DNA from: Tridacna crocea
Taxonomy: Eukaryota; Mollusca; Bivalvia; Cardiida; Cardiidae
DNA: 64,000 nucleotides
Assembly (NCBI GenBank): GCA_943736015.1
Contig: OX031059.1
Location: 53,269,159-53,333,158, forward strand
Reading direction: 5' to 3'
Shown here: one piece after another, positions 1-64,000 of the stretch
Layout: each line of letters starts with the position of its first letter
How positions within the stretch are numbered: position 1 is the first letter of the stretch
The notes under the pieces: generated by a model
Database searches by the model: none
The model's input: only the letters and a program-made list of their open reading frames with translations
Told to the model about the DNA's origin: nothing
Position numbers and translations under genes: made by a program

Positions 1-116
1 ACTGTGAGAAAAGGAGAAAATGCTGGTTACCAGCATTTTCTCCTTTTCCTACAGTGTTTTCAAAAGGCTTCTTTCTCAGGGGCGTCAAAAGGAGGGATTG
101 TGTGGAAATGGGTTAA
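1..116 (-). mobile_element. PalA copy, cut by window start
   Basis: The copy starts inside the central palindrome (GCTGGTTACCAGC) and runs through the short arm (GGGATTGTGTGG) to the flanking TTAA at 113-116. The long arm lies outside the window. Confidence 0.85.
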
Positions 117-660
117 ATCACTCTGAAAAACATCCAAAAACACTGTATTTTTGTATACCAAACGACTTTCCCAAACCTTATACCGCATGCAAAACGTTTA
201 GATACACGATTTTATGGAAAATAGTCACAAAATAATAATCTCAATTGTAGAAAAAATGTGATACGTCAGATAAATGAACTGTTAATAAAATAGTCCTGAC
301 TGTTGAAACCTATTTTCAATTTTTTACCCATCATCTTACGGTACTATTACTAATTTGATTGATCATAGTTCAGCATCGCGAAACAGGCTTTGTAGATCAA
401 AGTTCCAACGACTCATTCTGTGCAGTCTGATCTAGATCTACGCCTTCCATAAGCACAATGTAACTTGCCAATGGCGATGAGAAAGTTAATACTGCACATG
501 CCTAATTATTATACTGCTAAATGGTTATTAGAAGAAAAATTGAAATTAATGTATAATAAGGATTCCTATACTATAAATTTCAATCTTGAGTTTTCTTTTT
601 TTTCCCGAAAGCTCTTACCGTATTAGAGAGTGTAAATACCAGGTAATGTAAAAGATTCGA
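117..660. other. AT-rich stretch without gene
   Basis: I see no gene here. A half PalB palindrome (GTGCAGTCTGATCTAGATC) lies at about 420-450. The rest is unique-looking AT-rich DNA. Confidence 0.5.
418..452. mobile_element. PalB fragment
   Basis: Only one arm of the PalB palindrome remains (TGTGCAGTCTGATC followed by ATCTACGCC). Confidence 0.5.
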
Positions 661-734
661 ACTAGGACCTCCTATTTAAAGTCCAATGCGTCAATTGCGG
701 TTACTCAGTAGGTGACTTACAGGGCTTGAAACCA

Positions 735-872
735 GGGTCTATATTCACCGACCATTCTTAAAAACATGCTTTGTCTCATTCTCCAGAATTTCGTCAATGT
801 GAAAGTAACAGAACCTCTGATTGGCTAAACCATTTGGTTTAGCCAATCAGAGAGTTCTATTACTTTCACAGC
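735..872 (+). mobile_element. PalD copy, right end lost
   Basis: The palindrome is GTGAAAGTAACAG, TCTGATTGGCTAAACC, then its mirror ending CTATTACTTTCAC. The left flank has the family's TTCACCGACCATTCTTAA segment. The right flank is replaced by SINE-like sequence. Confidence 0.75.
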
Positions 873-1130
873 CAGGTAATCGCTGGTTCGAACCCCCGGC
901 TCTGACAATTTCTTTTCGAGGATTGATGAAAGTTATTGTCGTAGGATTCACTTTCTCACCGCTTATTATGGTTTCGATGAAATGTGGGAAAGCAGTCAAT
1001 GGTTTCGAGAGAATATTTCACAAAGTACTAACTTGAAAAAAACACCAGGAAAGCAAACAAAGATGAGTGCACAGATCGTCGCGATATAATTGAAATAATT
1101 TTGAAAACGGCATAAAATACATTAAAAAAG
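873..1130 (+). mobile_element. tRNA-derived SINE body and 3' end
   Basis: A B-box-like GGTTCGAACCCCC lies at about 893. The 3' end (GTCGCGATATAATTGAAATA, then GGCATAAAATAC) matches the end of the SINE at 11035-11285. The A-box half is missing; a PalD element abuts it. Confidence 0.6.
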
Positions 1131-1224
1131 GTTACAAATAAATCATAAGATTAAACGCTGACCCACGGGCGACCTCTGACCCCCAGATTATAAGTCAAAT
1201 TTACTTATTCGAGCGATAAAACGG

Positions 1225-1434
1225 TTGAACCCTTTTCCGAACAATCCCGAGTTGTAATGACCTCAAGGTAGAAAGCTTTTGAAAACATTGTGGGAAAAGG
1301 AGAAAATGCTGGTAACCAGTATTTTCTCCTTTTCCCACAATTTTTCCAATCGTCGAATCCACACGAATGTTTCGTCTGTAAATTATTTCAATTAAGTAGA
1401 ATTTCAAATTTTTGTCGTGAGGTAAAAAGTTCAA
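1225..1434 (+). mobile_element. PalA copy, diverged
   Basis: The left end is TTGAACCCTTTTCC and the central palindrome is nearly intact with a GGTAACC centre. The long arm is diverged, and the right end is GAGGTAAAAAGTTCAA. TTAA is mutated at both ends. Confidence 0.75.
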
Positions 1435-1593
1435 AGGTATTTTGATTTCTAAACACAGTTGTCATAAAAAGCCCATATAAAAGATGTTCTTTTGGATACT
1501 GAGGTTTGATGTATTTGTTCAAGGATGTAGATACTGCAAAAAATCGATATCTAATCCTTAAGATTTCATGCTAAGTGCGACCAAGTGCGATTT

Positions 1594-1664
1594 TGTGGAC
1601 AGCGTAGTTCAAGATCAGCCTGCACAGAATATGCAGTCTGATCTTGGATCAACACAGTCCGAAA
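1594..1664. mobile_element. PalB palindrome
   Basis: GTTCAAGATCAGCCTGCAC is mirrored by GTGCAG-type sequence ending in ATCTTGGATCAACAC. The copy has point mismatches and flanks that I cannot delimit. Confidence 0.65.
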
Positions 1665-1805
1665 AGGTGAAGGGTTGTTTTTTTTTTCGGTGAAGAATAT
1701 TTAAATGTCGCAGTATTTGGGCCATCCATCATTGGCAGCCAATTTTTATTTAATTTTTCCAGCATTTTAGTGGATGAAGCTTCAGTACTGACCGAGCTAA
1801 CGTGT

Positions 1806-2042
1806 TTAATCTTTACCACACTATCCCGACTTTAAGGACACCGAAAGAGATGGTTTTTGAACACATAGTGGGAAAAGGAAAAAACTACTAGAAACCAACA
1901 TTTTCTCCTTCACCCTTAAGGTTTTTCAGCCTTTTGGGACACTGAAAATCGTCATTAGAGTTAGATTTAATTTGTCGTCTACGAATGCAATTACATGTAA
2001 TTCGGTCGTCACCATAAAGTTTTCTTTTGGTAAAAGAGGTAA
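1806..2042 (+). mobile_element. PalA copy, degraded
   Basis: It begins TTAATCTTTACCACAC and ends TTTTGGTAAAAGAGGTAA. The palindrome is eroded, and the GTCGTCTACGAATGC long-arm motif is still recognisable. Confidence 0.55.
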
Positions 2043-2103
2043 GCATTTTCTATTCAAATACGATTTTTTACACCTCTGAAGTTTATGTCGATTGATCAGT
2101 TGT

Positions 2104-2222
2104 TTAACCCCGTTTTCAAAAAAATCATTTCATGTATATAGTAACCAGCATTTTCTCCTTTTTCCACTATGATTTAAAAGTCGTCTCCGTCAGGGTTGTT
2201 CAAACTTGGGATCGTGAGTTAA
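2104..2222 (-). mobile_element. PalA copy, internally deleted
   Basis: TTAACCCC starts the copy. Most of the long arm and the left palindrome arm are gone. The right palindrome arm and short arm lead to a TTAA at 2219 that is shared with the next copy. Confidence 0.55.
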
Positions 2223-2446
2223 CCCTTTACCAAACAATCCCTGGTTTTACGACCCTGAGATAGAGGCCTCTTGAAAACATTGTGGGAAAAGGAGAAAATG
2301 CTGGTAACCAGCATTTTCTCCTTTTCCCACAATGTTTTCTACCCTGCTGGAAACAAATTTCAATTTTTGAATTACGTTTATTTTGTTGTCTGCAAGTGCT
2401 TTCAATTTGGACCAGTCTAAAATTTTGTCGTTTGGTAAAGAGTTAA
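2219..2446 (+). mobile_element. PalA copy, intact reference
   Basis: This is a clean 228-bp copy bounded by TTAA on both sides, with ends CCCTTTACCAAAC and GTTTGGTAAAGAG. The 67-bp palindrome lies at 2273-2339 with a GGTAACC centre. The long arm carries GTCTGCAAGTGCTTTC. Confidence 0.93.
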
Positions 2447-2629
2447 ACCATTGAAGGATTCGTAGACCACCAGTTGTGTAGCTTAGCGAACAAAAATGAC
2501 AAAAAATCATAGATTTATTTCCCCTTCTCTGTAGCAGTCTTACCTTCCCAAAACTGTGTTTCTATCTAAAACAATCAACTGAGATGAAGGCTGTAAGGAA
2601 TTGGACTTCCTCACCTCCATCGTATCTGA

Positions 2630-2757
2630 CCGTTAAAAACGTGGGGAAAAACAGAAACTGCTGGTTACTCGCATTTTCTCCGTTTCCCCACAATGTTTTC
2701 TAAATGCTATACTTTCTTTGGGTGGTCAAAAGTAGGGATTGTGTGGTAATGAGTTAA
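2630..2757 (-). mobile_element. PalA copy, left arm lost
   Basis: A diverged palindrome (GGGGAAAAACAGAAACTGC) is followed by a normal short arm ending GTGGTAATGAGTTAA. The final TTAA is shared with the following fragment. Confidence 0.65.
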
Positions 2758-2935
2758 CTATTCACCAAACGACAAAAATGTAGAATTGTTCAAATTGAAA
2801 GCAGTTGCAGACGACATTCAAATATGGCTTAAATGATGGAATTTGTCTTTGATAATGTGAAAAACATTGTGTAAAAAGGGAGAAACTGCTGTTTTCAAAA
2901 GGCTTCTTGCTCAAAGTCGTTTAAAATCGTTATTA
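2754..2935 (-). mobile_element. PalA copy with palindrome deletion
   Basis: A full long arm (ACCAAACGACAAAAATG) is followed by the left palindrome arm, which jumps from GAGAAACTGCTG straight to GTTTTCAAAAGGCTTC. One arm of the palindrome is cleanly missing. Confidence 0.7.
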
Positions 2936-3109
2936 ATTGTAGGTGATTGGTCTGATTGGCCTCTCTGCAGCGAAATTCGTTTTCTTAAGGTATTATGAAT
3001 AGTCAGAAATATAAAACATGAAACAGAATGTGAAGAATACGCTCAATCCTTTTATTACAATACAAGATAAAAAAACAACTTAGATTTGAAAGCGTGTAAA
3101 GACGCCGCA

Positions 3110-3240
3110 TTTAATTTGACTCCAGAAACTTGATGAACAATTCACAGAGAGGAAAACATGGAGGGAAAAGTAGAAAATGCTGGTATCTAGCATCTCTTTC
3201 TTTTCCCACATTTTTTTTAAACGTATTTATTTTACATGAA
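3110..3240. mobile_element. PalA remnant
   Basis: An eroded core (GAAAATGCTGGTATCTAGC) with weakly recognisable arms remains. Confidence 0.4.
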
Positions 3241-3327
3241 ATTGAGTTCTCAAAAGGTATTACAACGTCTCCTAAATCTCTTTCGATTCTACTTCCTGGG
3301 AACTACACCAGTACTCGCGCCGAATGT

Positions 3328-3436
3328 GTGGGCCAATGAAAAATCCAAAAGTTGCCATCTGCTCCCGGGTATCGAGCTCTGTACCTTATGGTTACGACAC
3401 CGACGCTCTATCTCACTGCCACGGACACCACAATGT
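3328..3436 (-). mobile_element. tRNA-derived SINE, head region
   Basis: Read on the minus strand this has a B-box-like segment (AGCTCGATACCCGGGAGC) and an A-box-like segment (GTGAGATAGAGCG). It is closely related to the copy at 41740-41885. Confidence 0.6.
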
Positions 3437-3490
3437 TTCGAAAGCATTCCCTCCCCGCGTCATTTACACTCTCGGTTGTTTGGTAAAGGT

Positions 3491-3719
3491 TTAACCCTTT
3501 ACCCCATAAGACATTTCTATGGTATCTCTAATTGACCCTAAATAACAGCAAGGATGAAGCTGTTTCTCATGTGTATATGACACCTTTTGATAGCATAGAA
3601 AACATTGTGGCAAAAGGTGAAATTGCTCGTTACGAGCAATTTCACCTTTTGCCACAATGTTTTCCAAAGGCTCCTACAAGCAATGCATAGAAATGAGTAT
3701 ATGTGGAGTAAAGGGTTAA
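3491..3719 (-). mobile_element. PalA, A3 subfamily, intact
   Basis: TTAA flanks both sides. The long arm has CCCCATAAGACATTTC and the short arm GGCTCCTACAAGCAATGC. The core is GTGGCAAAAGGTGAAATTGC with a CGTTACG centre, which carries four mirrored changes relative to the canonical core. A remnant of another copy's GTTTGGTAAAGG end precedes it. Confidence 0.92.
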
Positions 3720-4099
3720 AAACTTGGTATAACCAGTAAAACGGCGATAAAACGTTTAATATATACCTGTAAAACTGCAATTAATAATGTTGAAATTTTC
3801 AATTTTTAGGGGTTTGGGTGGGAAAATATGATAATAGCTTCTCTTGCTTTCATCCGAACATAATAACCTTTCTGGTTTTATTACTCACAATGATAAATCG
3901 GTTTATTTTGAGGCTCTCTTTGATACAGATCACTTTAAGAAAGTTTGTTGTTTGGGAAAATCCGCCAATTGTAAACGGTGGCATACAAGTTCGTTTACAA
4001 TATTTCTGAAGGTCATTGGAAATGTTTGCTGAACTTTTGATAGGCCTAACGATAGGGCAACCTAACGCTTCTAACTGCACCATGGAATAAAATTTCTTA

Positions 4100-4556
4100 T
4101 TTCATTCAGGCTTTCCAGTAGTATATCGAGAAATAGCAGTGAAAATATTTTTCGATCTTACACTGGTACCGCCAGTGAAAATACTGATTTTCACGTTCTT
4201 GTTGCCGAGGTAAACTGCGCGTGCCTCACAAGTAGATGGGAAATATGACGTCATATACCTAACAATTCTCGCGCTTAGCGTAATATTGTAATGCGTTGCT
4301 ATGCGGGAGGGGTACACCACGGGATATAACGGAAAATAATTGTACTGACTTTTGATAAAGCTGCTCCCAGATAGGATTAAAAGCATGAAATAAATAGAAT
4401 ATTTGTTTTTGTTTTCCGGTGAAAGTTTGAAATTTATTTCATCTCGTGAATACCATTGGTAATATTTTCACTCGTGGCTGAACCACTCGTGAAAATATTA
4501 CCGATGGTATTCACTCGATGAAATGAATTTCGATCTTTCACCGAAAAAACATTATC
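4100..4556 (+). mobile_element. PalE copy, about 457 bp
   Basis: This is copy 1 of a three-copy family (others at 17822 and 50351). It runs from the TTTCATTCAGGCTTTCC region to an inverted-repeat module (TCGTGAATACC, ATTTTCACTCGTG and mirrors) ending in ATTTCGATCTTTCACCG. It contains TGACGTCA and GTTGCTATG. Confidence 0.75.
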
Positions 4557-4775
4557 CTCTTTATATTTTATTTCATGTGTCTATCTTTAGACATTTTATG
4601 GGTAAAGAAATGTCGTAATTTAAGCTGGAGAAATTATTTCCCTGTCACAGTGAATATTTTCCTTCTGCCGAAAATCTGGAACTACTTTTTTGTTCTACTT
4701 TGTTAGAACTTGAGATCACTATTTTTAAAAAAAGGCATTCGTTTACAAAATAATCAGAGGAAATATAATATATAA

Positions 4776-4935
4776 TTTATTTCATAGCTTGTTGTTAATA
4801 TGGGGAAATATTTGCCTCAAAAGGGAAAGGTCTGCGAAAATAACTTGTGCCATACACCACTCGTTATTTTCGCATACCTTTCCCTTTTTCGGCAAATATT
4901 TCCCCATATTAACAACCACAAGCTGATGAAATAAA
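4776..4935. mobile_element. inverted-repeat element, single copy
   Basis: Arms of about 65 bp (for example AATATGGGGAAATATTTGCC and its mirror) are separated by about 30 bp. The ends read ATTTATTTCAT and ATGAAATAAA, similar to PalE ends, so it may be a related foldback element. Confidence 0.65.
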
Positions 4936-4970
4936 CTCTATTTGTTAGTTGATAAATATGGATTTATATT

Positions 4971-5172
4971 CAGAGCTCCAGATAAGAGGGAGCGATGCTA
5001 TTCTAAAGTCATTATTTCTCTTCAAAACCCTATGTTGTGGGTTCTCATTAGAATCGTCTCAATGAGACGATTCTAATGAGTACCCACAACATAGGGTTTG
5101 GTAGAGAAGAACTCTTATTTTCTTTTTTTTTCAATTTTGAAATCAAAATCACTCCCTCTATTTGGATATCTG
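4971..5172. mobile_element. PalC copy
   Basis: The left flank is CAGAGCTCCAGATAAG. The central palindrome (5026-5099) includes CCCTATGTTGTGGG and TCATTAGAATCGTCTC. The right flank ends CACTCCCTCTATTTGG, a diverged mirror of the left end. Confidence 0.8.
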
Positions 5173-5400
5173 TATATAGATATAATACTTTTGCACATTT
5201 TTAACCGACCAGAAATTCCTTTCGATGTCTATCTTGAAATTATTTGTTGATCCTTTTGTTAGTGTCATGAAAAGGGAGGTAATTGTCATCTCCCTTTGTA
5301 ATGAGAATATAATGGTTTTAGATTTATAAATGATAATTCTAAAAAGGAAAAAAACGGGCTCTGTTAAATTAGTACAATAATACTCATTCTTAATCATAGC
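5173..5400 (+). repeat. dispersed 240-bp repeat, copy 1
   Basis: The segment with AACCGACCAGAAATTCC, GATGTCTATCTTGAAA and GGGAGGTAATTGTCATC recurs in the same order at 38618-38850 and inverted at 8895-9155. Element class is unknown. Confidence 0.7.
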
Positions 5401-5805
5401 AAATTTTGTAGGATAATATTAGAATCATAGTGGAGAAATCTGTTTTCCATTAGGAAAAATGGTGGTTTAAAAAAATGATTGCTCCCTTTCTTATGTGCAC
5501 AGATAAAGAACAAGGTAGGCCCAAAAGGAACAACCATTGAAAATTGGCATGTACTTCCTTGTAGATTTTTACACATTCCTGTTATTATGAAATATCCAGG
5601 CAATTTCAAATTGTTGATTGTAGAACGAAATCTCTCACTATTTCTTAATTCAGGGTAATTAAATGACTGCATTGAAAAAGAAGATGAGAGTGTTGCCCAA
5701 GATTAGCCTGCACGAATTTGCAGGCCTTGGTCCTCACGCACCTCACTGTACATCCATGTTCACCGCTCGCAGAGTATTGATTAAAACAGAGCCATTGTTT
5801 CCCAC
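5400..5805. other. stretch without recognised gene
   Basis: I see no gene. A short GC-richer patch near 5705-5745 (TAGCCTGCACGAATTTGCAG) resembles a worn PalF palindrome. Confidence 0.4.
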
Positions 5806-5807
5806 CT

Positions 5808-6032
5808 TTAACCCATTACCACACAATCCCTACTTTTGACGCCCTTGAGAAGCCTTTAGAAAATATTGTGGGAAAAGGAGAAAATGCTGGTAACCAGCAT
5901 TTTCTCCTTTTCCCACAATGTTTTCTACCCTTCACAAAACAAATTTTAAATTTTCAGTTACTTTTATGTTGTCGTCTGCAAATGATTTCAATTTGGACCA
6001 GTCTAAAATATTGTCATTTGGTAATGGGTTAT
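5808..6032 (+). mobile_element. PalA copy, nearly intact
   Basis: It begins TTAACCCATTACCACAC. A perfect palindrome with GGTAACC centre is followed by a long arm with GTCGTCTGCAAATG, ending GGTAATGGGTTAT. One base of the right TTAA is changed. Confidence 0.9.
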
Positions 6033-6235
6033 GATGCAACAAAATGTTGCAATCGTATTTAGCGTCATTGTATAATGACATTGCAATATGACACACAGAA
6101 CAAAGTTTCCCAGGGATGAAAGTACGCAAGGTATTTAGACAGTATGCCCCGGTGTGAAACAACATGGTTTCGTCTTTTTTTTTATGTCAATCTTAACTCC
6201 AGTATCTTGTCACTTCGGGATAAATTGCTATTGAT

Positions 6236-6465
6236 CCTTCACCATCCAATACAATATCGTTTTTAACGACCCTGGGTAAAATGCCATTTAAAAGCACTGT
6301 AGGAAAAGGAGAAAATGCTGGTAACCATCATTTTCTCCTTTTCCCATTTCCCACAATGTCTTCTACCTCTGCAAAGATACCTTTTATTATTTGAGCAATG
6401 CTGTACAGTATTTCTCGTCTGCGAATAGAATATTAAGTTTGAATTGTGCCGTTCTGTAAAAATGG
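6236..6465 (+). mobile_element. PalA copy, degraded
   Basis: The core (6293-6370) is readable but has mismatches and an internal CCCATTTCCCAC duplication. Arms are weakly preserved and ends are approximate. Confidence 0.55.
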
Positions 6466-6902
6466 AATGCATTTCACATAACGTCAAGGGTCTTGGGTTT
6501 TTTTTTTTTGTTTGTTTTATTTGAGCCACGCTCTGGCAAAAGGGGGCTTAAACATCAAGTCAACCACCTTGAAATACGTAATAAAAAAGGTGTAAAACAG
6601 AAAGATTATTATTGTCAATATAAAATTCATAATCTACATAGAAACTAGGAGCCTCGACAATTCGTACCAGGACAATTGGTATCGAAAATTCGTACCCAAG
6701 ACAACTCATACATAGGACAAAAAAAAAAGGGGTACGAAAAGGGCATTAAGGTAAATATTTCTTTTCTTTCCGTCAAATTGTCCTTTTGTTTCGTGGAACA
6801 ATGTTATCGGCACGCAAAGAGAAATCTAAAACCTTTTATCTATTCTTCCCACGAATTCAAGCTATGCGTATTTTCACCTTTATTCTGCTGTACAAGTTAA
6901 AC

Positions 6903-7098
6903 AGGGCTCCAGATATAGAGAGTTATTTTGATTTCAAAACTGAAAATATTAACTATTCTCCACTAAACCCTTTGTTGTGGATACTCATTAGAATCGTCTC
7001 ATCGAGACGATTCTAATGAGTACCCACAACATAGGGTTTTGAAGAGAAATGAAGGATTTAGAATACCATCGCTCCCTCTTATCTGGAGCTCTGGTTAA
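6903..7098. mobile_element. PalC copy in a three-family train
   Basis: Palindrome arms around TCATTAGAATCGTCTC are perfect except for small differences. It ends CTTATCTGGAGCTCTGGTTAA. That TTAA (7095-7098) starts the adjacent PalB copy. Confidence 0.8.
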
Positions 7099-7287
7099 AT
7101 GAAACCTCCAAGCCAATAGTAAAAACCCATTTTAAGCATTTCAAAGTTATTTTATGTAGAAAAAGTATCTCTTCATCGGACAGAGTAGATCAAAGATCCG
7201 ACTGCACGTCCTGTGCAGTATGATCTTGATCTACACTGTCCACAAAACGTCAGTGAAGGGATTTGCGCTTAGCAGCCCAGGGTTTAA
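7095..7287 (-). mobile_element. PalB copy, full length
   Basis: It runs from TTAA at 7095 to TTAA at 7284. The palindrome around GATCCGACTGCACG lies near 7185-7245, followed by the GTCAGTGAAGGG segment. The right TTAA is shared with the next PalA copy. Confidence 0.75.
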
Positions 7288-7499
7288 TCCTTTACCAAAC
7301 AATCCCTGTTTTTTACGACCTTGAGATAGGGGTCTTTTGAAAACATTGTGGGTGACCAGCATTTTCTCCTTTTCCCACAATGTTTTCGTCCCTGCTTGAC
7401 ACAAATTCCAAATTTTGAGTTACATTAATTTTAATTTGTCGTCTGCAAGTGCTTTTGATTTGGACTAGTGTAAAATTTTGTCATTTGGTCAAGGGTTAG
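7284..7499 (+). mobile_element. PalA copy with one palindrome arm deleted
   Basis: The short arm and GAAAACATTGTGGGT are followed directly by GACCAGCATTTTCTCC, so most of the left arm is missing. The long arm is complete and the end reads GGTCAAGGGTTAG. Confidence 0.8.
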
Positions 7500-7534
7500 C
7501 AACAATCCTGTGGACTTATACATACATTAAGAAA

Positions 7535-7680
7535 TAATGGTTTTAGATAACATTGTGGGTGACAAGAACATGTTGGAGGCCAGCATTTGCTCCTTTTGTC
7601 GTAATATTTAATACCTTTCTAAAGAAGGTTTCGCTCACTAAGGTTAAGTTTAGTTTGTCCATTGTTCGTAGATGCCTCTT
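7535..7680 (+). mobile_element. PalA remnant
   Basis: AACATTGTGGGTGAC and CCAGCATTTGCTCC remain of the palindrome; arms are eroded. Confidence 0.4.
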
Positions 7681-7705
7681 GAAGCATCTTGTTGATCGGT
7701 GCTTC

Positions 7706-7950
7706 TAAACACCTTACAAGAAAAAAAAGCGTATTTTAAAGATCCTGGGAATGAAAACTTTTATAGAGATCGTAAGGAAAAGGAGAAAATGCTGGTCACC
7801 AGCACTTCTCCTCTTTCTGTGATTTCTTTTCCATTCTTTCAGAAACGAATCCAGTTATACATGTATGTGTTGTACATGTATTTAATTAATTTTGTCCACT
7901 GCAATGTTTTTTCAGTTTCGGAAAGTCTCAAATTTTACCGCTTTTAAAGA
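7706..7950 (+). mobile_element. PalA copy, degraded
   Basis: The core GGAAAAGGAGAAAATGCTGG with a GGTCACC centre is present. The right half is mutated, and the long arm is stretched by ATGTA-type repeats. Confidence 0.55.
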
Positions 7951-8159
7951 CTTTAACTGCCAATTTTCAATACAAAGTAAAGCATCTTAGATCCACTTCA
8001 GACTCTGAACACTTCTGAATGAACCAGGTTGCGCCATTCTCTGCAATATTTTATGAGAGAGAGGCAACTTCCTTCCCCAGCTTCTCAAACTTCTCAGTCC
8101 ACATGAAAGAAATGCCAGGAATTTCCATCCCACCTCAACCCTTCAAATTTACGTACTTG

Positions 8160-8436
8160 GAGATGACAAAATACAAATGTAACTCAAAAATTGAAATTTG
8201 CTTCGAGCAGGGTAGACAACGACAAAAATTTAGACTGGTCCAAGTTGAAATGATGTGCAGACGACTAAATAAACGTTACTAAAAACTGAACTTTTGTTTC
8301 CAGGAGTGTGGAAAACATTGTGGGAAAAGGAGAAAATGCTGGTTACCAGCATTTTCTCCTTTTCCCACAATGTTTTCAAAAGGCTTCTAGCTATCTCAGG
8401 GTTGTAAAAACCAGGTATTGTTTGGTAATGGGTTAA
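8160..8436 (-). mobile_element. PalA copy preceded by a long-arm fragment
   Basis: A perfect core with GGTTACC centre and a short arm end in GGTAATGGGTTAA. To the left the long arm is present twice: a fragment at about 8160-8212 and the functional arm from about 8218. This suggests an insertion or recombination between copies. Confidence 0.8.
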
Positions 8437-8439
8437 ACA

Positions 8440-8770
8440 GATCAAAACTTGGCTCTGTAATTTTCTGTCTACCTTATTACTTCTTTCGCCACAGAAAGTA
8501 TCGACCTTGAATTATACAATACAATACAATACAATAGGGGGTACCTATTGGAGCAGTTTGCGTGTTTTAGAAAAATAAATCTTTTACATGTCACAAACAT
8601 AATTACGGGGGTGTTCATTTTCTAACAGTATAAATGCAAAAATTGTATTGTTTGTTTGTTGAAACCGTGGAATTCAAGAAACGTATTTATTTGTTAGTGA
8701 AGGCAATAGTCCGTTAACGCACGGTGAAATTTGCCGTGTGCTAAGACAGGGTTCCATGCAAGGCCTTTTT
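8440..8770. other. stretch without gene
   Basis: I see no gene. A short ACAAT tandem repeat lies near 8515-8534. Confidence 0.5.
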
Positions 8771-8773
8771 TTA

Positions 8774-8885
8774 ATTCTTAGCCTGCTGAGCGCAAACGAA
8801 GGATCTTTTTCGGCACAGATCAAGATCAGACTGCGGCCAACATGAAGTCTGGTATTGGATCTACACTGCTTGATAAGATGTTTTT
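8774..8885 (-). mobile_element. PalB copy, diverged
   Basis: TTAGCCTGCTGAGCG, then a palindrome with GATCAAGATCAGACTGCG, then TTGGATCTACACTG. The loop region is diverged. Confidence 0.65.
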
Positions 8886-8894
8886 CATTAGAAA

Positions 8895-9155
8895 AGTAAC
8901 TTTGAATTTATAACTAGTCTTATTTTACTACTTTTTTTTTTAAACCGAGCCAATTCTCCCCCCCCCCCTTTTTTTTCCTTCTTAGAATTATCAATTATAA
9001 ATGTGAAACCGCTATATTCTCATTACAAAAGGAGGTAAAAGTTACCTCTCTGTTCTAGAAACTAACCAAAATATCAACAAATAATTAAAGATAGATATCA
9101 TAGGAATTTCTGATCGGTTAAAATGTCAAAAAGTATTATATCTGAATGAACCCTT
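8895..9155 (-). repeat. dispersed 240-bp repeat, inverted copy
   Basis: It carries TTATCAATTATAAATG, TTCTCATTACAAAAGGAGG and GGAATTTCTGATCGGTT, the reverse complement of the units at 5173 and 38618. It includes a T-run and C-run near 8930-8975. Confidence 0.6.
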
Positions 9156-9241
9156 ATTTATCATCTATGAAGATATTTTATTCTTTGTTGCACCAGAAGC
9201 ATTAGGGGTCAACTACCTTAATGTATGTAGCAGATTAAGGT

Positions 9242-9470
9242 TTAACCCTTTCCCACACGCCAAATTTTGGACCAGACCAAATTGAAAGCATTTTGCAGAT
9301 GACAAATTAACAGTTGCTATAAGATTATTTTTCTATATGATAGGTTATAAAACATTGTGGGAAAAGGAGAAAATGCTGGTTACCAGCATTTTCTCCTTTT
9401 CCCACAATGTTTTCAAAAGTCTTCTATTCCTGACCCGTTAAAAGCCAGGGATTGTTTGGGAAAGGGTTAA
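9242..9470 (-). mobile_element. PalA copy, intact
   Basis: TTAA at both ends, ends CCCTTTCCCACAC and GTTTGGGAAAGGG, perfect palindrome with GGTTACC centre. The long-arm variant has CAGTTGCTATAAGATT, like the copies at 53140 and 61811. Confidence 0.92.
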
Positions 9471-9586
9471 AACTTTTGTCCGGGATAACTGTTGAAAACA
9501 TTCTGGGAAATGGAGAGGTGCATGGACAGTTATTTTGCGCTGTGTGTTTTTTGTTTGTTTGCTATTCTAAAACAATCTGTATTTGA

Positions 9587-9814
9587 TTAACCCTTTACCC
9601 CATAAGGCATTTCTATGGTATCTGTAATTGACCCTAAAAACAGCAAGGATGAAGCTGTTTCTTATATGTATATGACACCTTTCGATAGCATAGAAAAGAT
9701 TGTGGCAAAATGTAAAATTGCTCGCCATGAGCAATTTCACCTTTTGCCACAATGTTTTCCAAAGGCTGCTACAAGTAATGCGTAGAAATGAGTATCTATG
9801 AAGTAAAGGGTTAA
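9587..9814 (-). mobile_element. PalA, A3 subfamily
   Basis: TTAACCCTTTACCCCATAAG starts it and GAAGTAAAGGGTTAA ends it. The core has GTGGCAAAATGTAAAATTGC on the left and an intact right arm, so this copy has unpaired decay (AGGTGAAAT became ATGTAAAAT on one side). Confidence 0.9.
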
Positions 9815-9995
9815 ACCTTTCTCAAGTCTTTTACAACTATACAGTTGCCTCTATGGCCATAATTGATCAGGATCAGACTCACTAAACGTGTGGTCTTATC
9901 TTTTATCTACATTTTCTGCTATGGTGAGGTGAGACTTTCTGAATAAAATCAACCTTGATATTGCATTTTTTAGTGTTATTCCCATATCGAAGCTT

Positions 9996-10222
9996 TTAAC
10001 GCTTTCCAAACAATCCTTGGTTTTTAGGACCCTGAGATAGAAGCCTTTTGAAAACATTGTGGGAAAAGGAGAAAATGCTGGTAACCAGCATTTTCTCCTT
10101 TTCCCACAATGTTTTCCACTCTCCTGGAAACAAATTTCAATCTTTAGTAACGTTTATTTTGTCGTCTGCAGGTGCTTTCAACTTGGACCGGTCAAAATTT
10201 TTGTCGTTTGGTAAAAGGTTAT
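9996..10222 (+). mobile_element. PalA copy, nearly intact
   Basis: It starts TTAACGCTTTCCAAAC with a perfect palindrome (GGTAACC centre) and a long arm with GTCTGCAGGTGCTTTC. It ends GTTTGGTAAAAGGTTAT. Confidence 0.9.
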
Positions 10223-10224
10223 GG

Positions 10225-10700
10225 GTAACAGGGAAAAAAACTGCCTGAAGCATAAAGATGTCACCTTATCATTTATCCTTAACGTCCGATAAACCTGACA
10301 GACATTTTCCATCTAGATGGAAGACCAATGTTATTGCAGGCCCATGATTGCTCTTGTCTAGAGTGACACAGCCATGCAGACAGTATAGATCAAAGATCAG
10401 ACTGCACGTTTTGTAGAGGAAATTCAACTGTGACAGCCATGTTAAGGGCTAAAATTAATGAATGAACAGTTTAGCACAATAAGAAATTGATTAGACTCGA
10501 ATTGGTAATTTAACACGACAAGACGTTCTTGTATTAGTATAAGGTAATATGAGTACTTTATGAGCAATTTCGGATTCTTGTGGCAGTTTGAAAATCTTGC
10601 ACTCTTCTTATTCAGATAAAGCTAGTATTCAATTATGTTACGATAAATGTTCGTATGTTACGTTGTTTAATGTCCTTTTTTCCACATTACCTTAAAGCCC
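10225..10700. other. stretch without gene
   Basis: I see no gene. One half PalB palindrome lies at 10378-10415 (TATAGATCAAAGATCAGACT). Confidence 0.5.
10378..10415. mobile_element. PalB half palindrome
   Basis: Only the left arm (ATCAAAGATCAGACTGCACG) is present; it stops at the loop. Confidence 0.55.
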
Positions 10701-10707
10701 CAATGAA

Positions 10708-10912
10708 TAGCGGTCAGAAGTAAATAATGCCGGTGTAATGCAGAAAAATGACCCTCCCTAAAAAAATTACACATGGGTCATTTCACTACGTAGAGGAATG
10801 ACCCGGGTCATTATTCTACCTAGAGAAATAACCCTTGGTTATTTCTCTACGTAGTGAAATGACCCATGGATCATTTTGTAGGGGATGGTCATTTTTCTGC
10901 ATTTCACCGGTG
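10708..10912. mobile_element. complex palindrome with repeated GGGTCATTTC modules
   Basis: Outer arms pair CCGGTGTAATGCAGAAAAATG with CATTTTTCTGCATTTCACCGG-type sequence. Inside are several GGGTCATT/AATGACCC modules and TACGTAGA/TCTACGTA motifs arranged symmetrically. It appears once in the window. Confidence 0.65.
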
Positions 10913-11034
10913 TTAAAATGCATTTTATTTTAAACCGTAAGCTTTTGTATCGAATTTTTATGAAGATGACAATCTGTGAGTATGAGGTTGATCCAAGAGT
11001 TAATCGCTGTAAAGTCGGTGAAAATGACCAAGTG

Positions 11035-11285
11035 TAATCTTGCGCTCTATCCTAGTGGCTCAGTGGTCAAGTGCAGGGCATGTGACCTTGAGGCCCATTA
11101 TTCGAGCCTCACCGGATCTACTTTGATTTTGGTTGGATTGTCCCTGGGCAAGACGCCTCAGAGCCCTAGCCAAGTACTGTTGAAACCCAGGAAATACATG
11201 ATATGTTACAAGCTGTCGCCGTGATATGATTGAAATAGTGTTAAAAGCGGCGTAAAACCCAATTCAATCAATGGATCAATCAGTC
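11035..11285 (+). mobile_element. tRNA-derived SINE, full length
   Basis: The A box (TGGCTCAGTGG) lies at 11056-11066 and a B-box-like TTCGAGCCTC at 11101-11110. The body ends in GCGGCGTAAAACCCAATTC followed by an AATCAATCAA-type tail. This end structure is typical of molluscan SINEs. No intact tRNA fold is claimed. Confidence 0.75.
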
Positions 11286-11408
11286 TGTCTTGAACTATAA
11301 ACATAATACAGCTACAAGTGAAACCGATACAAATGAATGAATGTATAATTTCCGTTGACAAATACACGTTCAGAATGAAGAGGAAATAAGACTATTCGTG
11401 CTTTCTGT

Positions 11409-11645
11409 TTAATTCTTTACCACACAATCCTTACTTTTGACGACCCTGAGAAAGAAGCCTTTAGAAAACATAGTCTTTAGAAAACATTGTGGGAAAGGGA
11501 GAAAATGCTGGTAACCAGCATTTTCTCCCTTTCCCACAATGTTTTCTACCATTCACAAAACAAATTATATAGTTTCAGCCACTTTTATTTTGTCGTCTGC
11601 AAATATTAGACAAATCTAAAATTGTGTCGTTTGGTAATGAGTTAA
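11409..11645 (+). mobile_element. PalA copy with mirrored substitution
   Basis: TTAA at both ends. The core reads GGGAAAGGGAGAAAATG on the left and CATTTTCTCCCTTTCCC on the right, a paired A:T to G:C change. A short TTTAGAAAACAT duplication precedes the palindrome. Confidence 0.92.
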
Positions 11646-11649
11646 GTTG

Positions 11650-12580
11650 AATTGTCGACGTCCAGTAGTATTCAAATATTGCGAAATAAGACCCTTTCTT
11701 CTATGTTGAAACGGTGTATTGTTCTCGTTTGAAGAAGTGTTTGTTTTGGTTCGAACAAAGGAAAAACAATTTAAGACTCACTATTTCTGTCCCTCGTCTG
11801 CCTGTTTATAACTAATTCATTGCCGAATGAACAATGTAGGAAGGTTGTGAAATACTTTGATATTCGATTTGATTTGATTTGAAATAAAGGAGGACTTTCA
11901 GCTATCCTTTATACCCAGAGGTCGTCATTTTAGAGAAAGGATCAGACTTCAACTGTTTTCAATCAATCAATGCTTTACCAGGACCAAGTTCAAAAGACCT
12001 GTGGGTGTCAACTTATAAGAAAAGTGACCTTAGATAGATTTAAGTTTGAGGGCAAGATAAAAACACAGAAAAGATTGAGAGTCACTATCGTGAGGCCTTG
12101 CAAGCCTTGGTCGTACTAACACAAAGTCTACAAAAAAACAACAACACCTTATTTTGTTCTTAAAACTTGACAAACCCAAGGACAACAGGATGAAATACAG
12201 GAAAATACTGTTTTCAAGTTGGCTCTACATAATGTACTACGACCCAAGTCTTCATGTCATTTCGCCTAGCATGTCCAACAAGTTTCAAATGTCGCGCTCT
12301 TGATAGCAGAACATCACATTCTTTGCGGAAGACCTCTCAGATCGCGTCACGCGCTTTCTGCGCACTTATCAAGTTCTCATTACCCCTTTGCGATCTTGCA
12401 AATTTGGACCTACGCACACCGTGGTGTCATTCGTTTTGCAAGATTTGTTGGAAGAACAGTGCAATCTTCTCCGTCCGTATCAGGTTTGGACCACGACAGC
12501 GAAGACCATATGAGGTTCATGACACGTTGGACTGCGCATGCGTCAATGTCTTTGTTCGCATGTCCTTACTGGGTCTTTAC
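11650..12580. other. gene-free stretch with a GC-richer patch
   Basis: I cannot assign a gene. About 12250-12600 is richer in GC and open in two overlapping + frames (115 and 94 codons). The minus strand reads with two stops. It may be a worn coding fossil, but I recognise no domain. Confidence 0.35.
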
Positions 12581-12584
12581 CTGA

Positions 12585-12700
12585 AGAAGGAAAGCTTTTG
12601 AAAGAAAAAAAAAAATAGTAGGAAAAGGAGAAAATGCTGGTTACCAGCATTTTCTCCTTGTCCTACAATGTTTTCTACCCTAGCAAAGACAGAAATCATC
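12585..12700 (+). mobile_element. PalA copy, ends lost, core flipped
   Basis: The core at about 12613-12676 is GTAGGAAAAGGAGAAAATGC with a GGTTACC centre, though the flanks (AGCTTTTGAAAG left, CTACCCTAGCAAAG right) have + orientation. Outer arms are eroded. Confidence 0.65.
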
Positions 12701-12943
12701 ACTTGAAAAAAAAAAGATTTGTTTGGTTGTACATACTTTTATTGAGTTGAGAAAAAAAAAATGTTTTGCAACGATTTAACATGTTTTTCAAAATTTACCC
12801 ACGTCAGGCAAGACCACAGAGATCACATTATATCTTCAACAATTTCGTTTACGTTCCTCCTACGTCGTACGATTTCGTTCCGCGGTAGGCAGAATGATGT
12901 ACCTTGGGGTTGGACAATATTATAGGCCTTAGGAATAAATAGA

Positions 12944-13172
12944 TGAACCCATTACCAGACGACAATATTTTAAACTGGTCCAAACTGAACGCATTTGCAG
13001 ACGACAAAATAATAGTGACTGAAAATTTGAAATTTGTTTTGTGAAGGGTTGGAAACATTGTGGGAAAAGGAGAAAATGCTGGTTACCAGCATTTTCTCCT
13101 TTTCCCTCAATGTTTTCAAAAGGCTTTTTTCTCAGGGGCGTCAAAAGTAAGGGTTGTGTGGTAATGGGTTAA
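12944..13172 (-). mobile_element. PalA copy, intact
   Basis: Ends TGAACCCATTACCAGACG and GTGTGGTAATGGGTTAA. The core has one mismatch (CCCTCAATG). The long arm has GCATTTGCAGACGAC. Confidence 0.9.
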
Positions 13173-13371
13173 ACATGCATTTTTTTGAAGATCCAAATGA
13201 ACTAAGTATATTTGGCCAATAACAATATGAACGCAGAAAAAAGGAAAGCGGTTGACAGGTTTATCAAAATAATACGATTCGCATCGGAACTCTTCAACCG
13301 AAAGATACCTGCGGTCATCACTGCATGGTTGGACTAATAATTTACCTCCACTTTTTCATCTTGCTACAGAG

Positions 13372-13452
13372 TTGCTTTGAAAACATTGTGACAAATAACA
13401 AATGGCGATTACTCCTTATGATCACTTTCTCCTTTTGCTACAATGTTCTGGT
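13372..13452. mobile_element. PalA remnant
   Basis: GAAAACATTGTGACAAA on the left and CTCCTTTTGCTACAATG on the right remain of a core that resembles the A3 type. Confidence 0.45.
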
Positions 13453-13619
13453 CAAGACTCATGTTTCAAACCTTATAAAACATAATCATGTGTAATGCTT
13501 AATATTATCTCTATATTTCACAGATGGTTTCAATTTTTTTCCTGCTTCAAATTTTTGAAGGGGGTAGCGAAACTGGGTAAACTGAAATCTTACCCCGTTA
13601 TTAACTAAAATGTGACATA

Positions 13620-13848
13620 ATTCACCCAATACCACACTATCCCTACTTTTGACGACCCTGAGAAAGAAGCCTTTAGAAAACATTGTGGGAAAAGGAGAAA
13701 ATGCTGGTAACCAGCATTTTCTCCTTTTCCCACAATGTTTTCTACCCTGCTGGAAACACATTTTAGTTTTTTAGTTAATGTATTTGTTGTCTCAAAGTGC
13801 TTTTAAATTTGTACCTGTCTAAAATTTTGTCGTTTGGTAAAAGTTTAA
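13620..13848 (+). mobile_element. PalA copy, intact core
   Basis: Short arm CACTATCCCTACTTTTGACG, perfect palindrome with GGTAACC centre, long arm ending GTCGTTTGGTAAAAGTTTAA. The left TTAA is mutated to TTCA. Confidence 0.88.
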
Positions 13849-13849
13849 G

Positions 13850-14105
13850 TAACCGTGGAATTTTAAAACAGCACACATGTTCGGAGCTTGAAATCGTCTG
13901 AGATACTATGAGAAAGAGACTTTTTTTTTGCTTTTACCACAATAATTTTACAGCCACCTTTCTCGGGTCATTCAAAAGTTGGAACTGTCTAGGTAAAGGA
14001 CCAACACTTAGCATACCACGTACCTAAAACATCCGTTCTCAGTTGATAAAAAATAAAGAGTAAGATATCGCTGTTTTAAGATAATATCGACCAGAATATC
14101 TCACC
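13850..14105. other. stretch without gene
   Basis: I see no gene. A short-arm-like segment (CTTTCTCGGGTCATTCAAAAG) near 13955-13990 may be a PalA relic. Confidence 0.4.
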
Positions 14106-14111
14106 AAAATA

Positions 14112-14180
14112 TCCTAGAGAGTAGATCTAAGATCTGACCGCACGTTCTGTGCAGTCTGGTCTTAGATTTACGCTTTTCGA
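14112..14180. mobile_element. PalB palindrome
   Basis: GTAGATCTAAGATCTGACCGC, loop GTTCTGT, mirror GCAGTCTGGTCTTAGATTTAC. The GATCTAAG/CTTAGAT change is mirrored. Confidence 0.7.
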
Positions 14181-14367
14181 GAGATCACAAACAGATGTCC
14201 TTTTGACATTGCAAGGGTAAGATAACGTACCATCTACGATACATCGCAGGTAATTTTGTGGTTTTGACAATTATATGTAATTGAATGTTGATGTCCGGTT
14301 ATTGCGAATAATGATCTCACGGACCTGTTATCCGTCCTTCCGTGGTTTTTGTTGTTACATTTTAAGT

Positions 14368-14579
14368 TTAACCCTTCGGCTGCCAAGCGAGACTCACTGA
14401 CTTTTTGCGGACAACGTAGATCAAGATCAGACTGCACGGAACGTGCAGTCTGATCTTGGATCTACACTGTCCGCTAAGGAGATACCATTCCTCAAAACAT
14501 ACCTTTAGAAAAAGCAAAACTTCGATTTTTATCAACGAACTAAGTTTCATTTCAGTTATTTTGCACTGATAAGGGTTAA
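14368..14579 (+). mobile_element. PalB copy, intact reference
   Basis: A 212-bp copy bounded by TTAA on both sides, with ends CCCTTCGGCTGCC and GCACTGATAAGGG. The palindrome contains GTAGATCAAGATCAGACTGC. The right part has GAAAAAGCAAAACTTCG. This defines PalB as TTAA-flanked with CCCTT ends, like PalA. Confidence 0.85.
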
Positions 14580-15095
14580 GAATAAGTATAGCCAGTTATT
14601 TAGGAGGGAGGGGGCATTATGGTAAACAACACTGGATTACCAAAAGAAATGGTCCGATGGTCCTGGCCTCTGTGAAGAATTTTCAGGAGTAGACGCAATT
14701 TGTGTGACCCAACTAACTCTACAGTTTGGCTGGTAGGAAACATAGAAAATGTTTTCGCGTGCTTCACAACTGGTAGTTCTCTCGTAGAACACCATGATTT
14801 CTATGATCTAAAATATAGCACTAATCATTTTGTCGTTTGCAAAAACTATGAATTTGGTAGAATACAAAATGATTCTGTGGTACAGTGTTAAAGCGCCTTC
14901 CACTTCCATTTATTGATAGCCAATAGAGGATCAGACAGTGCATTCTGATCCTAGATCACAATTTCCGCGTTTACTGAGACCTTCTATAGGAAAGCGCAAG
15001 TTTGAAACTGAAAGTACTATTTCTGGATGTTAATTTTAGACTGCAAATGGTCATTAGATTTCACAAGACCCTCCAATGGTTTAAAAATGAAAACA
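14580..15095. other. stretch without gene
   Basis: I see no gene. A short PalB-like relic lies at 14933-14965 (GGATCAGACAGTGC and mirror). Confidence 0.4.
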
Positions 15096-15097
15096 TA

Positions 15098-15349
15098 TGA
15101 CGCGTCACGCCAAAAAGGACCATCTGGGAACTGCTAAAAGTGTCAACCCTGGTCAGACTGCGCGAATCGACCAGGGTCGACACTTTTCGCTCAAATTATG
15201 ATATTTTCTGTATGAAAATTCGTCATTCAACCATTTTATACAATTATTTTGTAACTATATTACTTAAACTGACCTGCACTATCGTTGATCTGTTTTTGTT
15301 TTACTGATAATGGAATTCCCAGATGGTCTCTTTTTGTGTGACTGGTCAT
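15098..15349 (+). mobile_element. PalH copy 1
   Basis: Outer inverted ends pair GTCACGCCAAAAAGGACCAT with ATGGTCTCTTTTTGTGTGAC. It contains a CCCTGGTCAGACTGCGCG palindrome and GACCTGCACTATCGTTGATC. It is closely similar to 20091-20354. Confidence 0.8.
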
Positions 15350-15504
15350 AAATCATTTTAAGTATGCACTGACATGGAAAATTGTTCAAAGTAAGGGACT
15401 CTTAGCTCGTTAAACGTGTATTTATAAATACTCACACTGCAATTCAATTTAACTTTTCATCAACCGGTGAAACAAATGGGCGCCAAGAAACCTTGAAAAC
15501 ATCC

Positions 15505-15733
15505 TTAACCCATTACCACACAATCCCTACTTTTGACGCCCCTGAGAAAGAAGCCTTTTGAAAACACTGTGGGAAAAGGAGAAAATGCTGGTAACCAGCA
15601 TTTTCTCCTTTTTCCACAGTGTTTTCTACCCTTCCCAGAACGAATTTCAATCTTTCAGTCACCTTTATTTTGTCGTCTGCAAATGCTTTCATTTTGGACC
15701 AGTCTAAAATTTTGTTGTGTTGTAAAGAGTTAA
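15505..15733 (+). mobile_element. PalA copy with mirrored ACACTG/CAGTGT change
   Basis: TTAA on both sides. The core starts GAAAACACTGTGGG and ends CCACAGTGTTTTC, so the T:A to C:G change is present in both arms. Long arm GTCGTCTGCAAATGC, end GTAAAGAGTTAA. Confidence 0.92.
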
Positions 15734-15864
15734 ACGATACAGGTATTAATCGTAAGTAAGAGTTTAATACAGTGACACTCGTCAAAACGTTGTTACAAAA
15801 GATTATTTTTTTTCTATTCAAGGAAATTCTTCGTTTACCATTATATCTTTTTGTTTCCAAACGC

Positions 15865-16080
15865 ATTCTGCTGCAAGACGAACATATTATTTAACTTTGA
15901 GGCTTTTCCAAATTTTGACAATTTGAAGCCGACAACTTCGATATGGCTAGGTGACTGAATTTTTCTTTGATAAGACAGAAAACATTGTGGGAGAGGGAGA
16001 AAATGCTGGTTACCAGAAAATGCTGCTGTCAAAAAGTTTTATCTCACAATGTCGTTAAAACACAGGATAGTATGGTAAAG
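15865..16080 (-). mobile_element. PalA copy, degraded
   Basis: The long arm is weak. GAAAACATTGTGGGAGAGG and a GGTTACC centre are followed by a scrambled right arm (CAGAAAATGCTGC) and a short arm ending ATGGTAAAGG. Confidence 0.6.
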
Positions 16081-16540
16081 GCAAACAAACACCCATCGTT
16101 TGTAATTAGACTCTCCCACCATCCAGCACAGTGAGGTAAAGTTGTCATTTGAACTCTAGTGACAACTGGACTGTGACACCTGGTTTTACTCGTATTTTCG
16201 CCCAATACAAATTAACGTCCCTCTGTGTGTATAATCAGTGAACCAGACCAAGGTTTCCCAAGGTAAATGTTAAAGGGGACCAATCGAATATAAAAAAAAA
16301 TACAAGCGCATGGGAAGGTGAGAATAATGGTACATTCGAAATTAGGATTCTGTTGTGTACAAACACTTCGACTGTGTGGCTGCTTTCAGCTTTCTGAGTA
16401 CAGTCGTTTCGTTCAGAAAGGATTTACGTATACAGATAGGAGGTATGGAAATAATGGTCATAGATTTCAATTTCATTGGTATCAACACTATTGCGTGTAA
16501 TTTTATGTCCAGTATTATAACTAATTTTAGCAAAATTACT

Positions 16541-16562
16541 CATCATCATCATCATCATCATC
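16541..16562. repeat. (CAT)n microsatellite
   Basis: About seven CAT units. Confidence 0.8.
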
Positions 16563-16601
16563 GTCGGCATCGTTTTTGTAGTCGTCATCAATTGCATTAT
16601 T

Positions 16602-16705
16602 TTAATTCTATACCAAACAACAAAGTTTTAGACTTGCCAAACTGAAAGCATTTGCAGACAACAAAATTAAAGTGACTCAAAATTTGAAGTTTGTTTTTGG
16701 ATGAG
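16602..16705 (-). mobile_element. PalA solo long arm
   Basis: TTAATTCTATACCAAACAAC and a complete long arm to TTTGTTTTTGGATGAG, where homology ends before the palindrome. It looks like a half element. Confidence 0.7.
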
Positions 16706-16905
16706 TAAATAATTCAATAAACTTTATTTCTTCCACGTATGTACAACATATAGTATGGAAATACAAAAAATAAATGAATGTCATAGATATAATAATGTGA
16801 TTGGACCTTGAGAGTATAAAAAGAGAGAAAGAGTAGAAAATTTAGAGGAAGGGTAACATTTGTCTAAAAGGGAAAATCAGTAAATGCTTGTAACAGGTAC
16901 ATATC

Positions 16906-17145
16906 CTAACTCTTTACCAAACGTAACAATTTTGAACTGGTCCGAACTGAAGGCATTTGCAGATGACACAATAAATGTGAATCACAACTTGAAATCAGGC
17001 TGCACTGCATATGGCTGATCTGGAATAGAGAAAACATTGTAGGAAAGGAGAAACTGTTGGTATCCAGCATTTTCTATTTTCCTACAAGTTTTCAAAAGGC
17101 TTCTTCCTCAGGGTCATGAAATCCACGGACTGTTTGGTAAATTTT
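16906..17145 (-). mobile_element. PalA copy, diverged
   Basis: CTAACTCTTTACCAAACG start, long arm with GCATTTGCAGATGAC, core GAAAACATTGTAGG / CCTACAAGTTTTC with losses, short arm ending GTTTGGTAAA. An extra CAGGCTGCACTGC segment sits in the arm. Confidence 0.7.
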
Positions 17146-17149
17146 TCAA

Positions 17150-17355
17150 AAATGTTGTACATTGTGATAGTGTTATGACGTAGTACCTAGAAAAAGCTTT
17201 ACAACAGAAAGTCCGTTTACCATGCCAGTCTTTCATACTGATGGAAAAGAACAAGCCACAGAATGTGTTTTCCATGCATGATCAGAAAGGGCAGAAAGAA
17301 AGGTACTTTCTATAAATCAGTAAACTCATTGATTGAAGTTTTGGCCCGTTTTCAC
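17150..17355. other. stretch without gene
   Basis: I see no gene or known repeat in this short AT-rich stretch. Confidence 0.5.
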
Positions 17356-17357
17356 TA

Positions 17358-17555
17358 ACAGAGCTCGAGATACTAGTAAGTGGGAGTTGTGGTGTTCTAA
17401 AGTCATTATTTCTCTTCGAAACCCTGTGTTGTGGGTACTCATTAGAATCGTCTCGATGAGACGATTCTAATGAATACTCACAACATAGAGTATAGTGCAG
17501 AATTTCTTACATTTTCAATTTTGAAACCAAAATCTCTCTATCTAGAGCTCTGCAC
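17358..17555. mobile_element. PalC copy
   Basis: ACAGAGCTCGAGATAC left end, palindrome around TCATTAGAATCGTCTCGATG, right end CTATCTAGAGCTCTG. The right arm has extra substitutions (GAATACTCACAAC). Confidence 0.8.
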
Positions 17556-17644
17556 TAATATTCTTTACTCTACATATTTAGTCTTATTCTAAAATTATAA
17601 ACCATGTTGGCCATTCTCTGTGAAAAGAGAGTTTATTACATCTG

Positions 17645-17800
17645 CTAAGAATATCGCCCGGTGTCAGCCTGTGTAGTGATTTCGGTGGAAACTTTTTGCT
17701 ATAGGTCAATTTTCTGCATGTCAAAGGACCAGTTTTCATCATTATTTATAATGTCAAAATTGGCGTAATTTACCATTCAATCTTTATGAGTTAGTTGGTT
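17645..17800 (+). mobile_element. PalF fragment
   Basis: GTGTCAGCCTGTGTAGTG, then GGTCAATTTTCTGCATGTC and AAAGGACC match the family's post-palindrome segment. The outer part is lost. Confidence 0.55.
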
Positions 17801-17821
17801 GTAAGATATAGATATCTGTTT

Positions 17822-18312
17822 TTTTTACGGTGAAAGATCGAAAATTATTTCATCGGATGAACATCATCGGTAATATTTTCACAAGTGGCCCATCCAATAT
17901 TGAAAATATTACCGATGCTGTCAACGAGATGTATTGGATTTTGACATTTCACCAGAATTAACAACTATTCTGTTTATTTCATGTTTTTAACTTTTTCATT
18001 TGGGGAACTTAATCAAAATCCAGGACAGTTCTTTTCGGTTATTCCCCGTGGTGTATCCCTTCCGCATAGCAACGCATTATAATATTACATCAAACGCGAG
18101 AAATGTAATGCAAATTACGTCATATTTCCATCTGATTGTGAGGCACATGCATTTTACCTAGGTAACTTGTGCACGGGAACAACTGTTTCCGCTTTCTATT
18201 GAAGAGGTAGACTATAAAAAAAAAACGGTATTTTCACAGGTCACAACCATGAAATATCGAAGAATATTTCACCGATATTTTTCGATAACCTACCGGACAG
18301 CATGAAATAAAA
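17822..18312 (-). mobile_element. PalE copy, inverted, about 490 bp
   Basis: Reverse orientation to the copies at 4100 and 50351. It begins ACGGTGAAAGATCGAAAA, contains the TCACAAGTGG inverted module, CATAGCAACGCATTA and ATTACGTCATATTTCC, and ends with GATAACCTACCGGACAGC. Confidence 0.72.
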
Positions 18313-18406
18313 AAAGTATATATTTTATGGATCAAGAACTTTGTAATGACTTGCTTGGCATGCACTATCACGTGACCCCCTTTTTTCCCAGAGCATAGCC
18401 AATTTA

Positions 18407-18635
18407 TTAACACATTACCATACAATCCCTACTTTTGACGACCTTGAGAAAGAAGCCTGTAGAAAACATTGTGGGAAAAGGAGAAAATGCTGGTAACCAG
18501 CATTTTCTCCTTTTCCCGCAATGTTTTCTACCCTCAACAAAACAAATTTCAAATTTTTAGTCACTTTTATTTTGTCGTCTGCAAATGCTTTCGATTTGAA
18601 CAAGCCTGAAATATTGTCGTTCGGTAATGGGTTGA
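18407..18635 (+). mobile_element. PalA copy, nearly intact
   Basis: TTAACACATTACCATAC start, perfect GGTAACC core with one mismatch (CCCGCAATG), long arm ending CGTTCGGTAATGGGTTGA. Confidence 0.9.
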
Positions 18636-18858
18636 AGTTGGTGAGAACTTGTGTTTCTTTACAAATTGAGAAAATAATCTAAAAATTATGCTATTAATAA
18701 AAATGCGTTCATTGTAAAATAACGTGTAATGTTACAACATAAACTATGCTTAAAGTTGTAAAATTATTTTCTTTTTCATGACTTTGCCCACGCGTAGTCA
18801 ATAAAACTTTAATCGCCTAAACCAGCCTGAGAACTGAACTTTATATCAGCCTGTCGAT

Positions 18859-19063
18859 TTAGCCCTTTCCCAAACAATTCCTGCTTTTTAAGGGTCTGGA
18901 ATAGTAGCCTTTTGAAAACATTGTGGGAAAAGGAGAAAATGCTGGTAACCAGCATTTTCTCCTTTTCCCACAATGTTTTCTATCCCACTAGTAACAAATT
19001 TCAATTTTTGAGAGTGCTTTCAATTTGGACCAGTCTAAAATTTTGTCGTTTGGTAAAGGGTGA
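18859..19063 (+). mobile_element. PalA copy with long-arm deletion
   Basis: The core is perfect. The long arm goes from TTTCAATTTTTGAG to AGTGCTTTCAATTTGG, so the GTCGTCTGC part is deleted. It ends GTAAAGGGTGA. Confidence 0.88.
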
Positions 19064-19389
19064 AAAGGAATATCCGGAATTTACACTTGGAATTAGAAAA
19101 GAACTGAAAATCGAACAATTTTCTGCTTGGCCCAAATAATTTTCTCATCCTAAAGGAACCTACTCTGAAATTAGGGGGTTGGGGGCGCAAAAATGGTCAC
19201 ATTTGACATTATAACAGAGTCGTTATTATTCATATATGCAGAATATTGACAGGACGTAAAGGTGCAGCCGACATGTTCCTAAATAACGACACCATTATCT
19301 TTCTTTTTTTGTGATTATTTATGTGATCAGATAGACCCTTACCGATTTTTTTTAAAAAGATCTCAGGTGCACTTGTTGCCATTGGTATA

Positions 19390-19830
19390 AGACGCCATGA
19401 TCTGGACTCGTCTTCACCGTTGTCTGCGCATATCCTATTCTGCGAAGATTCGCCATGTCTACTATGACGCATCACCCATTCCCAGATACTTGGTAAAGTA
19501 CGTAGGACTTATATCGAAGCTAGTAGGACTTATACAGAAGCTAGTAGGACTTATACCGAAGCTAAACCCAAGCCTGTAGGGACTGTTTTAATAAACCAGT
19601 GCATAGGTTACCTGCTAGCTGATCATGACTGAGTGAATCGCACCAGGTAGCATTTTATTGAGAAAACGTTGATTTATTTTGAAGTTAAAAGTAACGGTTG
19701 TCGTTTTGAAATAATAGACCGCTTATGTGCCCAGAGATCGTTGTGTATTTGTAGAATGCCATATAGCGGGAGATAATGCGTCGTCACCAACTATGTCTCC
19801 CAAGACATTACCATTCCGACAAGTCATCTC
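19390..19830 (+). repeat. repeat unit X, copy 1
   Basis: Segments GTTGTCTGCGCAT, GACGCATCACCCATTCCC, TAACGGTTGTCG and TAGCGGGAGATAATG recur, largely inverted, at 55905-56345. A 24-bp unit with GTAGGACTTATA is repeated three times near 19500-19562. Element class is unknown. Confidence 0.6.
19500..19565 (+). repeat. short tandem repeat, about 24-bp unit x3
   Basis: GTAGGACTTATA followed by GAAGCTA is repeated three times with small changes. Confidence 0.8.
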
Positions 19831-19904
19831 AGAATAAAGTGTAAACACGTTGTTTGTTTGTAATTTAGAGATTTTACCATGTACTTTAGTCATGCTTTGT
19901 GTAA

Positions 19905-20090
19905 AGATTGATTGATTGATTAATCGATTAATAGATTGATTGATTGTATGGTGTTTAACGCCGTTTCCAACATTATTTCAGGCTACCAGTGCACATATCC
20001 ATGTGTTCCTCTAGCGTTTCTTTTACTTCGCACAATTCTCCTTCCATCTCACTGGCTGCTTTCCTACATGATCATCGTCGAAACAATGGT
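19905..20090 (-). mobile_element. SINE 3' part, interrupted by PalH
   Basis: An (ATTG)n-type tail is followed by GTGTTTAACGCCGTTTCC, the reverse complement of a SINE 3' end. The body stops where PalH copy 2 starts. Confidence 0.55.
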
Positions 20091-20354
20091 CACCACCCAT
20101 CACGCAAAAAGGGATCTTCTGGGAACTGCGAAAAATGTCAACCCTGGTCAGACTGCGCAAATTGCGCAGGCTCACCAGTGTTGACAAATTTCGCTTTAAT
20201 GACATTTTCTGTTTTAAAAGTGGTCATTGCACCTTGTTATACAATCATTTTTCAATTATCAACTTAAACTGACCTGCACTATCGTTGATCTGTTTTCATC
20301 TAACTGATACATGTACAGAATTCCCAGATGGTCTCTTTTTGCGTGATGGGTCAC
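20091..20354 (+). mobile_element. PalH copy 2
   Basis: Ends ACCCATCACGCAAAAAGGGA and GTCTCTTTTTGCGTGATGGG pair. The internal CCCTGGTCAGACTGCGCAA palindrome and GACCTGCACTATCGTTGATC match 15098-15349. Confidence 0.82.
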
Positions 20355-20627
20355 CTATCAGTTATTTAGCAGGATAAGTATCAATAGGCATTTTTCAATG
20401 CATCTGGAAGTTTTAGCACCAAGAATCGTACCTATATAGGACTATTCGTACTTCTTCAACCTCTTTATAGAATGATATTAATATCGGTTAATAAATTATG
20501 CTATGAGTAATTTATTTAGCGTATGAATTTTAATGTAAACCTGAATAATTCAATCAAATGTTTCAATTTGTCATACTCCAGTGCTTCAATGTTATTTTCT
20601 CAAACTTTCAATTTCTGCTAAGTTAGT

Positions 20628-20857
20628 TTAACTCTTTACCAAACGACGAATTTGCAGACTTGCCCAAATTCAAAGCATTTGCAGATGACAGAATAAATAT
20701 GGCTCAAAAATTGAAGTTTGGTGTGGGAAGCGTAGAAAAATATTGTGGGAAAAGGAGAAAATGCTGGTTACCAGCATTTTCTCCTTTTCCCACAATGTTT
20801 CCAAAAGGCTCCTTTCACAGGCCTGTTAAAAGTCGGGATTGTATGGTAAAGAGTTAT
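20628..20857 (-). mobile_element. PalA copy, intact core
   Basis: TTAACTCTTTACCAAACGAC start, long arm with GCATTTGCAGATGAC, perfect palindrome with GGTTACC centre, end GTATGGTAAAGAGTTAT. Confidence 0.9.
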
Positions 20858-20911
20858 TTTTTTCAGCGCCATAGTACGGATCTATATCAGTGACAGCACA
20901 GAATGTGCAGA

Positions 20912-21109
20912 TTAATCTCACATGTATATCGTCCGGTACGGTATCTCACGTGTATACCGTCCGGTACGGTATCTCACGTGTATACCGTCCGGTACGGTAT
21001 CTCACGTGTATACCGTCCGGTACGGTATCTCACGTGTATACCGTCCGGTACGGTATCTCACATGTATACGGTACGGTATCTCACATGTATACCGTCCGCT
21101 TTCTGCTAC
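20912..21109 (+). repeat. 28-bp tandem satellite
   Basis: About seven units of 28 bp, each carrying TATCTCACGTGTATACC and GTCCGGTACGG. Each unit has a CACGTG (or CACATG) E-box-like site and a CCGTCCGGTACGG near-palindrome. The 6th unit is shortened. Confidence 0.92.
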
Positions 21110-21620
21110 TTTGGCATATAGATGGGTAAAACAATACCATGTCTATTGAAAAGACTATCTCATTTGGTATAATACGATATTTTGAAAATTCCTTTTGGTG
21201 TCGCATTAGATTTCATATTACAAAGATAAGTATACATGTAAAGAAAGGAATGTGATACGTATTATGTTCTTCTTTTTTGTCTTATACTTCTCATTTGAAA
21301 GAGAAAAAGAAAAAGAAAACGCTCGTGTTTGTTCTATGTACAGTAAGATTAAACGAAGTTTTTGCATTAAATTGAAAATGAGTAGGGGGAAAAACCACCG
21401 TTGACAGCCCCCCCCCCCCCCCCACACCGGATTTATCCTTAGGCTTCTAGGCGTGACTATAGAGCCTCTTACCGACAGTGTAGATTAAGACAAGAATGCA
21501 CAAGGCGTATTGCCGTGTCGCTTACTTATAGATGAATAATATGTTAGGACCTATGTTATAATATGTTTGGGATAACTATTTGCAAGAAAATATTTATGTA
21601 TTTACTGGTACACCGCCCGG
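21110..21620. other. stretch without gene
   Basis: I see no gene. A poly-C run lies at about 21406-21423. Confidence 0.5.
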
Positions 21621-21624
21621 CTCC

Positions 21625-21830
21625 TTTACTCTTAGCTTGTCTCACTGACCTTTTACGGACAGTGTAGATCAAGATCTGACTGCACAGAACGTGCCGTCAG
21701 ATCTTTAATCTACAATATCCGTTAAGGAGATATTTGCCCTCAGAAGTAGCATTGAAAAAGCAAAATTTGGATTTTTACTGTCGATTTGAAAGTTTCTGTC
21801 GGTTTAAAAAGTTTCATTTAATTTAGTTAA
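21625..21830 (+). mobile_element. PalB copy adjoining PalA
   Basis: CTCTTAGCTTGTCTCACTG left part, palindrome with GATCTGACTGCACAG and mirror GCCGTCAGATC (a paired A to T change), right part GAAAAAGCAAAATTTGG, ending at the TTAA shared with PalA at 21827. Confidence 0.72.
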
Positions 21831-22104
21831 CTCTTTACAAAACGACAATATTTTAGTCTTGTCCAAATTGAAAGCTTTTGCAGACGGCAAAATCAAAGTG
21901 ACTGAAAATTTGAAATTTATTTGAAGGGTGGAAAACATTGTGGGAAAAGGAGGAAATGCTGGTAAGCAGCATTTTCGCCTTTTCCCACAATGTTTTCTAC
22001 TCTACTGGAAACAAATTTAACTTTTTGAGTTATGTTTATTTTGTCCTCTGCAAGTGCTTTCAATTTGGACCATTCTAAAATTTTGTCGTTTTGGCAAGGG
22101 TTAA
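21827..22104. mobile_element. PalA chimera with two long arms
   Basis: Both sides are long arms: left ACAAAACGACAATATTTTAG with GCAGACGGC, right GTCCTCTGCAAGTGC with ATTTTGTCGTTTTGG. The whole 278 bp is one palindrome instead of the usual long/short pair. Core GGAGGAAATGC / GCATTTTCGCC. TTAA at both ends. Confidence 0.85.
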
Positions 22105-22133
22105 AAATGGGATTGTTTGGTAAAGGGTTTACC
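22105..22133 (-). mobile_element. PalA short-arm stub
   Basis: GGGATTGTTTGGTAAAGGGTT follows directly after the chimera's TTAA, as if the chimera had landed in the TTAA of another copy's short arm. The rest of that copy is not seen upstream. Confidence 0.6.
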
Positions 22134-22135
22134 AA

Positions 22136-22168
<33 letters not shown>

Positions 22169-22180
22169 CTCTCTCTCTCC
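22136..22180. repeat. (CT)n/(GT)n microsatellite
   Basis: CT run broken by a GTGTGTGTGT block. Confidence 0.9.
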
Positions 22181-22465
22181 AGAAACAATCCCAATATGAA
22201 AACATCACTAACAAAGGTATATGTTACGCTTAACATACTTAAAAGTGTCTGATTGCGAAAAAGAATGAAATTACATGTAAGATGACTCATCTACAAATAT
22301 TTTTATGATTACGTACGTATGTATGTCAAACTTCAAACACAATCGGGGCAAAGTTTTGTATTTCACTCTTTCAGCGCGTAGCCATATAAACTCCACTTCC
22401 TACAACGACAGAAAATGAAATCAGCTGAAACCCGGAAAGATATCTATCTAATAATATTGACTTAA
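22181..22465. other. stretch without gene
   Basis: I see no gene or named repeat. Confidence 0.5.
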
Positions 22466-22470
22466 CAGGC

Positions 22471-22560
22471 GGACGGTATAGATCAAAGATCAGACTGCAC
22501 GTTCTGTGCAGTCTGATCTTGATCTATGCCATCAGCATAAGTTCAAGTTTTGGCTTCTGC
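22471..22560 (-). mobile_element. PalB palindrome
   Basis: GTATAGATCAAAGATCAGAC, GCACGTTCTGTGC, then GTCTGATCTTGATCTATGCC. Perfect in the inner 20 bp of each arm. Confidence 0.75.
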
Positions 22561-22649
22561 TGCTGAAAGGGTTCAAATGATATTCGACATCTTGGTTCAA
22601 ATAGCAAAACCCGCCCTTTCCCAACCGAGTCTTTTCCCATGATATTAAA

Positions 22650-22755
22650 ATACCTAACTTTTTAGTTCGCCCCCGTCCAAGGTAGCTTTTGCAAACATTG
22701 TTGGAAAAGGAGCATTGCTTGTTCAAAGACAATATTCTTTTCCCCAGTCATTTTA
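22650..22755. mobile_element. PalA remnant
   Basis: GCAAACATTGTTGGAAAAGGAG with AATATTCTTTTCCCC on the other side; arms eroded. Confidence 0.45.
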
Positions 22756-22977
22756 CCTAAACTTAAAAGAAACTTAAAAGAAAAAAAAAACCAAAATAAC
22801 AATAACCAAAATAACAATACCTTTTCTTTTCCTCCATATATACGTATTACTTCGGTGAAGTTTTCTATTGTCTACATCTACAGTTTGTAAAAAAGGTCTA
22901 AAATTAGTTGATTTTCTTTTTATAGAAGCAAGTTCAAATATACTGACTGATTGTACAAAATGAATGTGACTAATAGT

Positions 22978-24125
22978 ACGGTCACAAATCAGTAAATGCC
23001 GCCTGCCGGCGTGGTAACTGCCAGTTTTCACTCAAATTCGGCCCGTGGCAGCCCGGTGGCAGCTCGGTGGCAGGCACAATCGGCAGGCGGCAGGCGGCAT
23101 TTTAGACGCCGCTAGGACGCCGCTGAAGTTTTAAGAAAAAGTTAAAATTCTGACTGCCACCGGCCGATTTTTTCCAATTGTGGCTGTCGTCAGGGCGCCG
23201 GCCGGGCGCATTTCGTGGTCGCGCGGTGGCAATCAAGCGGCAGACGGGCGGCAGCGCGATTTTTACTCGGTCGTCACGGGGTTGGAGGGCCTTCAATCTT
23301 CGGCCGGCGATCGGTAGAACTAACTGCCACTCTCCAGCATCCGGCCTGCTACCGTTATGCTACCGACATGCCACCGTGCGATTTCAAAATACCTGCCGGC
23401 GGCAGGGCGGAGATTGAAAAGCAGATGGAAGGCGGCTGTCGGTGTTGGTAGGTGGCAGGATAGCGATCTGCCGAGTGCAGACTCCCGGGCCCCGGAATAT
23501 AAATCCGAGGCTATTCACAATAAGAAATTGTCGTCATGGCGATTCTAACAGCACCATAGTGACTCATAGACTTGCGTATTGCTGGGTTGGGCTCGGGTCT
23601 CTTGCGCTTCGGTGCTGGCGCTTTGTCTTACCCCTTGCCTTTAGGGAGCAACTTGTTGGAAGGAAAAGTTTCTTAAAAATTAGATCTATTTATCTTGTGG
23701 TTGATAATAATGATGAACACTTTGTAGTGATACGAGAGCAATCTAGCTATATATATCCCCCGTAAACCAGCCTGCCGCCGTCAGATTATCGGGCGGGCGC
23801 CTGTCGGTGGCAGTTCGAGCGCCCGATCGCCGGCCGATGTCAGTTGTAAATGGTCGGTGTCCGCCAGGCCGCCGGGCGGTGGCAGGTAAAATCTGACGGC
23901 TGCCGGACTGTCGCCTAACTGCCACCGGCCGACACCCTGATGACACCCCACATCCCTCGAACTTAAGAAACTGCCTGCCGCCGCCCGGAACCCGCCAGGC
24001 GGCCTTTTAGTGGCAGTTATTTATGACCACTCTCGTCGATTTGTAAAAAATCGGCCGGCGGCATGTAATTTTAAGAATCCACCGATGTCTAAAAATCGGC
24101 AGGCGGCAGTTTCACATTGTGACCA
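22978..24125. mobile_element. GC-rich GGCAG-rich element with inverted ends
   Basis: Composition changes sharply to GC-rich DNA full of GCCGCC, GGCGGCAG and CGGCCGAT words. The ends pair GGTCACAAATCAG ... GCCGCCTGCC with GGCAGGCGGCAGTTTC ... TTGTGACC. About 23500-23760 inside is plain AT-richer DNA. No transposase frame was recognised. A non-autonomous element is inferred. Confidence 0.55.
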
Positions 24126-24134
24126 TAGTGTAAA

Positions 24135-24222
24135 GAATTGAATTTTGTTTTAGGAGGGGAAGAAAAGAGTGTGGCAATAGGAGAAAAATGCTGGTTACCA
24201 GCATTTTCTCCTTTTATTTTTT
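24135..24222 (-). mobile_element. PalA fragment ending in poly-T
   Basis: The core is GGAGAAAAATGCTGGTTACC and its right arm reaches CTCCTTTT, then runs into a T-run. Short arm absent. Confidence 0.6.
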
Positions 24223-24256
24223 TTAAATATTTTATTCTTCGGAAAGATTTATCCTT

Positions 24257-24358
24257 GTGGGACAGTGTTGATAAAAGATCTGACTGCACGTTCTGTACAG
24301 TCAGATCTTGATCTACACTGTCCGCCAAAGGTCAGTGAGTCGCGCTACGGGTTAAGGA
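24257..24358 (-). mobile_element. PalB copy with mirrored change
   Basis: AAAGATCTGACTGCACG and its mirror GTACAGTCAGATCTTGATC share the same paired A:T to T:A change. It ends GTGAGTCGCGCTACGGGTTAA. Confidence 0.78.
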
Positions 24359-24526
24359 ATTTGGCGGTGTAAAAAGTTATCACAACATTGACTCAGGTCC
24401 TAACATATTATTCATCTATGGGTAATAAAAAGGGGACACAACAATACATCGTAGTGACATTAAAAACATAATCTTTGAAACATCTTTAACATCAAAATAT
24501 AACACACACCCTGTATTCCATATATG

Positions 24527-24805
24527 GCCTGCAACTCGAAAAAAGGGACATTCGGACATTTTTGTCAAGCGTCCTCCCGAATCACCTTGCGATATCTGGA
24601 CAGCATAATCCGAAACGATACTTTACGGGGTTTTTTTTGTGTGTGTGTGTGTAATTTTCTGTTTTGCGCATGTCTACCGAAGGACAAAATCTTATGTAGT
24701 CGTAAAGTGCCGTCTCGGGTTAGCCTGTGCGGACTGCGCAGGCTAACCCGAGACGATACTTTACGCAAATGTCCGAAATTCCCCTTTTCGCGTGTTGCAC
24801 GCCAT
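24527..24805 (+). mobile_element. PalG copy 1
   Basis: Outer arms AAAAGGGACATTCGGACATT and AATGTCCGAAATTCCCCTTT pair. An inner palindrome has GTCTCGGGTTAGCCTGTGCG and its mirror. A (GT)n run lies at 24639-24653. Related to 46110-46380. Confidence 0.75.
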
Positions 24806-25060
24806 TATACCATTAATATTAGCCTAAAAATACTATGCTGTTGCTACAAACGCCTAGATAAAAAAAAAACAGTTTGGCAAGTAGTAACGAGAAACTGTTT
24901 TTTTTTTTGGATTATATTTTACTTTTCCTCGAAAAAGCCTTAACGTTTGAGTAAATTGTATAGGGGAATCGGGTGCAGTATTTTTTTGTTTCTCGCTAAA
25001 CTCTGATTATTGCAAATAAAAGTGGATAGTCATGAATGGGGTCGATCGGGTGAACGAAAG
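24806..25060. other. stretch without gene
   Basis: I see no gene in this AT-rich spacer. Confidence 0.5.
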
Positions 25061-25067
25061 CATATGA

Positions 25068-25262
25068 ACCAGGCCCTGTGAAAAGAGGGCTTAAAAAAGG
25101 TATTAACCCATGTCAGGCTGTGCGATCCGCGCAGGCTGACATCGGTCGAATCTTTCTGATATTGGTCAATTTTCTTTAAACTACCTCAAGGTTCAGTCAT
25201 TTTTTAGACGAAAGGGAATTTATAGATCCATAATTATGTGAAGACTTGCATGGCATAAGCAT
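25068..25262 (+). mobile_element. PalF copy
   Basis: Palindrome CCCATGTCAGGCTGTGCG / CGCGCAGGCTGACATCGG, followed by GGTCAATTTTCT and CATAATTATGTGAAGAC, as in the copy at 39285. Confidence 0.7.
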
Positions 25263-26105
25263 CACGGAGATGGAATAAGTACCTTTTTGCTTGAACATGG
25301 ATCACATTTATTCTTTGTGTTGCTATTGCATTTGATTTTGAAATTCTGTGACCGGCCGGAAGTGAGGATCATATTACCCATCAGCAAAATGTCTTGCCGC
25401 TTTAAAAAGTAAATCTATAAAGCCACTATTGTAGTTTGATAAAAAAAAAAAATCCGCCTCAGCAAGTTTGCAGCAGACAACTTGAAAATCATCATTACAA
25501 AATATGAAATCAAAATTGTATTATTCAAAATTTTAATAAAAGCGTACATTTGCGAACAAGGCTTTAATATCAATCTTGGAATTAGAATTAAAATCGTGCT
25601 TACTCTTTCTTTACTGTTTACGACACAAGAAGCTTTTATGCGCAGTGTAGATCAAGATCAGACTGCACATCGGTGAATACAGACCCCAATAGACTCCATT
25701 CCAGCCGAGGTAGGAATTTATACTAATTCAGCTATTCGAACTCATTTTCCTTTTAGGAAAGATAACTGTTTCAGTGTCCGGTCATATATGTGTTCTATAC
25801 CGAAAGCATTGTAGTATACTATTAAAACACGCATATTTTCATAGCTGAATGGCCACGAACATAATGGCGTTATCGTAAAAATGTCAAAGTGCCCTAGTTA
25901 ACAGCCCCAGCCCTTGTATTGTGCGTTATTAATGTGAAATATGGGGGTTGTGAAGGTCGCCCGTAAGTTCAGCTTTTAAGGGCTTTTTGATCTTATACAA
26001 TGACATGCATTCAAGCAGAAGCACGGCTAGCTTTAATGTCATCTTGGGAAGCATGCGTAACAATTTAATCAGAATCTAAAACGGACCTTCTTGGCTCCGC
26101 TTGCA
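25263..26105. other. stretch without gene
   Basis: I see no gene. One half PalB palindrome lies at 25638-25672. Confidence 0.5.
25638..25672. mobile_element. PalB half palindrome
   Basis: GTGTAGATCAAGATCAGACT then GCACATCGG; no mirror arm. Confidence 0.55.
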
Positions 26106-26112
26106 CGTTCAT

Positions 26113-26206
26113 CAGCCGCATAGCTCAATAGATAGTCCTAGGACTTGTGAACATGATGTTTCGGGTCTCTTGAGGGTGTGGGTTCGATCCCCACGGTTGG
26201 CCACCT
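26113..26206 (+). mobile_element. tRNA-like SINE head
   Basis: A-box-like CATAGCTCAATAGATAG and B-box GGTTCGATCCCCAC occur in tRNA order, but the intervening part is too long for a clean tRNA. The head is joined to an inverted SINE tail. Confidence 0.55.
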
Positions 26207-26221
26207 AAAATTGCTAACAGT

Positions 26222-26470
26222 CGTTTGGTTGGTTGGTTGGTTGGTTTCTTTGGGGTTTAGCGCCACTTTAACAGCTAAGGTCATATCATTGCGGTCTTTT
26301 CATGCAAATGTGTTTCCTGGCTTTCTCACACCATTACTTACACAACTTTCTTTTCAAAGCCACCGACTATACTTTTCTCACATGCTTCACCAGAGGTGAG
26401 AGAACAATCTTTCGGATAAGACGTTAAGCCGAGGCCCCGTGTGACGACGCTATACACGAGCACGTAAAAG
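26222..26470 (-). mobile_element. SINE, inverted, with (GGTT)n tail
   Basis: Read on the minus strand it ends GGCGCTAAACCCCAAAG followed by (AACC)n. The body (AAGTTGTGTAAGTAATGGTG, CCAGGAAACACA) matches the plus-strand piece at 31321-31492. Confidence 0.7.
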
Positions 26471-26483
26471 AACCAGGCGTAGC

Positions 26484-26711
26484 TTAACCCTTTCCTAAAC
26501 AAGCCCTGGTTTTTACGTGTCTGCAGTACAAGTCTTTTGAAAGCACTGTGGGAAAAGGAGAAATTGTTCGTAACGAGCAATTTCTCCTTTTCCCACAGTG
26601 TTTTCTGCCCGTTCGGATAATTTTTTGCCATTGTTATGCAAGTTAAAGTTGTCGACGGCAAACTTTTTCAGTTCGGAAGAGTCTAAAATTTATCGTTTGG
26701 GAAAGGGTTAA
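26484..26711 (+). mobile_element. PalA, A2 core, intact
   Basis: TTAA both ends. Core GCACTGTGGGAAAAGGAG, TTGTTCGTAACGAGCAA, mirror to CCCACAGTGTTTTC. It carries the two mirrored A2 changes plus the mirrored ACTG change. The long arm is a distinct variant (GTCGACGGCAAAC). Confidence 0.9.
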
Positions 26712-27007
26712 AATCGGTTAGATGGGTTCGTCCTGTATCTGCACTGTCCCCCATAACAATACTAACAACCTTCGACGGGGTGGGGGGGGTCGCCCATATG
26801 GGAAACTGGTGGCGACGACAAATGACCGCAAATTCAATCAGTCTGCTCGCACGTTTTCTCTGTTCTATTCTGTTCAGTAATATTCTTATATTTTTCTGCC
26901 CTAATTTAGTTATGTCAATATTTACAAATCTTGAAAGAAATTACAACTTTTCCATAGCCGAAAGAAAGTATTTACATGATTTTACACCTTCATAAACCGG
27001 AGCTTAT

Positions 27008-27430
27008 TCAGAGCCCCAGTTAACCCTTTACTCCACAGATACTCATTTCTACACGTTGCTTGCAGGAGCCTTTGGAAAACATTGTGGCAAAAGGTGAAAT
27101 TGCTCGTAACGAGCAATTTCACCTTTTGTCACAATGTTTTCTATGCTATCTAATGTTTTCTATGTACACATTAGAAACTGTTTCATCCTTGCTGTTATTT
27201 AGGTACAATTAGAGATACAATAGAAATGCCCTATCGGGTAAAGGGTTAAGAGGGGATGGTGGATTTCTAAATACATTATTTCTCTTGGAAACCCTATGTT
27301 GTGGGTACTCATCAGAATCGTCTCGATGAGACGATTCTAATGAGTGCCCACAACATAGGGATTAGTGGAGAATAATTGATATTTTCAATTTTGAAAGCAA
27401 AATCTATCCTTCTACTTGCGCTCTGTTTTC
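27008..27430. mobile_element. PalC copy interrupted by PalA
   Basis: PalC starts CAGAGCCCCAG, is broken by PalA (27020-27249) and resumes GAGGGGATGG. Its palindrome (near 27290-27362) has a mirrored-position mismatch in TCATCAGAATCG. The right part ends near 27430. Confidence 0.82.
27020..27249 (+). mobile_element. PalA, A3 subfamily, nested in PalC
   Basis: TTAA duplicated at 27020-27023 and 27246-27249. Short arm CTCCACAGATACTCATTTC, core GTGGCAAAAGGTGAAATTGC with CGTAACG centre. The long arm contains a small extra ATGTTTTCTATG duplication. Confidence 0.92.
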
Positions 27431-27549
27431 TTTTTTTACCAATTCTCAAGAAATATCGAAAGTCTTTGTGTCATTTACTCTTCGGGTAGGCAAAGAATCT
27501 TTAAGGAATCCAAGCAAGCACCTTATACGATTTCTTTTTCTATTAACCT

Positions 27550-27745
27550 GTATTCTGCAAAATAAATGAAACTATCAAGCCAATAGTAAAAAGCTGATCA
27601 ATGATATTTCATTTTTTTTTATAAAAAAGATCCCCTTATTGGACAGTGTAGATCAAAGTTCAGACTGCACGTTCTGTGCAGTCTGATCTTGATCTACACT
27701 GTCCGCAAGAGGTCAGTGATTCGCGCTGAGCAGCCTAAAGGCTAA
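27550..27745 (-). mobile_element. PalB copy
   Basis: ATGAAACTATCAAGCCAATAG left part (same as the copy at 7095), palindrome GATCAAAGTTCAGACTGC / GCAGTCTGATCTTGATC, end GTCAGTGATTCGCGCTGAGC. Confidence 0.75.
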
Positions 27746-28105
27746 AAGGTTTTAATTCATTGGAAAAAAAAGGAGATATAACTCGCATGGGAAGTCGTTG
27801 TAAAAGGTAAATCCTTTGAAGTTTTTGAAGGACCTGTAGGTTTTGTTGGAAGGAAAATAGCTTCCCTTTTCCCACTCCATCACTCCCTGAAAACACGATT
27901 TGCGGATGGCGACTTACGAGGAAAATATTCTTGTAAATGTTTGATAATAAGCTCACAGATCTTATATATGCAACCACGCTAAAGACTGTGCGAAAAGCAA
28001 AAAAGGACATATTATCATTTCGCCCAGTTGATTTGTTTTCTTTCAGGTTCGCGACTAGGAGAACCATAATAAGCTGATACCCTTTGACGCCTTCAAGCTA
28101 AGTTT
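27746..28105. other. stretch without recognised gene
   Basis: A 110-codon minus-strand frame exists, but I recognise no domain in it and do not call it a gene. Confidence 0.4.
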
Positions 28106-28108
28106 TTT

Positions 28109-28333
28109 TTAAACTCTTTGCCACAGATTTTGGACATATCCAAATTGAAAGCAATTGCAGTGGACAATTTCGTAATGGTTCACATAACACAATTTTCCTT
28201 TGATAGGGTAGAAAACTTTGTGGGAAAAAGGAGAAAATACTGGTTACCAGCATTTTCTCCTTTTCCCACAAAGTTTTCAAAAGGCTCCTTCCTCAGGGTC
28301 GTCAAAAGTCGTCATTGTGTGATACAGGGTTAA
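28109..28333 (-). mobile_element. PalA copy with mirrored CTTTG/CAAAG change
   Basis: TTAA both ends. Core GAAAACTTTGTGGG and CCCACAAAGTTTTC share the paired A:T to T:A change. Long-arm variant with GTGGACAATTTCGTAATGG and CTTTGATAGGG. Confidence 0.9.
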
Positions 28334-28334
28334 A

Positions 28335-28845
28335 ATTGTTCAGGAAGGCATTTATGGTAAAGGTCGAAAGATGAATGGAAGATGTATTTGATATGAGTGT
28401 AAAAAAGCTACAATCAAAATAATACCTTGAGTCAAAACTGGGCCGAGGATGAACAAACAGTTTTCTTTGCAGTTTGAAAAAGTACTTTTTTTTAACTCAC
28501 TAAACTCTCGTCTTAACGTAAAACCCATTACCCGCAAGGTCTGTTTACGACTCACCAAAATCTGATACAAAATAGTCCAAAGCCACATATTTGGAAAGGA
28601 AAGAAAATTTAGAGTAATTTGACAGTATCGATAAAATTCACGGAAAAAAAGCAATTTCTTGTTACAAGCAAAACTTTGCCTTTTGTTTCTCAAGTGTTTT
28701 CAAAATTCAAAAATCTGTAAGCTGAACAAACGGCGTAGAAAATTCGTTACTGAACAGTGACGGTTTTTGTTATTCAAGATGGCTGATACAACAAAGCCAA
28801 ACGCCTTTTTTTCCTAACCTTTCATAAACTAAGACTTTCTTACTA
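28335..28845. other. stretch without recognised gene
   Basis: A 113-codon minus-strand frame (28352-28693) gives no recognisable domain. I see no repeat of a named family. Confidence 0.4.
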
Positions 28846-28847
28846 AA

Positions 28848-29057
28848 TTAACTCTTGACTCAACAAAATATTGGACCCTACCAAATTAAATGCATTCGCA
28901 GACAACAAAATATAAATGTAAATCAAAAACTGAAAATTGGTCATGGAAAAGTAGAAAACATTGTGGGAAAAGGAGAAAATGCTGGTGACCAGCATTTTCT
29001 CCTTTTCCCACAAAGTTTTCGAAAGGCCTGTTCCTTGAAAACAAGGGTTAAGGGTTA
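28848..29057 (-). mobile_element. PalA copy, right end shortened
   Basis: TTAACTCTTGACTCAAC start, core with GGTGACC centre. The left arm has CATTGTG but the right arm CACAAAG, so these differ. The short arm is truncated, ending GGGTTAAGGGTTAA. Confidence 0.82.
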
Positions 29058-29059
29058 AG

Positions 29060-29268
29060 ACCTCAACTTTGCAAGCTTCGTTTGGCCAATGCTTTGCCAT
29101 CAATAGTTTAATTTTCAGTCAACATTTAGGATGTTTCGTCTTAGTTGTAACCAGTTCCAACTAGGCAATTTTGGCAAAAGAACAGCTTTTTGGAAAGGGA
29201 CCATATTTCATCAGAAGCATTTGCTGGATAGCCCACACTGTTTCCATTTGGTTTCGAATTTCTTATCT
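29060..29268. other. short spacer
   Basis: Nothing recognised. Confidence 0.5.
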
Positions 29269-29269
29269 C

Positions 29270-29498
29270 CTAACCTTTTCCCAAACGACAAATTTTGGAT
29301 TCTTCCACATCAAAAGAGTTTGCACACGACAATTTTTAGATTTGGAGAAAATGGCAGTAAGTTCTCAAAAGGGGTAGAAAACACTGTGGGAAAAGGAGAA
29401 ATTGCTCGTCACGAGCAATTTCTCCTTTTTCCACAGTGTTTTCAAAAGACTTTTACTGCAGACACGTAAAAACCCGGGCTTGTTTGGGAAATGGTTAA
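29270..29498 (-). mobile_element. PalA, A2 core, intact
   Basis: CTAACCTTTTCCCAAACG start, core GAAAACACTGTGGG with GAGAAATTGCTCGTCACG and mirrors, short arm AAAACCCGGGCTTGTTTGGG, right TTAA. The partner orientation is at 26484. Confidence 0.9.
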
Positions 29499-29721
29499 TT
29501 CCTTTTCTCTTCATTGTTTATTTTTTATTGCTTATTCGGTATAAAATCTCTGATGTGTTAGAAATTATCTTGTATGTGAATGGGGCATTTCAGGATGACT
29601 ATATAAAGGGTTAAAGTTTACATTCTTTCGTTGTCAAGTTCCCTACACGAGCGAGAAAGACCCCGTCATCACGAATTCTCTTCGATTATAAAGCCTGCCA
29701 TGATAAAAGTTTGATTGTATT

Positions 29722-30180
29722 TGAACCGTGCTCCGCCAAAAAGGGGCCTAATGCATCTCGGTGAGCCATGCTATCAAGGAAGTCATCTCATACTTAATGA
29801 ATCCACTCAATTAACTATTAATTTAATCATAAAGTAGACTGGTCCTTGGACGGAAAATTGACCAGCAGCGAATAGTTTCAGCCCGGGTCAGCTTTCGCAG
29901 TCCGGGCTGACCTGGTTCGATACTTTTCACAGATGCATTAACTCTTTACCAAACGACAAAATTTTACACTGGTCCAAATTGAAAGCACTTGCAGACGACA
30001 AATTAAAAGTTACTCAAAAGAATGAAATTTGTTTCCAGCAGGGTATAAAACATTGTGGGAAAAGGAGAAAATGCTGGTTACCAGCATTTTCTCCTTTTCC
30101 CACTATGTTTTCAAAAGACTTCTATCTCAGAGTCTTAAAAACCAGGGATTGTTTAGTAAAGGGTTAAGCCTCCCTTAAAA
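29722..30180 (-). mobile_element. PalF copy interrupted by PalA
   Basis: GAACCGTGCTCCGCCAAAAAG start, GGAAAATTGACCAGCAG, palindrome CCCGGGTCAGC / GCTGACCTGG, then CACAGATGCATTAA. PalA sits in that TTAA and PalF resumes as TTAAGCCTCCC at 30164. Confidence 0.72.
29938..30167 (-). mobile_element. PalA copy nested in PalF
   Basis: TTAA duplicated on both sides. Long arm with GCACTTGCAGACGAC, core with GGTTACC centre and one mismatch (CCCACTATG), short arm CCAGGGATTGTTTAG. Confidence 0.92.
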
Positions 30181-30194
30181 TTATGAAATTTGTC

Positions 30195-30312
30195 AAATAC
30201 ATGGAGGCATTGCGGAAACGGGAAATAAAATTGGTTACCAGCATTTTTTCTTTTTCCCACAATGTTTACAGAAGCCTCGTCTTTAGATCCCTGAAACTAG
30301 GGGATTTCTTTT
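30195..30312 (-). mobile_element. PalA remnant
   Basis: TTGGTTACCAGCATTTTTTC, TTTCCCACAATG and a short-arm-like AGATCCCTGAAACTAGG are readable; the left half is gone. Confidence 0.5.
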
Positions 30313-30315
30313 AAA

Positions 30316-30547
30316 TGAACCCTTTACCAAACAATCCCTGGTTTTTAAGACCCTGAGATAGAAGCCTTTTGAAAACATTGTAAGTAAAGGTGAAAATGCT
30401 GGTAACCAGCATTTTCTCCTTTTCCCCAAAATGTTTTCTACCATGCTGGAAACAAATTTCAAATTTTTGAGTTACATTTAATTTATCGTACGCAAGTGCT
30501 TTCAATTTGGAACAGTCTATTTTTTTTTTCGTTCGGAAAAGAGTTAA
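30316..30547 (+). mobile_element. PalA copy
   Basis: TGAACCCTTTACCAAAC start, core with left-arm decay (ATTGTAAGTAAAGGTG), complete long arm, end GTTCGGAAAAGAGTTAA. Confidence 0.88.
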
Positions 30548-30935
30548 GGTAGGGCAGAACCTAATACCTTCTTACAGCAGACGGCTCTAACACCATTCTC
30601 GTAAAAAAATATAATAATGATCATACATAATTGCAAACTGAAGACAATGAAAAGGAAAAAAAAAAGGGGGGGAATGGAAAACAATGAGATAAAAACACAC
30701 ACACACAAAAAGAACCCGCTATTTTTTCAGTCGCAATGTTTTTACGAGCGTTTACAAAAGTGGTCTTATGTAGGAGGGCAAAAGTCGTTTGCAAGCAAGA
30801 TGTATTGACCTGACAATAAAAGAAACCACTCGAAATCTTGAAATAACTTTACAAACAGCTTAACATTCCAGTTTCCTTTTGAAAAGGTTGACACGGGATT
30901 TACTATGTATTCTTGCGCGTAATCTTTTTTTTTCT
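30548..30935. other. stretch without gene
   Basis: An A-rich segment with a short (AC)n run at about 30698-30708. I see no gene. Confidence 0.5.
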
Positions 30936-30936
30936 C

Positions 30937-31165
30937 TTAACCTATTACCACACAGACCCTGCTTTTGACTACCCCGAGAAAGAAGCCTTTCGAAAACATT
31001 GTGGGAAAAGGAGAAAATGCTGGTAACCAGCATTTTCTCCTTTTCCCACAATGTTTTCCTCCCTTCACGAAACAAATTTCAAATTTTTAGTCAGTGTTAT
31101 TTTGTCGTCTGCAAATGCTTTCGATTTGGACAAGCCAAACATTTTGTCGTTTGGTAATGAGTCTT
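30937..31165 (+). mobile_element. PalA copy, intact core
   Basis: TTAACCTATTACCACAC start, perfect palindrome, long arm with GTCGTCTGCAAATGC, end GTTTGGTAATGAGTCTT (right TTAA lost). Confidence 0.9.
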
Positions 31166-31199
31166 TGCGTCACATTAAAGACGTTTCGACAAATCTTTA

Positions 31200-31275
31200 G
31201 ATTACAGCTCTCAAAACCTTGTGGCAAATGGAAAGAAACGTATGATAATTATTCTACCCATTTGTCCCAATGTTT
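31200..31275. mobile_element. PalA remnant, doubtful
   Basis: AACCTTGTGGCAAATGG and CCATTTGTCCCAATG keep weak mirror symmetry only. Confidence 0.3.
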
Positions 31276-31320
31276 TATTGGCAATCTGTCATTTGATTAC
31301 TTCTTTTCGCCTCTCATCTT

Positions 31321-31492
31321 TGCTGAAGCATGTGAGAAAAGTAGTCAGTGGCTTTGGAAAGAAAGTTGTGTAAGTACTGGTGTGAGAAAGCCAGGAAACA
31401 CATGTGCGTCACCGACCGCCATGATATGACCTTAGCTGTTAATGTGGCGTTAAACCCCAATACAACCAGCCAACAAATCAACCAACCAACCA
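31321..31492 (+). mobile_element. SINE fragment with AACC tail
   Basis: GAAAGTTGTGTAAGTACTGG, CCAGGAAACACATGTG, GATATGACCTTAGCTG and GTGGCGTTAAACCCCAAT, then an AACCAACCAACC tail. It matches the inverted copy at 26222. Confidence 0.75.
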
Positions 31493-31542
31493 TTTAATTA
31501 CTTTTTCAGTGTGTACTTTAATGTGGCATTTTATTGTTTGTG

Positions 31543-31679
31543 ACGGAAGGAAGGAAGGGAGGGAGGGAGGAAGGAAGGGAGGAAGGGAGGGAGGGAGGGA
31601 GGAAGGAAGGACGGAAGGAAGGGAGGGAGAGAGGGAGGGAGGAAGGAAGGGAGGGATGGAGGGGGGAAGGAAGGAAGGA

Positions 31680-31711
<32 letters not shown>

Positions 31712-31712
31712 A
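31543..31712. repeat. purine tetranucleotide microsatellite
   Basis: GGAA/GGGA units followed by (AAAG)n, strongly purine-biased over about 170 bp. Confidence 0.95.
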
Positions 31713-31714
31713 GT

Positions 31715-32015
31715 AGGAAAATAGAACAAAAAAGAAAGATGTCTTAAATATAGCAGACTGGCCCAAAGACACTGAGAGAAAGTCGGACAGACGTACAGAC
31801 AGAACGACTCAAAAAAGTAAGATAAGAAAACCTGAGTGTTTACCACATTTTGTGATTACAGATAGTAGTTTTGATCTTCGTCTATAATAATGTACTGAAG
31901 TAGCTAAATGACCTTGTTACCTGGGGTTTAGAAAGTTTTATGACAATTTAACTGACTTTAATTCACCCAGAATGTCTTCATTTAATCCTTTTCAGGAAAA
32001 GCACAATCTCTGGTA
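31715..32015. other. stretch without gene
   Basis: I see no gene or repeat. Confidence 0.5.
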
Positions 32016-32020
32016 CTTCT

Positions 32021-32095
32021 GCGGACGATGTAGATCAAGATCAGACTGCACGCAACGTGCAGTCTGATCTTGATCTACAGTGTCCGGTAATTGTG
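32021..32095. mobile_element. PalB palindrome, near perfect
   Basis: GATGTAGATCAAGATCAGAC, GCACGCAACGTGC, then GTCTGATCTTGATCTACAG. Outer flanks are unclear. Confidence 0.78.
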
Positions 32096-32540
32096 AGTTA
32101 TTTTCGTCTAAACAGCTTTGAGGTTACATTCCTTAACTGGTCTAGATATGACCAATACCTTATTCTTTATTACAACTTCATTAGTTTAAAGCATAGTCAC
32201 ATGGGATGTGGATTTTTATAGACGCTGTGAAATTCTTATAATATAGCGTTGTTTGGGTAAGTCGGTACTTTCTTACTTTGATTTTGCAATTTTTTTTATT
32301 TTATAAATGCTATCGTTTGCAACGGGCAATTCATCTAAATTTGCTCTTTTATCGAACGATTTTCTTTTCATCTTAACCGATGTGAATTTTCATTTGTTGT
32401 ATTGCAGACAATTTGCATTGTAATTATACTTTACATTCTTTTTGTATATAAGTTTTATTTATCAAACTTGGTTTTACTTAAAAGTCTTTGAATCTATTGG
32501 TCGATGCGTTTTGGAGTTTGAAACAGAATGAATAGGAATC
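32096..32540. other. stretch without gene
   Basis: AT-rich sequence without recognised gene or repeat. Confidence 0.5.
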
Positions 32541-32542
32541 AC

Positions 32543-32799
32543 GTTCTGGTAAAAGGGGGGCTAAATGCATCTCCTTTAATACATGATACCAAGCAAGTCT
32601 TTACTGTATTATGGATCCGTAAAGTCTAGTTTGTACAACGATCGAAGGAATCATGGGATACACAGATCCTGTGAGTTGCAGAAAATTGCAAACTGTTAAA
32701 AAGAGCAAAAAGTATCGAGCCAAATAAGCCTGCGCGAACTGTGCAGGCTGATTTGCCTCGATACTTTTTGTAAATTAGCATTTTGATTTCTTTGATTAA
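32543..32799 (-). mobile_element. PalF copy
   Basis: CTGGTAAAAGGGGGGC start, ATTATGGATCCG, palindrome GCCAAATAAGCCTGCGCG / GTGCAGGCTGATTTGCC, ending in TTTTTGTAAATTAGC. PalA follows at TTAA 32796. Confidence 0.72.
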
Positions 32800-33024
32800 C
32801 CCTTTACCTCATATGCCAATTTGAGGCTCTTCCATTTCAGCAGCAAATAAAGATATGATGTCAAAAATATGGACAAATGAGGATACAAAGATCTGACTGA
32901 GTGGAAAACATCGTGGGAAAAGGAGAAATTGCTCGTTACGAGCAATTTCTCCTTTTCCCGCAATGTTTTCAAAAGCTGTCAGTTGTTTTACGTCAAAATG
33001 AGTATCTGTGGAGTTAAGGGTTAA
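32796..33024 (-). mobile_element. PalA, A2 core, variant arms
   Basis: TTAA both ends. Core GTGGGAAAAGGAGAAATTGC with CGTTACG centre. The arms differ from canonical (ATATGCCAATTTGAGGC, CGTCAAAATGAGTATCTG) and match, inverted, the copy at 40945. The right TTAA is shared with the next copy. Confidence 0.9.
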
Positions 33025-33264
33025 CTCTTTATCAAATGACAAAAAATTAGACTGGTCCAACGTATTTTAAGACTGGTCAACGGATTTGCAGACGACAAAT
33101 TAAATTAACTGAAATAATGATTTTTGTTTTTGGATGGGGTAAGGAAACATAGTGGGAAAAGCAGAAAATGCTGGTTACCAGCATTTTCTCCTTTTCCCAC
33201 AATGTTTTCAAAAGACTTCTTATATAGGGGTGTTCAATGTCATGATTGTGTAGTTATGAGTTAA
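33021..33264 (-). mobile_element. PalA copy with arm duplication
   Basis: TTAACTCTTTATCAAATGAC, GACTGGTCCAACG and a second GACTGGTCAACGG show a short repeat in the long arm. Core with GGTTACC centre, end GTAGTTATGAGTTAA. Confidence 0.85.
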
Positions 33265-33360
33265 CTTCAGGGCTCGAAAAAGAAAGAGTCTTGCTTTGAC
33301 TCGAACAAATCGTCACGCGTCACATTGATGACGCACTGCTGTCTCAACTTATACAGTTTG

Positions 33361-34684
33361 GCATAATAGACCGATCGCTATGCACAGGCAACTATGCCAA
33401 AATAACACTGTATTTCATACAGGTATATAGTAGGCCGACAGCTATACACAGGCAATCATGCCAAAACAACACTGTATTTCATACAGGTGTATATAAGGCC
33501 GACCGCTGTGCACAGGCAACTATGCCAAAATAACACTGTATTTCATACAGGTATATAGTAGGCCGACAGCTATACACAGGCAATCATGCCAAAACAACAC
33601 TGTATTTCATACAGGTGTATATAAGGCCGACCGCTGTGCACAGGCAACTATGCCAAAATAACACTGTATTTCATACAGGTATATAGTAGGCCGACCGCTA
33701 TTCACAGGCAATCATGTCAAAAGAACACTGTATTTTATACAGGTATATAGTAGGCCGACAGTTATTCACAGGCAATCATTCCAAAACAACACTGTATTTC
33801 ATACAGGTATATACTGTAGTAGGCCGACAGCTATGCACAGGCAATCATGCCAAAACAACACTGTATTTCATACAGGTACATAGTAGGCCAAAACAACGCT
33901 GTATTTCATACAGGTATATAGTAGGCCGACAGCTAAGCGCAGACAGTCATGCCAAAACAATACTGTATTTCATACATGTATATATACTAGGCCGACAGCT
34001 GTGCACAGGCAATCATGCCAAAACAACGCTGGCTGTATTTCATACAGGTATATAGTAGGCCGACAGCTATGCGCAGGCAATCATGCCAAAACAACACTAT
34101 ATTTCATACAGGTATATAGTAGGCCTACAGCTGTGCATAGGCAATCATGCCAATACAACACTGTATTTCATACAGGTATATGTAATAGGCCGACAGCTGT
34201 GCACAGGCAATCATGCCAAAACAACACTGTATTTCATACAGGTATATAGTATACCGACAGCTATCCGCAGGCAATCATGCCAAAACAACACTGTATTTCA
34301 TACATATATATAGAAGGCCGACCGCTATTCACAGGCAATCATACCAAAACAACACTGTATTTCATACATATATATAGAAGGCCGACAGCTATTCACAGGC
34401 AATCATACCAAAACAACACTGTATTTCATAAAGATATACAGTAGGCCGACAGCTATGCACAGGCAGTCATGCCAAAACAACACTGTATTTCATACAGATA
34501 TATAGTAGGCCGACCAATATGCACGGGCAGTCATGCCAAAATAACACTGTATTTCATACAGCTATATAGTAGGCCGACCAATATGCACGGGCAGTCATGC
34601 CAAAATAACACTGTATTTCATACAGCTATATAGTAGGCCGACCAATATGCACGGGCAGTCATGCCAATACAACACTGTATTTCA
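33361..34684 (+). repeat. 64-bp tandem satellite, about 21 units
   Basis: Each unit carries CACTGTATTTCATACAGG, TATATAGTAGGCCGAC and CACAGGCAATCATGCC. Spacing between ATTTCATAC words at 33410, 33474, 33538, 33602 and 33666 is exactly 64. The first five units alternate two variants, giving a 128-bp higher-order period. Later units have small insertions or deletions (near 33825 and 33885). Three near-identical units end the array. Confidence 0.95.
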
Positions 34685-34689
34685 CCAAA

Positions 34690-36360
34690 AAGGCTACTCA
34701 TTTCTAGTTCTTGTTTTACATGATTGCCCGTGTCACAAACATGACACGCAAACTCGCAGCCACACACACACGAAAAACAAAAAAGATAAAACAACTAGAA
34801 CAAAGCAAAAGCGTTGTTCTCTTTTTCGATGGCTCGGCCATGTAATTGTTTTTCATGTCGATGTATATCTGATATCTCCCCGATCTTGTCGATAGGATCA
34901 ATGCTTCACTGATTGTTTCTGAAATTGATAGCATTAATCATCCCTTACATTGAAAATAAACAAAATAAACTTTTTTTTTTCCAGTCTGCACATTTGACCG
35001 AGATATTTCGAATTAAAGGTTTGCTTTGTCTATAAATATCTTGCAAAGTATTGTCAGACAGTGCAGATTAAGATCAGACAGCACGTTCTGTGATCGCAAA
35101 ATGTTTTCCATACTTTCCTTAGAGTGTATAACAGTAGTACTTTGATACACATTTAAGGCTGTATTTATATCTATTTCAATTTAAAAAAATTGATGTTGGG
35201 CAATAGAGAAAATTAATGGCTGACTCACAAATCCCCCTTTATATTTTCACTGGAATTTTCTCTCACTATAATTATTATAACACTGGTCCTAAGCAACCAC
35301 TTTGAAGAAAAACACTATTAGTTCTGCTTTCGTTCTGATCCATCTTGCAGAAAATACTGAATTATTTATAATGATTATTTACATTTCATAAGAACAAATA
35401 TGCAAACTCAATATGTTTAAACTAGAACCTCCAAAAACAGGGAGAAATTTGCATCAGCTACCTGTCAACTTTGTTATAATGAGTTCGCCAAAAATAGCCT
35501 ATAAGTACCAATAAGGTTAAGGGTGTTGGCATTAAAGAAACATATTAATTAAAATCCCAGGTGTCAGAAGATGAACTGGCCAGCTTAAAGTGTCACGATG
35601 GATTAGATGTTATCGAAAAGGAATAAAATCTAGTCTAAAGGAAAGAAAAATAGTCACACGTGTTCACTATTATGACACTGGGACTTTGTTGTTCATTATC
35701 AAGCGTTCATCTTTATTTTTTAGATACAGTCAAACTAGAATTATGCAAGCGGCTACTTTTAAAGGATAACTGGAACATGCCCTTTGATGGCAGGTGTTTG
35801 CTTAAAGACCGACCAGCGACCAGAAATAAACAATTTGAGGCTAAAGATGCAAGCTAAATTAATTCACACCATTTGAACTGTTTGACTTTTTGTATTAGTA
35901 TAGTCTGTCAAAATTCCAGTTGTTGACAGAAAAAATGAATGTCAAACTAAAATTAAAGTTGGTATCTGTAGCTCTAGTTTTGAACTTTATTTTTTCTACA
36001 AACGACTTAAACTTTGACAGAATAAACTGTGACACATAGTCAAGCACATCACTATGTCCATCCAAAATAAATGATTTAGTTGCCCTAGAATCTCTAATTC
36101 TAGTTTCCAGCATGTCTTTAATACAAAGAACGAACAGACAAAATGCTTCATTTTCAAAAACTTGCAAAATCTTTTAGTCATAAAATGCATGAAGAATACA
36201 AAATGTAATGTAATCGTTTAATAGCGAAAACAGGAAAATGGCTTACAGGTTGGCAAACAGGAAAACAAGAAGTAAATAATTTCACAAGTTAATATATAAG
36301 TATGATATGTATTTACTGTATATATGTGTCATAGTAAGTAAACTATTTTGTTTTATTTCT
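34690..36360. other. repeat-poor AT-rich region
   Basis: I recognise no gene. A half PalB palindrome lies at about 35050-35090 (AAGATCAGACAGCACG). The frame at 35895-36167 (-) shows no domain. Confidence 0.5.
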
Positions 36361-38075
36361 TTTGCTATTGTATCAACTTAAAGCCCCAGTAAAAGCCAAA
36401 AATAGTTAATTTTTACCGTTTATAAACTCGAAGATATAACGGATAGTCAATCACAACATACATATATATGTTCGGTGAAAACCTGAACGTGTCAGTTACT
36501 GCATTAGTTGTCATGATGTGCGTTTTGCGAAAGTGCATTGAGAAGCACGTTACCCAGGGACGCCATTGATCGAGACAACCTTCGCTATCGTTCGTGTATT
36601 TCGAACTAAGTCTTCGAGAAAGTCACGTGATATCATTGCATTTCATTAGTACACAGGGGTCCAATATTATGCCAACGAAGAGTAAACTTGCTCATTCTTA
36701 ACCTGTTTTTTTATTTCGATGTATTCCTGTATTAATGATGGATGAATAACCGACGATCAGTCTGTCTCGTCGTATCTGTTTGCAATGTCGATAATGTTAG
36801 TTTTTCAAGCCTAAAATGGGGACACAACGATTAAGGGAATGAAAGTTTTGTTTCGACTCATTGAATTATCACGTGGTGTTACGTCACTGTTACGTCTCTG
36901 TGGAGATTTATGACGAAAAGTTGGCGTGTAGTTGGCGATTATCGATGTAAACAAACAGACAATGCGACATGGTAGGATCTGTTCTAGATTCACTTTTTCG
37001 TGGTATTTGTCGAAGACAATACCACTATGAGTTCAATATCGAATTTTGAAGACCATGTATAATACTTTGTGCAAAGCCGAAGGAAATAAACCCAATTAAA
37101 CTCATTCTTTTCAGGCAGATAAGTGTTTCGGTAGCACTCATATGTGTGGTTGGAAATGGCATGTTAAAATACACTGGGTGAGGTCATCGATCGTAGAAAT
37201 ACTATTTTTTTCACTGAAAAGAACTTCGCTCGCTCATAGCCTTCTATTGGCGCAATGATACAACATTTGTCGTTTGGTCCTGGGCGTTTTTGTTCCAAAA
37301 CCAGTTCGTCCAATGGCTTTTTCATTAAATGATTGCGGGTTACTCCATTTGATTGCGAAAGAATATTTACAGATCGAAATAATTGATTGTAATGTTGGGC
37401 ATATTAACACCTAAGATATTTCAAAATCATAGTTTTCCGCTACAAAATTAATTTCATTCGATATATTCACATGGTTTCTTTCTCTATCCATCATCTATAG
37501 TACTGTCAAGGCTCCTGGCTCCCACTAATGATCAAAAGGATACCACCAATACACAAATAACCCTAACTTTGTCATTAGTACTATACATTCATCCGAAAAG
37601 ATATTCATTTGATTAGTTGGTTGACTTTCAAGCCAATATTTGAATAATATTTAGACTCCATCTTTTTCTTTCAAATTATTAATTCCAAACAACGGCTTTC
37701 TCGACAAATACCACTTCAGCGTTCTGAACGCTTTGATTTTTTCTGACATTGACGGAAACTTTTACGAATTGTACCTTTACATAACGTTAAAGTCATAATA
37801 ATCACCATATTTTTACATGGTAAAAACGAAATGTACTTTTATTGTATAAACAGGATTTTTTTTACAGATGGACTTGACTGTGACATTTAAAATTTTGGCT
37901 GTTTAAGGCAGACTGATTGATAAACAGTGATAGTCTTAAAGATATCCAACTATTAAGGAAGACGATTTTAATTCACAGTTAGAATTGAACTTATTTTGAA
38001 GACCTGACCTTAATCTACACTGTTTCCAAAAGTTCTGAGTCACCTTAACCTGAAAACTAAGCCATTTCCATTCTT
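36361..38075. other. repeat-poor region, possibly one old element
   Basis: I recognise no gene. The stretch 36380-36660 contains CACGTGATATC and GGACGCCATTGATCG and could be a repeat seen only once here. A half PalB arm lies near 37995-38045. Confidence 0.4.
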
Positions 38076-38077
38076 TA

Positions 38078-38306
38078 TTAACCCTTTCCCAAACGGCATA
38101 GTTTTAGACTGGTCCAAATTGAAAGCACTTGCAGATCACAAAATAAATGGAACTCAAACATTGAAATTTGTTTCCAACAGGGTAGAAAACATTGTGGGAA
38201 AAGGAGAAAATGCTGGTTACCAGCATTTTCTCCTTTTCCCACAATGTTTTCTAAAGGCTTCAATCTCAGGGTCGTAAAAACCAGGGATTGTTTGGTAAAG
38301 GGTTAA
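38078..38306 (-). mobile_element. PalA copy, intact
   Basis: TTAACCCTTTCCCAAACG start, perfect palindrome with GGTTACC centre, short arm CCAGGGATTGTTTGG, TTAA end shared with the next copy. Confidence 0.93.
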
Positions 38307-38449
38307 ACAATCCCACATTTTAACGACCCCTAAAAAAGACTTTTTTCTGTAACCGACTGTGGGGAAGGGGTGAAGATTCTAGTTGCCATCATGTTCTTCT
38401 CTTTCAACAATGTTTGCGATACCTTCTGGTCGTCTGGTAAAGAGTTAGA
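38303..38449 (+). mobile_element. PalA copy, degraded
   Basis: TTAAACAATCCCACATTTTAACG short arm, eroded core (CTGTGGGGAAGGGGTGAAG), end GTCGTCTGGTAAAGAGTTAG; much of the long arm is lost. Confidence 0.6.
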
Positions 38450-38519
38450 TAAAATAGATGTTAGGGATACAGGTGCTTTATGAGGCTGTCCCGGTCCAAC
38501 TGCAAGATAAAAGGTACTA

Positions 38520-38545
38520 GAGCTCAAAGATCAGACGGCACTTAA
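38520..38545. mobile_element. PalB half palindrome
   Basis: GCTCAAAGATCAGACGGCAC; a matching half (CCAGTCTGATCTTGATCTAC) occurs at about 38909-38930, with the 240-bp repeat between them. This could be one PalB copy split by an insertion. Confidence 0.45.
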
Positions 38546-38617
38546 GGTAGTGGACCCGTAATACTTCTAGTGCAGCATGGCATAAAATTTCTTGACAGTT
38601 GATAAAGACAGATTTCT

Positions 38618-38850
38618 ACAGATATAATACTTTTGCACATTTTTAACCGACCAGAAATTCCTTTGATGTCTATCTTGAAACTATTTGTTGATACTTTTGT
38701 TATTTTCCAGAAAAGGGAGGTAATTATCATGTCACTTTGTAATGAGAATATATTGGTTTTAGATTTATAAATGATAATTCTAGGAAGGACAAAAAGGAAA
38801 AATTGGCTCGGTGAAAGTAGTACAATAAATACTCATTTTTAATCTTTTTG
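38618..38850 (+). repeat. dispersed 240-bp repeat, copy 3
   Basis: AACCGACCAGAAATTCC, GATGTCTATCTTGAAAC, GGGAGGTAATTATCATG and GGTTTTAGATTTATAAATG match copy 1 in order and orientation. Confidence 0.75.
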
Positions 38851-38908
38851 CAGGATAATGTTATAGTGGAAATAGCTGTTTTTTATTACGGGTCTACTAC
38901 GTTAATAT

Positions 38909-38930
38909 CCAGTCTGATCTTGATCTACAA
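38909..38930. mobile_element. PalB half palindrome
   Basis: CCAGTCTGATCTTGATCTAC; see the partner half at 38520. Confidence 0.5.
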
Positions 38931-38939
38931 CAGAAACAA

Positions 38940-39280
38940 ACAAAGTTGTCGTACAAGTTTACGTTTTCGATCCAATAATAGAAAATGTCTCATGATAAAA
39001 CATGCCTCTGTAATTATTCACAAAATTACGTCGATCCAAATTTAACAACTCATTTGTACAAGAATAGATTCTAAAGAAAAGCAAAAGATAATTTCTCGAC
39101 AATTATATTTTGACTGCTTTTGTGAAGTAAGCAATTGTTAGCATTGTTCACTTTTGAATGAAACCCGTAATTATGCAGAAGTGAAATTGACGTTAACTTT
39201 TAAAAAACTGAAGTAATTTTGAATGCGTTATTTCAGGCCTAGCCCAACCTCGCCCTTTAGTTTATATCATGTGATTGGGG
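38940..39280. other. stretch without gene
   Basis: I see no gene. A G-run lies at 39275-39292. Confidence 0.5.
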
Positions 39281-39284
39281 GTGG

Positions 39285-39480
39285 GGGGGGGGGCGCTTAA
39301 TGCATCTGCGAAAAGTATCGACCCAGGTCAGCCTGCGCAGTCCGCGCAGGCTGACCTTGGCCGAAACTTTTCGCTATTGGCCAATATTCTGTATGCCAAA
39401 GGACCTGTCTACCATACTGTTAAATCATTTTAGGTGAACATGCCATTATGGATTGATAATTGTGTGGTGGCTTGATAAAT
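39285..39480 (+). mobile_element. PalF copy, clean palindrome
   Basis: TTAATGCATCTGCGAAAAG, CCCAGGTCAGCCTGCGCAG, TCCGCGCAGGCTGACC, CGAAACTTTTCGC, then GGCCAATATTCTGTATGCC. This is the best-preserved PalF palindrome in the window. Confidence 0.8.
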
Positions 39481-39566
39481 ATATTACATCACAAAGGTGC
39501 ATGAAACATCCTTTTGGAAGACGGCGGCTCAGTCTTATGTTTTCAAGATTTATGAGACAATCTCTA

Positions 39567-39774
39567 CCTTCTGCGACCTGGGTTTATATTTACCAACCAT
39601 TCTTTAGAACGTTCTTTGTTTTAATCTTCAAGATTTTCTGACTGTGAAAGTAACAGAACTTCTGATTGGCTAAACCAGTTGGTTTAGCCAATCAGAAGTT
39701 CTGTTACTTTAACAATGACAAAATTCTGAAGATAAGAATGTTCTTAAGAATGGTTGGTGAATACAGGCCCTGAA
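39567..39774. mobile_element. PalD copy, intact reference
   Basis: Outer arms TTTACCAACCATTCTT and AAGAATGGTTGGTGAAT. Inner palindrome GAAAGTAACAGAAC, TTCTGATTGGCTAAACC and mirror. PalA follows at once at TGAA 39771. Confidence 0.85.
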
Positions 39775-40002
39775 CTCATTGCCAAACGACAATAATTTAG
39801 GCTTGTCTAAATCGGAAGCACTTTTTTGCCGACGACAAAATAAAAGTGACTGAAAATTTGAAATTTGTTTTGCGAAGGGTAGAAACATTTTGGGAAAAGG
39901 AGAACATGCTGGTTACCAGCATTTTATCCTTTTCCCACAATATTTTCTGTGGGCTTCTTTCTCAGAGTCGTGAAGAGTAGGCATTGTGTGGTTATGGGTT
40001 AA
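39771..40002 (-). mobile_element. PalA copy
   Basis: TGAACTCATTGCCAAACG start, long arm with small insertion (CACTTTTTTGCCGACG), core with several mismatches, end GTGGTTATGGGTTAA. Confidence 0.85.
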
Positions 40003-40014
40003 GTAACATAAATT

Positions 40015-40160
40015 TTAAGCATGAGATTTTGGGAACCAGCATTTTTCCCCCTCTACATTTTCTGTACTTTCAAAGACGAATTTTATTATTCTAGCTATCT
40101 GAATAAATCATAATTTTTCAAAATAGACCAGTCTACTAAATTTCGCATAGAGTGTAAATC
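40015..40160 (+). mobile_element. PalA remnant
   Basis: GGGAACCAGCATTTTTCCCC and a worn long arm (AGACCAGTCTACTAAATTTCG). Confidence 0.5.
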
Positions 40161-40460
40161 TTTATCTGTATGAATATAATAGAATACTTTTAATACAATT
40201 TATAATATTTATATTTATTCAGATTAACGGTTTATTCTTTGAAATCAGAATAATCCGTTATTTATGCAACAATGGGCAATCACTATCAGATTTCTTTTAC
40301 TGCGCGCCCACTAATCCGGGCCAGTGAATCTATCAACTTTCTTATTATCAAATGATTTTTTTTTTGAAAGAAATGCATTTTCTGATTAGCTAAACCAAAT
40401 GGTCTAGACTGTCAAAAAATGCATTATTTTCGACGTCTAGAATTTAAAGAAGAAAGCAAT

Positions 40461-40692
40461 TTAACTCTTTACCAGACGACAAAATTTTAGAATTTTCTAA
40501 ATTGAAAGCCTTTGCAGACGACAATTTCATTGTACCTCAAATGGTACAATTTTTTTCTTTGATCCAGGTAGAAAACATTGTGGGAAGAGGAGAAAATGCT
40601 GGTTACCAGCATTTTCTACTTTTCCCACAATGTTTTCAAAAGGCTTCTTTCTCGGGGTCGTTAAAAGTCGGCATTGTGTGGTAAAGGGTTAA
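40461..40692 (-). mobile_element. PalA copy, variant long arm
   Basis: TTAACTCTTTACCAGACG, GACAATTTCATTGTACC, CTTTGATCCAGG variant arm as at 28109. Core with GGTTACC centre and two mismatches. Short arm GTCGTTAAAAGTCGGC, TTAA end. Confidence 0.9.
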
Positions 40693-40769
40693 AATGATTG
40701 GTGGTTACTACTGCTGATATACGTCTCAGACAAATACCTCTATTCCTATTATGGACCTGGAGTGGTACT

Positions 40770-41200
40770 CTCAAATCATTCTCAACAACATCTCTTGTCT
40801 TATTCGCCAATATTTTCACCATTCGAAAGTAACACAACTTCTGATTGGTTAAACCATACGGTTTAGCCAATCAGATGTTATGATACTTTTTAAATTTAGA
40901 AAGTTCTGGAGAATAAGACTGAGAGCGCTCCTAAGAATGGTTGGTTAACTCTATTACTCCATAATTACTCATTTTGACGCATCAACAACAGACAGCTTTT
41001 GAAACACATTGTGGGAAAAGGAGAAATTGCTCGTAACGAGCAATTTCTCCTTTTCCCACAATGTTTTTCACTCAATCAGATAATTGTTTCCCCATTTGTC
41101 AATGATTTTGCCATCATAATTATGTTTATTTGCTGCTGAATTGAGGGAGCCTAAAATTGGAATATGAGGTAAAAGGTTAATACGAGGTTGGCGCTTTGCT
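40770..41200. mobile_element. PalD copy interrupted by PalA
   Basis: TCGAAAGTAACACAACTTC, CTGATTGGTTAAACC and mirror, then GAATAAGACTGAG and AAGAATGGTTGG. PalA sits at TTAA (40945), and PalD resumes as TACGAGG after 41180. Confidence 0.78.
40945..41180 (+). mobile_element. PalA, A2 core, nested in PalD
   Basis: TTAA at both ends. Core ACATTGTGGGAAAAGGAG, GAAATTGCTCGTAACGAGC and mirror. The arms are the same variant as 32796 but inverted (ATAATTACTCATTTTGACG, CCTAAAATTGGAATATGAGG). Confidence 0.9.
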
Positions 41201-41740
41201 GTATATGATTTTGATCTGTTGCATTTGCCATTTTCACTTTCTTAGAACACGCATTCAGTTAGGGTTTAAGTTAAGGTTAAACATATTCATTTTTGACATC
41301 GATTGAGAAACAAGTTCTCGTAAGCTATATCGCGTTCCCTCGACAATTTAATGTATGGTTTTGTTTAAATCGGTAATTTTCAACATTTCTTCTGAATATA
41401 GCAGTACTGCATTTCACAAAAGACTTGAGCAACTGAGGGTGGATAATGGTTATTCAGCCTTACACAACTTTGTGTCTGATCTTGATTCACACTTGTCGCA
41501 AACGGCCCTTGATTCGCGCCTAGCAAACCAAGGGTTAATGGTTTAAATCATATTATTTTCATTAAATAACAATAAGATCAGCAATTTTCTTATATAGATT
41601 TTTTATTAAATACCAAGAAAAATCAAGGATTTTCTCATATAGTCAGTAATATATTGCCAATTCGACTTCATTACTGTTTAAGAATCAAAATCAAATTTCA
41701 TCCCTTTGAAAGAACTCATTATTTCATGCAGACATCTGTT
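41200..41740. other. stretch without gene
   Basis: I see no gene. A half PalB copy lies at 41465-41538 (TGTCTGATCTTGATTCACAC, CAAGGGTTAA). Confidence 0.5.
41465..41538 (-). mobile_element. PalB half copy
   Basis: One arm (GTCTGATCTTGATTCAC) and the outer segment GATTCGCGCCTAGC, ending AAGGGTTAA. Confidence 0.6.
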
Positions 41741-41888
41741 TTCGTCTCCCAGCAGATTAATCTTAAAAAAGAATGTGTGGGTCTATGCGAAATCCCAAAG
41801 TTGTCACCCGCTCTTGGGTATCGAACTCTGAACCTTATGGTTACGAGGCCGACGCTTTACCTCACAGCCGCAGACACCACACAAGAAC
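41740..41888 (-). mobile_element. tRNA-derived SINE, head region
   Basis: On the minus strand GCTGTGAGGTAAAGCG and GTTCGATACCCAAGAGC occupy A- and B-box positions. The order and sequence match the copy at 3328-3436. Confidence 0.65.
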
Positions 41889-42049
41889 CATTGGCTGTAA
41901 GTTGGTTTTAGGCGGTTATGAGAAAAACGGTTTAACCCTAATCCTGGCGAATATAAATTGTCGACGTTTTGTACAGAAATGTTATGCTGAAACTTTGCCA
42001 TGGGCATTGAAATTGGCAGATTTATGCCCGAGACTAGTGATAAAATAGT

Positions 42050-42140
42050 GGGGAGTATAGAACAAGATCAGACTGCACGTATGTGCAGTCTGATCTTGTT
42101 CTACACTCTCCGCAAAGTTCATCCATCGTCACGAACCGCA
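42050..42140 (-). mobile_element. PalB copy with mirrored change
   Basis: GTATAGAACAAGATCAGAC and GTCTGATCTTGTTCTACAC share a paired T:A to A:T change. Outer part CCATCGTCACGAACCGC. Confidence 0.8.
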
Positions 42141-42287
42141 GGATAAGGTGGTTGAAAGAGCGTTACAATGGCAGGGTGAAATTTTAGCCATAATCAAGCT
42201 ATAAGAGGAATTTTGATCCATTAACAATCTACACTATCTTTTCTTCAAAACTTGAAAGAAATCGGCATGGAATAACTTGGAAGAAAT

Positions 42288-42420
42288 TGGATTTAAAAAA
42301 CATGGTGGAGAAAAGGAGAAAATGCTGGTAACCAGCATTTTCTCCTTTTCCCACAATGTTTTTTTTTTAATCCCTCCACAGACAAATCCTACCATTCGAG
42401 TCAAGCTTTTAAAGGTTATA
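42288..42420 (+). mobile_element. PalA fragment
   Basis: AAAACATGGTGGAGAAAAGG start of core, perfect GGTAACC centre and right arm, then a T-run and a worn arm. Confidence 0.7.
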
Positions 42421-42424
42421 ATTA

Positions 42425-42815
42425 ACTGTGCCAGGTTTAAGAAACAAGTGTAAACTATTTATTCGTTTTGGGAAAGAGTTTTTAAAACCTCATGTTTGCC
42501 TAATTCACCGTAAAGATCTATTGTTGTGTATTTTCTTTATTAGCCGGGTGTCATTTTTTGACATAAATCCAACCAATCGGAGCAACTTATTATATTTGAA
42601 ATTCTACACACTCAGTTGGCACTTTGGTCCCCCCCCCCCCAACCCCTGGTCTTTCTAAGCCATCGGAATGGTATAAATCCAGAGGGGGTAATTTAATTAT
42701 CATCTTTTTTTATTCCATCTGAACGAAATTTGCAGTAGATAACTTTGAAATCACTCACGTAAGCTATTTACCTCATGATAAATTTAAGAGTCAGCCAAAG
42801 TCAAATGATGCAATC
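42425..42815. other. stretch without gene
   Basis: A poly-C run lies near 42631-42640. I see no gene. Confidence 0.45.
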
Positions 42816-42822
42816 CGCCTTT

Positions 42823-42975
42823 TAACCTTTTCCCAAGTGACAACTTTTGACTCCACCAAAGTGAGAGAAGCAGCCACTGGAATATCAAATATAGATTTCG
42901 TAGAACTGAACGGAAGTTTGCTGATATGGGAGGAAGCATGGATGGATAAGGAGAAAATGCTGGTTGCTATTGTCT
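42823..42975 (-). mobile_element. PalA half copy
   Basis: TTAACCTTTTCCCAAGTGAC long arm and GGAGAAAATGCTGGTTGC, after which homology ends before a GA microsatellite. Confidence 0.5.
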
Positions 42976-43011
42976 TCCGGGGGGAGCGGGACAGAAACAA
43001 GTATCATCCAC

Positions 43012-43112
<101 letters not shown>

Positions 43113-43334
43113 TGACTAAATGACTGACCGACCAACTAAAAATAAACAGGACAAAATGGCAGTACGACTATAGTCACCCAGTTTGTACAGCAAACGGACT
43201 AAAGGGTGTTAAAATTCACTCGAGTATATTTTTAAATAAATTCCATCCTCAATGAACCAATTTTGAAGGTTTTTCTAACCAACCAATTGTACGATAATAC
43301 TCTATTGAACATACTTCATCTATATACTTTGAAA

Positions 43335-43754
43335 TGAAACTCTTTACAAACCAACAAACGGTTTTAGACTTCAGTGTAACTGAAATTTTGATGTTTATCG
43401 TACAGTGGAAAACATTGTGGGAAAAAAAGAGAAAATGCTGGTTACCCGCATTTTCTCTTTTTCTCACAATGTTTTCAAGAGGTGTCTTCCCCAGGGTGTT
43501 AACCCTTTACCCCATAAGTCATTTCTATGGTATCTCTAATTGACCCTAAATAAGAGCAAGGATGAAGCCGTTTCTTTTGTGTATATGACACCTTTTGATA
43601 CAGTAGAAAACATTGTGGCAAAAGGTGAAATTGCTCGTCACGAGCAATTTCACCTTTTGCCACAATGTTTTCCAAAGGCTGCTTCAAGCAATACGTAGAA
43701 ATGAGTATCTATGGAGTAAAGGGTTAAAAGACAGGATTGTTTTGTACAGGGATA
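43335..43754 (-). mobile_element. PalA copy interrupted by another PalA
   Basis: Starts TGAAACTCTTTACAAACC; core GTGGGAAAAAAAGAG with GGTTACC centre. The short arm CCCCAGGGTG is broken at TTAA by the A3 copy and resumes AAGACAGGATTGTTTTG. Confidence 0.85.
43499..43727 (-). mobile_element. PalA, A3 subfamily, nested in PalA
   Basis: TTAA at 43499-43502 and 43724-43727 is the duplicated target; the inserted body is 221 bp. Core GTGGCAAAAGGTGAAATTGC with CGTCACG centre, perfect mirror. Confidence 0.95.
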
Positions 43755-43831
43755 ATGTCTCCGCGATGAGTTTTCAGCTGAATTAGAAACCAGGAAATAG
43801 ATAAAGGAAAAAAAGGAAGGAAAAACCAAAA

Positions 43832-43915
43832 AATTGAAAACACGGTGAAAATGATGGAATCGCTCATAATGAGCAATTTGCGCATTGGCCACATATGTTC
43901 ACATGTCTGTTAAAA
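43832..43915 (-). mobile_element. PalA remnant, A3-like
   Basis: GAAAACACGGTGAAAATG, GCTCATAATGAGC centre and TTGGCCACATATG; heavily worn. Confidence 0.5.
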
Positions 43916-43984
43916 CTATATAAAAAAATAGTGTGAGAGGGGAAGCTAAGATACATTTAGATTACTAGGTGCAATTGAAGGTAC

Positions 43985-44055
43985 TCATGTTAGTGTAGAT
44001 CAAGATCCGATTGCACGATACTTGCAGTTTGATCCAGGATCTATACAGCCTAGAA
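43985..44055. mobile_element. PalB palindrome, diverged
   Basis: GTGTAGATCAAGATCCGATTGC and CAGTTTGATCCAGGATCTATAC. Confidence 0.65.
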
Positions 44056-44166
44056 AAATATACTTGCAGTTTGAACAGGGAACAATCAGAAAAAAATATT
44101 TAGATGTTCTTTTTTGAGCGGAAGAATTAACGCTAAACACAAAAATTTGTATTGTGGGTCTAAATG

Positions 44167-44340
44167 TTAACAAAACGATAAACTTTTAAACCTGTTGATT
44201 CACAAACGACAGGTTAAGTAAATGGTAGAAAACATTGTGGAAAAAGGAGAAAATGCTGGTACCAGCATTTTCTCCTATTCCTTCAATGTTTTCAATACCT
44301 CTTTCTCAGGGTACACGGAATTGTGGGGTAAAGGGAAAAA
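44167..44340 (-). mobile_element. PalA copy, arm-truncated
   Basis: TTAACAAAACGATAAAC start, short long-arm piece, core with centre GCTGGTACCAGC (unpaired base lost), short arm end GGGGTAAAGGG. Confidence 0.75.
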
Positions 44341-44344
44341 AAGG

Positions 44345-45005
44345 GACTGTTTGCTATTTGTAGCGAAAAATATTACAACGTGAACAGTGTCAATATTTTC
44401 AGTGTGACTTTCTGTTTGGGAAGCATAGGTGGGATTATTCCGAATCATCTCTTGATAAAGAATTGACCGGATTAACGAGGGGATTATTTTCAGTACTTAT
44501 ATTTCAATAATTATTACTTTTTTTGATCCGATTAACGATGGAATTAATAATAAAGAATATGGTAATAAAAGGTTGAAAAAAAAAAAAGAATGTCCGTTAG
44601 TTATAGAAAAGAAATAAAATCGATTAAGTATATGTGACATATTTGTGAATTCAGCGGTGAAAAAGTGAATGAATATTTTAAGTAACTATAGAGCTGAATT
44701 GATTTTAAGAGGAATGCGCTGGGATATAAACACGAGGTAGAATCTTTGTCTTTTTATATAGAACAGAAGATAATCTCTCTCTTTGTTGTTGTTGTTGTTG
44801 TTGTACTGTTTACCTAAGGAAAAATAAATAAATTTGGACTTATTCAAATTCAAAGGAAATGTTGTCAACAAATCAAATGGGACACATATGATGCCATCTT
44901 TCTTTGGAATGGTAATAAACATTGTTGAAACAGGACAAAATACTGCTTTGCTGTTACATCTTTTCTTGGTTCCATCATCAACGATTCTTAAGTCTTTTCG
45001 TAGTA
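44345..45005. other. stretch without gene
   Basis: AT-rich; a (TTG)n run at 44783-44804. I see no gene. Confidence 0.5.
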
Positions 45006-45009
45006 TAAA

Positions 45010-45108
45010 AATAGATTTCTGAGAAAATTACATAACGTCTAGTTGGCTGAACCATTTGGTTAAGCCAAGCAGAAGTTGTGTGGCTTTCAAACTTGGAACG
45101 TCCTCGAA
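45010..45108. mobile_element. PalD remnant
   Basis: TAGTTGGCTGAACCATTTGG and mirror AAGCCAAGCAGAAGTTGTG; outer arms weak. Confidence 0.6.
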
Positions 45109-45270
45109 AATACACGTAGTTTGAGGGGTGATATAACGTATATAGGTGATAAGGATCTTACCACAATAAAGCTGTGATATAATGTTATTTTCATTATTTA
45201 GAATGCTACACTTAATCACGTGATTCTGTTTACAATTTATTTTTGTATTATGTATAAGGACAATATATGT

Positions 45271-45397
45271 TCAGAGCACAAGATAGAGGGAATGATTTTG
45301 ATTTCAAAATTGAAAATATTGATAATTAAACCCTATGTTGTGGTAACTCATTAGAATCGTCTCATCGAGATCACTCCCGCTTATCTGGGGCTCTGTA
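45271..45397. mobile_element. PalC copy with palindrome arm deleted
   Basis: TTCAGAGCACAAGATAG, CCCTATGTTGTGG, GAATCGTCTCATCGAGA, then straight to TCACTCCCGCTTATCTGG. One palindrome arm is missing. Confidence 0.75.
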
Positions 45398-45399
45398 TA

Positions 45400-45670
45400 T
45401 AAAGTTGTTCTCATCTTAATGAAAATATGGCGGCACTAGTTGCAAAGGGTAAGACAACGTGACATGAGAGCGACGTTTAAGTGTACATGTGTTTTATAAA
45501 GTTTTCTTTTCTGTTAAAAATTATCGATGGAGCTGTCAGAACGTCAACCCAATCTTTGCCAACGTTATAACTCAGGTATTTGAAATATGTGTTTCCTGAC
45601 AAATAAATATATCTATTCTCATTATCACGTTTTTGACATTTCACCCAAAGAAAAAATACTCTCATGAACC
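45400..45670. other. stretch without gene
   Basis: I see no gene or named repeat. Confidence 0.5.
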
Positions 45671-45673
45671 GGT

Positions 45674-45800
45674 GGCTTTTGAAAACATCGTGACGAAAGG
45701 AGAAAGTGCTCGAAACGAGCCATTTCTCCTTTCGGCACGATGCTTTAGTTTCAGTTCGTATTGAAAATGTTCTTTTTCGTCTTAGATATGCTTACGGGTT
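45674..45800 (+). mobile_element. PalA variant copy with multiple mirrored changes
   Basis: ACATCGTGACGAAAGGAG and CTCCTTTCGGCACGATG pair, sharing ATCG/CGAT and CG/CG changes absent from canonical cores. Centre CTCGAAACGAG. The right arm is a divergent long arm (TTTTTCGTCTTAGATATGC); the left arm is lost. Confidence 0.7.
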
Positions 45801-45995
45801 TGAAAGAGATATAACATTTCATACTTATGCAATTTACCTCGTTATGACGTTTAACTTTCAATATGTCAGAACTGCAGATGAATTATGCAAATCATGTCAA
45901 AACTTCAGTTACTTTTTATGATCTAACCTGACTGGAATGCGTCTTTTAATTAAGGCTTCATAAATAATGATGTGTGGAATAGAACTCGAGTATCA

Positions 45996-46094
45996 TGAAG
46001 GTCGTTATCATTATTATAAACATCATCGTTATCAGGACCACAGCCATCATCACTATTGCAATCATCATCATCACTACTACTACTACTACTACCA
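45996..46094. repeat. ATC/ACT trinucleotide-rich tract
   Basis: Impure (ATC)n then (ACT)n. Confidence 0.8.
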
Positions 46095-46109
46095 CAGACA
46101 TCGTTATTA

Positions 46110-46380
46110 TACGGCTCTCAACACGCGAAAAGGGGCATTCGGACATTTGCGTAAAGTGTCGTTTCGGATCAGCCTGTGCAGTCTGCGCAGACTGAATCGA
46201 AACAACGCTTTCTGTTTTCATGTAATTTTCTTTTTTGCGCAAGTCTGCTGTAACATGAAATCTAATGCAGTCGTAAAGTGCCGTCTCGGATTAGCCAGCG
46301 TGTACTGTGCAGGCTGATTCGAGACGGCTCTTAACGCAAATTTTCGAATACCCCTTTGTGCGTGTTTTTTGCAGGCCATA
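46110..46380 (+). mobile_element. PalG copy 2
   Basis: ACACGCGAAAAGGGGCATTC and TACCCCTTTGTGCGTGTTTT outer arms. Two inner palindromes: TCAGCCTGTGCAGTCTGCGC and the GTCTCGGATTAGCC segment. Confidence 0.75.
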
Positions 46381-46428
46381 TATTATTATGGAAATCAGCA
46401 TCAGAATCAGCACCATGAATACTGCCAA

Positions 46429-46492
46429 TCTCTCTGTCTCTCTCTCTCTGTCTCTCTCTCTCTGTCTCTTTGTGTGTGTGTGTGTGTATCTC

Positions 46493-46543
<51 letters not shown>

Positions 46544-46692
46544 GTCTCTCTCTCTCAGTCTCTCTATCTCTCTGTCTCTCTGTCTCACTCTCTGTCTCTC
46601 TCTCTCTTTGTCTCTGTCTGTCTCTATCTCTTTGTCTCTGTCTGTCTCTATCTCTTTGTCTCTGTCTGTCTCTGTCTCTGTCTCTCTCCCTG
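46429..46692. repeat. (CT)n/(GTCT)n microsatellite
   Basis: About 260 bp of CT, GT and GTCT units ending before a poly-C run. Confidence 0.97.
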
Positions 46693-46925
46693 CCCCCCCC
46701 CCCCCTACCCTTTAGTAATATATAATACTTATTCTTGTCTGAAATATATCATGAAAGAAGACTGTGAAGAGTCGGTTGGTTGGTTGGTCAGCTGGTCTGA
46801 TTTTATGTCAACACGGAGTCTCTAGTCAAGATAGATTAATTTAGTGATAATATTTGTAATATAGTAGACAAGAAAACCCGTATCTGTCATCAGTCGGTCT
46901 GATCTGATGTTAATGGTTTTAGTTA

Positions 46926-47160
46926 TTGACCCTTTTCCACACAGCAGAATTACAGACCTATCCAAATCGAAAACATTTGCAGATAAAAATTTCCTAGTGG
47001 CCCAAATGATTCAATTTTTCTTTGATAGAGAAAAAAAAAAACTTCGTGGGAAAAAAGGAGAAAATGCTGGTTACCAGCATTTTCTCCTTTTCCCACAAAG
47101 TTTTCAGAAGGCTTCTTTCTCAGGGTTGTTAAAAGTTGGCATTGTGTGGTAGAGGGTTAA
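46926..47160 (-). mobile_element. PalA copy, CAAAG variant
   Basis: TTGACCCTTTTCCACAC start, variant arm AAATTTCCTAGTGGCCC and CTTTGATAG, core ACTTCGTGGG / CCCACAAAGTTTTC, TTAA end. Confidence 0.88.
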
Positions 47161-47261
47161 ATGTTTACCTCTAGTTTCATATAGCTCTTCACTTATACTT
47201 TCAGTCTCGATATGCAGACAAAAACGTTTCGATTACAAGCTTAAAAAATATCTAATTATTT

Positions 47262-47756
47262 TGAGCCTTGTACTGGCAAAGGGGTGGGGGGTATTTTTTT
47301 TTAACCCTTTACCATACGACAAAATTTCAGCCCTGTCCAAATTGAAAGCATTTGCAGACGACAATTTCTATGTGGCTCAAATAATGCAATTGTTTATTGA
47401 TAGGGTAGAAAACACTGGGAAAAGGAGAAAATGCTGATTGCCTGCATTTTCTCCTTTTGCCACAATGCTTTCAAAAGGCTTCTATCCAAGGGTCGTCAAA
47501 AGTCGTCCTTGTGTGGAAAAGGGTTAATTTTAATGCATCCTTGAAATGGATTGATCCGAGGTAGCCATCATATAATTATGGATCGGTCCAAAAGATAGAT
47601 TCATTTTATCAAACAACTGACTGGGTAATGAGTCATTAAGTAGAGTGGTCCTTTGGCATGCAGAAAATTGGCCAGTAGCAAAATGCAAACAGTTTCGTAT
47701 CGTGTCAGCCTGAACTGACTGCACCGGCTAACATAATTCGATTCTTTTCGCTAATG
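47262..47756 (-). mobile_element. PalF copy interrupted by PalA
   Basis: GTACTGGCAAAGGGGTGG start, PalA at TTAA 47301, then TTTTAATGCATCC, GGATCGGTCC, AAAATTGGCCAGTAGC, a worn palindrome and TTCGCTAATGCAG. Confidence 0.7.
47301..47527 (-). mobile_element. PalA copy nested in PalF
   Basis: TTAA both ends. Long-arm variant ACAATTTCTATGTGGC, core with one end shortened (AACACTGGGAAAAGG), short arm GTCGTCAAAAGTCGTCC. Confidence 0.88.
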
Positions 47757-47836
47757 CAGATTCACATTTATTTTGTCGTCTGAAAATGCTTTCAATTTGG
47801 ACTAGTCCAAAATTTTATCGTTTGGGAAAAGAGCTG
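47757..47836 (+). mobile_element. PalA solo long arm
   Basis: TTCACATTTATTTTGTCGTC, GGACTAGTCCAAAATTTTATCG and TTTGGGAAAAGAG; palindrome absent. Confidence 0.7.
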
Positions 47837-47975
47837 AAATGGATGTATCGCGGATAAGCCTGAAAACCCATTTTTAACAGCTCGCCGCTCAAATATGAGT
47901 GTAACTTGTCTTCACTGAACATTCAGACTGCTTTGTAAATGTGGCTGTTCAGCTATATCCGCAAAACGTCCAGAG

Positions 47976-48165
47976 CCTGTATTTACCAACCATTCTTGAG
48001 AATATTCTCCAAGGCTTTCTAAATTTGTAAGTAATACAAAGGTCTGATTGGCTAAAGCGAATGGTTTAGCCAGTCAGAAGTTGTGTTACTTACAAATGTA
48101 GAACATTCTGGAGAATAAGACTAAGAATATTCTTAAGAATGGTTGGTGAATACGAGCCCTGGAGT
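47976..48165. mobile_element. PalD copy
   Basis: TTTACCAACCATTCTTGAG, AATTTGTAAGTAA, CTGATTGGCTAAAGC and mirrors to AAGAATGGTTGGTGAATACG. Confidence 0.82.
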
Positions 48166-48254
48166 TGCGCTTAACAGCGAAACAGTTAACGGATGTTTAA
48201 AAGGCTTCTTGTGACCAATTCAATGTCGCTTCGGCCAAACTATCTCCCAAAATA

Positions 48255-48325
48255 TCGAACAGTGTAGATCAAGGATTAGACTGCACGTTCCGTGCAGTCT
48301 GATCCTTAATCTACACTTTGCAAAT
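48255..48325. mobile_element. PalB palindrome with mirrored change
   Basis: GATCAAGGATTAGACTGC and GCAGTCTGATCCTTAATC share a paired A:T to G:C change. Confidence 0.75.
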
Positions 48326-48500
48326 GCACTGAAGTTGCTATCAGAGATAAAAGTTTAGAGTTGAAATATGCATACTTTGACCATTACGCAAAGACTTTGA
48401 TGTATTAATCTGGATGATGAGTGACATGTGTAGTTGCTGCGGGCGTATATAACTAAACGGTGAGAAAAAAAAATGATGTGTGGGTGGATTGTAAATGATG
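48326..48500. other. spacer
   Basis: Nothing recognised. Confidence 0.5.
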
Positions 48501-48508
48501 AGAAATTT

Positions 48509-48740
48509 TGTCTGTCTGTCTGTCTGTCTACCTGTCTGTTTGTACGTCCGTCCGTCCGTCCGTCCGTCCGCCCGCTTGTCCGCCCGCCCGCCTGCCCTCC
48601 CGCCCTCCCGCCGGTTGGTCGGTTAGTCGGTCGGTCTTCTTTCTTTCTTTCTTTCTTTCTTTCCTTCCTTCCTTCCTTCCTTCCTTCCTTCCTTCCTTCC
48701 TTCTGTCCTCCGTTTCTTCCTTCGTTCCTTCTTTCGTTCG
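48509..48740. repeat. compound microsatellite
   Basis: (GTCT)n, (CCGT)n, CCCG-rich, then (TTTC)n and (TTCC)n in succession. Confidence 0.95.
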
Positions 48741-48789
48741 TCCTAAGTACATTCAACATCATCATATCTTTTCAATTCTACAGTACTTG

Positions 48790-49130
48790 ATTAAAAAAAA
48801 AGAAATATGGAATTTCATATTACAGAGTTTGTGATACAATGGTATTTACCTAATCTGCGTTGCATTTACACTCTAGAGACAGAATAGTTCCATAAGCTGT
48901 TAGTTAGGTATTGCTAGTTCTAGGTTAGGAATCAGCAGTGCCATGGCAAAGGGCACTAGTAGTATATAAGCAGCAACAGGGATCTAGCTCAGAAAATATT
49001 ATATAAAGATACGTTAATCGCTTGGCCACAGAGGGACTCCGGCTTTAGATAAATTCAATGTAATAAAAATCTATTGAGAAATCAATCTGGGCCAGTTTCC
49101 GATAAAATGCAGATCAATGAATATTTATAG
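48790..49130. other. stretch without gene
   Basis: I see no gene or named repeat. Confidence 0.5.
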
Positions 49131-49132
49131 TT

Positions 49133-49358
49133 TACCATACATACCCATTTTTTTAAAAAATAACTGGAAACAACAGGCTTCTGAAAACACTGTGGGAAAA
49201 GGAGAAAATGCTGGTAACCAGCATTTTCTCCCTTTTCCCACAATGTTTTTTACCTTTTCAAAACATTAACCTTGCCGTTTAGCCACACTGAATTTTTCGT
49301 CTGCAAATTCTTTCAGTTCGGACATGGGAAACTTGTTTGTCGTCTGGTAAAGAGTTAA
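49133..49358 (+). mobile_element. PalA copy, left arm worn
   Basis: Core GAAAACACTGTGGG with GGTAACC centre; the right arm is CCCACAATG, so this copy has only one half of the ACTG change. Long arm GTCTGCAAATTC, end GTAAAGAGTTAA. Confidence 0.82.
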
Positions 49359-49419
49359 TTTACATACGACCACACGCAGACGACTTTGAGCGTCTTGCTG
49401 CCGAATGATTAGAGAAAAA

Positions 49420-49475
49420 TACTGACGCAAAAGGAGACACTGTTCACAATTCTGCAACATTGTTTTCACTGGTGC
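49420..49475. mobile_element. PalA remnant, doubtful
   Basis: CAAAAGGAGACACTG and GCAACATTGTTTTCAC only. Confidence 0.3.
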
Positions 49476-49595
49476 GCATTCACTAACCTTAATTGATTTG
49501 CATTGATTTTACAAGAATATTTTCAATAATCTTTTATTTAAAAGTGCTTTTCTTTAATACGAGTTTTGCACCCTGTATGAGACTTCTTATATAAA

Positions 49596-49670
49596 ATCAT
49601 TGTAACAAAATGAGAAATTACCCGTAAGGAGCATTTTCTTTCTTTCTTCAGTAACGTTTTTACTCGTACA
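49596..49670. mobile_element. PalA remnant
   Basis: TCATTGTAACAAAATGAG, CCCGTAAGGAGC and TTTTCTTTCTTTCTTCAG keep the core layout. Confidence 0.4.
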
Positions 49671-49737
49671 TGTAGATTTATTTGCATTAAATGTGTAATT
49701 TTTACAATGACATTTTCAAAGTAGCTTTGATTACATG

Positions 49738-49967
49738 TACACTTTTTACCAAACAATCCCGAATGCTTGCGGGCCCAAAGAAAGAAATATTGAAGACATT
49801 GTTGGAAAAGGAGAAAATATTGATAACCATCATTGTCATTCTTTTTCCACCGTTTTTTCCTCCCCTAGAAATACAAATATCATGTATTGAATAACAATTT
49901 GATCGTCGTCTGCAAATGCCTTTCAATTTAGACGAGGCCATAATTTTGTCGTTTGGTGAAGAGTTAA
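49738..49967 (+). mobile_element. PalA copy, diverged
   Basis: TTTTTACCAAACAATCCCG short arm, core with decay (ATATTGATAACC), long arm GTCGTCTGCAAATGCC, end GTTTGGTGAAGAGTTAA shared with the next copy. Confidence 0.8.
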
Positions 49968-50214
49968 GCCTTTACCACACAATCCCTACTTCTAATACCC
50001 CTGTGAAATAGCCTTTTGAAAACATTGTGGGAAAAGGAGAAAATGCTGGTTACCAGCATTTTCTACTTTTTCCACAATGTTTTCCTTTCTTCCTAAAACA
50101 AATTTTAATTCTTTAGTCAAGTCGTTTTTTTTTTTCGTTTGCCAATACTTTCAATTTTGGACCAGTCTACAATTTTGTTGTTTGGTACAATTTTGTCGTT
50201 TGGAAAAGAGTTAA
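49964..50214 (+). mobile_element. PalA copy with flipped core
   Basis: Arms have + order (CACACAATCCCTACTTC left, GACCAGTCTACAATTTTG right), but the centre is GGTTACC, the - version. The end has a short duplication of ATTTTGTCGTTTGG. TTAA both ends. Confidence 0.88.
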
Positions 50215-50350
50215 AGAAATGCAAAACTAGACCAGTTTCCGAATGCACGCATACCAATGAAGATAAATTAAGCTTATGTAAAAGTTCATTCGGGTTTATC
50301 TATCGGTGGGTAAAAATGTTTGATCTAGTCTACTTCCTTATAAATAACGT

Positions 50351-50802
50351 ATTTCATGCTTTCCGGTAGGATATCGCGAAATAGCGGTGAAAGTATTTTT
50401 CGATATTCCACAGGTATGACCAGTGATAATACCGATTTTCATATTCTAGTTACCTGGGTAAAATGCGCGAGACTCACAACCAGATGGAAATATGACGTCA
50501 TTTACCATAAATTTCTCGCGCTTGACGTGATATTGTAATGCGTTGCTATGCGAAGGGGGTACGCCACGGGGAATAAGTGATAAGAACTGTACTTGATTTT
50601 GATAAAGCTTCTCCCAGAAAGGATTGCAAGCATGAAATAAACAGAATATTAATTTTGTTTTTTGAACTTTTTTCGGTGAAAGATCGAAATCTATTTCCTC
50701 TCGTGAACACCATCGGTAATATTTTCACTCGTGCCCCACCCCTGAAAATGATACCGATGATGTTCACTCGATGAAATAAATTTCGATCTTTCAAAAAAAA
50801 AA
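50351..50802 (+). mobile_element. PalE copy 3
   Basis: TTTCATGCTTTCCGGTAGG, ATATGACGTCATTTACC, ATGCGTTGCTATGCG, then TCGTGAACACC, ATTTTCACTCGTG and mirrors to ATTTCGATCTTTC. Confidence 0.78.
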
Positions 50803-50814
50803 CAAATATCCTCT

Positions 50815-50935
50815 ATATCTTTACCATACGACAATTTTGTAGACTGGTTTTAAATCGAAGGCATTTGCAGACGACAAATTAAATGTGGCTCAGATGGCAC
50901 TGTATGGCAATCTTCTTGACAAAAATTTAGGTTTC
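50815..50935 (-). mobile_element. PalA long-arm fragment
   Basis: TTTACCATACGACAATTTTG and GCATTTGCAGACGAC, then homology fades before the core. Confidence 0.65.
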
Positions 50936-51180
50936 AAAATCATGCATCTTTTGGCATAAATAATCTTTTTTTTTTTAACCTCTCTCGGACTTCTTGATAG
51001 AATTTTGATCCATGAAGAAAAAAACATGGCCGTATTCATATGACTATCTTTTACAAGGTCCTCGGCAAAACACTTTGGTCTGAAAGAGGCGATAAGCGAG
51101 GCTTATTACGGGAGACAACTCCTTCACGCATGGCTTCGTCCCGATTTAAATACAATACCGAACAACGGCGTTGGGGAGAT

Positions 51181-51310
51181 AACTCTTTAGCTCAGTGGTT
51201 AAGGTATTGGCTTATCGTCCGGGTGTTCTAGGGTTCGAATTCTGCCTGGTCCCTTATTTCTGCCATGCATTAATTTTGTTAAATTGTCCTTTTTACGAAC
51301 ATTGTTCGTG
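51181..51310 (+). mobile_element. tRNA-like SINE, copy 1 of 2
   Basis: TAGCTCAGTGGTTAAGG (51188) and GGTTCGAATTCTGCC (51232) are good A- and B-box matches. The downstream part has CTTATTTCTGCCATGC and GAACATTGTTCG. Confidence 0.7.
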
Positions 51311-51417
51311 AGATAGGGGCTCGTCCAGGATTGGCCACTGAGCCATTAATCCCATTTGTTGTCCAAAAATTGACTTTCTGTCTAATAAATGATGACTTTA
51401 AGAGGGTGTGTGTGTAC

Positions 51418-51532
51418 GCGGCCAAGGAATTGGCTTTTTATCCGGGCTAGGGTTCGAATTGTGCCCGGTCCCTTATTTCTGCCATGCATTTGTTTATTTG
51501 TTTCTTTTGTACGGACAATGTTCGTAAGAGGA
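51418..51532 (+). mobile_element. tRNA-like SINE, copy 2 of 2
   Basis: The A-box half is lost; GGTTCGAATTGTGCC, CTTATTTCTGCCATGC and GGACAATGTTCG repeat copy 1 about 235 bp downstream. Confidence 0.6.
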
Positions 51533-51644
51533 TTCAACAGTAATATGAAGTCATAACAGTCGACAGGTGTTGTAAAATAAATAAAATCCTCAACTCGGAA
51601 ATACTTTTAATCACATAAACTTAACTCAACAAACGAACGAACGG

Positions 51645-51720
51645 CATAGATCAAAGATCAGACTGCACGTTCTGTGCAGTATGATCTTGATCAATGACGT
51701 CCGCAAAGGGCCCTTATTTT
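51645..51720. mobile_element. PalB palindrome
   Basis: GCATAGATCAAAGATCAGAC, GCACGTTCTGTGC, GTATGATCTTGATCAATG. Confidence 0.72.
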
Positions 51721-51789
51721 CGCCCACAGTGCAAAAAGGGCCAATCTAAACTAACAAAGTAATCAATTGAACAAATAAGCAGTGTTCAC

Positions 51790-52016
51790 TTCACCCTTAG
51801 ACTGTTAAGCGCGGCTCACTGACAGTTTACGGACAATGTAGATCAAGATCAGACTGCACAGAACGTGCAGTCTGATCTTCGATCTACAGTGTCGGATAAC
51901 GAGATATTGCTACCCCCCACCCCCGCCCCTCCAAAACAACCTTTGCAATAGCAAGTGTTGGGTTTTTACTATCGACTCGAAGGTACCATTTGGCTTCTTC
52001 AACAGGATAAGGTCAG
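51790..52016 (+). mobile_element. PalB copy, full length
   Basis: TTCACCCTTAGACTG, GCGGCTCACTGACAG, palindrome GTAGATCAAGATCAGAC / GTCTGATCTTCGATCTAC, right part GTTTTTACTATCGACTCG to ATAAGG. Same layout as 14368. Confidence 0.78.
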
Positions 52017-52204
52017 AATCTTTGTTCCAATTATTTGCACACTCGAATTTTCAAATACTAGGCAAATAGAAGGAATTTGTACTAGATAAAAGTGGCTTAT
52101 TTACACTTTGGAGTATGTGCTTAAAATGGAACATAAGTTATTCCTGGTGCATTTGTTGGTAAGACAAACTAAAATGGTATCTTATCTTTTTTTTTTAAGA
52201 CGAG

Positions 52205-52262
52205 TCGCGGTAGATCAGTGCGTAGCGTACAGGACTCCGGAGAAAAGGGAGTCGCTTGTTCG
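52205..52262 (+). mobile_element. tRNA-like SINE head
   Basis: GGTAGATCAGTGCG and TTGTTCGAGTC are A/B-box-like and are fused directly to a PalF half. Confidence 0.4.
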
Positions 52263-52460
52263 AGTCTGCGCAGGCTGACCTGGCCAAAACCTTTTGCTTT
52301 TTGTCAATTTTCTGCGTGTCAAAGGAACATTTTACCCCTTGTCTCAATAGTTTGTTACAGGCTACAAAATAGATTTCATGTATCCATAACCATATAATTA
52401 TTTGCTTTGTTATATGCAATACGGAAATGCAATAAGCCCCTTTTTCACAGGGCAGGTTCA
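52262..52460 (+). mobile_element. PalF half copy
   Basis: GCGCAGGCTGACCTGGCC, TGTCAATTTTCTGCGTGTC, ATGTATCCATAACCATATAA and AAGCCCCTTTTTCACAGGG; the left half is replaced by tRNA-like sequence. Confidence 0.65.
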
Positions 52461-52662
52461 GTATATTTTCTAAATAATCTAATACAGTAGTGATTCTGGA
52501 TAAACTACATGTACGTAATTCAGATACAAATATGCTGCTCTCATGCTTTCCCATCCTTTGAGCTAGTATTCAATCACAACCACCCTCTGTTCCTGGGTGA
52601 CAAGGGGGTACAGTTTCGGCGGTGTTCGTCCGTCCTTTGTCAAGCTGTTCTTCTGTCCGTCC

Positions 52663-52790
52663 AATCCACTGGTGCCTGACACGTCTGGTATCATACAACC
52701 CCTGTATAATTATAGATCTAATAAAGTTTTTTATTATTTTTATATACAGGGGTTGTATGATACCAGATATGTCAGGCACCAGTGGTCCAG
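52663..52790. repeat. inverted repeat with 40-bp arms
   Basis: CACTGGTGCCTGACACGTC, TGGTATCATACAACCCCTG and its mirror are separated by about 45 bp of AT-rich DNA. Two mismatches seen; it occurs once. Confidence 0.8.
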
Positions 52791-53020
52791 TCTGTTTTTC
52801 TGTCTTTCATTTAAAATCTTTGAAAGTTTGATCAACAGCCAAAATCTCAGTATGTGTGATGCATGTGCAAAATACGTATGATTCATTGTGGAAAATGCAC
52901 CCCTTCCCATGCCCAGAGCAAACACGTAAAAATGCAGGATGCGTCATGCATGCATCAAGTGTAATTTGAGATTTTTTTTAATCCTAAAGGGTTCTATCAC
53001 GAGCCAAGTTGTTGCTTTTG

Positions 53021-53098
53021 CGGACAGTACAGGTTAAGATCAGACTACACAAAACGTTAAGTCTGATCCCGGACGTCTACGTTTGCTGTCCGTTATTG
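53021..53098. mobile_element. PalB palindrome, diverged
   Basis: CGGACAGTACAGGTTAAGATC, AGACTACACAAAACG, then AAGTCTGATCCCGGACG and TGTCCG. Confidence 0.65.
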
Positions 53099-53139
53099 AT
53101 TTAGATATTTTATCGAATCTGAGTCCCAGAATTAAAGTA

Positions 53140-53368
53140 TTCACCCTTTCTCAAACGACAAATTTTTGGACTAGACTAAATTGAAATCATTTGCAGACGA
53201 CAATTCAACTCTTGCTGAAAAGATTATTTCTGTCTATGATAGGGTAGAAAACAATGTGAGAAAAGGAGAAAATGCTGGTTACCAGCATTTTCTCCTTTTC
53301 CCACAATGTTTTCAAAAGGCTCCTATTCCAGACCCGTAAAAACCGGGGATTGTTTGGGAAAGGGTTAA
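53140..53368 (-). mobile_element. PalA copy
   Basis: TTCACCCTTTCTCAAACG, variant arm ACTCTTGCTGAAAAGATT, core with two mismatches and GGTTACC centre, short arm CCGGGGATTGTTTGGG, TTAA. Confidence 0.9.
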
Positions 53369-53439
53369 GGTCCGTATCAACCCATTGACTATAAGTCAAA
53401 TTTGCTTTTTACCACTCAACACCGTAGTTTACCTACCCT

Positions 53440-53602
53440 CATGTAAAAAGACCCTTAAAAACATGGTCGGCAAAAGGAGGAAATGCTGGTAAACAGTATC
53501 TTCTCCTCTCCTTTGAAGTCAAATCCTATGACCTATATTTTGTCGTCTGCAAATGCTTTCTGTTTAGACAAGCCTGAAATTTCGTCTTTTGATAAAGAAG
53601 TA
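53440..53602 (+). mobile_element. PalA copy, degraded
   Basis: AAACATGGTCGGCAAAAGG, worn centre GCTGGTAAACAG, long arm GTCGTCTGCAAATGC and end GATAAAGAAGTAA. Confidence 0.55.
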
Positions 53603-53604
53603 AA

Positions 53605-53885
53605 GGAAGAAAAATATTGAGATTTTCGATCAAAACTTCCTGCTTTTAATGTTTCAGTTGGCTCCTGAACTCTTTCAGCCAAAGTAAACTTGCCAGAGAG
53701 CATTTTATATCAGTCTATAATAACTTTAACTTCTATATGAAAATATAAAAAGGGCTACGTATTCTTGTAAGAGTTCTAATTTATTTTGATTTTTTGCAGA
53801 TGATTCGGGTTTGGACATGCAAAGATTTTGTTTTTTGGTAACGATTTGACGTTGCTATCGTGTAAACAATTCTTTTTTCGTTCTC
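53605..53885. other. stretch without gene
   Basis: A worn PalA long-arm relic may lie at 53795-53850 (TTGCAGATGATTCGGG). I see no gene. Confidence 0.4.
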
Positions 53886-53892
53886 TAGCAGA

Positions 53893-54055
53893 CTTTAATT
53901 CTTTGCCAAACGACAATTCTGAACTCGACCAATTTGCTCAATCGATGAGTTCTATCTTTGACAGGATAGAAAACGTTGTTGGAAAAGGAGAAAAATGCTG
54001 GTTAACTGCATTTTTTCCTTTTCTGATAATGTTTTTAAACGCCGTCTTGCTATAG
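53893..54055 (-). mobile_element. PalA copy, shortened
   Basis: TTAATTCTTTGCCAAACGAC, shortened long arm, core GTTGTTGGAAAAGGAG with GGTTAAC-type centre, end GCTATAGGGCTAG. Confidence 0.65.
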
Positions 54056-54392
54056 GGCTAGATTGTCAAGTATACGGATAAGATATTTAAAAAAGAGAAC
54101 AAAAATAGAATTTGCTCTTAACCTTTTTCGCCAGCAAGGGCCAGTATCGTGATAGGTCTTTGTACCCACATATCGTCCATGTACTTCAATAACCCCGTAA
54201 CCACAGCTTGAAACAATCTGTAATTACGAGGTTTTTGAAGTAAACCGAAGAAGTGTTACTTAATAATTCAATTTCAATTAACTTCATCTGTATTTCGTGA
54301 GCTGAATAAAAGCTTAACCAACACGGACGTATCCGAATTCTATTAATTCTTTCTTTCAGTAGATGCAATTTGCTGCATACAATTTGATGGGT
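54056..54392. other. stretch without gene
   Basis: I see no gene or named repeat. Confidence 0.5.
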
Positions 54393-54394
54393 AT

Positions 54395-54620
54395 TTAACC
54401 CTTTACCACACAATGGCGACTATTAACGTCCCTGAGGAAGAGGCCTTTGAAACTTTATGGGAAAAGGAGAAAATGCTGGTAGCCAGCATTTTCTCCTTTT
54501 CCCACAAAGTTTTCTTCTCTATCGAAGAAAAATTGCATCATTTGAGACCCTATATTATCGCCTACATATGCTTTTATTTTGGATATAGGTCTAAAATTCT
54601 TCTGTGTGGTAAAGGGTTAA
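54395..54620 (+). mobile_element. PalA copy, CAAAG variant
   Basis: TTAACCCTTTACCACAC, core GAAACTTTATGGG / CCCACAAAGTTTTC, centre CTGGTAGCCAG, worn long arm, end GTGTGGTAAAGGGTTAA shared with the next copy. Confidence 0.88.
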
Positions 54621-54857
54621 CTCTTTACCACATAGCCCCGACTCTTAACGACCTTGAGAGAGAAGTCTATAGAAAACATTGTGGGAAAAGGAGAAAATGC
54701 TGGTAACCAGCATTTTCTCCTTTTCTCACAATGTTTTCAACCCATTCCAAATCAAGTTTCAATTTTTGATTCATATAGATTTATATCTATTTTGTCGTCT
54801 GCAAATGCTTTCAATTTGGACTAGTCCAGAATTTTGTCGTTTGTTATAAAGAGTTAA
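54617..54857 (+). mobile_element. PalA copy
   Basis: TTAACTCTTTACCACATAGC, core with one mismatch (TCTCACAATG), long arm with GATTTATATCTA insertion, GTCGTCTGCAAATGC, TTAA end. Confidence 0.9.
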
Positions 54858-55070
54858 TGCATTAACATGTTGCATTATGGGAAGCAAGTCATTATACATT
54901 TCAGGATCCATACAATTGATGCTTTGTAACATCCTGACTCAATCATGAGGCAGAAAGGTCCTTTGACTCGTAGAAAATTGACCAGTGGCACAAGTTTCGA
55001 CTCAGGCGCGGTCTGAGCAGATTGATCTGGGTGGATACTTTTTGTAGATGCATTGATTGAGCCCCCCCCT
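54857..55070 (-). mobile_element. PalF copy
   Basis: TGCATTATGGGAAGCAAGTC, AAAGGTCCTTTGACTCG, AAAATTGACCAGTGGC, worn palindrome TCAGGCGCGGTCTGAGCAG, TTTTTGTAGATGCATTG. Confidence 0.7.
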
Positions 55071-55151
55071 CCCCTCATTTTCATATACCACGACTCACGT
55101 AAAAATACCTCTCGAATACACCTAAAGATTTGAAGATTGATTAACATTTCT

Positions 55152-55373
55152 TTAACCCTTTACCCCATAAGGCATTTCTATGGTATCTCTAATTGACCGT
55201 AAATAACAGCAAGGATGAAGCCATGTGTATATGATACCTTTTGATAGCATAGAAAACATTGTGACAAAAGGTGAAATTGCTCGTCACGAGCAATTTCACC
55301 TTTTGCCACAATGTTTTCCAAAGGCTCCTACAAGTAATGCGTAGAAATAACTATCTATGGAGTAAAGGGTTAA
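55152..55373 (-). mobile_element. PalA, A3 subfamily
   Basis: TTAA both ends; CCCCATAAGGCATTTC long arm, core GTGACAAAAGGTGAAATTGC / GCAATTTCACCTTTTGCCAC with CGTCACG centre. A small deletion in the long arm after GATGAAGCC. Confidence 0.93.
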
Positions 55374-55462
55374 ATATTCTCTTATTCTAAAAAGAAAAAA
55401 AAACATTCGTATTAATGAACCCATAAATAGAAAAATGCTATCTCCCTTTCTCTCTCTGTTCA

Positions 55463-55463
55463 C

Positions 55464-55497
<34 letters not shown>

Positions 55498-55498
55498 T
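55463..55498. repeat. (CAT)n microsatellite
   Basis: About 11 units of ATC/CAT. Confidence 0.95.
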
Positions 55499-55593
55499 TC
55501 GCCAGCAATAAAACGGCGGCGAGTACGAAGATAGCAGTAGCAGACCCTCATCAATAACAATAAAAGCAGCATTAAAATGCCATAAATTACCCA

Positions 55594-55822
55594 TTAACTC
55601 ATTACCAAACGACAAAATCTTAGGTTTGCCCAAATCGAAAGCATTTGCAGACGACAAAATAAAAGTGAGTGAAAATTTGAATTTTGTTTTGTGAAGGGTA
55701 GAAAACATTGTGGGAAAAGGAGAAAATGCTGGTTACCAGCATTTTCTCCTTTTCCTACAATGTTTTCCAAAGGCTTCTTTCTCAGGGGCGTCAAAAGTAG
55801 GGATTGTGTGGTAATGGGTTAA
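55594..55822 (-). mobile_element. PalA copy, intact
   Basis: TTAACTCATTACCAAACG, perfect long arm, core with one mismatch (TCCTACAATG), short arm GTAGGGATTGTGTGG, TTAA. Confidence 0.93.
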
Positions 55823-55904
55823 CTCTTTCGCTTCTTACTATAATTATACACAATACCAGAAGAAAAAGCTGAAAAGCCACGGCATTCAAAGTGCTGGAGT
55901 AAAT

Positions 55905-56345
55905 TTATTGGCATTATATCAAGCGTTGTCTGCGCATGTCATAATCTTCGAAGATTCGATTTGTCGGCTATGCCATTGTAAAATGCCATCTAGCGGGAGA
56001 TAATGACTTGATATATCATTATCTCCCGCTAGATGGCATTCTACGAATACACATCTATCTCTAATTTGGGAATTCTGAGTACAGAACCGGACTACTTTTC
56101 TACGCGACAACCGTTACTTTGAATATCAAACTAAATTAAACGTTTACTCAATTAAATTATCTGGTGCGATTCATTCAGCTAAGATCAACTAGCGTATAAC
56201 CTGTATTCTCCGGATATTTATTAAAACAACCCCTACATGGTTGGTTAATAGCTTCCATGTAAGCCCCTACTTTTCCCAAGTATTTGGGATCGGTGATGCG
56301 TCAAAGCAGACAGGTCGAATCTGTGAAGAATATAGCGTGCACAGA
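55905..56345 (-). repeat. repeat unit X, copy 2, with palindromic join
   Basis: The portion 56020-56345 is the reverse complement of 19390-19790 (CTCCCGCTAGATGGC, CGACAACCGTTAC, GGTGATGCGTC). A mirrored piece at 55920-56005 forms a hairpin centred near TGACTTGATATATCA. Confidence 0.62.
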
Positions 56346-56411
56346 CAATGTATATTCAGTTTTTGACAAAGGCGCATGTCATTTCATCTTTCTTAATTTC
56401 ACGGACGATAT

Positions 56412-56590
56412 TTAAGAAATAATCTTCTTTCTATCGTGGTATATCGTTCAATAAACCACAGTTGTGAGTTATGAGGCACAACAAATAATCCACGAGGGCG
56501 ATAGCCCGAGTGGGTTATTCATTGCGCCTCATTACTCACAACGTGGTTTATTGAACGATATACCACGATAGAAAGAAGATTATTTCGATT
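56412..56590. mobile_element. long palindrome element, single copy
   Basis: Arms of about 50 bp (AATCTTCTTTCTATCGTGG, TATATCGTTCAATAAACCAC and mirrors) flank GGCGATAGCCCGAGTGGG. TAAGAAATAATC/GATTATTTC mark the ends. Confidence 0.75.
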
Positions 56591-56883
56591 CTAACTTGTC
56601 CAATTCTTAATGAAAGGAAAACAACTTCAAACTAAGAGTAAAAACGCGGATGAAGATTATATTCCATTGAATAACTCACTCATTGAATGACGTCACTCTA
56701 CATGGATTGTCGCAGATTTTACCACGTTTTCCTTGCACTGTGTTTATAGAGCCAAAGTCGCGTGTCATGTTAGAATAGTTTTTCTACGCAAGGAAATTAT
56801 AGTCAAAAACAATTATCCATGGCTTCTCGAGTGTCAATTGCAGCATACGCAGACAGGAAATAAAAAAGTACCAAAATATTGCG
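56591..56883. other. spacer
   Basis: No gene recognised; contains AATGACGTCACTC near 56688. Confidence 0.4.
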
Positions 56884-56885
56884 TT

Positions 56886-57114
56886 TTAACCCTTTACTCC
56901 ACAGATACTCATTTCTACGCATTGCTTGTAGGAGCCTTTGGAAAACATTGTGACAAAAGGTGAAATTGCTCGTGACGAGCAATTTCACCTTTTGCCACAA
57001 TGTTTTCTATGCTATCAAAAGGTGTCATATTCACATAAGAAACAGCTTCATCCTTGCTGTTATTTAGGGTCAATTAGAGATACAAAAGAAATGCCTTATG
57101 GGGTAAAGGGTTAA
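56886..57114 (+). mobile_element. PalA, A3 subfamily, upstream of XKR gene
   Basis: TTAA both ends; CTCCACAGATACTCATTTC short arm, core GTGACAAAAGGTGAAATTGC with CGTGACG centre, long arm ending GCCTTATGGGGTAAAGGG. It lies 430 bp before the XKR start. Confidence 0.93.
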
Positions 57115-57144
57115 CCTAAAAACGCCTGACACAACAATTTTTGC

Positions 57145-57184
57145 CTTTGCGAGCAGTGTATGTCAACATCAGACTTCATGTTTT
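57145..57184. mobile_element. PalB half palindrome
   Basis: AGTGTATGTCAACATCAGAC with decay; joined to a PalA short arm. Confidence 0.4.
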
Positions 57185-57253
57185 ACACAAGGTTTTCAAA
57201 AGGTTTCTTTCTCTGGGTCGTTAATATTTGGGATTTTGGCGGCAAATGGTTAA
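57185..57253 (-). mobile_element. PalA short-arm fragment
   Basis: AAGGTTTTCAAAAGGTTTC, GGGTCGTTAATATTTGGG and AAATGGTTAAG; no palindrome. Confidence 0.65.
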
Positions 57254-57424
57254 GTGCGAAAATCAATAGTAATAAAGCCTTTTGTTTATCATTTCAGACA
57301 CCGAACATCAACCGTAAGTGGGCAATAAAGACTCAGTGATAATGGTCAATACACCACAACGGCGTGAAAGTACTTTCCTGACCACTTATGACCGGTTTAT
57401 CCGATGATTTATGACATTCAAACA

Positions 57425-57439
57425 GAGAGAGAGAGAGAG
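57425..57439. repeat. (GA)n run upstream of the XKR start
   Basis: A pure GA dinucleotide run of about 15 bp lies 107 bp before the proposed start codon. It could be a 5' UTR or a proximal-promoter GAGA tract. No TATA box is obvious nearby. Confidence 0.6.
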
Positions 57440-57545
57440 CAACAGAAAACCACAAAGATGATGTGAGAGCGGTTTTTCGAAAGAAGACAATGTGGCTGTG
57501 ATATGCGTACTGTGTCAAAATCGTAAAAAGTTTGGTGTTTTTAAA

Positions 57546-59906
57546 ATGGCGACATCTTGTTTCGGAATCTCTCTGGTTGTGTCCTTGATGTTCTACCTCG
57601 GACAAATGGTCATGAACGGTGCTGTGGCTTACAGACTGTATTTTAACGACGGGATCAAGACTTGGTTCTTGCCTTATATAGGGCTACTTCTCATACCATT
57701 GGTTTTGATACAGCTTGTATCAGCTATCTTGTTTCTGTCAAAGAACGGAGATAAGCTGTCGGTGACGTCATGCATCCTGGTAGCCGTTTTACACGTCTTT
57801 CAACTCGGATTGATATGGAGGCATTTTACGACCTTTCGCCAGGTCGATCCAAAATGTCGGTCGAGAGAGTTGGCAGATTTCAACATTTTACAGCTTGTGC
57901 ATTTATTTACATCTATGCTACCATTGTTGTGCATACAGACATTCTTATTTTACCACCACGAAGTAGGAGAAATCATTTTATTAGTAACAGTGGCAGTAAC
58001 ACTGTTTGGAACCTGCTGGCATCTTTCAACGTATAGTGTCACAGACAATGACGTCATGATATGTGTAAGGATACTTGTAAAGTTCCTATGGCGCCTTGGG
58101 GAACTACTTTCACGAGTCATATCACTTACAGTTTTTGCATCCGTCTATCATTACTGGATATTTTTAATTGTTGGCCTACATGGAATAACGATGTTAGTCT
58201 GTCTTTGTACATCGATCATGGGAGTATTTGATAGCCGAGGTGGGTCAAGGTCACACAAAGTACAGTGGAGTTTAATGTTCTCATACATGTACTCATTCTG
58301 TTTTATTAACATTGCATCGCATTCCTCTGCATTTCGATATGCTTTGTTTTACATTATCATGTTTTTCGAAAACGTGGTCTTAACCGTGGTATGGTATATG
58401 CAGGTTGAAGAACCACATGGGTACATAAACAAGAACCTCGTGGCAGCTTTATCGGCAGGGTCTTTCATTATTTCGATGATATTTTTAGTAATCTATTACA
58501 AATCGTTCAGCTTAAAATATACCAGCGATGACGAAAGGGAACTCTGTAATGAGAAGTACTCCTGTATCAACTGCAAACTAAGCGTGTGTTCTAAGCATAA
58601 TTTAAAACTGCAGAGACCTTTCAGTGCCGGTTGGATGTCTCATTACCAGAAAGCGCTTGCCCATGGAAATTATTACAAAAACATCCTACATGACACATTA
58701 CTTGATTCTGATCGTGAATCTGTCCATGATATTTTGAATTCATCCGGAGAACATTGTCAGATACGCGACACTGATTTAGAGAGTATCCGAAACAGTGAGC
58801 GGAAATATACAAGTGTTCAGGGAACTGGAACTTACACACATAAGCGATTCTTCGATTCAGATCCTAATATCAAACAGTTAGCAGAAACTGATTCAATATC
58901 CGGCGGAAGTGGAATATATGACGATGATTGGAGGCATAAGCCAGACGCTTTATTGTCTCAGCTTACTGCACAAGATACCCTGAGCTTACTTAGCAGCAAA
59001 ACAAAACTGTTAACAGACAGTTGGGACGATCTGAAGAAAGAAAACGTCAGTCTCGACAAAGATCCGAAACACCCTAAATCACTGGATGTCCTGAACTCGT
59101 TGATAAAAAAAGATTTAGATTCTAGTTTTCTTTCAGACGGGTATACAACTGATTACACATTAGAAAGTTACCAGTTACCGGTCACAGTGTTGGCTAAAAG
59201 GCGTGCACGATTATTCCGACGACAGCCAGAACCGGCGTACTCGGTAACTTCGGATTCTACGGATTGCACAATATGTTCGTTTATTCGTAATAATCCGTCA
59301 AGTCCTGAATCCTCACGCCGGAAGTTCTCGGTCCACGAAGACATTCCTGAGGAAACGTACGCTGAAGTTCAAAAAAGGTGCAGGGATATAAGACATGAAA
59401 GACAAATGAAATATAAAAAATACAGGACTAGGTCAGCTGATTCACATCTAAGAAATGACAAACCGTACAGAGAAGTGATTAACTTAAATGATATTTATAG
59501 TAAACCGAAACGTAAAACAGAAAGGACTGTTCAAGTTGATGTCAAAGAACGACAGAAACTTCAAAACAAGACAATATCAAAAATACCAATTCCTACCTCA
59601 AAAAACTATAAATCAAATAATCATCAAGTGCCCTTAGTTGTCAAAGCACCTCCTGTTCCAGAAGATAAAGATACAACTAGAAGAGAACGTGCTTTAAACA
59701 AACTGCCAGAGTCTAATGTCATTAGCACGGCTCACAAACCACGTGACCTTGTATTCGTGTCACGTGTCAAGGAAACAACTCCATGCTATGCTAGTGATTC
59801 CGGTGATTCCGCTTTCCCGAGAAATACGCCGTTAAGCTCCTATTTGGCGGCAACGGACGATTATCAGGATGGCATCAGTGAATCGTCGGGTGAAATGATA
59901 ATATAG
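57546..59906 (+). CDS. XK-related (XKR/CED-8 family) membrane protein, 786 aa
   Basis: The protein is a multi-pass XK-family member. In animals this family includes plasma-membrane phospholipid scramblases (XKR4/8/9, nematode CED-8) that expose phosphatidylserine in dying cells; scramblase activity here is inferred. About ten hydrophobic segments lie at roughly residues 4-28, 38-65, 73-92, 114-136, 140-163, 176-200, 203-228, 239-259, 265-285 and 296-318. Family-like motifs are WHLSTY (158-163), FLWRLGELLSRVISL (180-194) and RYALFYIIMFFEN (264-276). The open frame extends upstream to a GTG at 57492, but the first ATG in frame is 57546, in good context (AAAATGG), so I start there. Residues 319-786 form a polar, Ser/Asp/Lys-rich tail, longer than in most vertebrate XKRs. 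It has a basic stretch (KRRARLFRRQ) and possible caspase-type DxxD sites (DSGD 751-754, DYQD 772-775). A (GA)n run lies at 57425-57439. No intron is visible inside; upstream exons cannot be excluded. The exact orthologue is undetermined. Confidence 0.9.
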   Translation: MATSCFGISLVVSLMFYLGQMVMNGAVAYRLYFNDGIKTWFLPYIGLLLIPLVLIQLVSAILFLSKNGDKLSVTSCILVAVLHVFQLGLIWRHFTTFRQVDPKCRSRELADFNILQLVHLFTSMLPLLCIQTFLFYHHEVGEIILLVTVAVTLFGTCWHLSTYSVTDNDVMICVRILVKFLWRLGELLSRVISLTVFASVYHYWIFLIVGLHGITMLVCLCTSIMGVFDSRGGSRSHKVQWSLMFSYMYSFCFINIASHSSAFRYALFYIIMFFENVVLTVVWYMQVEEPHGYINKNLVAALSAGSFIISMIFLVIYYKSFSLKYTSDDERELCNEKYSCINCKLSVCSKHNLKLQRPFSAGWMSHYQKALAHGNYYKNILHDTLLDSDRESVHDILNSSGEHCQIRDTDLESIRNSERKYTSVQGTGTYTHKRFFDSDPNIKQLAETDSISGGSGIYDDDWRHKPDALLSQLTAQDTLSLLSSKTKLLTDSWDDLKKENVSLDKDPKHPKSLDVLNSLIKKDLDSSFLSDGYTTDYTLESYQLPVTVLAKRRARLFRRQPEPAYSVTSDSTDCTICSFIRNNPSSPESSRRKFSVHEDIPEETYAEVQKRCRDIRHERQMKYKKYRTRSADSHLRNDKPYREVINLNDIYSKPKRKTERTVQVDVKERQKLQNKTISKIPIPTSKNYKSNNHQVPLVVKAPPVPEDKDTTRRERALNKLPESNVISTAHKPRDLVFVSRVKETTPCYASDSGDSAFPRNTPLSSYLAATDDYQDGISESSGEMII

Positions 59907-60015
59907 ATCTAGAATATTTGACGTGATCTGCGTAAAAATCTCTAACGGCTAAATCAAACACATGTGTGAAATGGTCAAACTGATTGTTGAATTTACCATC
60001 CGTGCCTCTTGGTGA

Positions 60016-60153
60016 TTAACTCTATCACACCATTCCGAATTTTGAAGCCTCTGAAAAAGAAGCCTTTTGAAAACATTGAGGGAAAAGGAGAAAATGCTGG
60101 TAATCAGCATTTTCTCAATTTCCATTAATGTTGTTTTTTACTCATTGGAGAGG
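60016..60153 (+). mobile_element. PalA copy beyond XKR stop, right arm cut
   Basis: TTAACTCTATCACACCATTC, core GAAAACATTGAGGG / CATTAATG with losses and GGTAATC centre. Right-arm homology stops near GGAGAGGTC at about 60154. Confidence 0.75.
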
Positions 60154-60702
60154 TCATCAGACCTCTCCAACAGTGTTGAGTTTAAAAGGCAGACTACCTC
60201 AGAAATTGCTGTCTAAATCCAATCTTTGTAGGGGAATTGTTCCGATACACAGTATGTTTCGTCATGATTTTATAAAGAAATCGAAGTCTAAAAACTGAAA
60301 TAGGAAATAGACGTGGTTTGTTTCTATATCGCGAATTTCAACAAAATTGTAAGGATTTATTTGCATATTCCCTTTCCAACAATTTTAATTTTGTATTACA
60401 ATCTTAAATCTAAACAAAAAGAAGAAAAAGAAAAAAGAATTTCGTTAAAAATAGAAACGAACACAGCGGAAAAAATCACGTGACCTTAAAACGCGGGAAG
60501 ATGGTCATGTGACTTACATAAATTACAAGGACGGATGATACGGAATCCTGTTTTTGCCATCCACTTTGATGAATGTGTATTTACAACTGAACAGATTTCA
60601 ACTACCCGTTTATTGTCTTGCTTGTTTCTTTATATGTACCTAGATATATTTAACCTAAAAGCATAAAAACTATTAGAAAATAATGATGTCGACCTCTCCT
60701 GG
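60154..60702. mobile_element. possible insert splitting a PalA copy
   Basis: Ends read GGAGAGGTC and GACCTCTCC. A PalA left part precedes and a PalA long arm follows at 60730, which would fit an insertion of about 550 bp. No clear target duplication was found. Confidence 0.35.
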
Positions 60703-60729
60703 CTTCTTTTTTAAAGAAGCCACTTGTCT

Positions 60730-60827
60730 TAAGTCAAGTTTCAATTTCTTGGTCACATTTATTTTGTCGTCTGCAAATGCACTAAATTCGGACAAGTCTA
60801 ATATTTTGTAGTTTGGTTAAGAGTTAA
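60730..60827 (+). mobile_element. PalA long arm (right part)
   Basis: TCAAGTTTCAATTTCTTGG, TTTATTTTGTCGTCTGC and TAGTTTGGTTAAGAGTTAA; could be the missing right end of 60016. Confidence 0.65.
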
Positions 60828-60921
60828 TTAATATCCTATTGATTTCGAGATTTCCGCCAAGTTTTTTAAATTACAATATTCTGACATGTTTCTAGACTTG
60901 TTCATGTTTTAGGCCCACATG

Positions 60922-61150
60922 TTAACCCATTGGCACACAATTCCTACTTTCACCGCCCCTGAGAAAGAAGCCTTTTGAAAACACTGCGGGAAAAGGAGAA
61001 AATGCTGGTAACCAGCATTTTCTCCTTTTCCCACAGTGTTTTCTACCCTTCCCAGAACCAATTTCAAGTTTTCAGTCACCTTTATTTTGTCATCTGCAAA
61101 TGCTTTCAATTGGAACCAGTCTAAAATTTTGTCGTGTGGTAAAGAGTTAA
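60922..61150 (+). mobile_element. PalA copy with mirrored ACACTG/CAGTGT change
   Basis: TTAACCCATTGGCACAC, core GAAAACACTGCGGG / CCCACAGTGTTTTC with GGTAACC centre, long arm with CATCTGCAAATGC, TTAA end. Same subgroup as 15505. Confidence 0.92.
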
Positions 61151-61154
61151 AGAT

Positions 61155-61742
61155 ATCAAGTGCTGACTGCCAGTGACCGCATTGCTTTCTATCGGGAGCT
61201 TTTCAGATTTCCTTGTCGTAAATCAAAAAGCGTGTTAAACAATTTTTACTGCTGCTAGATATGTATTACGTTACAGGTCTAAGAAAAATGGGCGTTAACA
61301 GTCAGAAAAGAAATGCATTCTTTTATCTGTTTTAGGTTAATTGTATTGTAATTTAAGCTCTTTTCAAGATTAACTTTCATTGTATACTCTACATTCTGAA
61401 AGTTACGTAGGGGTAGGGTGAGAAAAAAAACTTTTATAAGGGAGGTAATCGTAATCGAAATTCCAAAAGAATTGTATTAAGTTATGTTTCTTGGTACAAA
61501 CGGGTTTACATGATATGTGCGATAATAAGGCAACGTTTTCAGATGGATATTAATTTTATATTATTGTTTTGTACTATAATAAAGATGAAAATGTGTTTAT
61601 CTCCGATTCTTCGTCTTTGATGTCTTCATTAATATACTGGTAGTTATAGAGTTTCAGTTGAACTTTATTTTGGGAGTTTTCCAAAATACCTCGAATTCTT
61701 CAGTTGTATATGCGCTTTAGCACTGAACAAACCATAGAGACA
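61155..61742. other. stretch without gene
   Basis: AT-rich; the possible poly(A) signal of the XKR gene is here. I see no other gene. Confidence 0.45.
61578..61583 (+). promoter_or_regulatory. candidate poly(A) signal of the XKR gene
   Basis: AATAAA followed by T/GT-rich sequence lies 1.67 kb after the stop codon. If used, the 3' UTR would contain PalA copies at 60016 and 60922. No AATAAA was noticed between the stop codon and about 60100; assignment is inference. Confidence 0.3.
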
Positions 61743-61744
61743 TT

Positions 61745-62200
61745 GTAACCCTTTCCCAAACGACAAAATTTTAAACTGCTCCAAATTCAAAGCATTTGCA
61801 GACAACGAAATTAACCCTTTCCCAAACGACAAACTTTTAGACTAGACCAAATTGAAAGCATTTGCAGACGACAATTCAACTCTTGCTGAAAAGATGAAAT
61901 CTGTCTGTGATTGGGTAGAAAACATTGTGGGAAAAGGAGAAAATGCTGGTTACCAGCATTTTCGCCTTTTCCCACAATGTTTTCAAAAGGCTACTATTCC
62001 AGACCTGTAAAAACGAGAGATTGTTTGGGAAAGGGGTAATATGATCCAAAACTTGAAATTTGTTCAGGGCAGGGTGGAAAACATTGTGGTAAAAGGAAAA
62101 AAAATGCTGGTTACCAGCAATTTCTCTTTTTCGCACAATGTTTTCTAAAGGCTTCCTAATGAGATTCATGAAAACCCGCAATTGTTTGGTAAAGAATTAA
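61745..62200 (-). mobile_element. PalA copy interrupted by PalA
   Basis: GTAACCCTTTCCCAAACG and long arm to GCAGACAACGAAA, then the inner copy, then TATGATCCAAAACTTG and its core AACATTGTGGTAAAAGG with GGTTACC centre. It ends GTTTGGTAAAGAATTAA. Confidence 0.88.
61811..62039 (-). mobile_element. PalA copy nested in PalA
   Basis: Inserted at the TTAA inside the outer copy's long arm; left TTAA 61811-61814, right copy decayed to GTAA (62036-62039). Variant arm ACTCTTGCTGAAAAG; core with one mismatch (CATTTTCGCC). Confidence 0.92.
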
Positions 62201-62835
62201 CCCTCTACCAAAGGACAAAATTGTAGACTGGTCCAAATTAAAAGCACTTGCAGATAACAAAATAAATGTAACTCAAAAATTGAAATTTGTTTCCAGTAGG
62301 GTAGAAAACATTGTGGGAAAAGGAGAAAATTCTGGTAATCAGCATTTTCTCCTTTTCCCATAAGGTTTTCAAAAGGCTTCTATCTCAGGGTCGTCAAAAC
62401 CAGGGATTGCTTGGTAAAGGGCATCTTCGCTAGCCAAGTTTACGATCACTACGTGGATCTTACCTTGGCTAATTGAGCCCGATTTCGAGATTCCTGCGAT
62501 GCGCCCTCTATTGGATGCTGGTTATTACCCTCTTTACATCATATTTCTAAAAGCTAATAATATATCGTTTTACAAACCGCTTACGAATACACATGAAGCG
62601 ATAAACAGACATTCACGTGGGTTTCCATGTTTACGTTCTATTCGAAAGGTAGCGACCTTGTTCTATTTTTATCAAAGATGAAATGCTACGAGCGCTTTCA
62701 TTCGTTGCAGTTAGAGCTGGCTGCATCCAATGAAAAAGCATATCGGGGGAATGTAAAAATCAAGCTTGATTCGCCAAGGGTAGAGTAACGTAGTGAATCG
62801 TCAGCCCTGGCTTGCGAAGATGGGTAAAGGGTTAA
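62197..62835 (-). mobile_element. PalA copy interrupted by a 401-bp element
   Basis: TTAACCCTCTACCAAAGG, long arm, core with centre GGTAATC, short arm CCAGGGATTGC; the end GGTAAAGGG is duplicated around the insert, then TTAA at 62832. Confidence 0.92.
62422..62822. mobile_element. 401-bp element with 9-bp target duplication
   Basis: Flanked by GGTAAAGGG at 62413-62421 and 62823-62831. Terminal inverted repeats start CATCTTCGCTAGCCA and CATCTTCGCAAGCCA, extending imperfectly for about 50 bp (shared ACTACGT, ACCTTGGC). No coding capacity seen. A 9-bp duplication fits Mutator-like elements, among others. Confidence 0.9.
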
Positions 62836-62904
62836 ATCTGAAATGAGAGCCAAATAAAAGTAATTTCAAAATCGGCTTTGTTTCGAATGTCTTGGCAAAG
62901 CGGA

Positions 62905-62945
62905 CCGAGTAGATCAAAGATCAGTCTGATCTTGATCCTCGTTGG
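62905..62945. mobile_element. PalB palindrome, short form
   Basis: GTAGATCAAAGATCAG then TCTGATCTTGATCC; the GACTGCACG loop part is deleted. Confidence 0.6.
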
Positions 62946-62999
62946 CTGCAATAGCAATAGATAAAGTTGTGAAAGGCCCATTAATTTTCACCCTATGGT

Positions 63000-63215
63000 C
63001 CTTTACCACACAATGGCTAGATTTAACGACTCTTACAACGAAGGCTTTTGAAAACATTGTGAGAAAGGAGAAAATGCTGGTAACCAGCATTTTCTTCTTT
63101 TCCCACAATGTTTCCTACTCTATCGAAAAATGGTTTCTACTCTGTCAAAAACAAATTCCATCTTTTGAGCTATACTTAGATTGTCGTCGGCAGTTGCTTT
63201 CAATTTCGACAAGTC
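63000..63215 (+). mobile_element. PalA copy
   Basis: CTTTACCACACAATGGC, core with GGTAACC centre (CATTGTGAGAAAGGAG), a CTACTCTATCGAAAAATGG duplication, long arm with GTCGTCGGCAGTTGC. Confidence 0.8.
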
Positions 63216-63219
63216 TATT

Positions 63220-63424
63220 ATTTGCTCCTGATTTTGACGACCAAGCAGAAGACGTATTCTGAAAACATTGTGGGAAAAAGAAAACATGCTGATAACCAGC
63301 ATGCTCAAAATTTCCAACAGTGTTTTCTGCCTTTCTTTCAAGTTTTGAATCACCGTGATTTTGTCGTCTGCAAATGCTTTCAATTTGGACAAGTCTAAAA
63401 TTTTCTCGTTTGGTAAAAGAGATA
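63220..63424 (+). mobile_element. PalA copy, diverged
   Basis: GATTTTGACGACCAAGC short arm, core GAAAACATTGTGGG with GATAACC centre and worn right arm, long arm GTCGTCTGCAAATGC, end GTTTGGTAAAAGAG. Confidence 0.8.
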
Positions 63425-63680
63425 TATAATTCCTGTCGTATCAAACCTTACGGCATATTTTTCAAATCCCCTCCGACAAAAGGCTATGTTATTCGAATAA
63501 AATTCTTGGGAAAAGGCGCAATACTGCTTTTAACCTTTTCCTCTCAAAAGGCCACTTGTCATACTGTCAAAATTACTCTTAAATCTTTTAGTTGTTGTCA
63601 TTGCTTTCTCACGTCCTCATTGCAGCAACAAAGTTGGTCTGTTTATCGTTTGGATTTTGTGTTGGAAAGACGCTAGAGCC
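63425..63680. other. spacer
   Basis: No gene or named repeat recognised. Confidence 0.5.

Positions 63681-63717
<37 letters not shown>
63681..63717. repeat. (GACA)n microsatellite
   Basis: About nine GACA units. Confidence 0.95.
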
Positions 63718-63718
<1 letters not shown>

Positions 63719-64000
63719 TCTCCGTCACGTAAAATGACCTACAGCAATAATTAATCAACAAAGACGTCCGTGTGCCTTTTATGTTCCAATATTTGCCAAT
63801 AATTAACTCCCTTCTGTGTCACAAAGGACTTAATTATTATTGCTAGACCAGACTCGTTTTAGTATTGATGACAGCCATTGCTGCAAGATTAATTCCTCTC
63901 TTTCGCCGGTATACATTAATGACGGTGTTTTAGTGGGAAAGCAGCCTGCGGATTGGGAAGCCTTAAATTGTGGGAAGCACTGCTATAAGAAAGTACTGTA
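63718..64000. other. window end without recognised gene
   Basis: I see no gene or named repeat. Confidence 0.5.

Follow-up and report, generated by a model that had tools for sequence, protein, structure and literature searches.

Mirrored substitutions in PalA, the palindromic centre of an abundant TTAA-flanked MITE of Tridacna crocea: shared subfamily states and a modest excess of apparent arm-to-arm changes

Regarding the palindrome PalA, both arms often change together when its sequence changes, which raises the question of whether such mirrored substitutions are inherited from a few founders, produced by copying of one arm onto the other, or kept by selection on pairing. The question arises from a 64,000-nucleotide stretch of Tridacna crocea DNA (GCA_943736015.1, contig OX031059.1, positions 53,269,159 to 53,333,158), hereafter the window, to which coordinates below refer unless another locus is named. 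PalA, a 67-bp palindrome with 33 pairs on either side of a single base, forms the middle of a short TTAA-flanked MITE. The element begins with TTAA and CCC(T/A)TTACC..., continues with some 50 bp of left arm, the palindrome and some 105 bp of right arm, and closes with ...GGTAAAGGG and a second TTAA. The termini CCCTTTACC.../...GGTAAAGGG form short terminal inverted repeats, and the commonest ends of full copies are CCCATTACC and CCCTTTACY. TTAA stands at the left end of 114 and the right end of 125 of the 151 full copies (by chance, 0.11 and 0.26 would be expected) and at both ends of 97, whose median length is 229 bp. In the ranges searched, the element spans 219-245 bp with both TTAA counted; it has no coding capacity and is too short for a transposase.

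The target TTAA and CCC... termini are features of piggyBac-type MITEs, and Kolobok elements use TTAA as well. The PalA MITE resembles the piggyBac type in having TTAA at both ends in 97/151 full copies and CCC-type termini, and departs from it in its central palindrome, which is common to several arm families. A TTAA-type (piggyBac-like) helper is plausible because the genome contains 118 matches to the piggyBac transposase (PF13843), many of them without stops, several intact and some with identical scores. The element would be a non-autonomous TTAA (piggyBac-like) MITE, with PalA as the central segment that forms a hairpin. A perfect copy, treated as single-stranded DNA, folds with a predicted energy of -39.1 kcal/mol (z -15.2 vs 200 shuffles). 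The inner 31-mer of PalA occurs exactly 191,599 times in the 1.05-Gb, 31-contig assembly (reversed control, 0); no exact copy of it turned up in viral_contigs or genome_contigs. Twenty-five stretches of 10 kb at fixed coordinates contain 202 cores, with matches covering 20.4% of the sampled DNA, from which about 0.85 million copies genome-wide, many of them decayed, can be extrapolated.

Alignment places the left arm and the mirrored right arm on common coordinates, p1 to p33. A core with zero changes and 33/33 pairs lies at 13674..13744 (+) as a 71-nt hairpin that comprises the 67-bp core with flanking TA and a 1-nt centre. Against this reference, the individual mirrored changes listed in the sequence-only reading are present on both arms, and its start coordinates 11409, 15505, 26484, 28109 and 60922 coincide with TTAA ends. 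Mirrored A18G is found in the copy at 11409..11645 (+, core 11480-11546), the sole young A18G copy in the sample. Mirrored T8C (ATTG>ACTG) is carried by the near relatives at 15505..15733 (+, core 15560-15626) and 60922..61150 (+, core 60977-61043), which have similar right arms, and also, together with mirrored p26 and p31, by the A2 copies at 26484..26711 (+, core 26539-26605) and 29265..29498 (-, core 29377-29443), the latter lacking TTAA at its low end. Mirrored A7T (ATTG>TTTG), reported for the copy at 28109..28333 (-, core 28211-28278), is also seen at 46910..47160 (-, core 47037-47105) and 54395..54620 (+, core 54448-54514). Two partial copies have mirrored G19A (43373..43498, -, core 43408-43476) and mirrored G12A (12580..12730, +, core 12609-12675).

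The two mirrored changes ascribed to A2 cores correspond to p26 A>T and p31 G>C, as in the further A2 copies at 40945..41195 (+, right end approximate) and 32796..33024 (-), and the four ascribed to A3 cores to p14 G>C, p21 A>T, p26 and p31. A3 copies lie at 3491..3719 (-), with all four sites mirrored, at 9587..9814 (-), in which 28/33 pairs are intact, p14, 26 and 31 are mirrored and p21 is T on both arms, and at 27020..27249 (+), 43499..43727 (-), 55152..55373 (-) and 56886..57114 (+). The diverged A2-like core 45681 (45672..45748, +, arms not recognised), which the sequence-only reading had placed at 45674 as a further example, bears out that description in part: p9, 14, 15 and 31 are mirrored, but p13 and p26 carry different changes on either arm and p1, 5, 27 and 33 are changed on one side, so that other pairs are broken. 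Apart from these elements, the window contains an 804-aa open frame at 57492-59906 that matches XK-related proteins, with best named relatives in the bivalves Mactra antiquata (46% identity) and Mercenaria (44%).

The frequency of mirrored changes was assessed in 307 cores from 338,248 bases, consisting of the window, the 25 fixed stretches and eight 3-kb loci, which were chosen through an exact inner core and therefore favour young copies. Right halves were shuffled among copies of like age (2000 shuffles) within the A1 cores, 39/307 cores having been set aside as A2 or A3. The 150 younger A1 cores (at least 60/66 identity) contain 35 mirrored changes vs 10.1 in the age-stratified shuffles, a frequency above chance. 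With p7 and p8 excluded, the count is 21 vs 7.4 expected, and with all six subfamily sites excluded, it is 13 vs 5.9, a value reached by 0.5% of the shuffles. An A3-like copy inside the A1 set (L018_733) supplies four of the 35 and four of the 21 changes, and none of the 13. In the 118 older A1 cores (below 60/66), there is no mirrored excess (46 vs 41.4), and PalB, a second palindrome family, has one mirrored change vs 3.3 expected in eight of 11 copies, a comparison of little power. Thus, the mirrored excess is real but modest after removal of subfamily descent.

The contribution of descent can be read from the arms. For every core change with at least three carriers, the arms of the carriers were compared with random sets among the 195/307 copies with an arm score above 130. 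At p<0.02, five of seven mirrored variants and none of 82 one-sided variants are linked to arms; among variants with at least eight carriers, the corresponding fractions are 5/5 and 0/18. Arm clustering reaches p<0.005 for mirrored G14C, A21T and A26T, 0.0053 for T8C and 0.011 for G31C; mirrored A7T and G14A, with three carriers each, fall short of p 0.02. The Fisher p of 5e-7 for mirrored vs one-sided arm linkage overstates the case, because the five variants are interlinked (A3 carries four of them) and represent about three founder lineages. Core changes that are linked to arms are thus mirrored and inherited, and they cover most of the examples in the sequence-only reading. The A2, A3, ATTG>ACTG and ATTG>TTTG changes in the window are shared subfamily states. 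T8C occurs on both A1 and A2 cores, so that either it has two origins or it passed between them by exchange. Of the six founder sites, five (A7T among them) show A<>T or G<>C flips, whereas flips make up 68/358 of one-sided changes (p 0.001), a bias predicted clearly by none of the models considered here. Arms of distant groups differ by about a third. Between pairs of the 195 copies, the core diverges at 0.4-0.7 of the arm rate, the ratio being highest in the closest pairs. Special protection of the core, suggested at first by deviations from the subfamily consensus of 2.6% in the core vs 6.9% and 7.7% in the arms (33 copies, clustered by eye), was rejected, this first look being outweighed by that ratio.

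Exact counts over the whole genome provide a view of the changes beyond subfamily states. For G>A at pair 22, 191,599 copies are unchanged, 2,610 and 2,565 are changed on one side and 198 are mirrored, where independence predicts 34.9. For G>A at pair 28, there are 3,116 and 3,078 one-sided copies and 156 mirrored ones, against 50.1 predicted, and A>G at pair 24 is mirrored in 20 copies genome-wide. The non-mirrored control double (22-left with 28-right, and its mirror image) occurs 82+104 times vs 83.6 expected, and this 2.22-fold inflation is best read as an effect of the unequal ages of copies. Net of the control, mirrored doubles are 2.55-fold in excess at pair 22 (CI 2.09-3.11) and 1.40-fold at pair 28 (1.13-1.73), the latter weak, unlike pair 22; these are the two fully counted pairs, and the main weakness of the values is the single non-mirrored control pair. 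Among variant copies, the net mirrored share comes to about 2% for pair 22 and 0.7% for pair 28.

The carriers of the pair-22 change were compared by their arms and by their other mismatches, using the first 20 in each listing, from 198 mirrored-22 copies, from 5,175 one-sided-22 copies (18 after L068 and L070 were dropped as repeats of L067) and from 186 control doubles. The arms of the 20 mirrored-22 copies are of many types. In the 17 with an arm score above 130, the median nearest-arm distance is 0.176, vs 0.156 in random sets; these examined carriers thus have unrelated arms and represent independent recurrence, which a core spread by conversion may mimic. At p3-18, other one-sided changes number 23 in the 20 mirrored-22 copies, vs 46 in the 18 one-sided-22 copies (binomial p 0.0016) and 47 in the 20 control doubles (p 0.0056). 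A sample with exact inner cores has 83 such changes in 73 copies, and the mirrored-22 copies resemble such ordinary young ones. Chance double hits are disfavoured because they would be expected in old, dirty copies such as the control doubles, and the mirrored-22 copies are cleaner. This pattern agrees with one copying event, or else with descent from numerous small founders that were themselves mirrored; in 20 copies the two would look alike. Unrelated arms together with half the one-sided mismatches favour arm-to-arm copying over chance double hits. Further mirrored pairs in one copy, which copying of whole tracts would predict, are not significantly enriched: the ratio of extra mirrored to one-sided changes is 5:23 in the mirrored-22 copies, vs 2:46 in the one-sided-22 copies (p 0.09) and 5:47 in the control doubles (p 0.31). 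An inverted spacer as a signature was considered and rejected: the centre base is T in 4/20 mirrored-22 copies vs 8/169 in the base sample, but also in 3/18 one-sided-22 copies. Spacer inversion is a mark of inter-strand switching; the intra-strand type keeps the spacer and would agree with this result.

The explanation towards which these data lean, with slight preference, combines low-rate hairpin template switching in resident copies with perfect hairpins that are required or re-made in amplifying masters. Mirrored differences would then have two sources. By inheritance, elements that seeded subfamilies would have carried perfect palindromes, so that their mirrored differences are shared by descent, as the association with arms indicates. 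In resident copies, a one-sided mutation would break a pair, the strand would fold back during replication or repair, and the polymerase would copy one arm from the other. Such fold-back copying would yield either a reversion or a mirrored pair, the latter being in excess at two pairs; if reversions matched them in frequency, no more than a few percent of mismatches would be resolved during the life of a copy. We infer a further factor because a rate of about 2% seems too slow to make masters perfect while distant arms diverged by about a third; perfect pairing would probably be needed for amplification or be re-made during it. With regard to the sequence-only reading, which offered hairpin-templated repair as one of two explanations, such copying is upheld at a low rate, by the genome-wide excess at pairs 22 and 28 beyond the non-mirrored control and by the unrelated arms and cleaner cores of the pair-22 carriers.

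Selection on the pairing of masters, under which amplification is limited to elements whose hairpin is intact, since the hairpin aids transposition or replication, is a serious possibility, if short of an even chance, and it is compatible with the favoured combination. It would account for the arm-linked variants being mirrored in 5/7 cases vs 0/82 for one-sided changes, and for the lower divergence of the core relative to the arms by either measure given above. By itself, however, it leaves unexplained how resident copies whose arms are unrelated come by mirrored changes, the five flips among six founder sites would each require a strong mismatch as an intermediate, and only about three lineages are concerned. 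On a bolder reading, which we hold to be unlikely, each amplification would pass through a single-strand hairpin with one arm templating the other, so that every master would be re-made perfect and the core would evolve in mirrored steps only, slow template switching then acting in resident copies.

A founder effect alone, in which each mirrored change occurred once in a master and was inherited, the remainder being two coincident hits, is unlikely. The T8C, A2 and A3 changes do track arm subfamilies, the copies at 15505 and 60922 have T8C in common and resemble one another in their right arms, and older copies lack a mirrored excess. On the other side stand the 17 compared pair-22 carriers with unrelated arms and the 2.55-fold excess of pair-22 doubles over the non-mirrored control, in copies that are cleaner, not older, than the control doubles. 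One founder per subfamily, named in the sequence-only reading as the outcome that would refute its proposal, therefore fits most window examples and does not fit the genome-wide counts.

Mirrored cores might also be spread by conversion or recombination between copies through the common core. The arm order was surveyed in 224/307 cores (identity at least 56), of which 54 lack one or both arm calls; in the remaining 170, the order is left-core-right in 167, a single core is flanked by two right arms and another by two left arms, and in one more the left arm is oddly turned. In the right-right chimaera at 21826..22112 of the window (orientation undefined), the right arms on the two sides of the core belong to different subfamilies; the left-left one lies at positions 2414-2590 of locus L014, and both end in TTAA. 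Self-copying beyond the palindrome was rejected for the latter, since its two arms are not mutual nearest (0.106 vs 0.038). The left and right arms of the window copies 13676 and 18914 come from different clusters, and close right arms are joined to far left arms in 13/316 pairs, a weak statistic of arm shuffling. Exchange through the core thus happens and looks rare, and to this extent the term 'unrelated arms' could mislead. As a source of mirrored cores, such exchange is doubtful: 167/170 cores are regular in arm order, A3 cores stay tightly tied to their own arms (mean distance 0.107 vs 0.27), and the orientation of the centre base is kept (A 131, T 8 of 169 called).

Half-sites of a dimeric DNA-binding protein, such as the transposase, both of which would shift with the specificity of the protein, agree with founder changes that are mostly flips rather than transitions and with A3 cores that go with their own arms; this is nevertheless quite improbable, as mirrored events in resident copies are not predicted and 67 bp of symmetry far exceeds the usual operator. 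Selection on a structured RNA, a microRNA-like or siRNA hairpin, for which the strong fold and the known existence of MITE-derived microRNAs could be adduced, is highly improbable and finds no support in the one-sided mismatches because they show no G-U asymmetry, G-T and A-C being equally common on the sense strand of the element (104 vs 113 in 170 younger and 218 vs 200 in 105 older copies), nor does it agree with the lack of an Rfam match in the window at gathering thresholds or with some 0.85 million copies, many decayed.

Template switching, or quasipalindrome correction, homogenises one arm of an inverted repeat to the other and creates instantaneous compensatory changes without selection (Monttinen & Loytynoja 2022, PMC8794818; Abraham & Hazkani-Covo 2021, PMC8604942), and such mutations are treated further in PMC3820800 and PMC7202029. 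PMC8794818 describes its own strongest evidence, for the maintenance of short RNA stems, as circumstantial. The cases brought forward in these reports concern RNA or protein genes, whereas PalA hairpins belong to an interspersed MITE that is probably neutral and numbers hundreds of thousands of copies. Arm homogenisation would be common to both, and the spacer inversion of template switching was not seen in the PalA mirrored-22 copies. In the haemoglobin genes of Lucina pectinata, a MITE described as 'consensus sequence 1' has 210 bp, 30-bp imperfect terminal repeats and a 77-bp central palindrome of 96% identity, and its authors state that they could not identify target duplications (PMC4732748). 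By description, it is like the PalA MITE in size, terminal repeats and central palindrome, and it may belong to the same family; its sequence is given in a figure, and the passage describing it states neither copy number nor mirrored changes. Long perfect inverted repeats in animal DNA are also represented by the nematomorph palindromes, which are mitochondrial and coding, unlike the nuclear and non-coding PalA (PMC6649704).

Among the best matches in the open-licence literature, no prior report of mirrored changes in MITEs was found. As far as this search shows, template switching is the established mechanism and the setting is new, namely countable and probably neutral hairpins with a control, as is the rule that apparently governs subfamily masters, whose changes come in mirrored pairs. 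Covariation is often taken as proof of selected pairing. Since PalA hairpins show excess doubles and no sign of RNA function, part of covariation can have mutation itself as its source. The copies in this one genome, countable in the hundreds of thousands, make the rate of arm copying, its tract length and the apparent rule of perfect masters directly measurable. If amplification through a hairpin holds true, the genome of Tridacna crocea would amount to a natural assay of compensatory evolution in the absence of selection, replicated in nearly a million hairpins.

In PalA, the 67-bp palindromic core of the TTAA-flanked MITE, almost every mirrored founder-level change swaps A with T or G with C (paired positions p7, p14, p21, p26 and p31), whereas changes confined to one arm of the core are mostly transitions. 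Two palindrome-centred elements, both with TTAA at their ends, carry two arms of the same side: one (window 21826-22112) has two right arms of different subfamilies, and the other (2414-2590 of L014, a locus elsewhere in the genome) has two left arms; these right-right and left-left MITEs are therefore products of exchange through the PalA core. MITE copies at three further loci (L067, L068 and L070; contig C1 of the assembly at 2862932, 2884122 and 3484243) share identical core changes within a span of 0.6 Mb, and thus probably represent one local duplicated repeat.

PalB, an unrelated palindromic repeat of ~93 bp, occurs in 11 copies in the 338 kb of sampled DNA, five of them in the window (including those around 5062, 7002, 17456 and 27326), and the eight copies tested showed no mirrored excess. 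The window also contains a tandem array of 64-bp units (33363-34684) and an 804-aa frame for an XK-related protein (57492-59906; 87% identity to an ENA protein).

Across the whole assembly, there are 118 piggyBac transposase matches (e.g., C18:19006660, C10:28376412, C18:30428954, and C3:66851558); many lack stops and some groups share identical scores, sequence features that suggest recent piggyBac activity in this genome.
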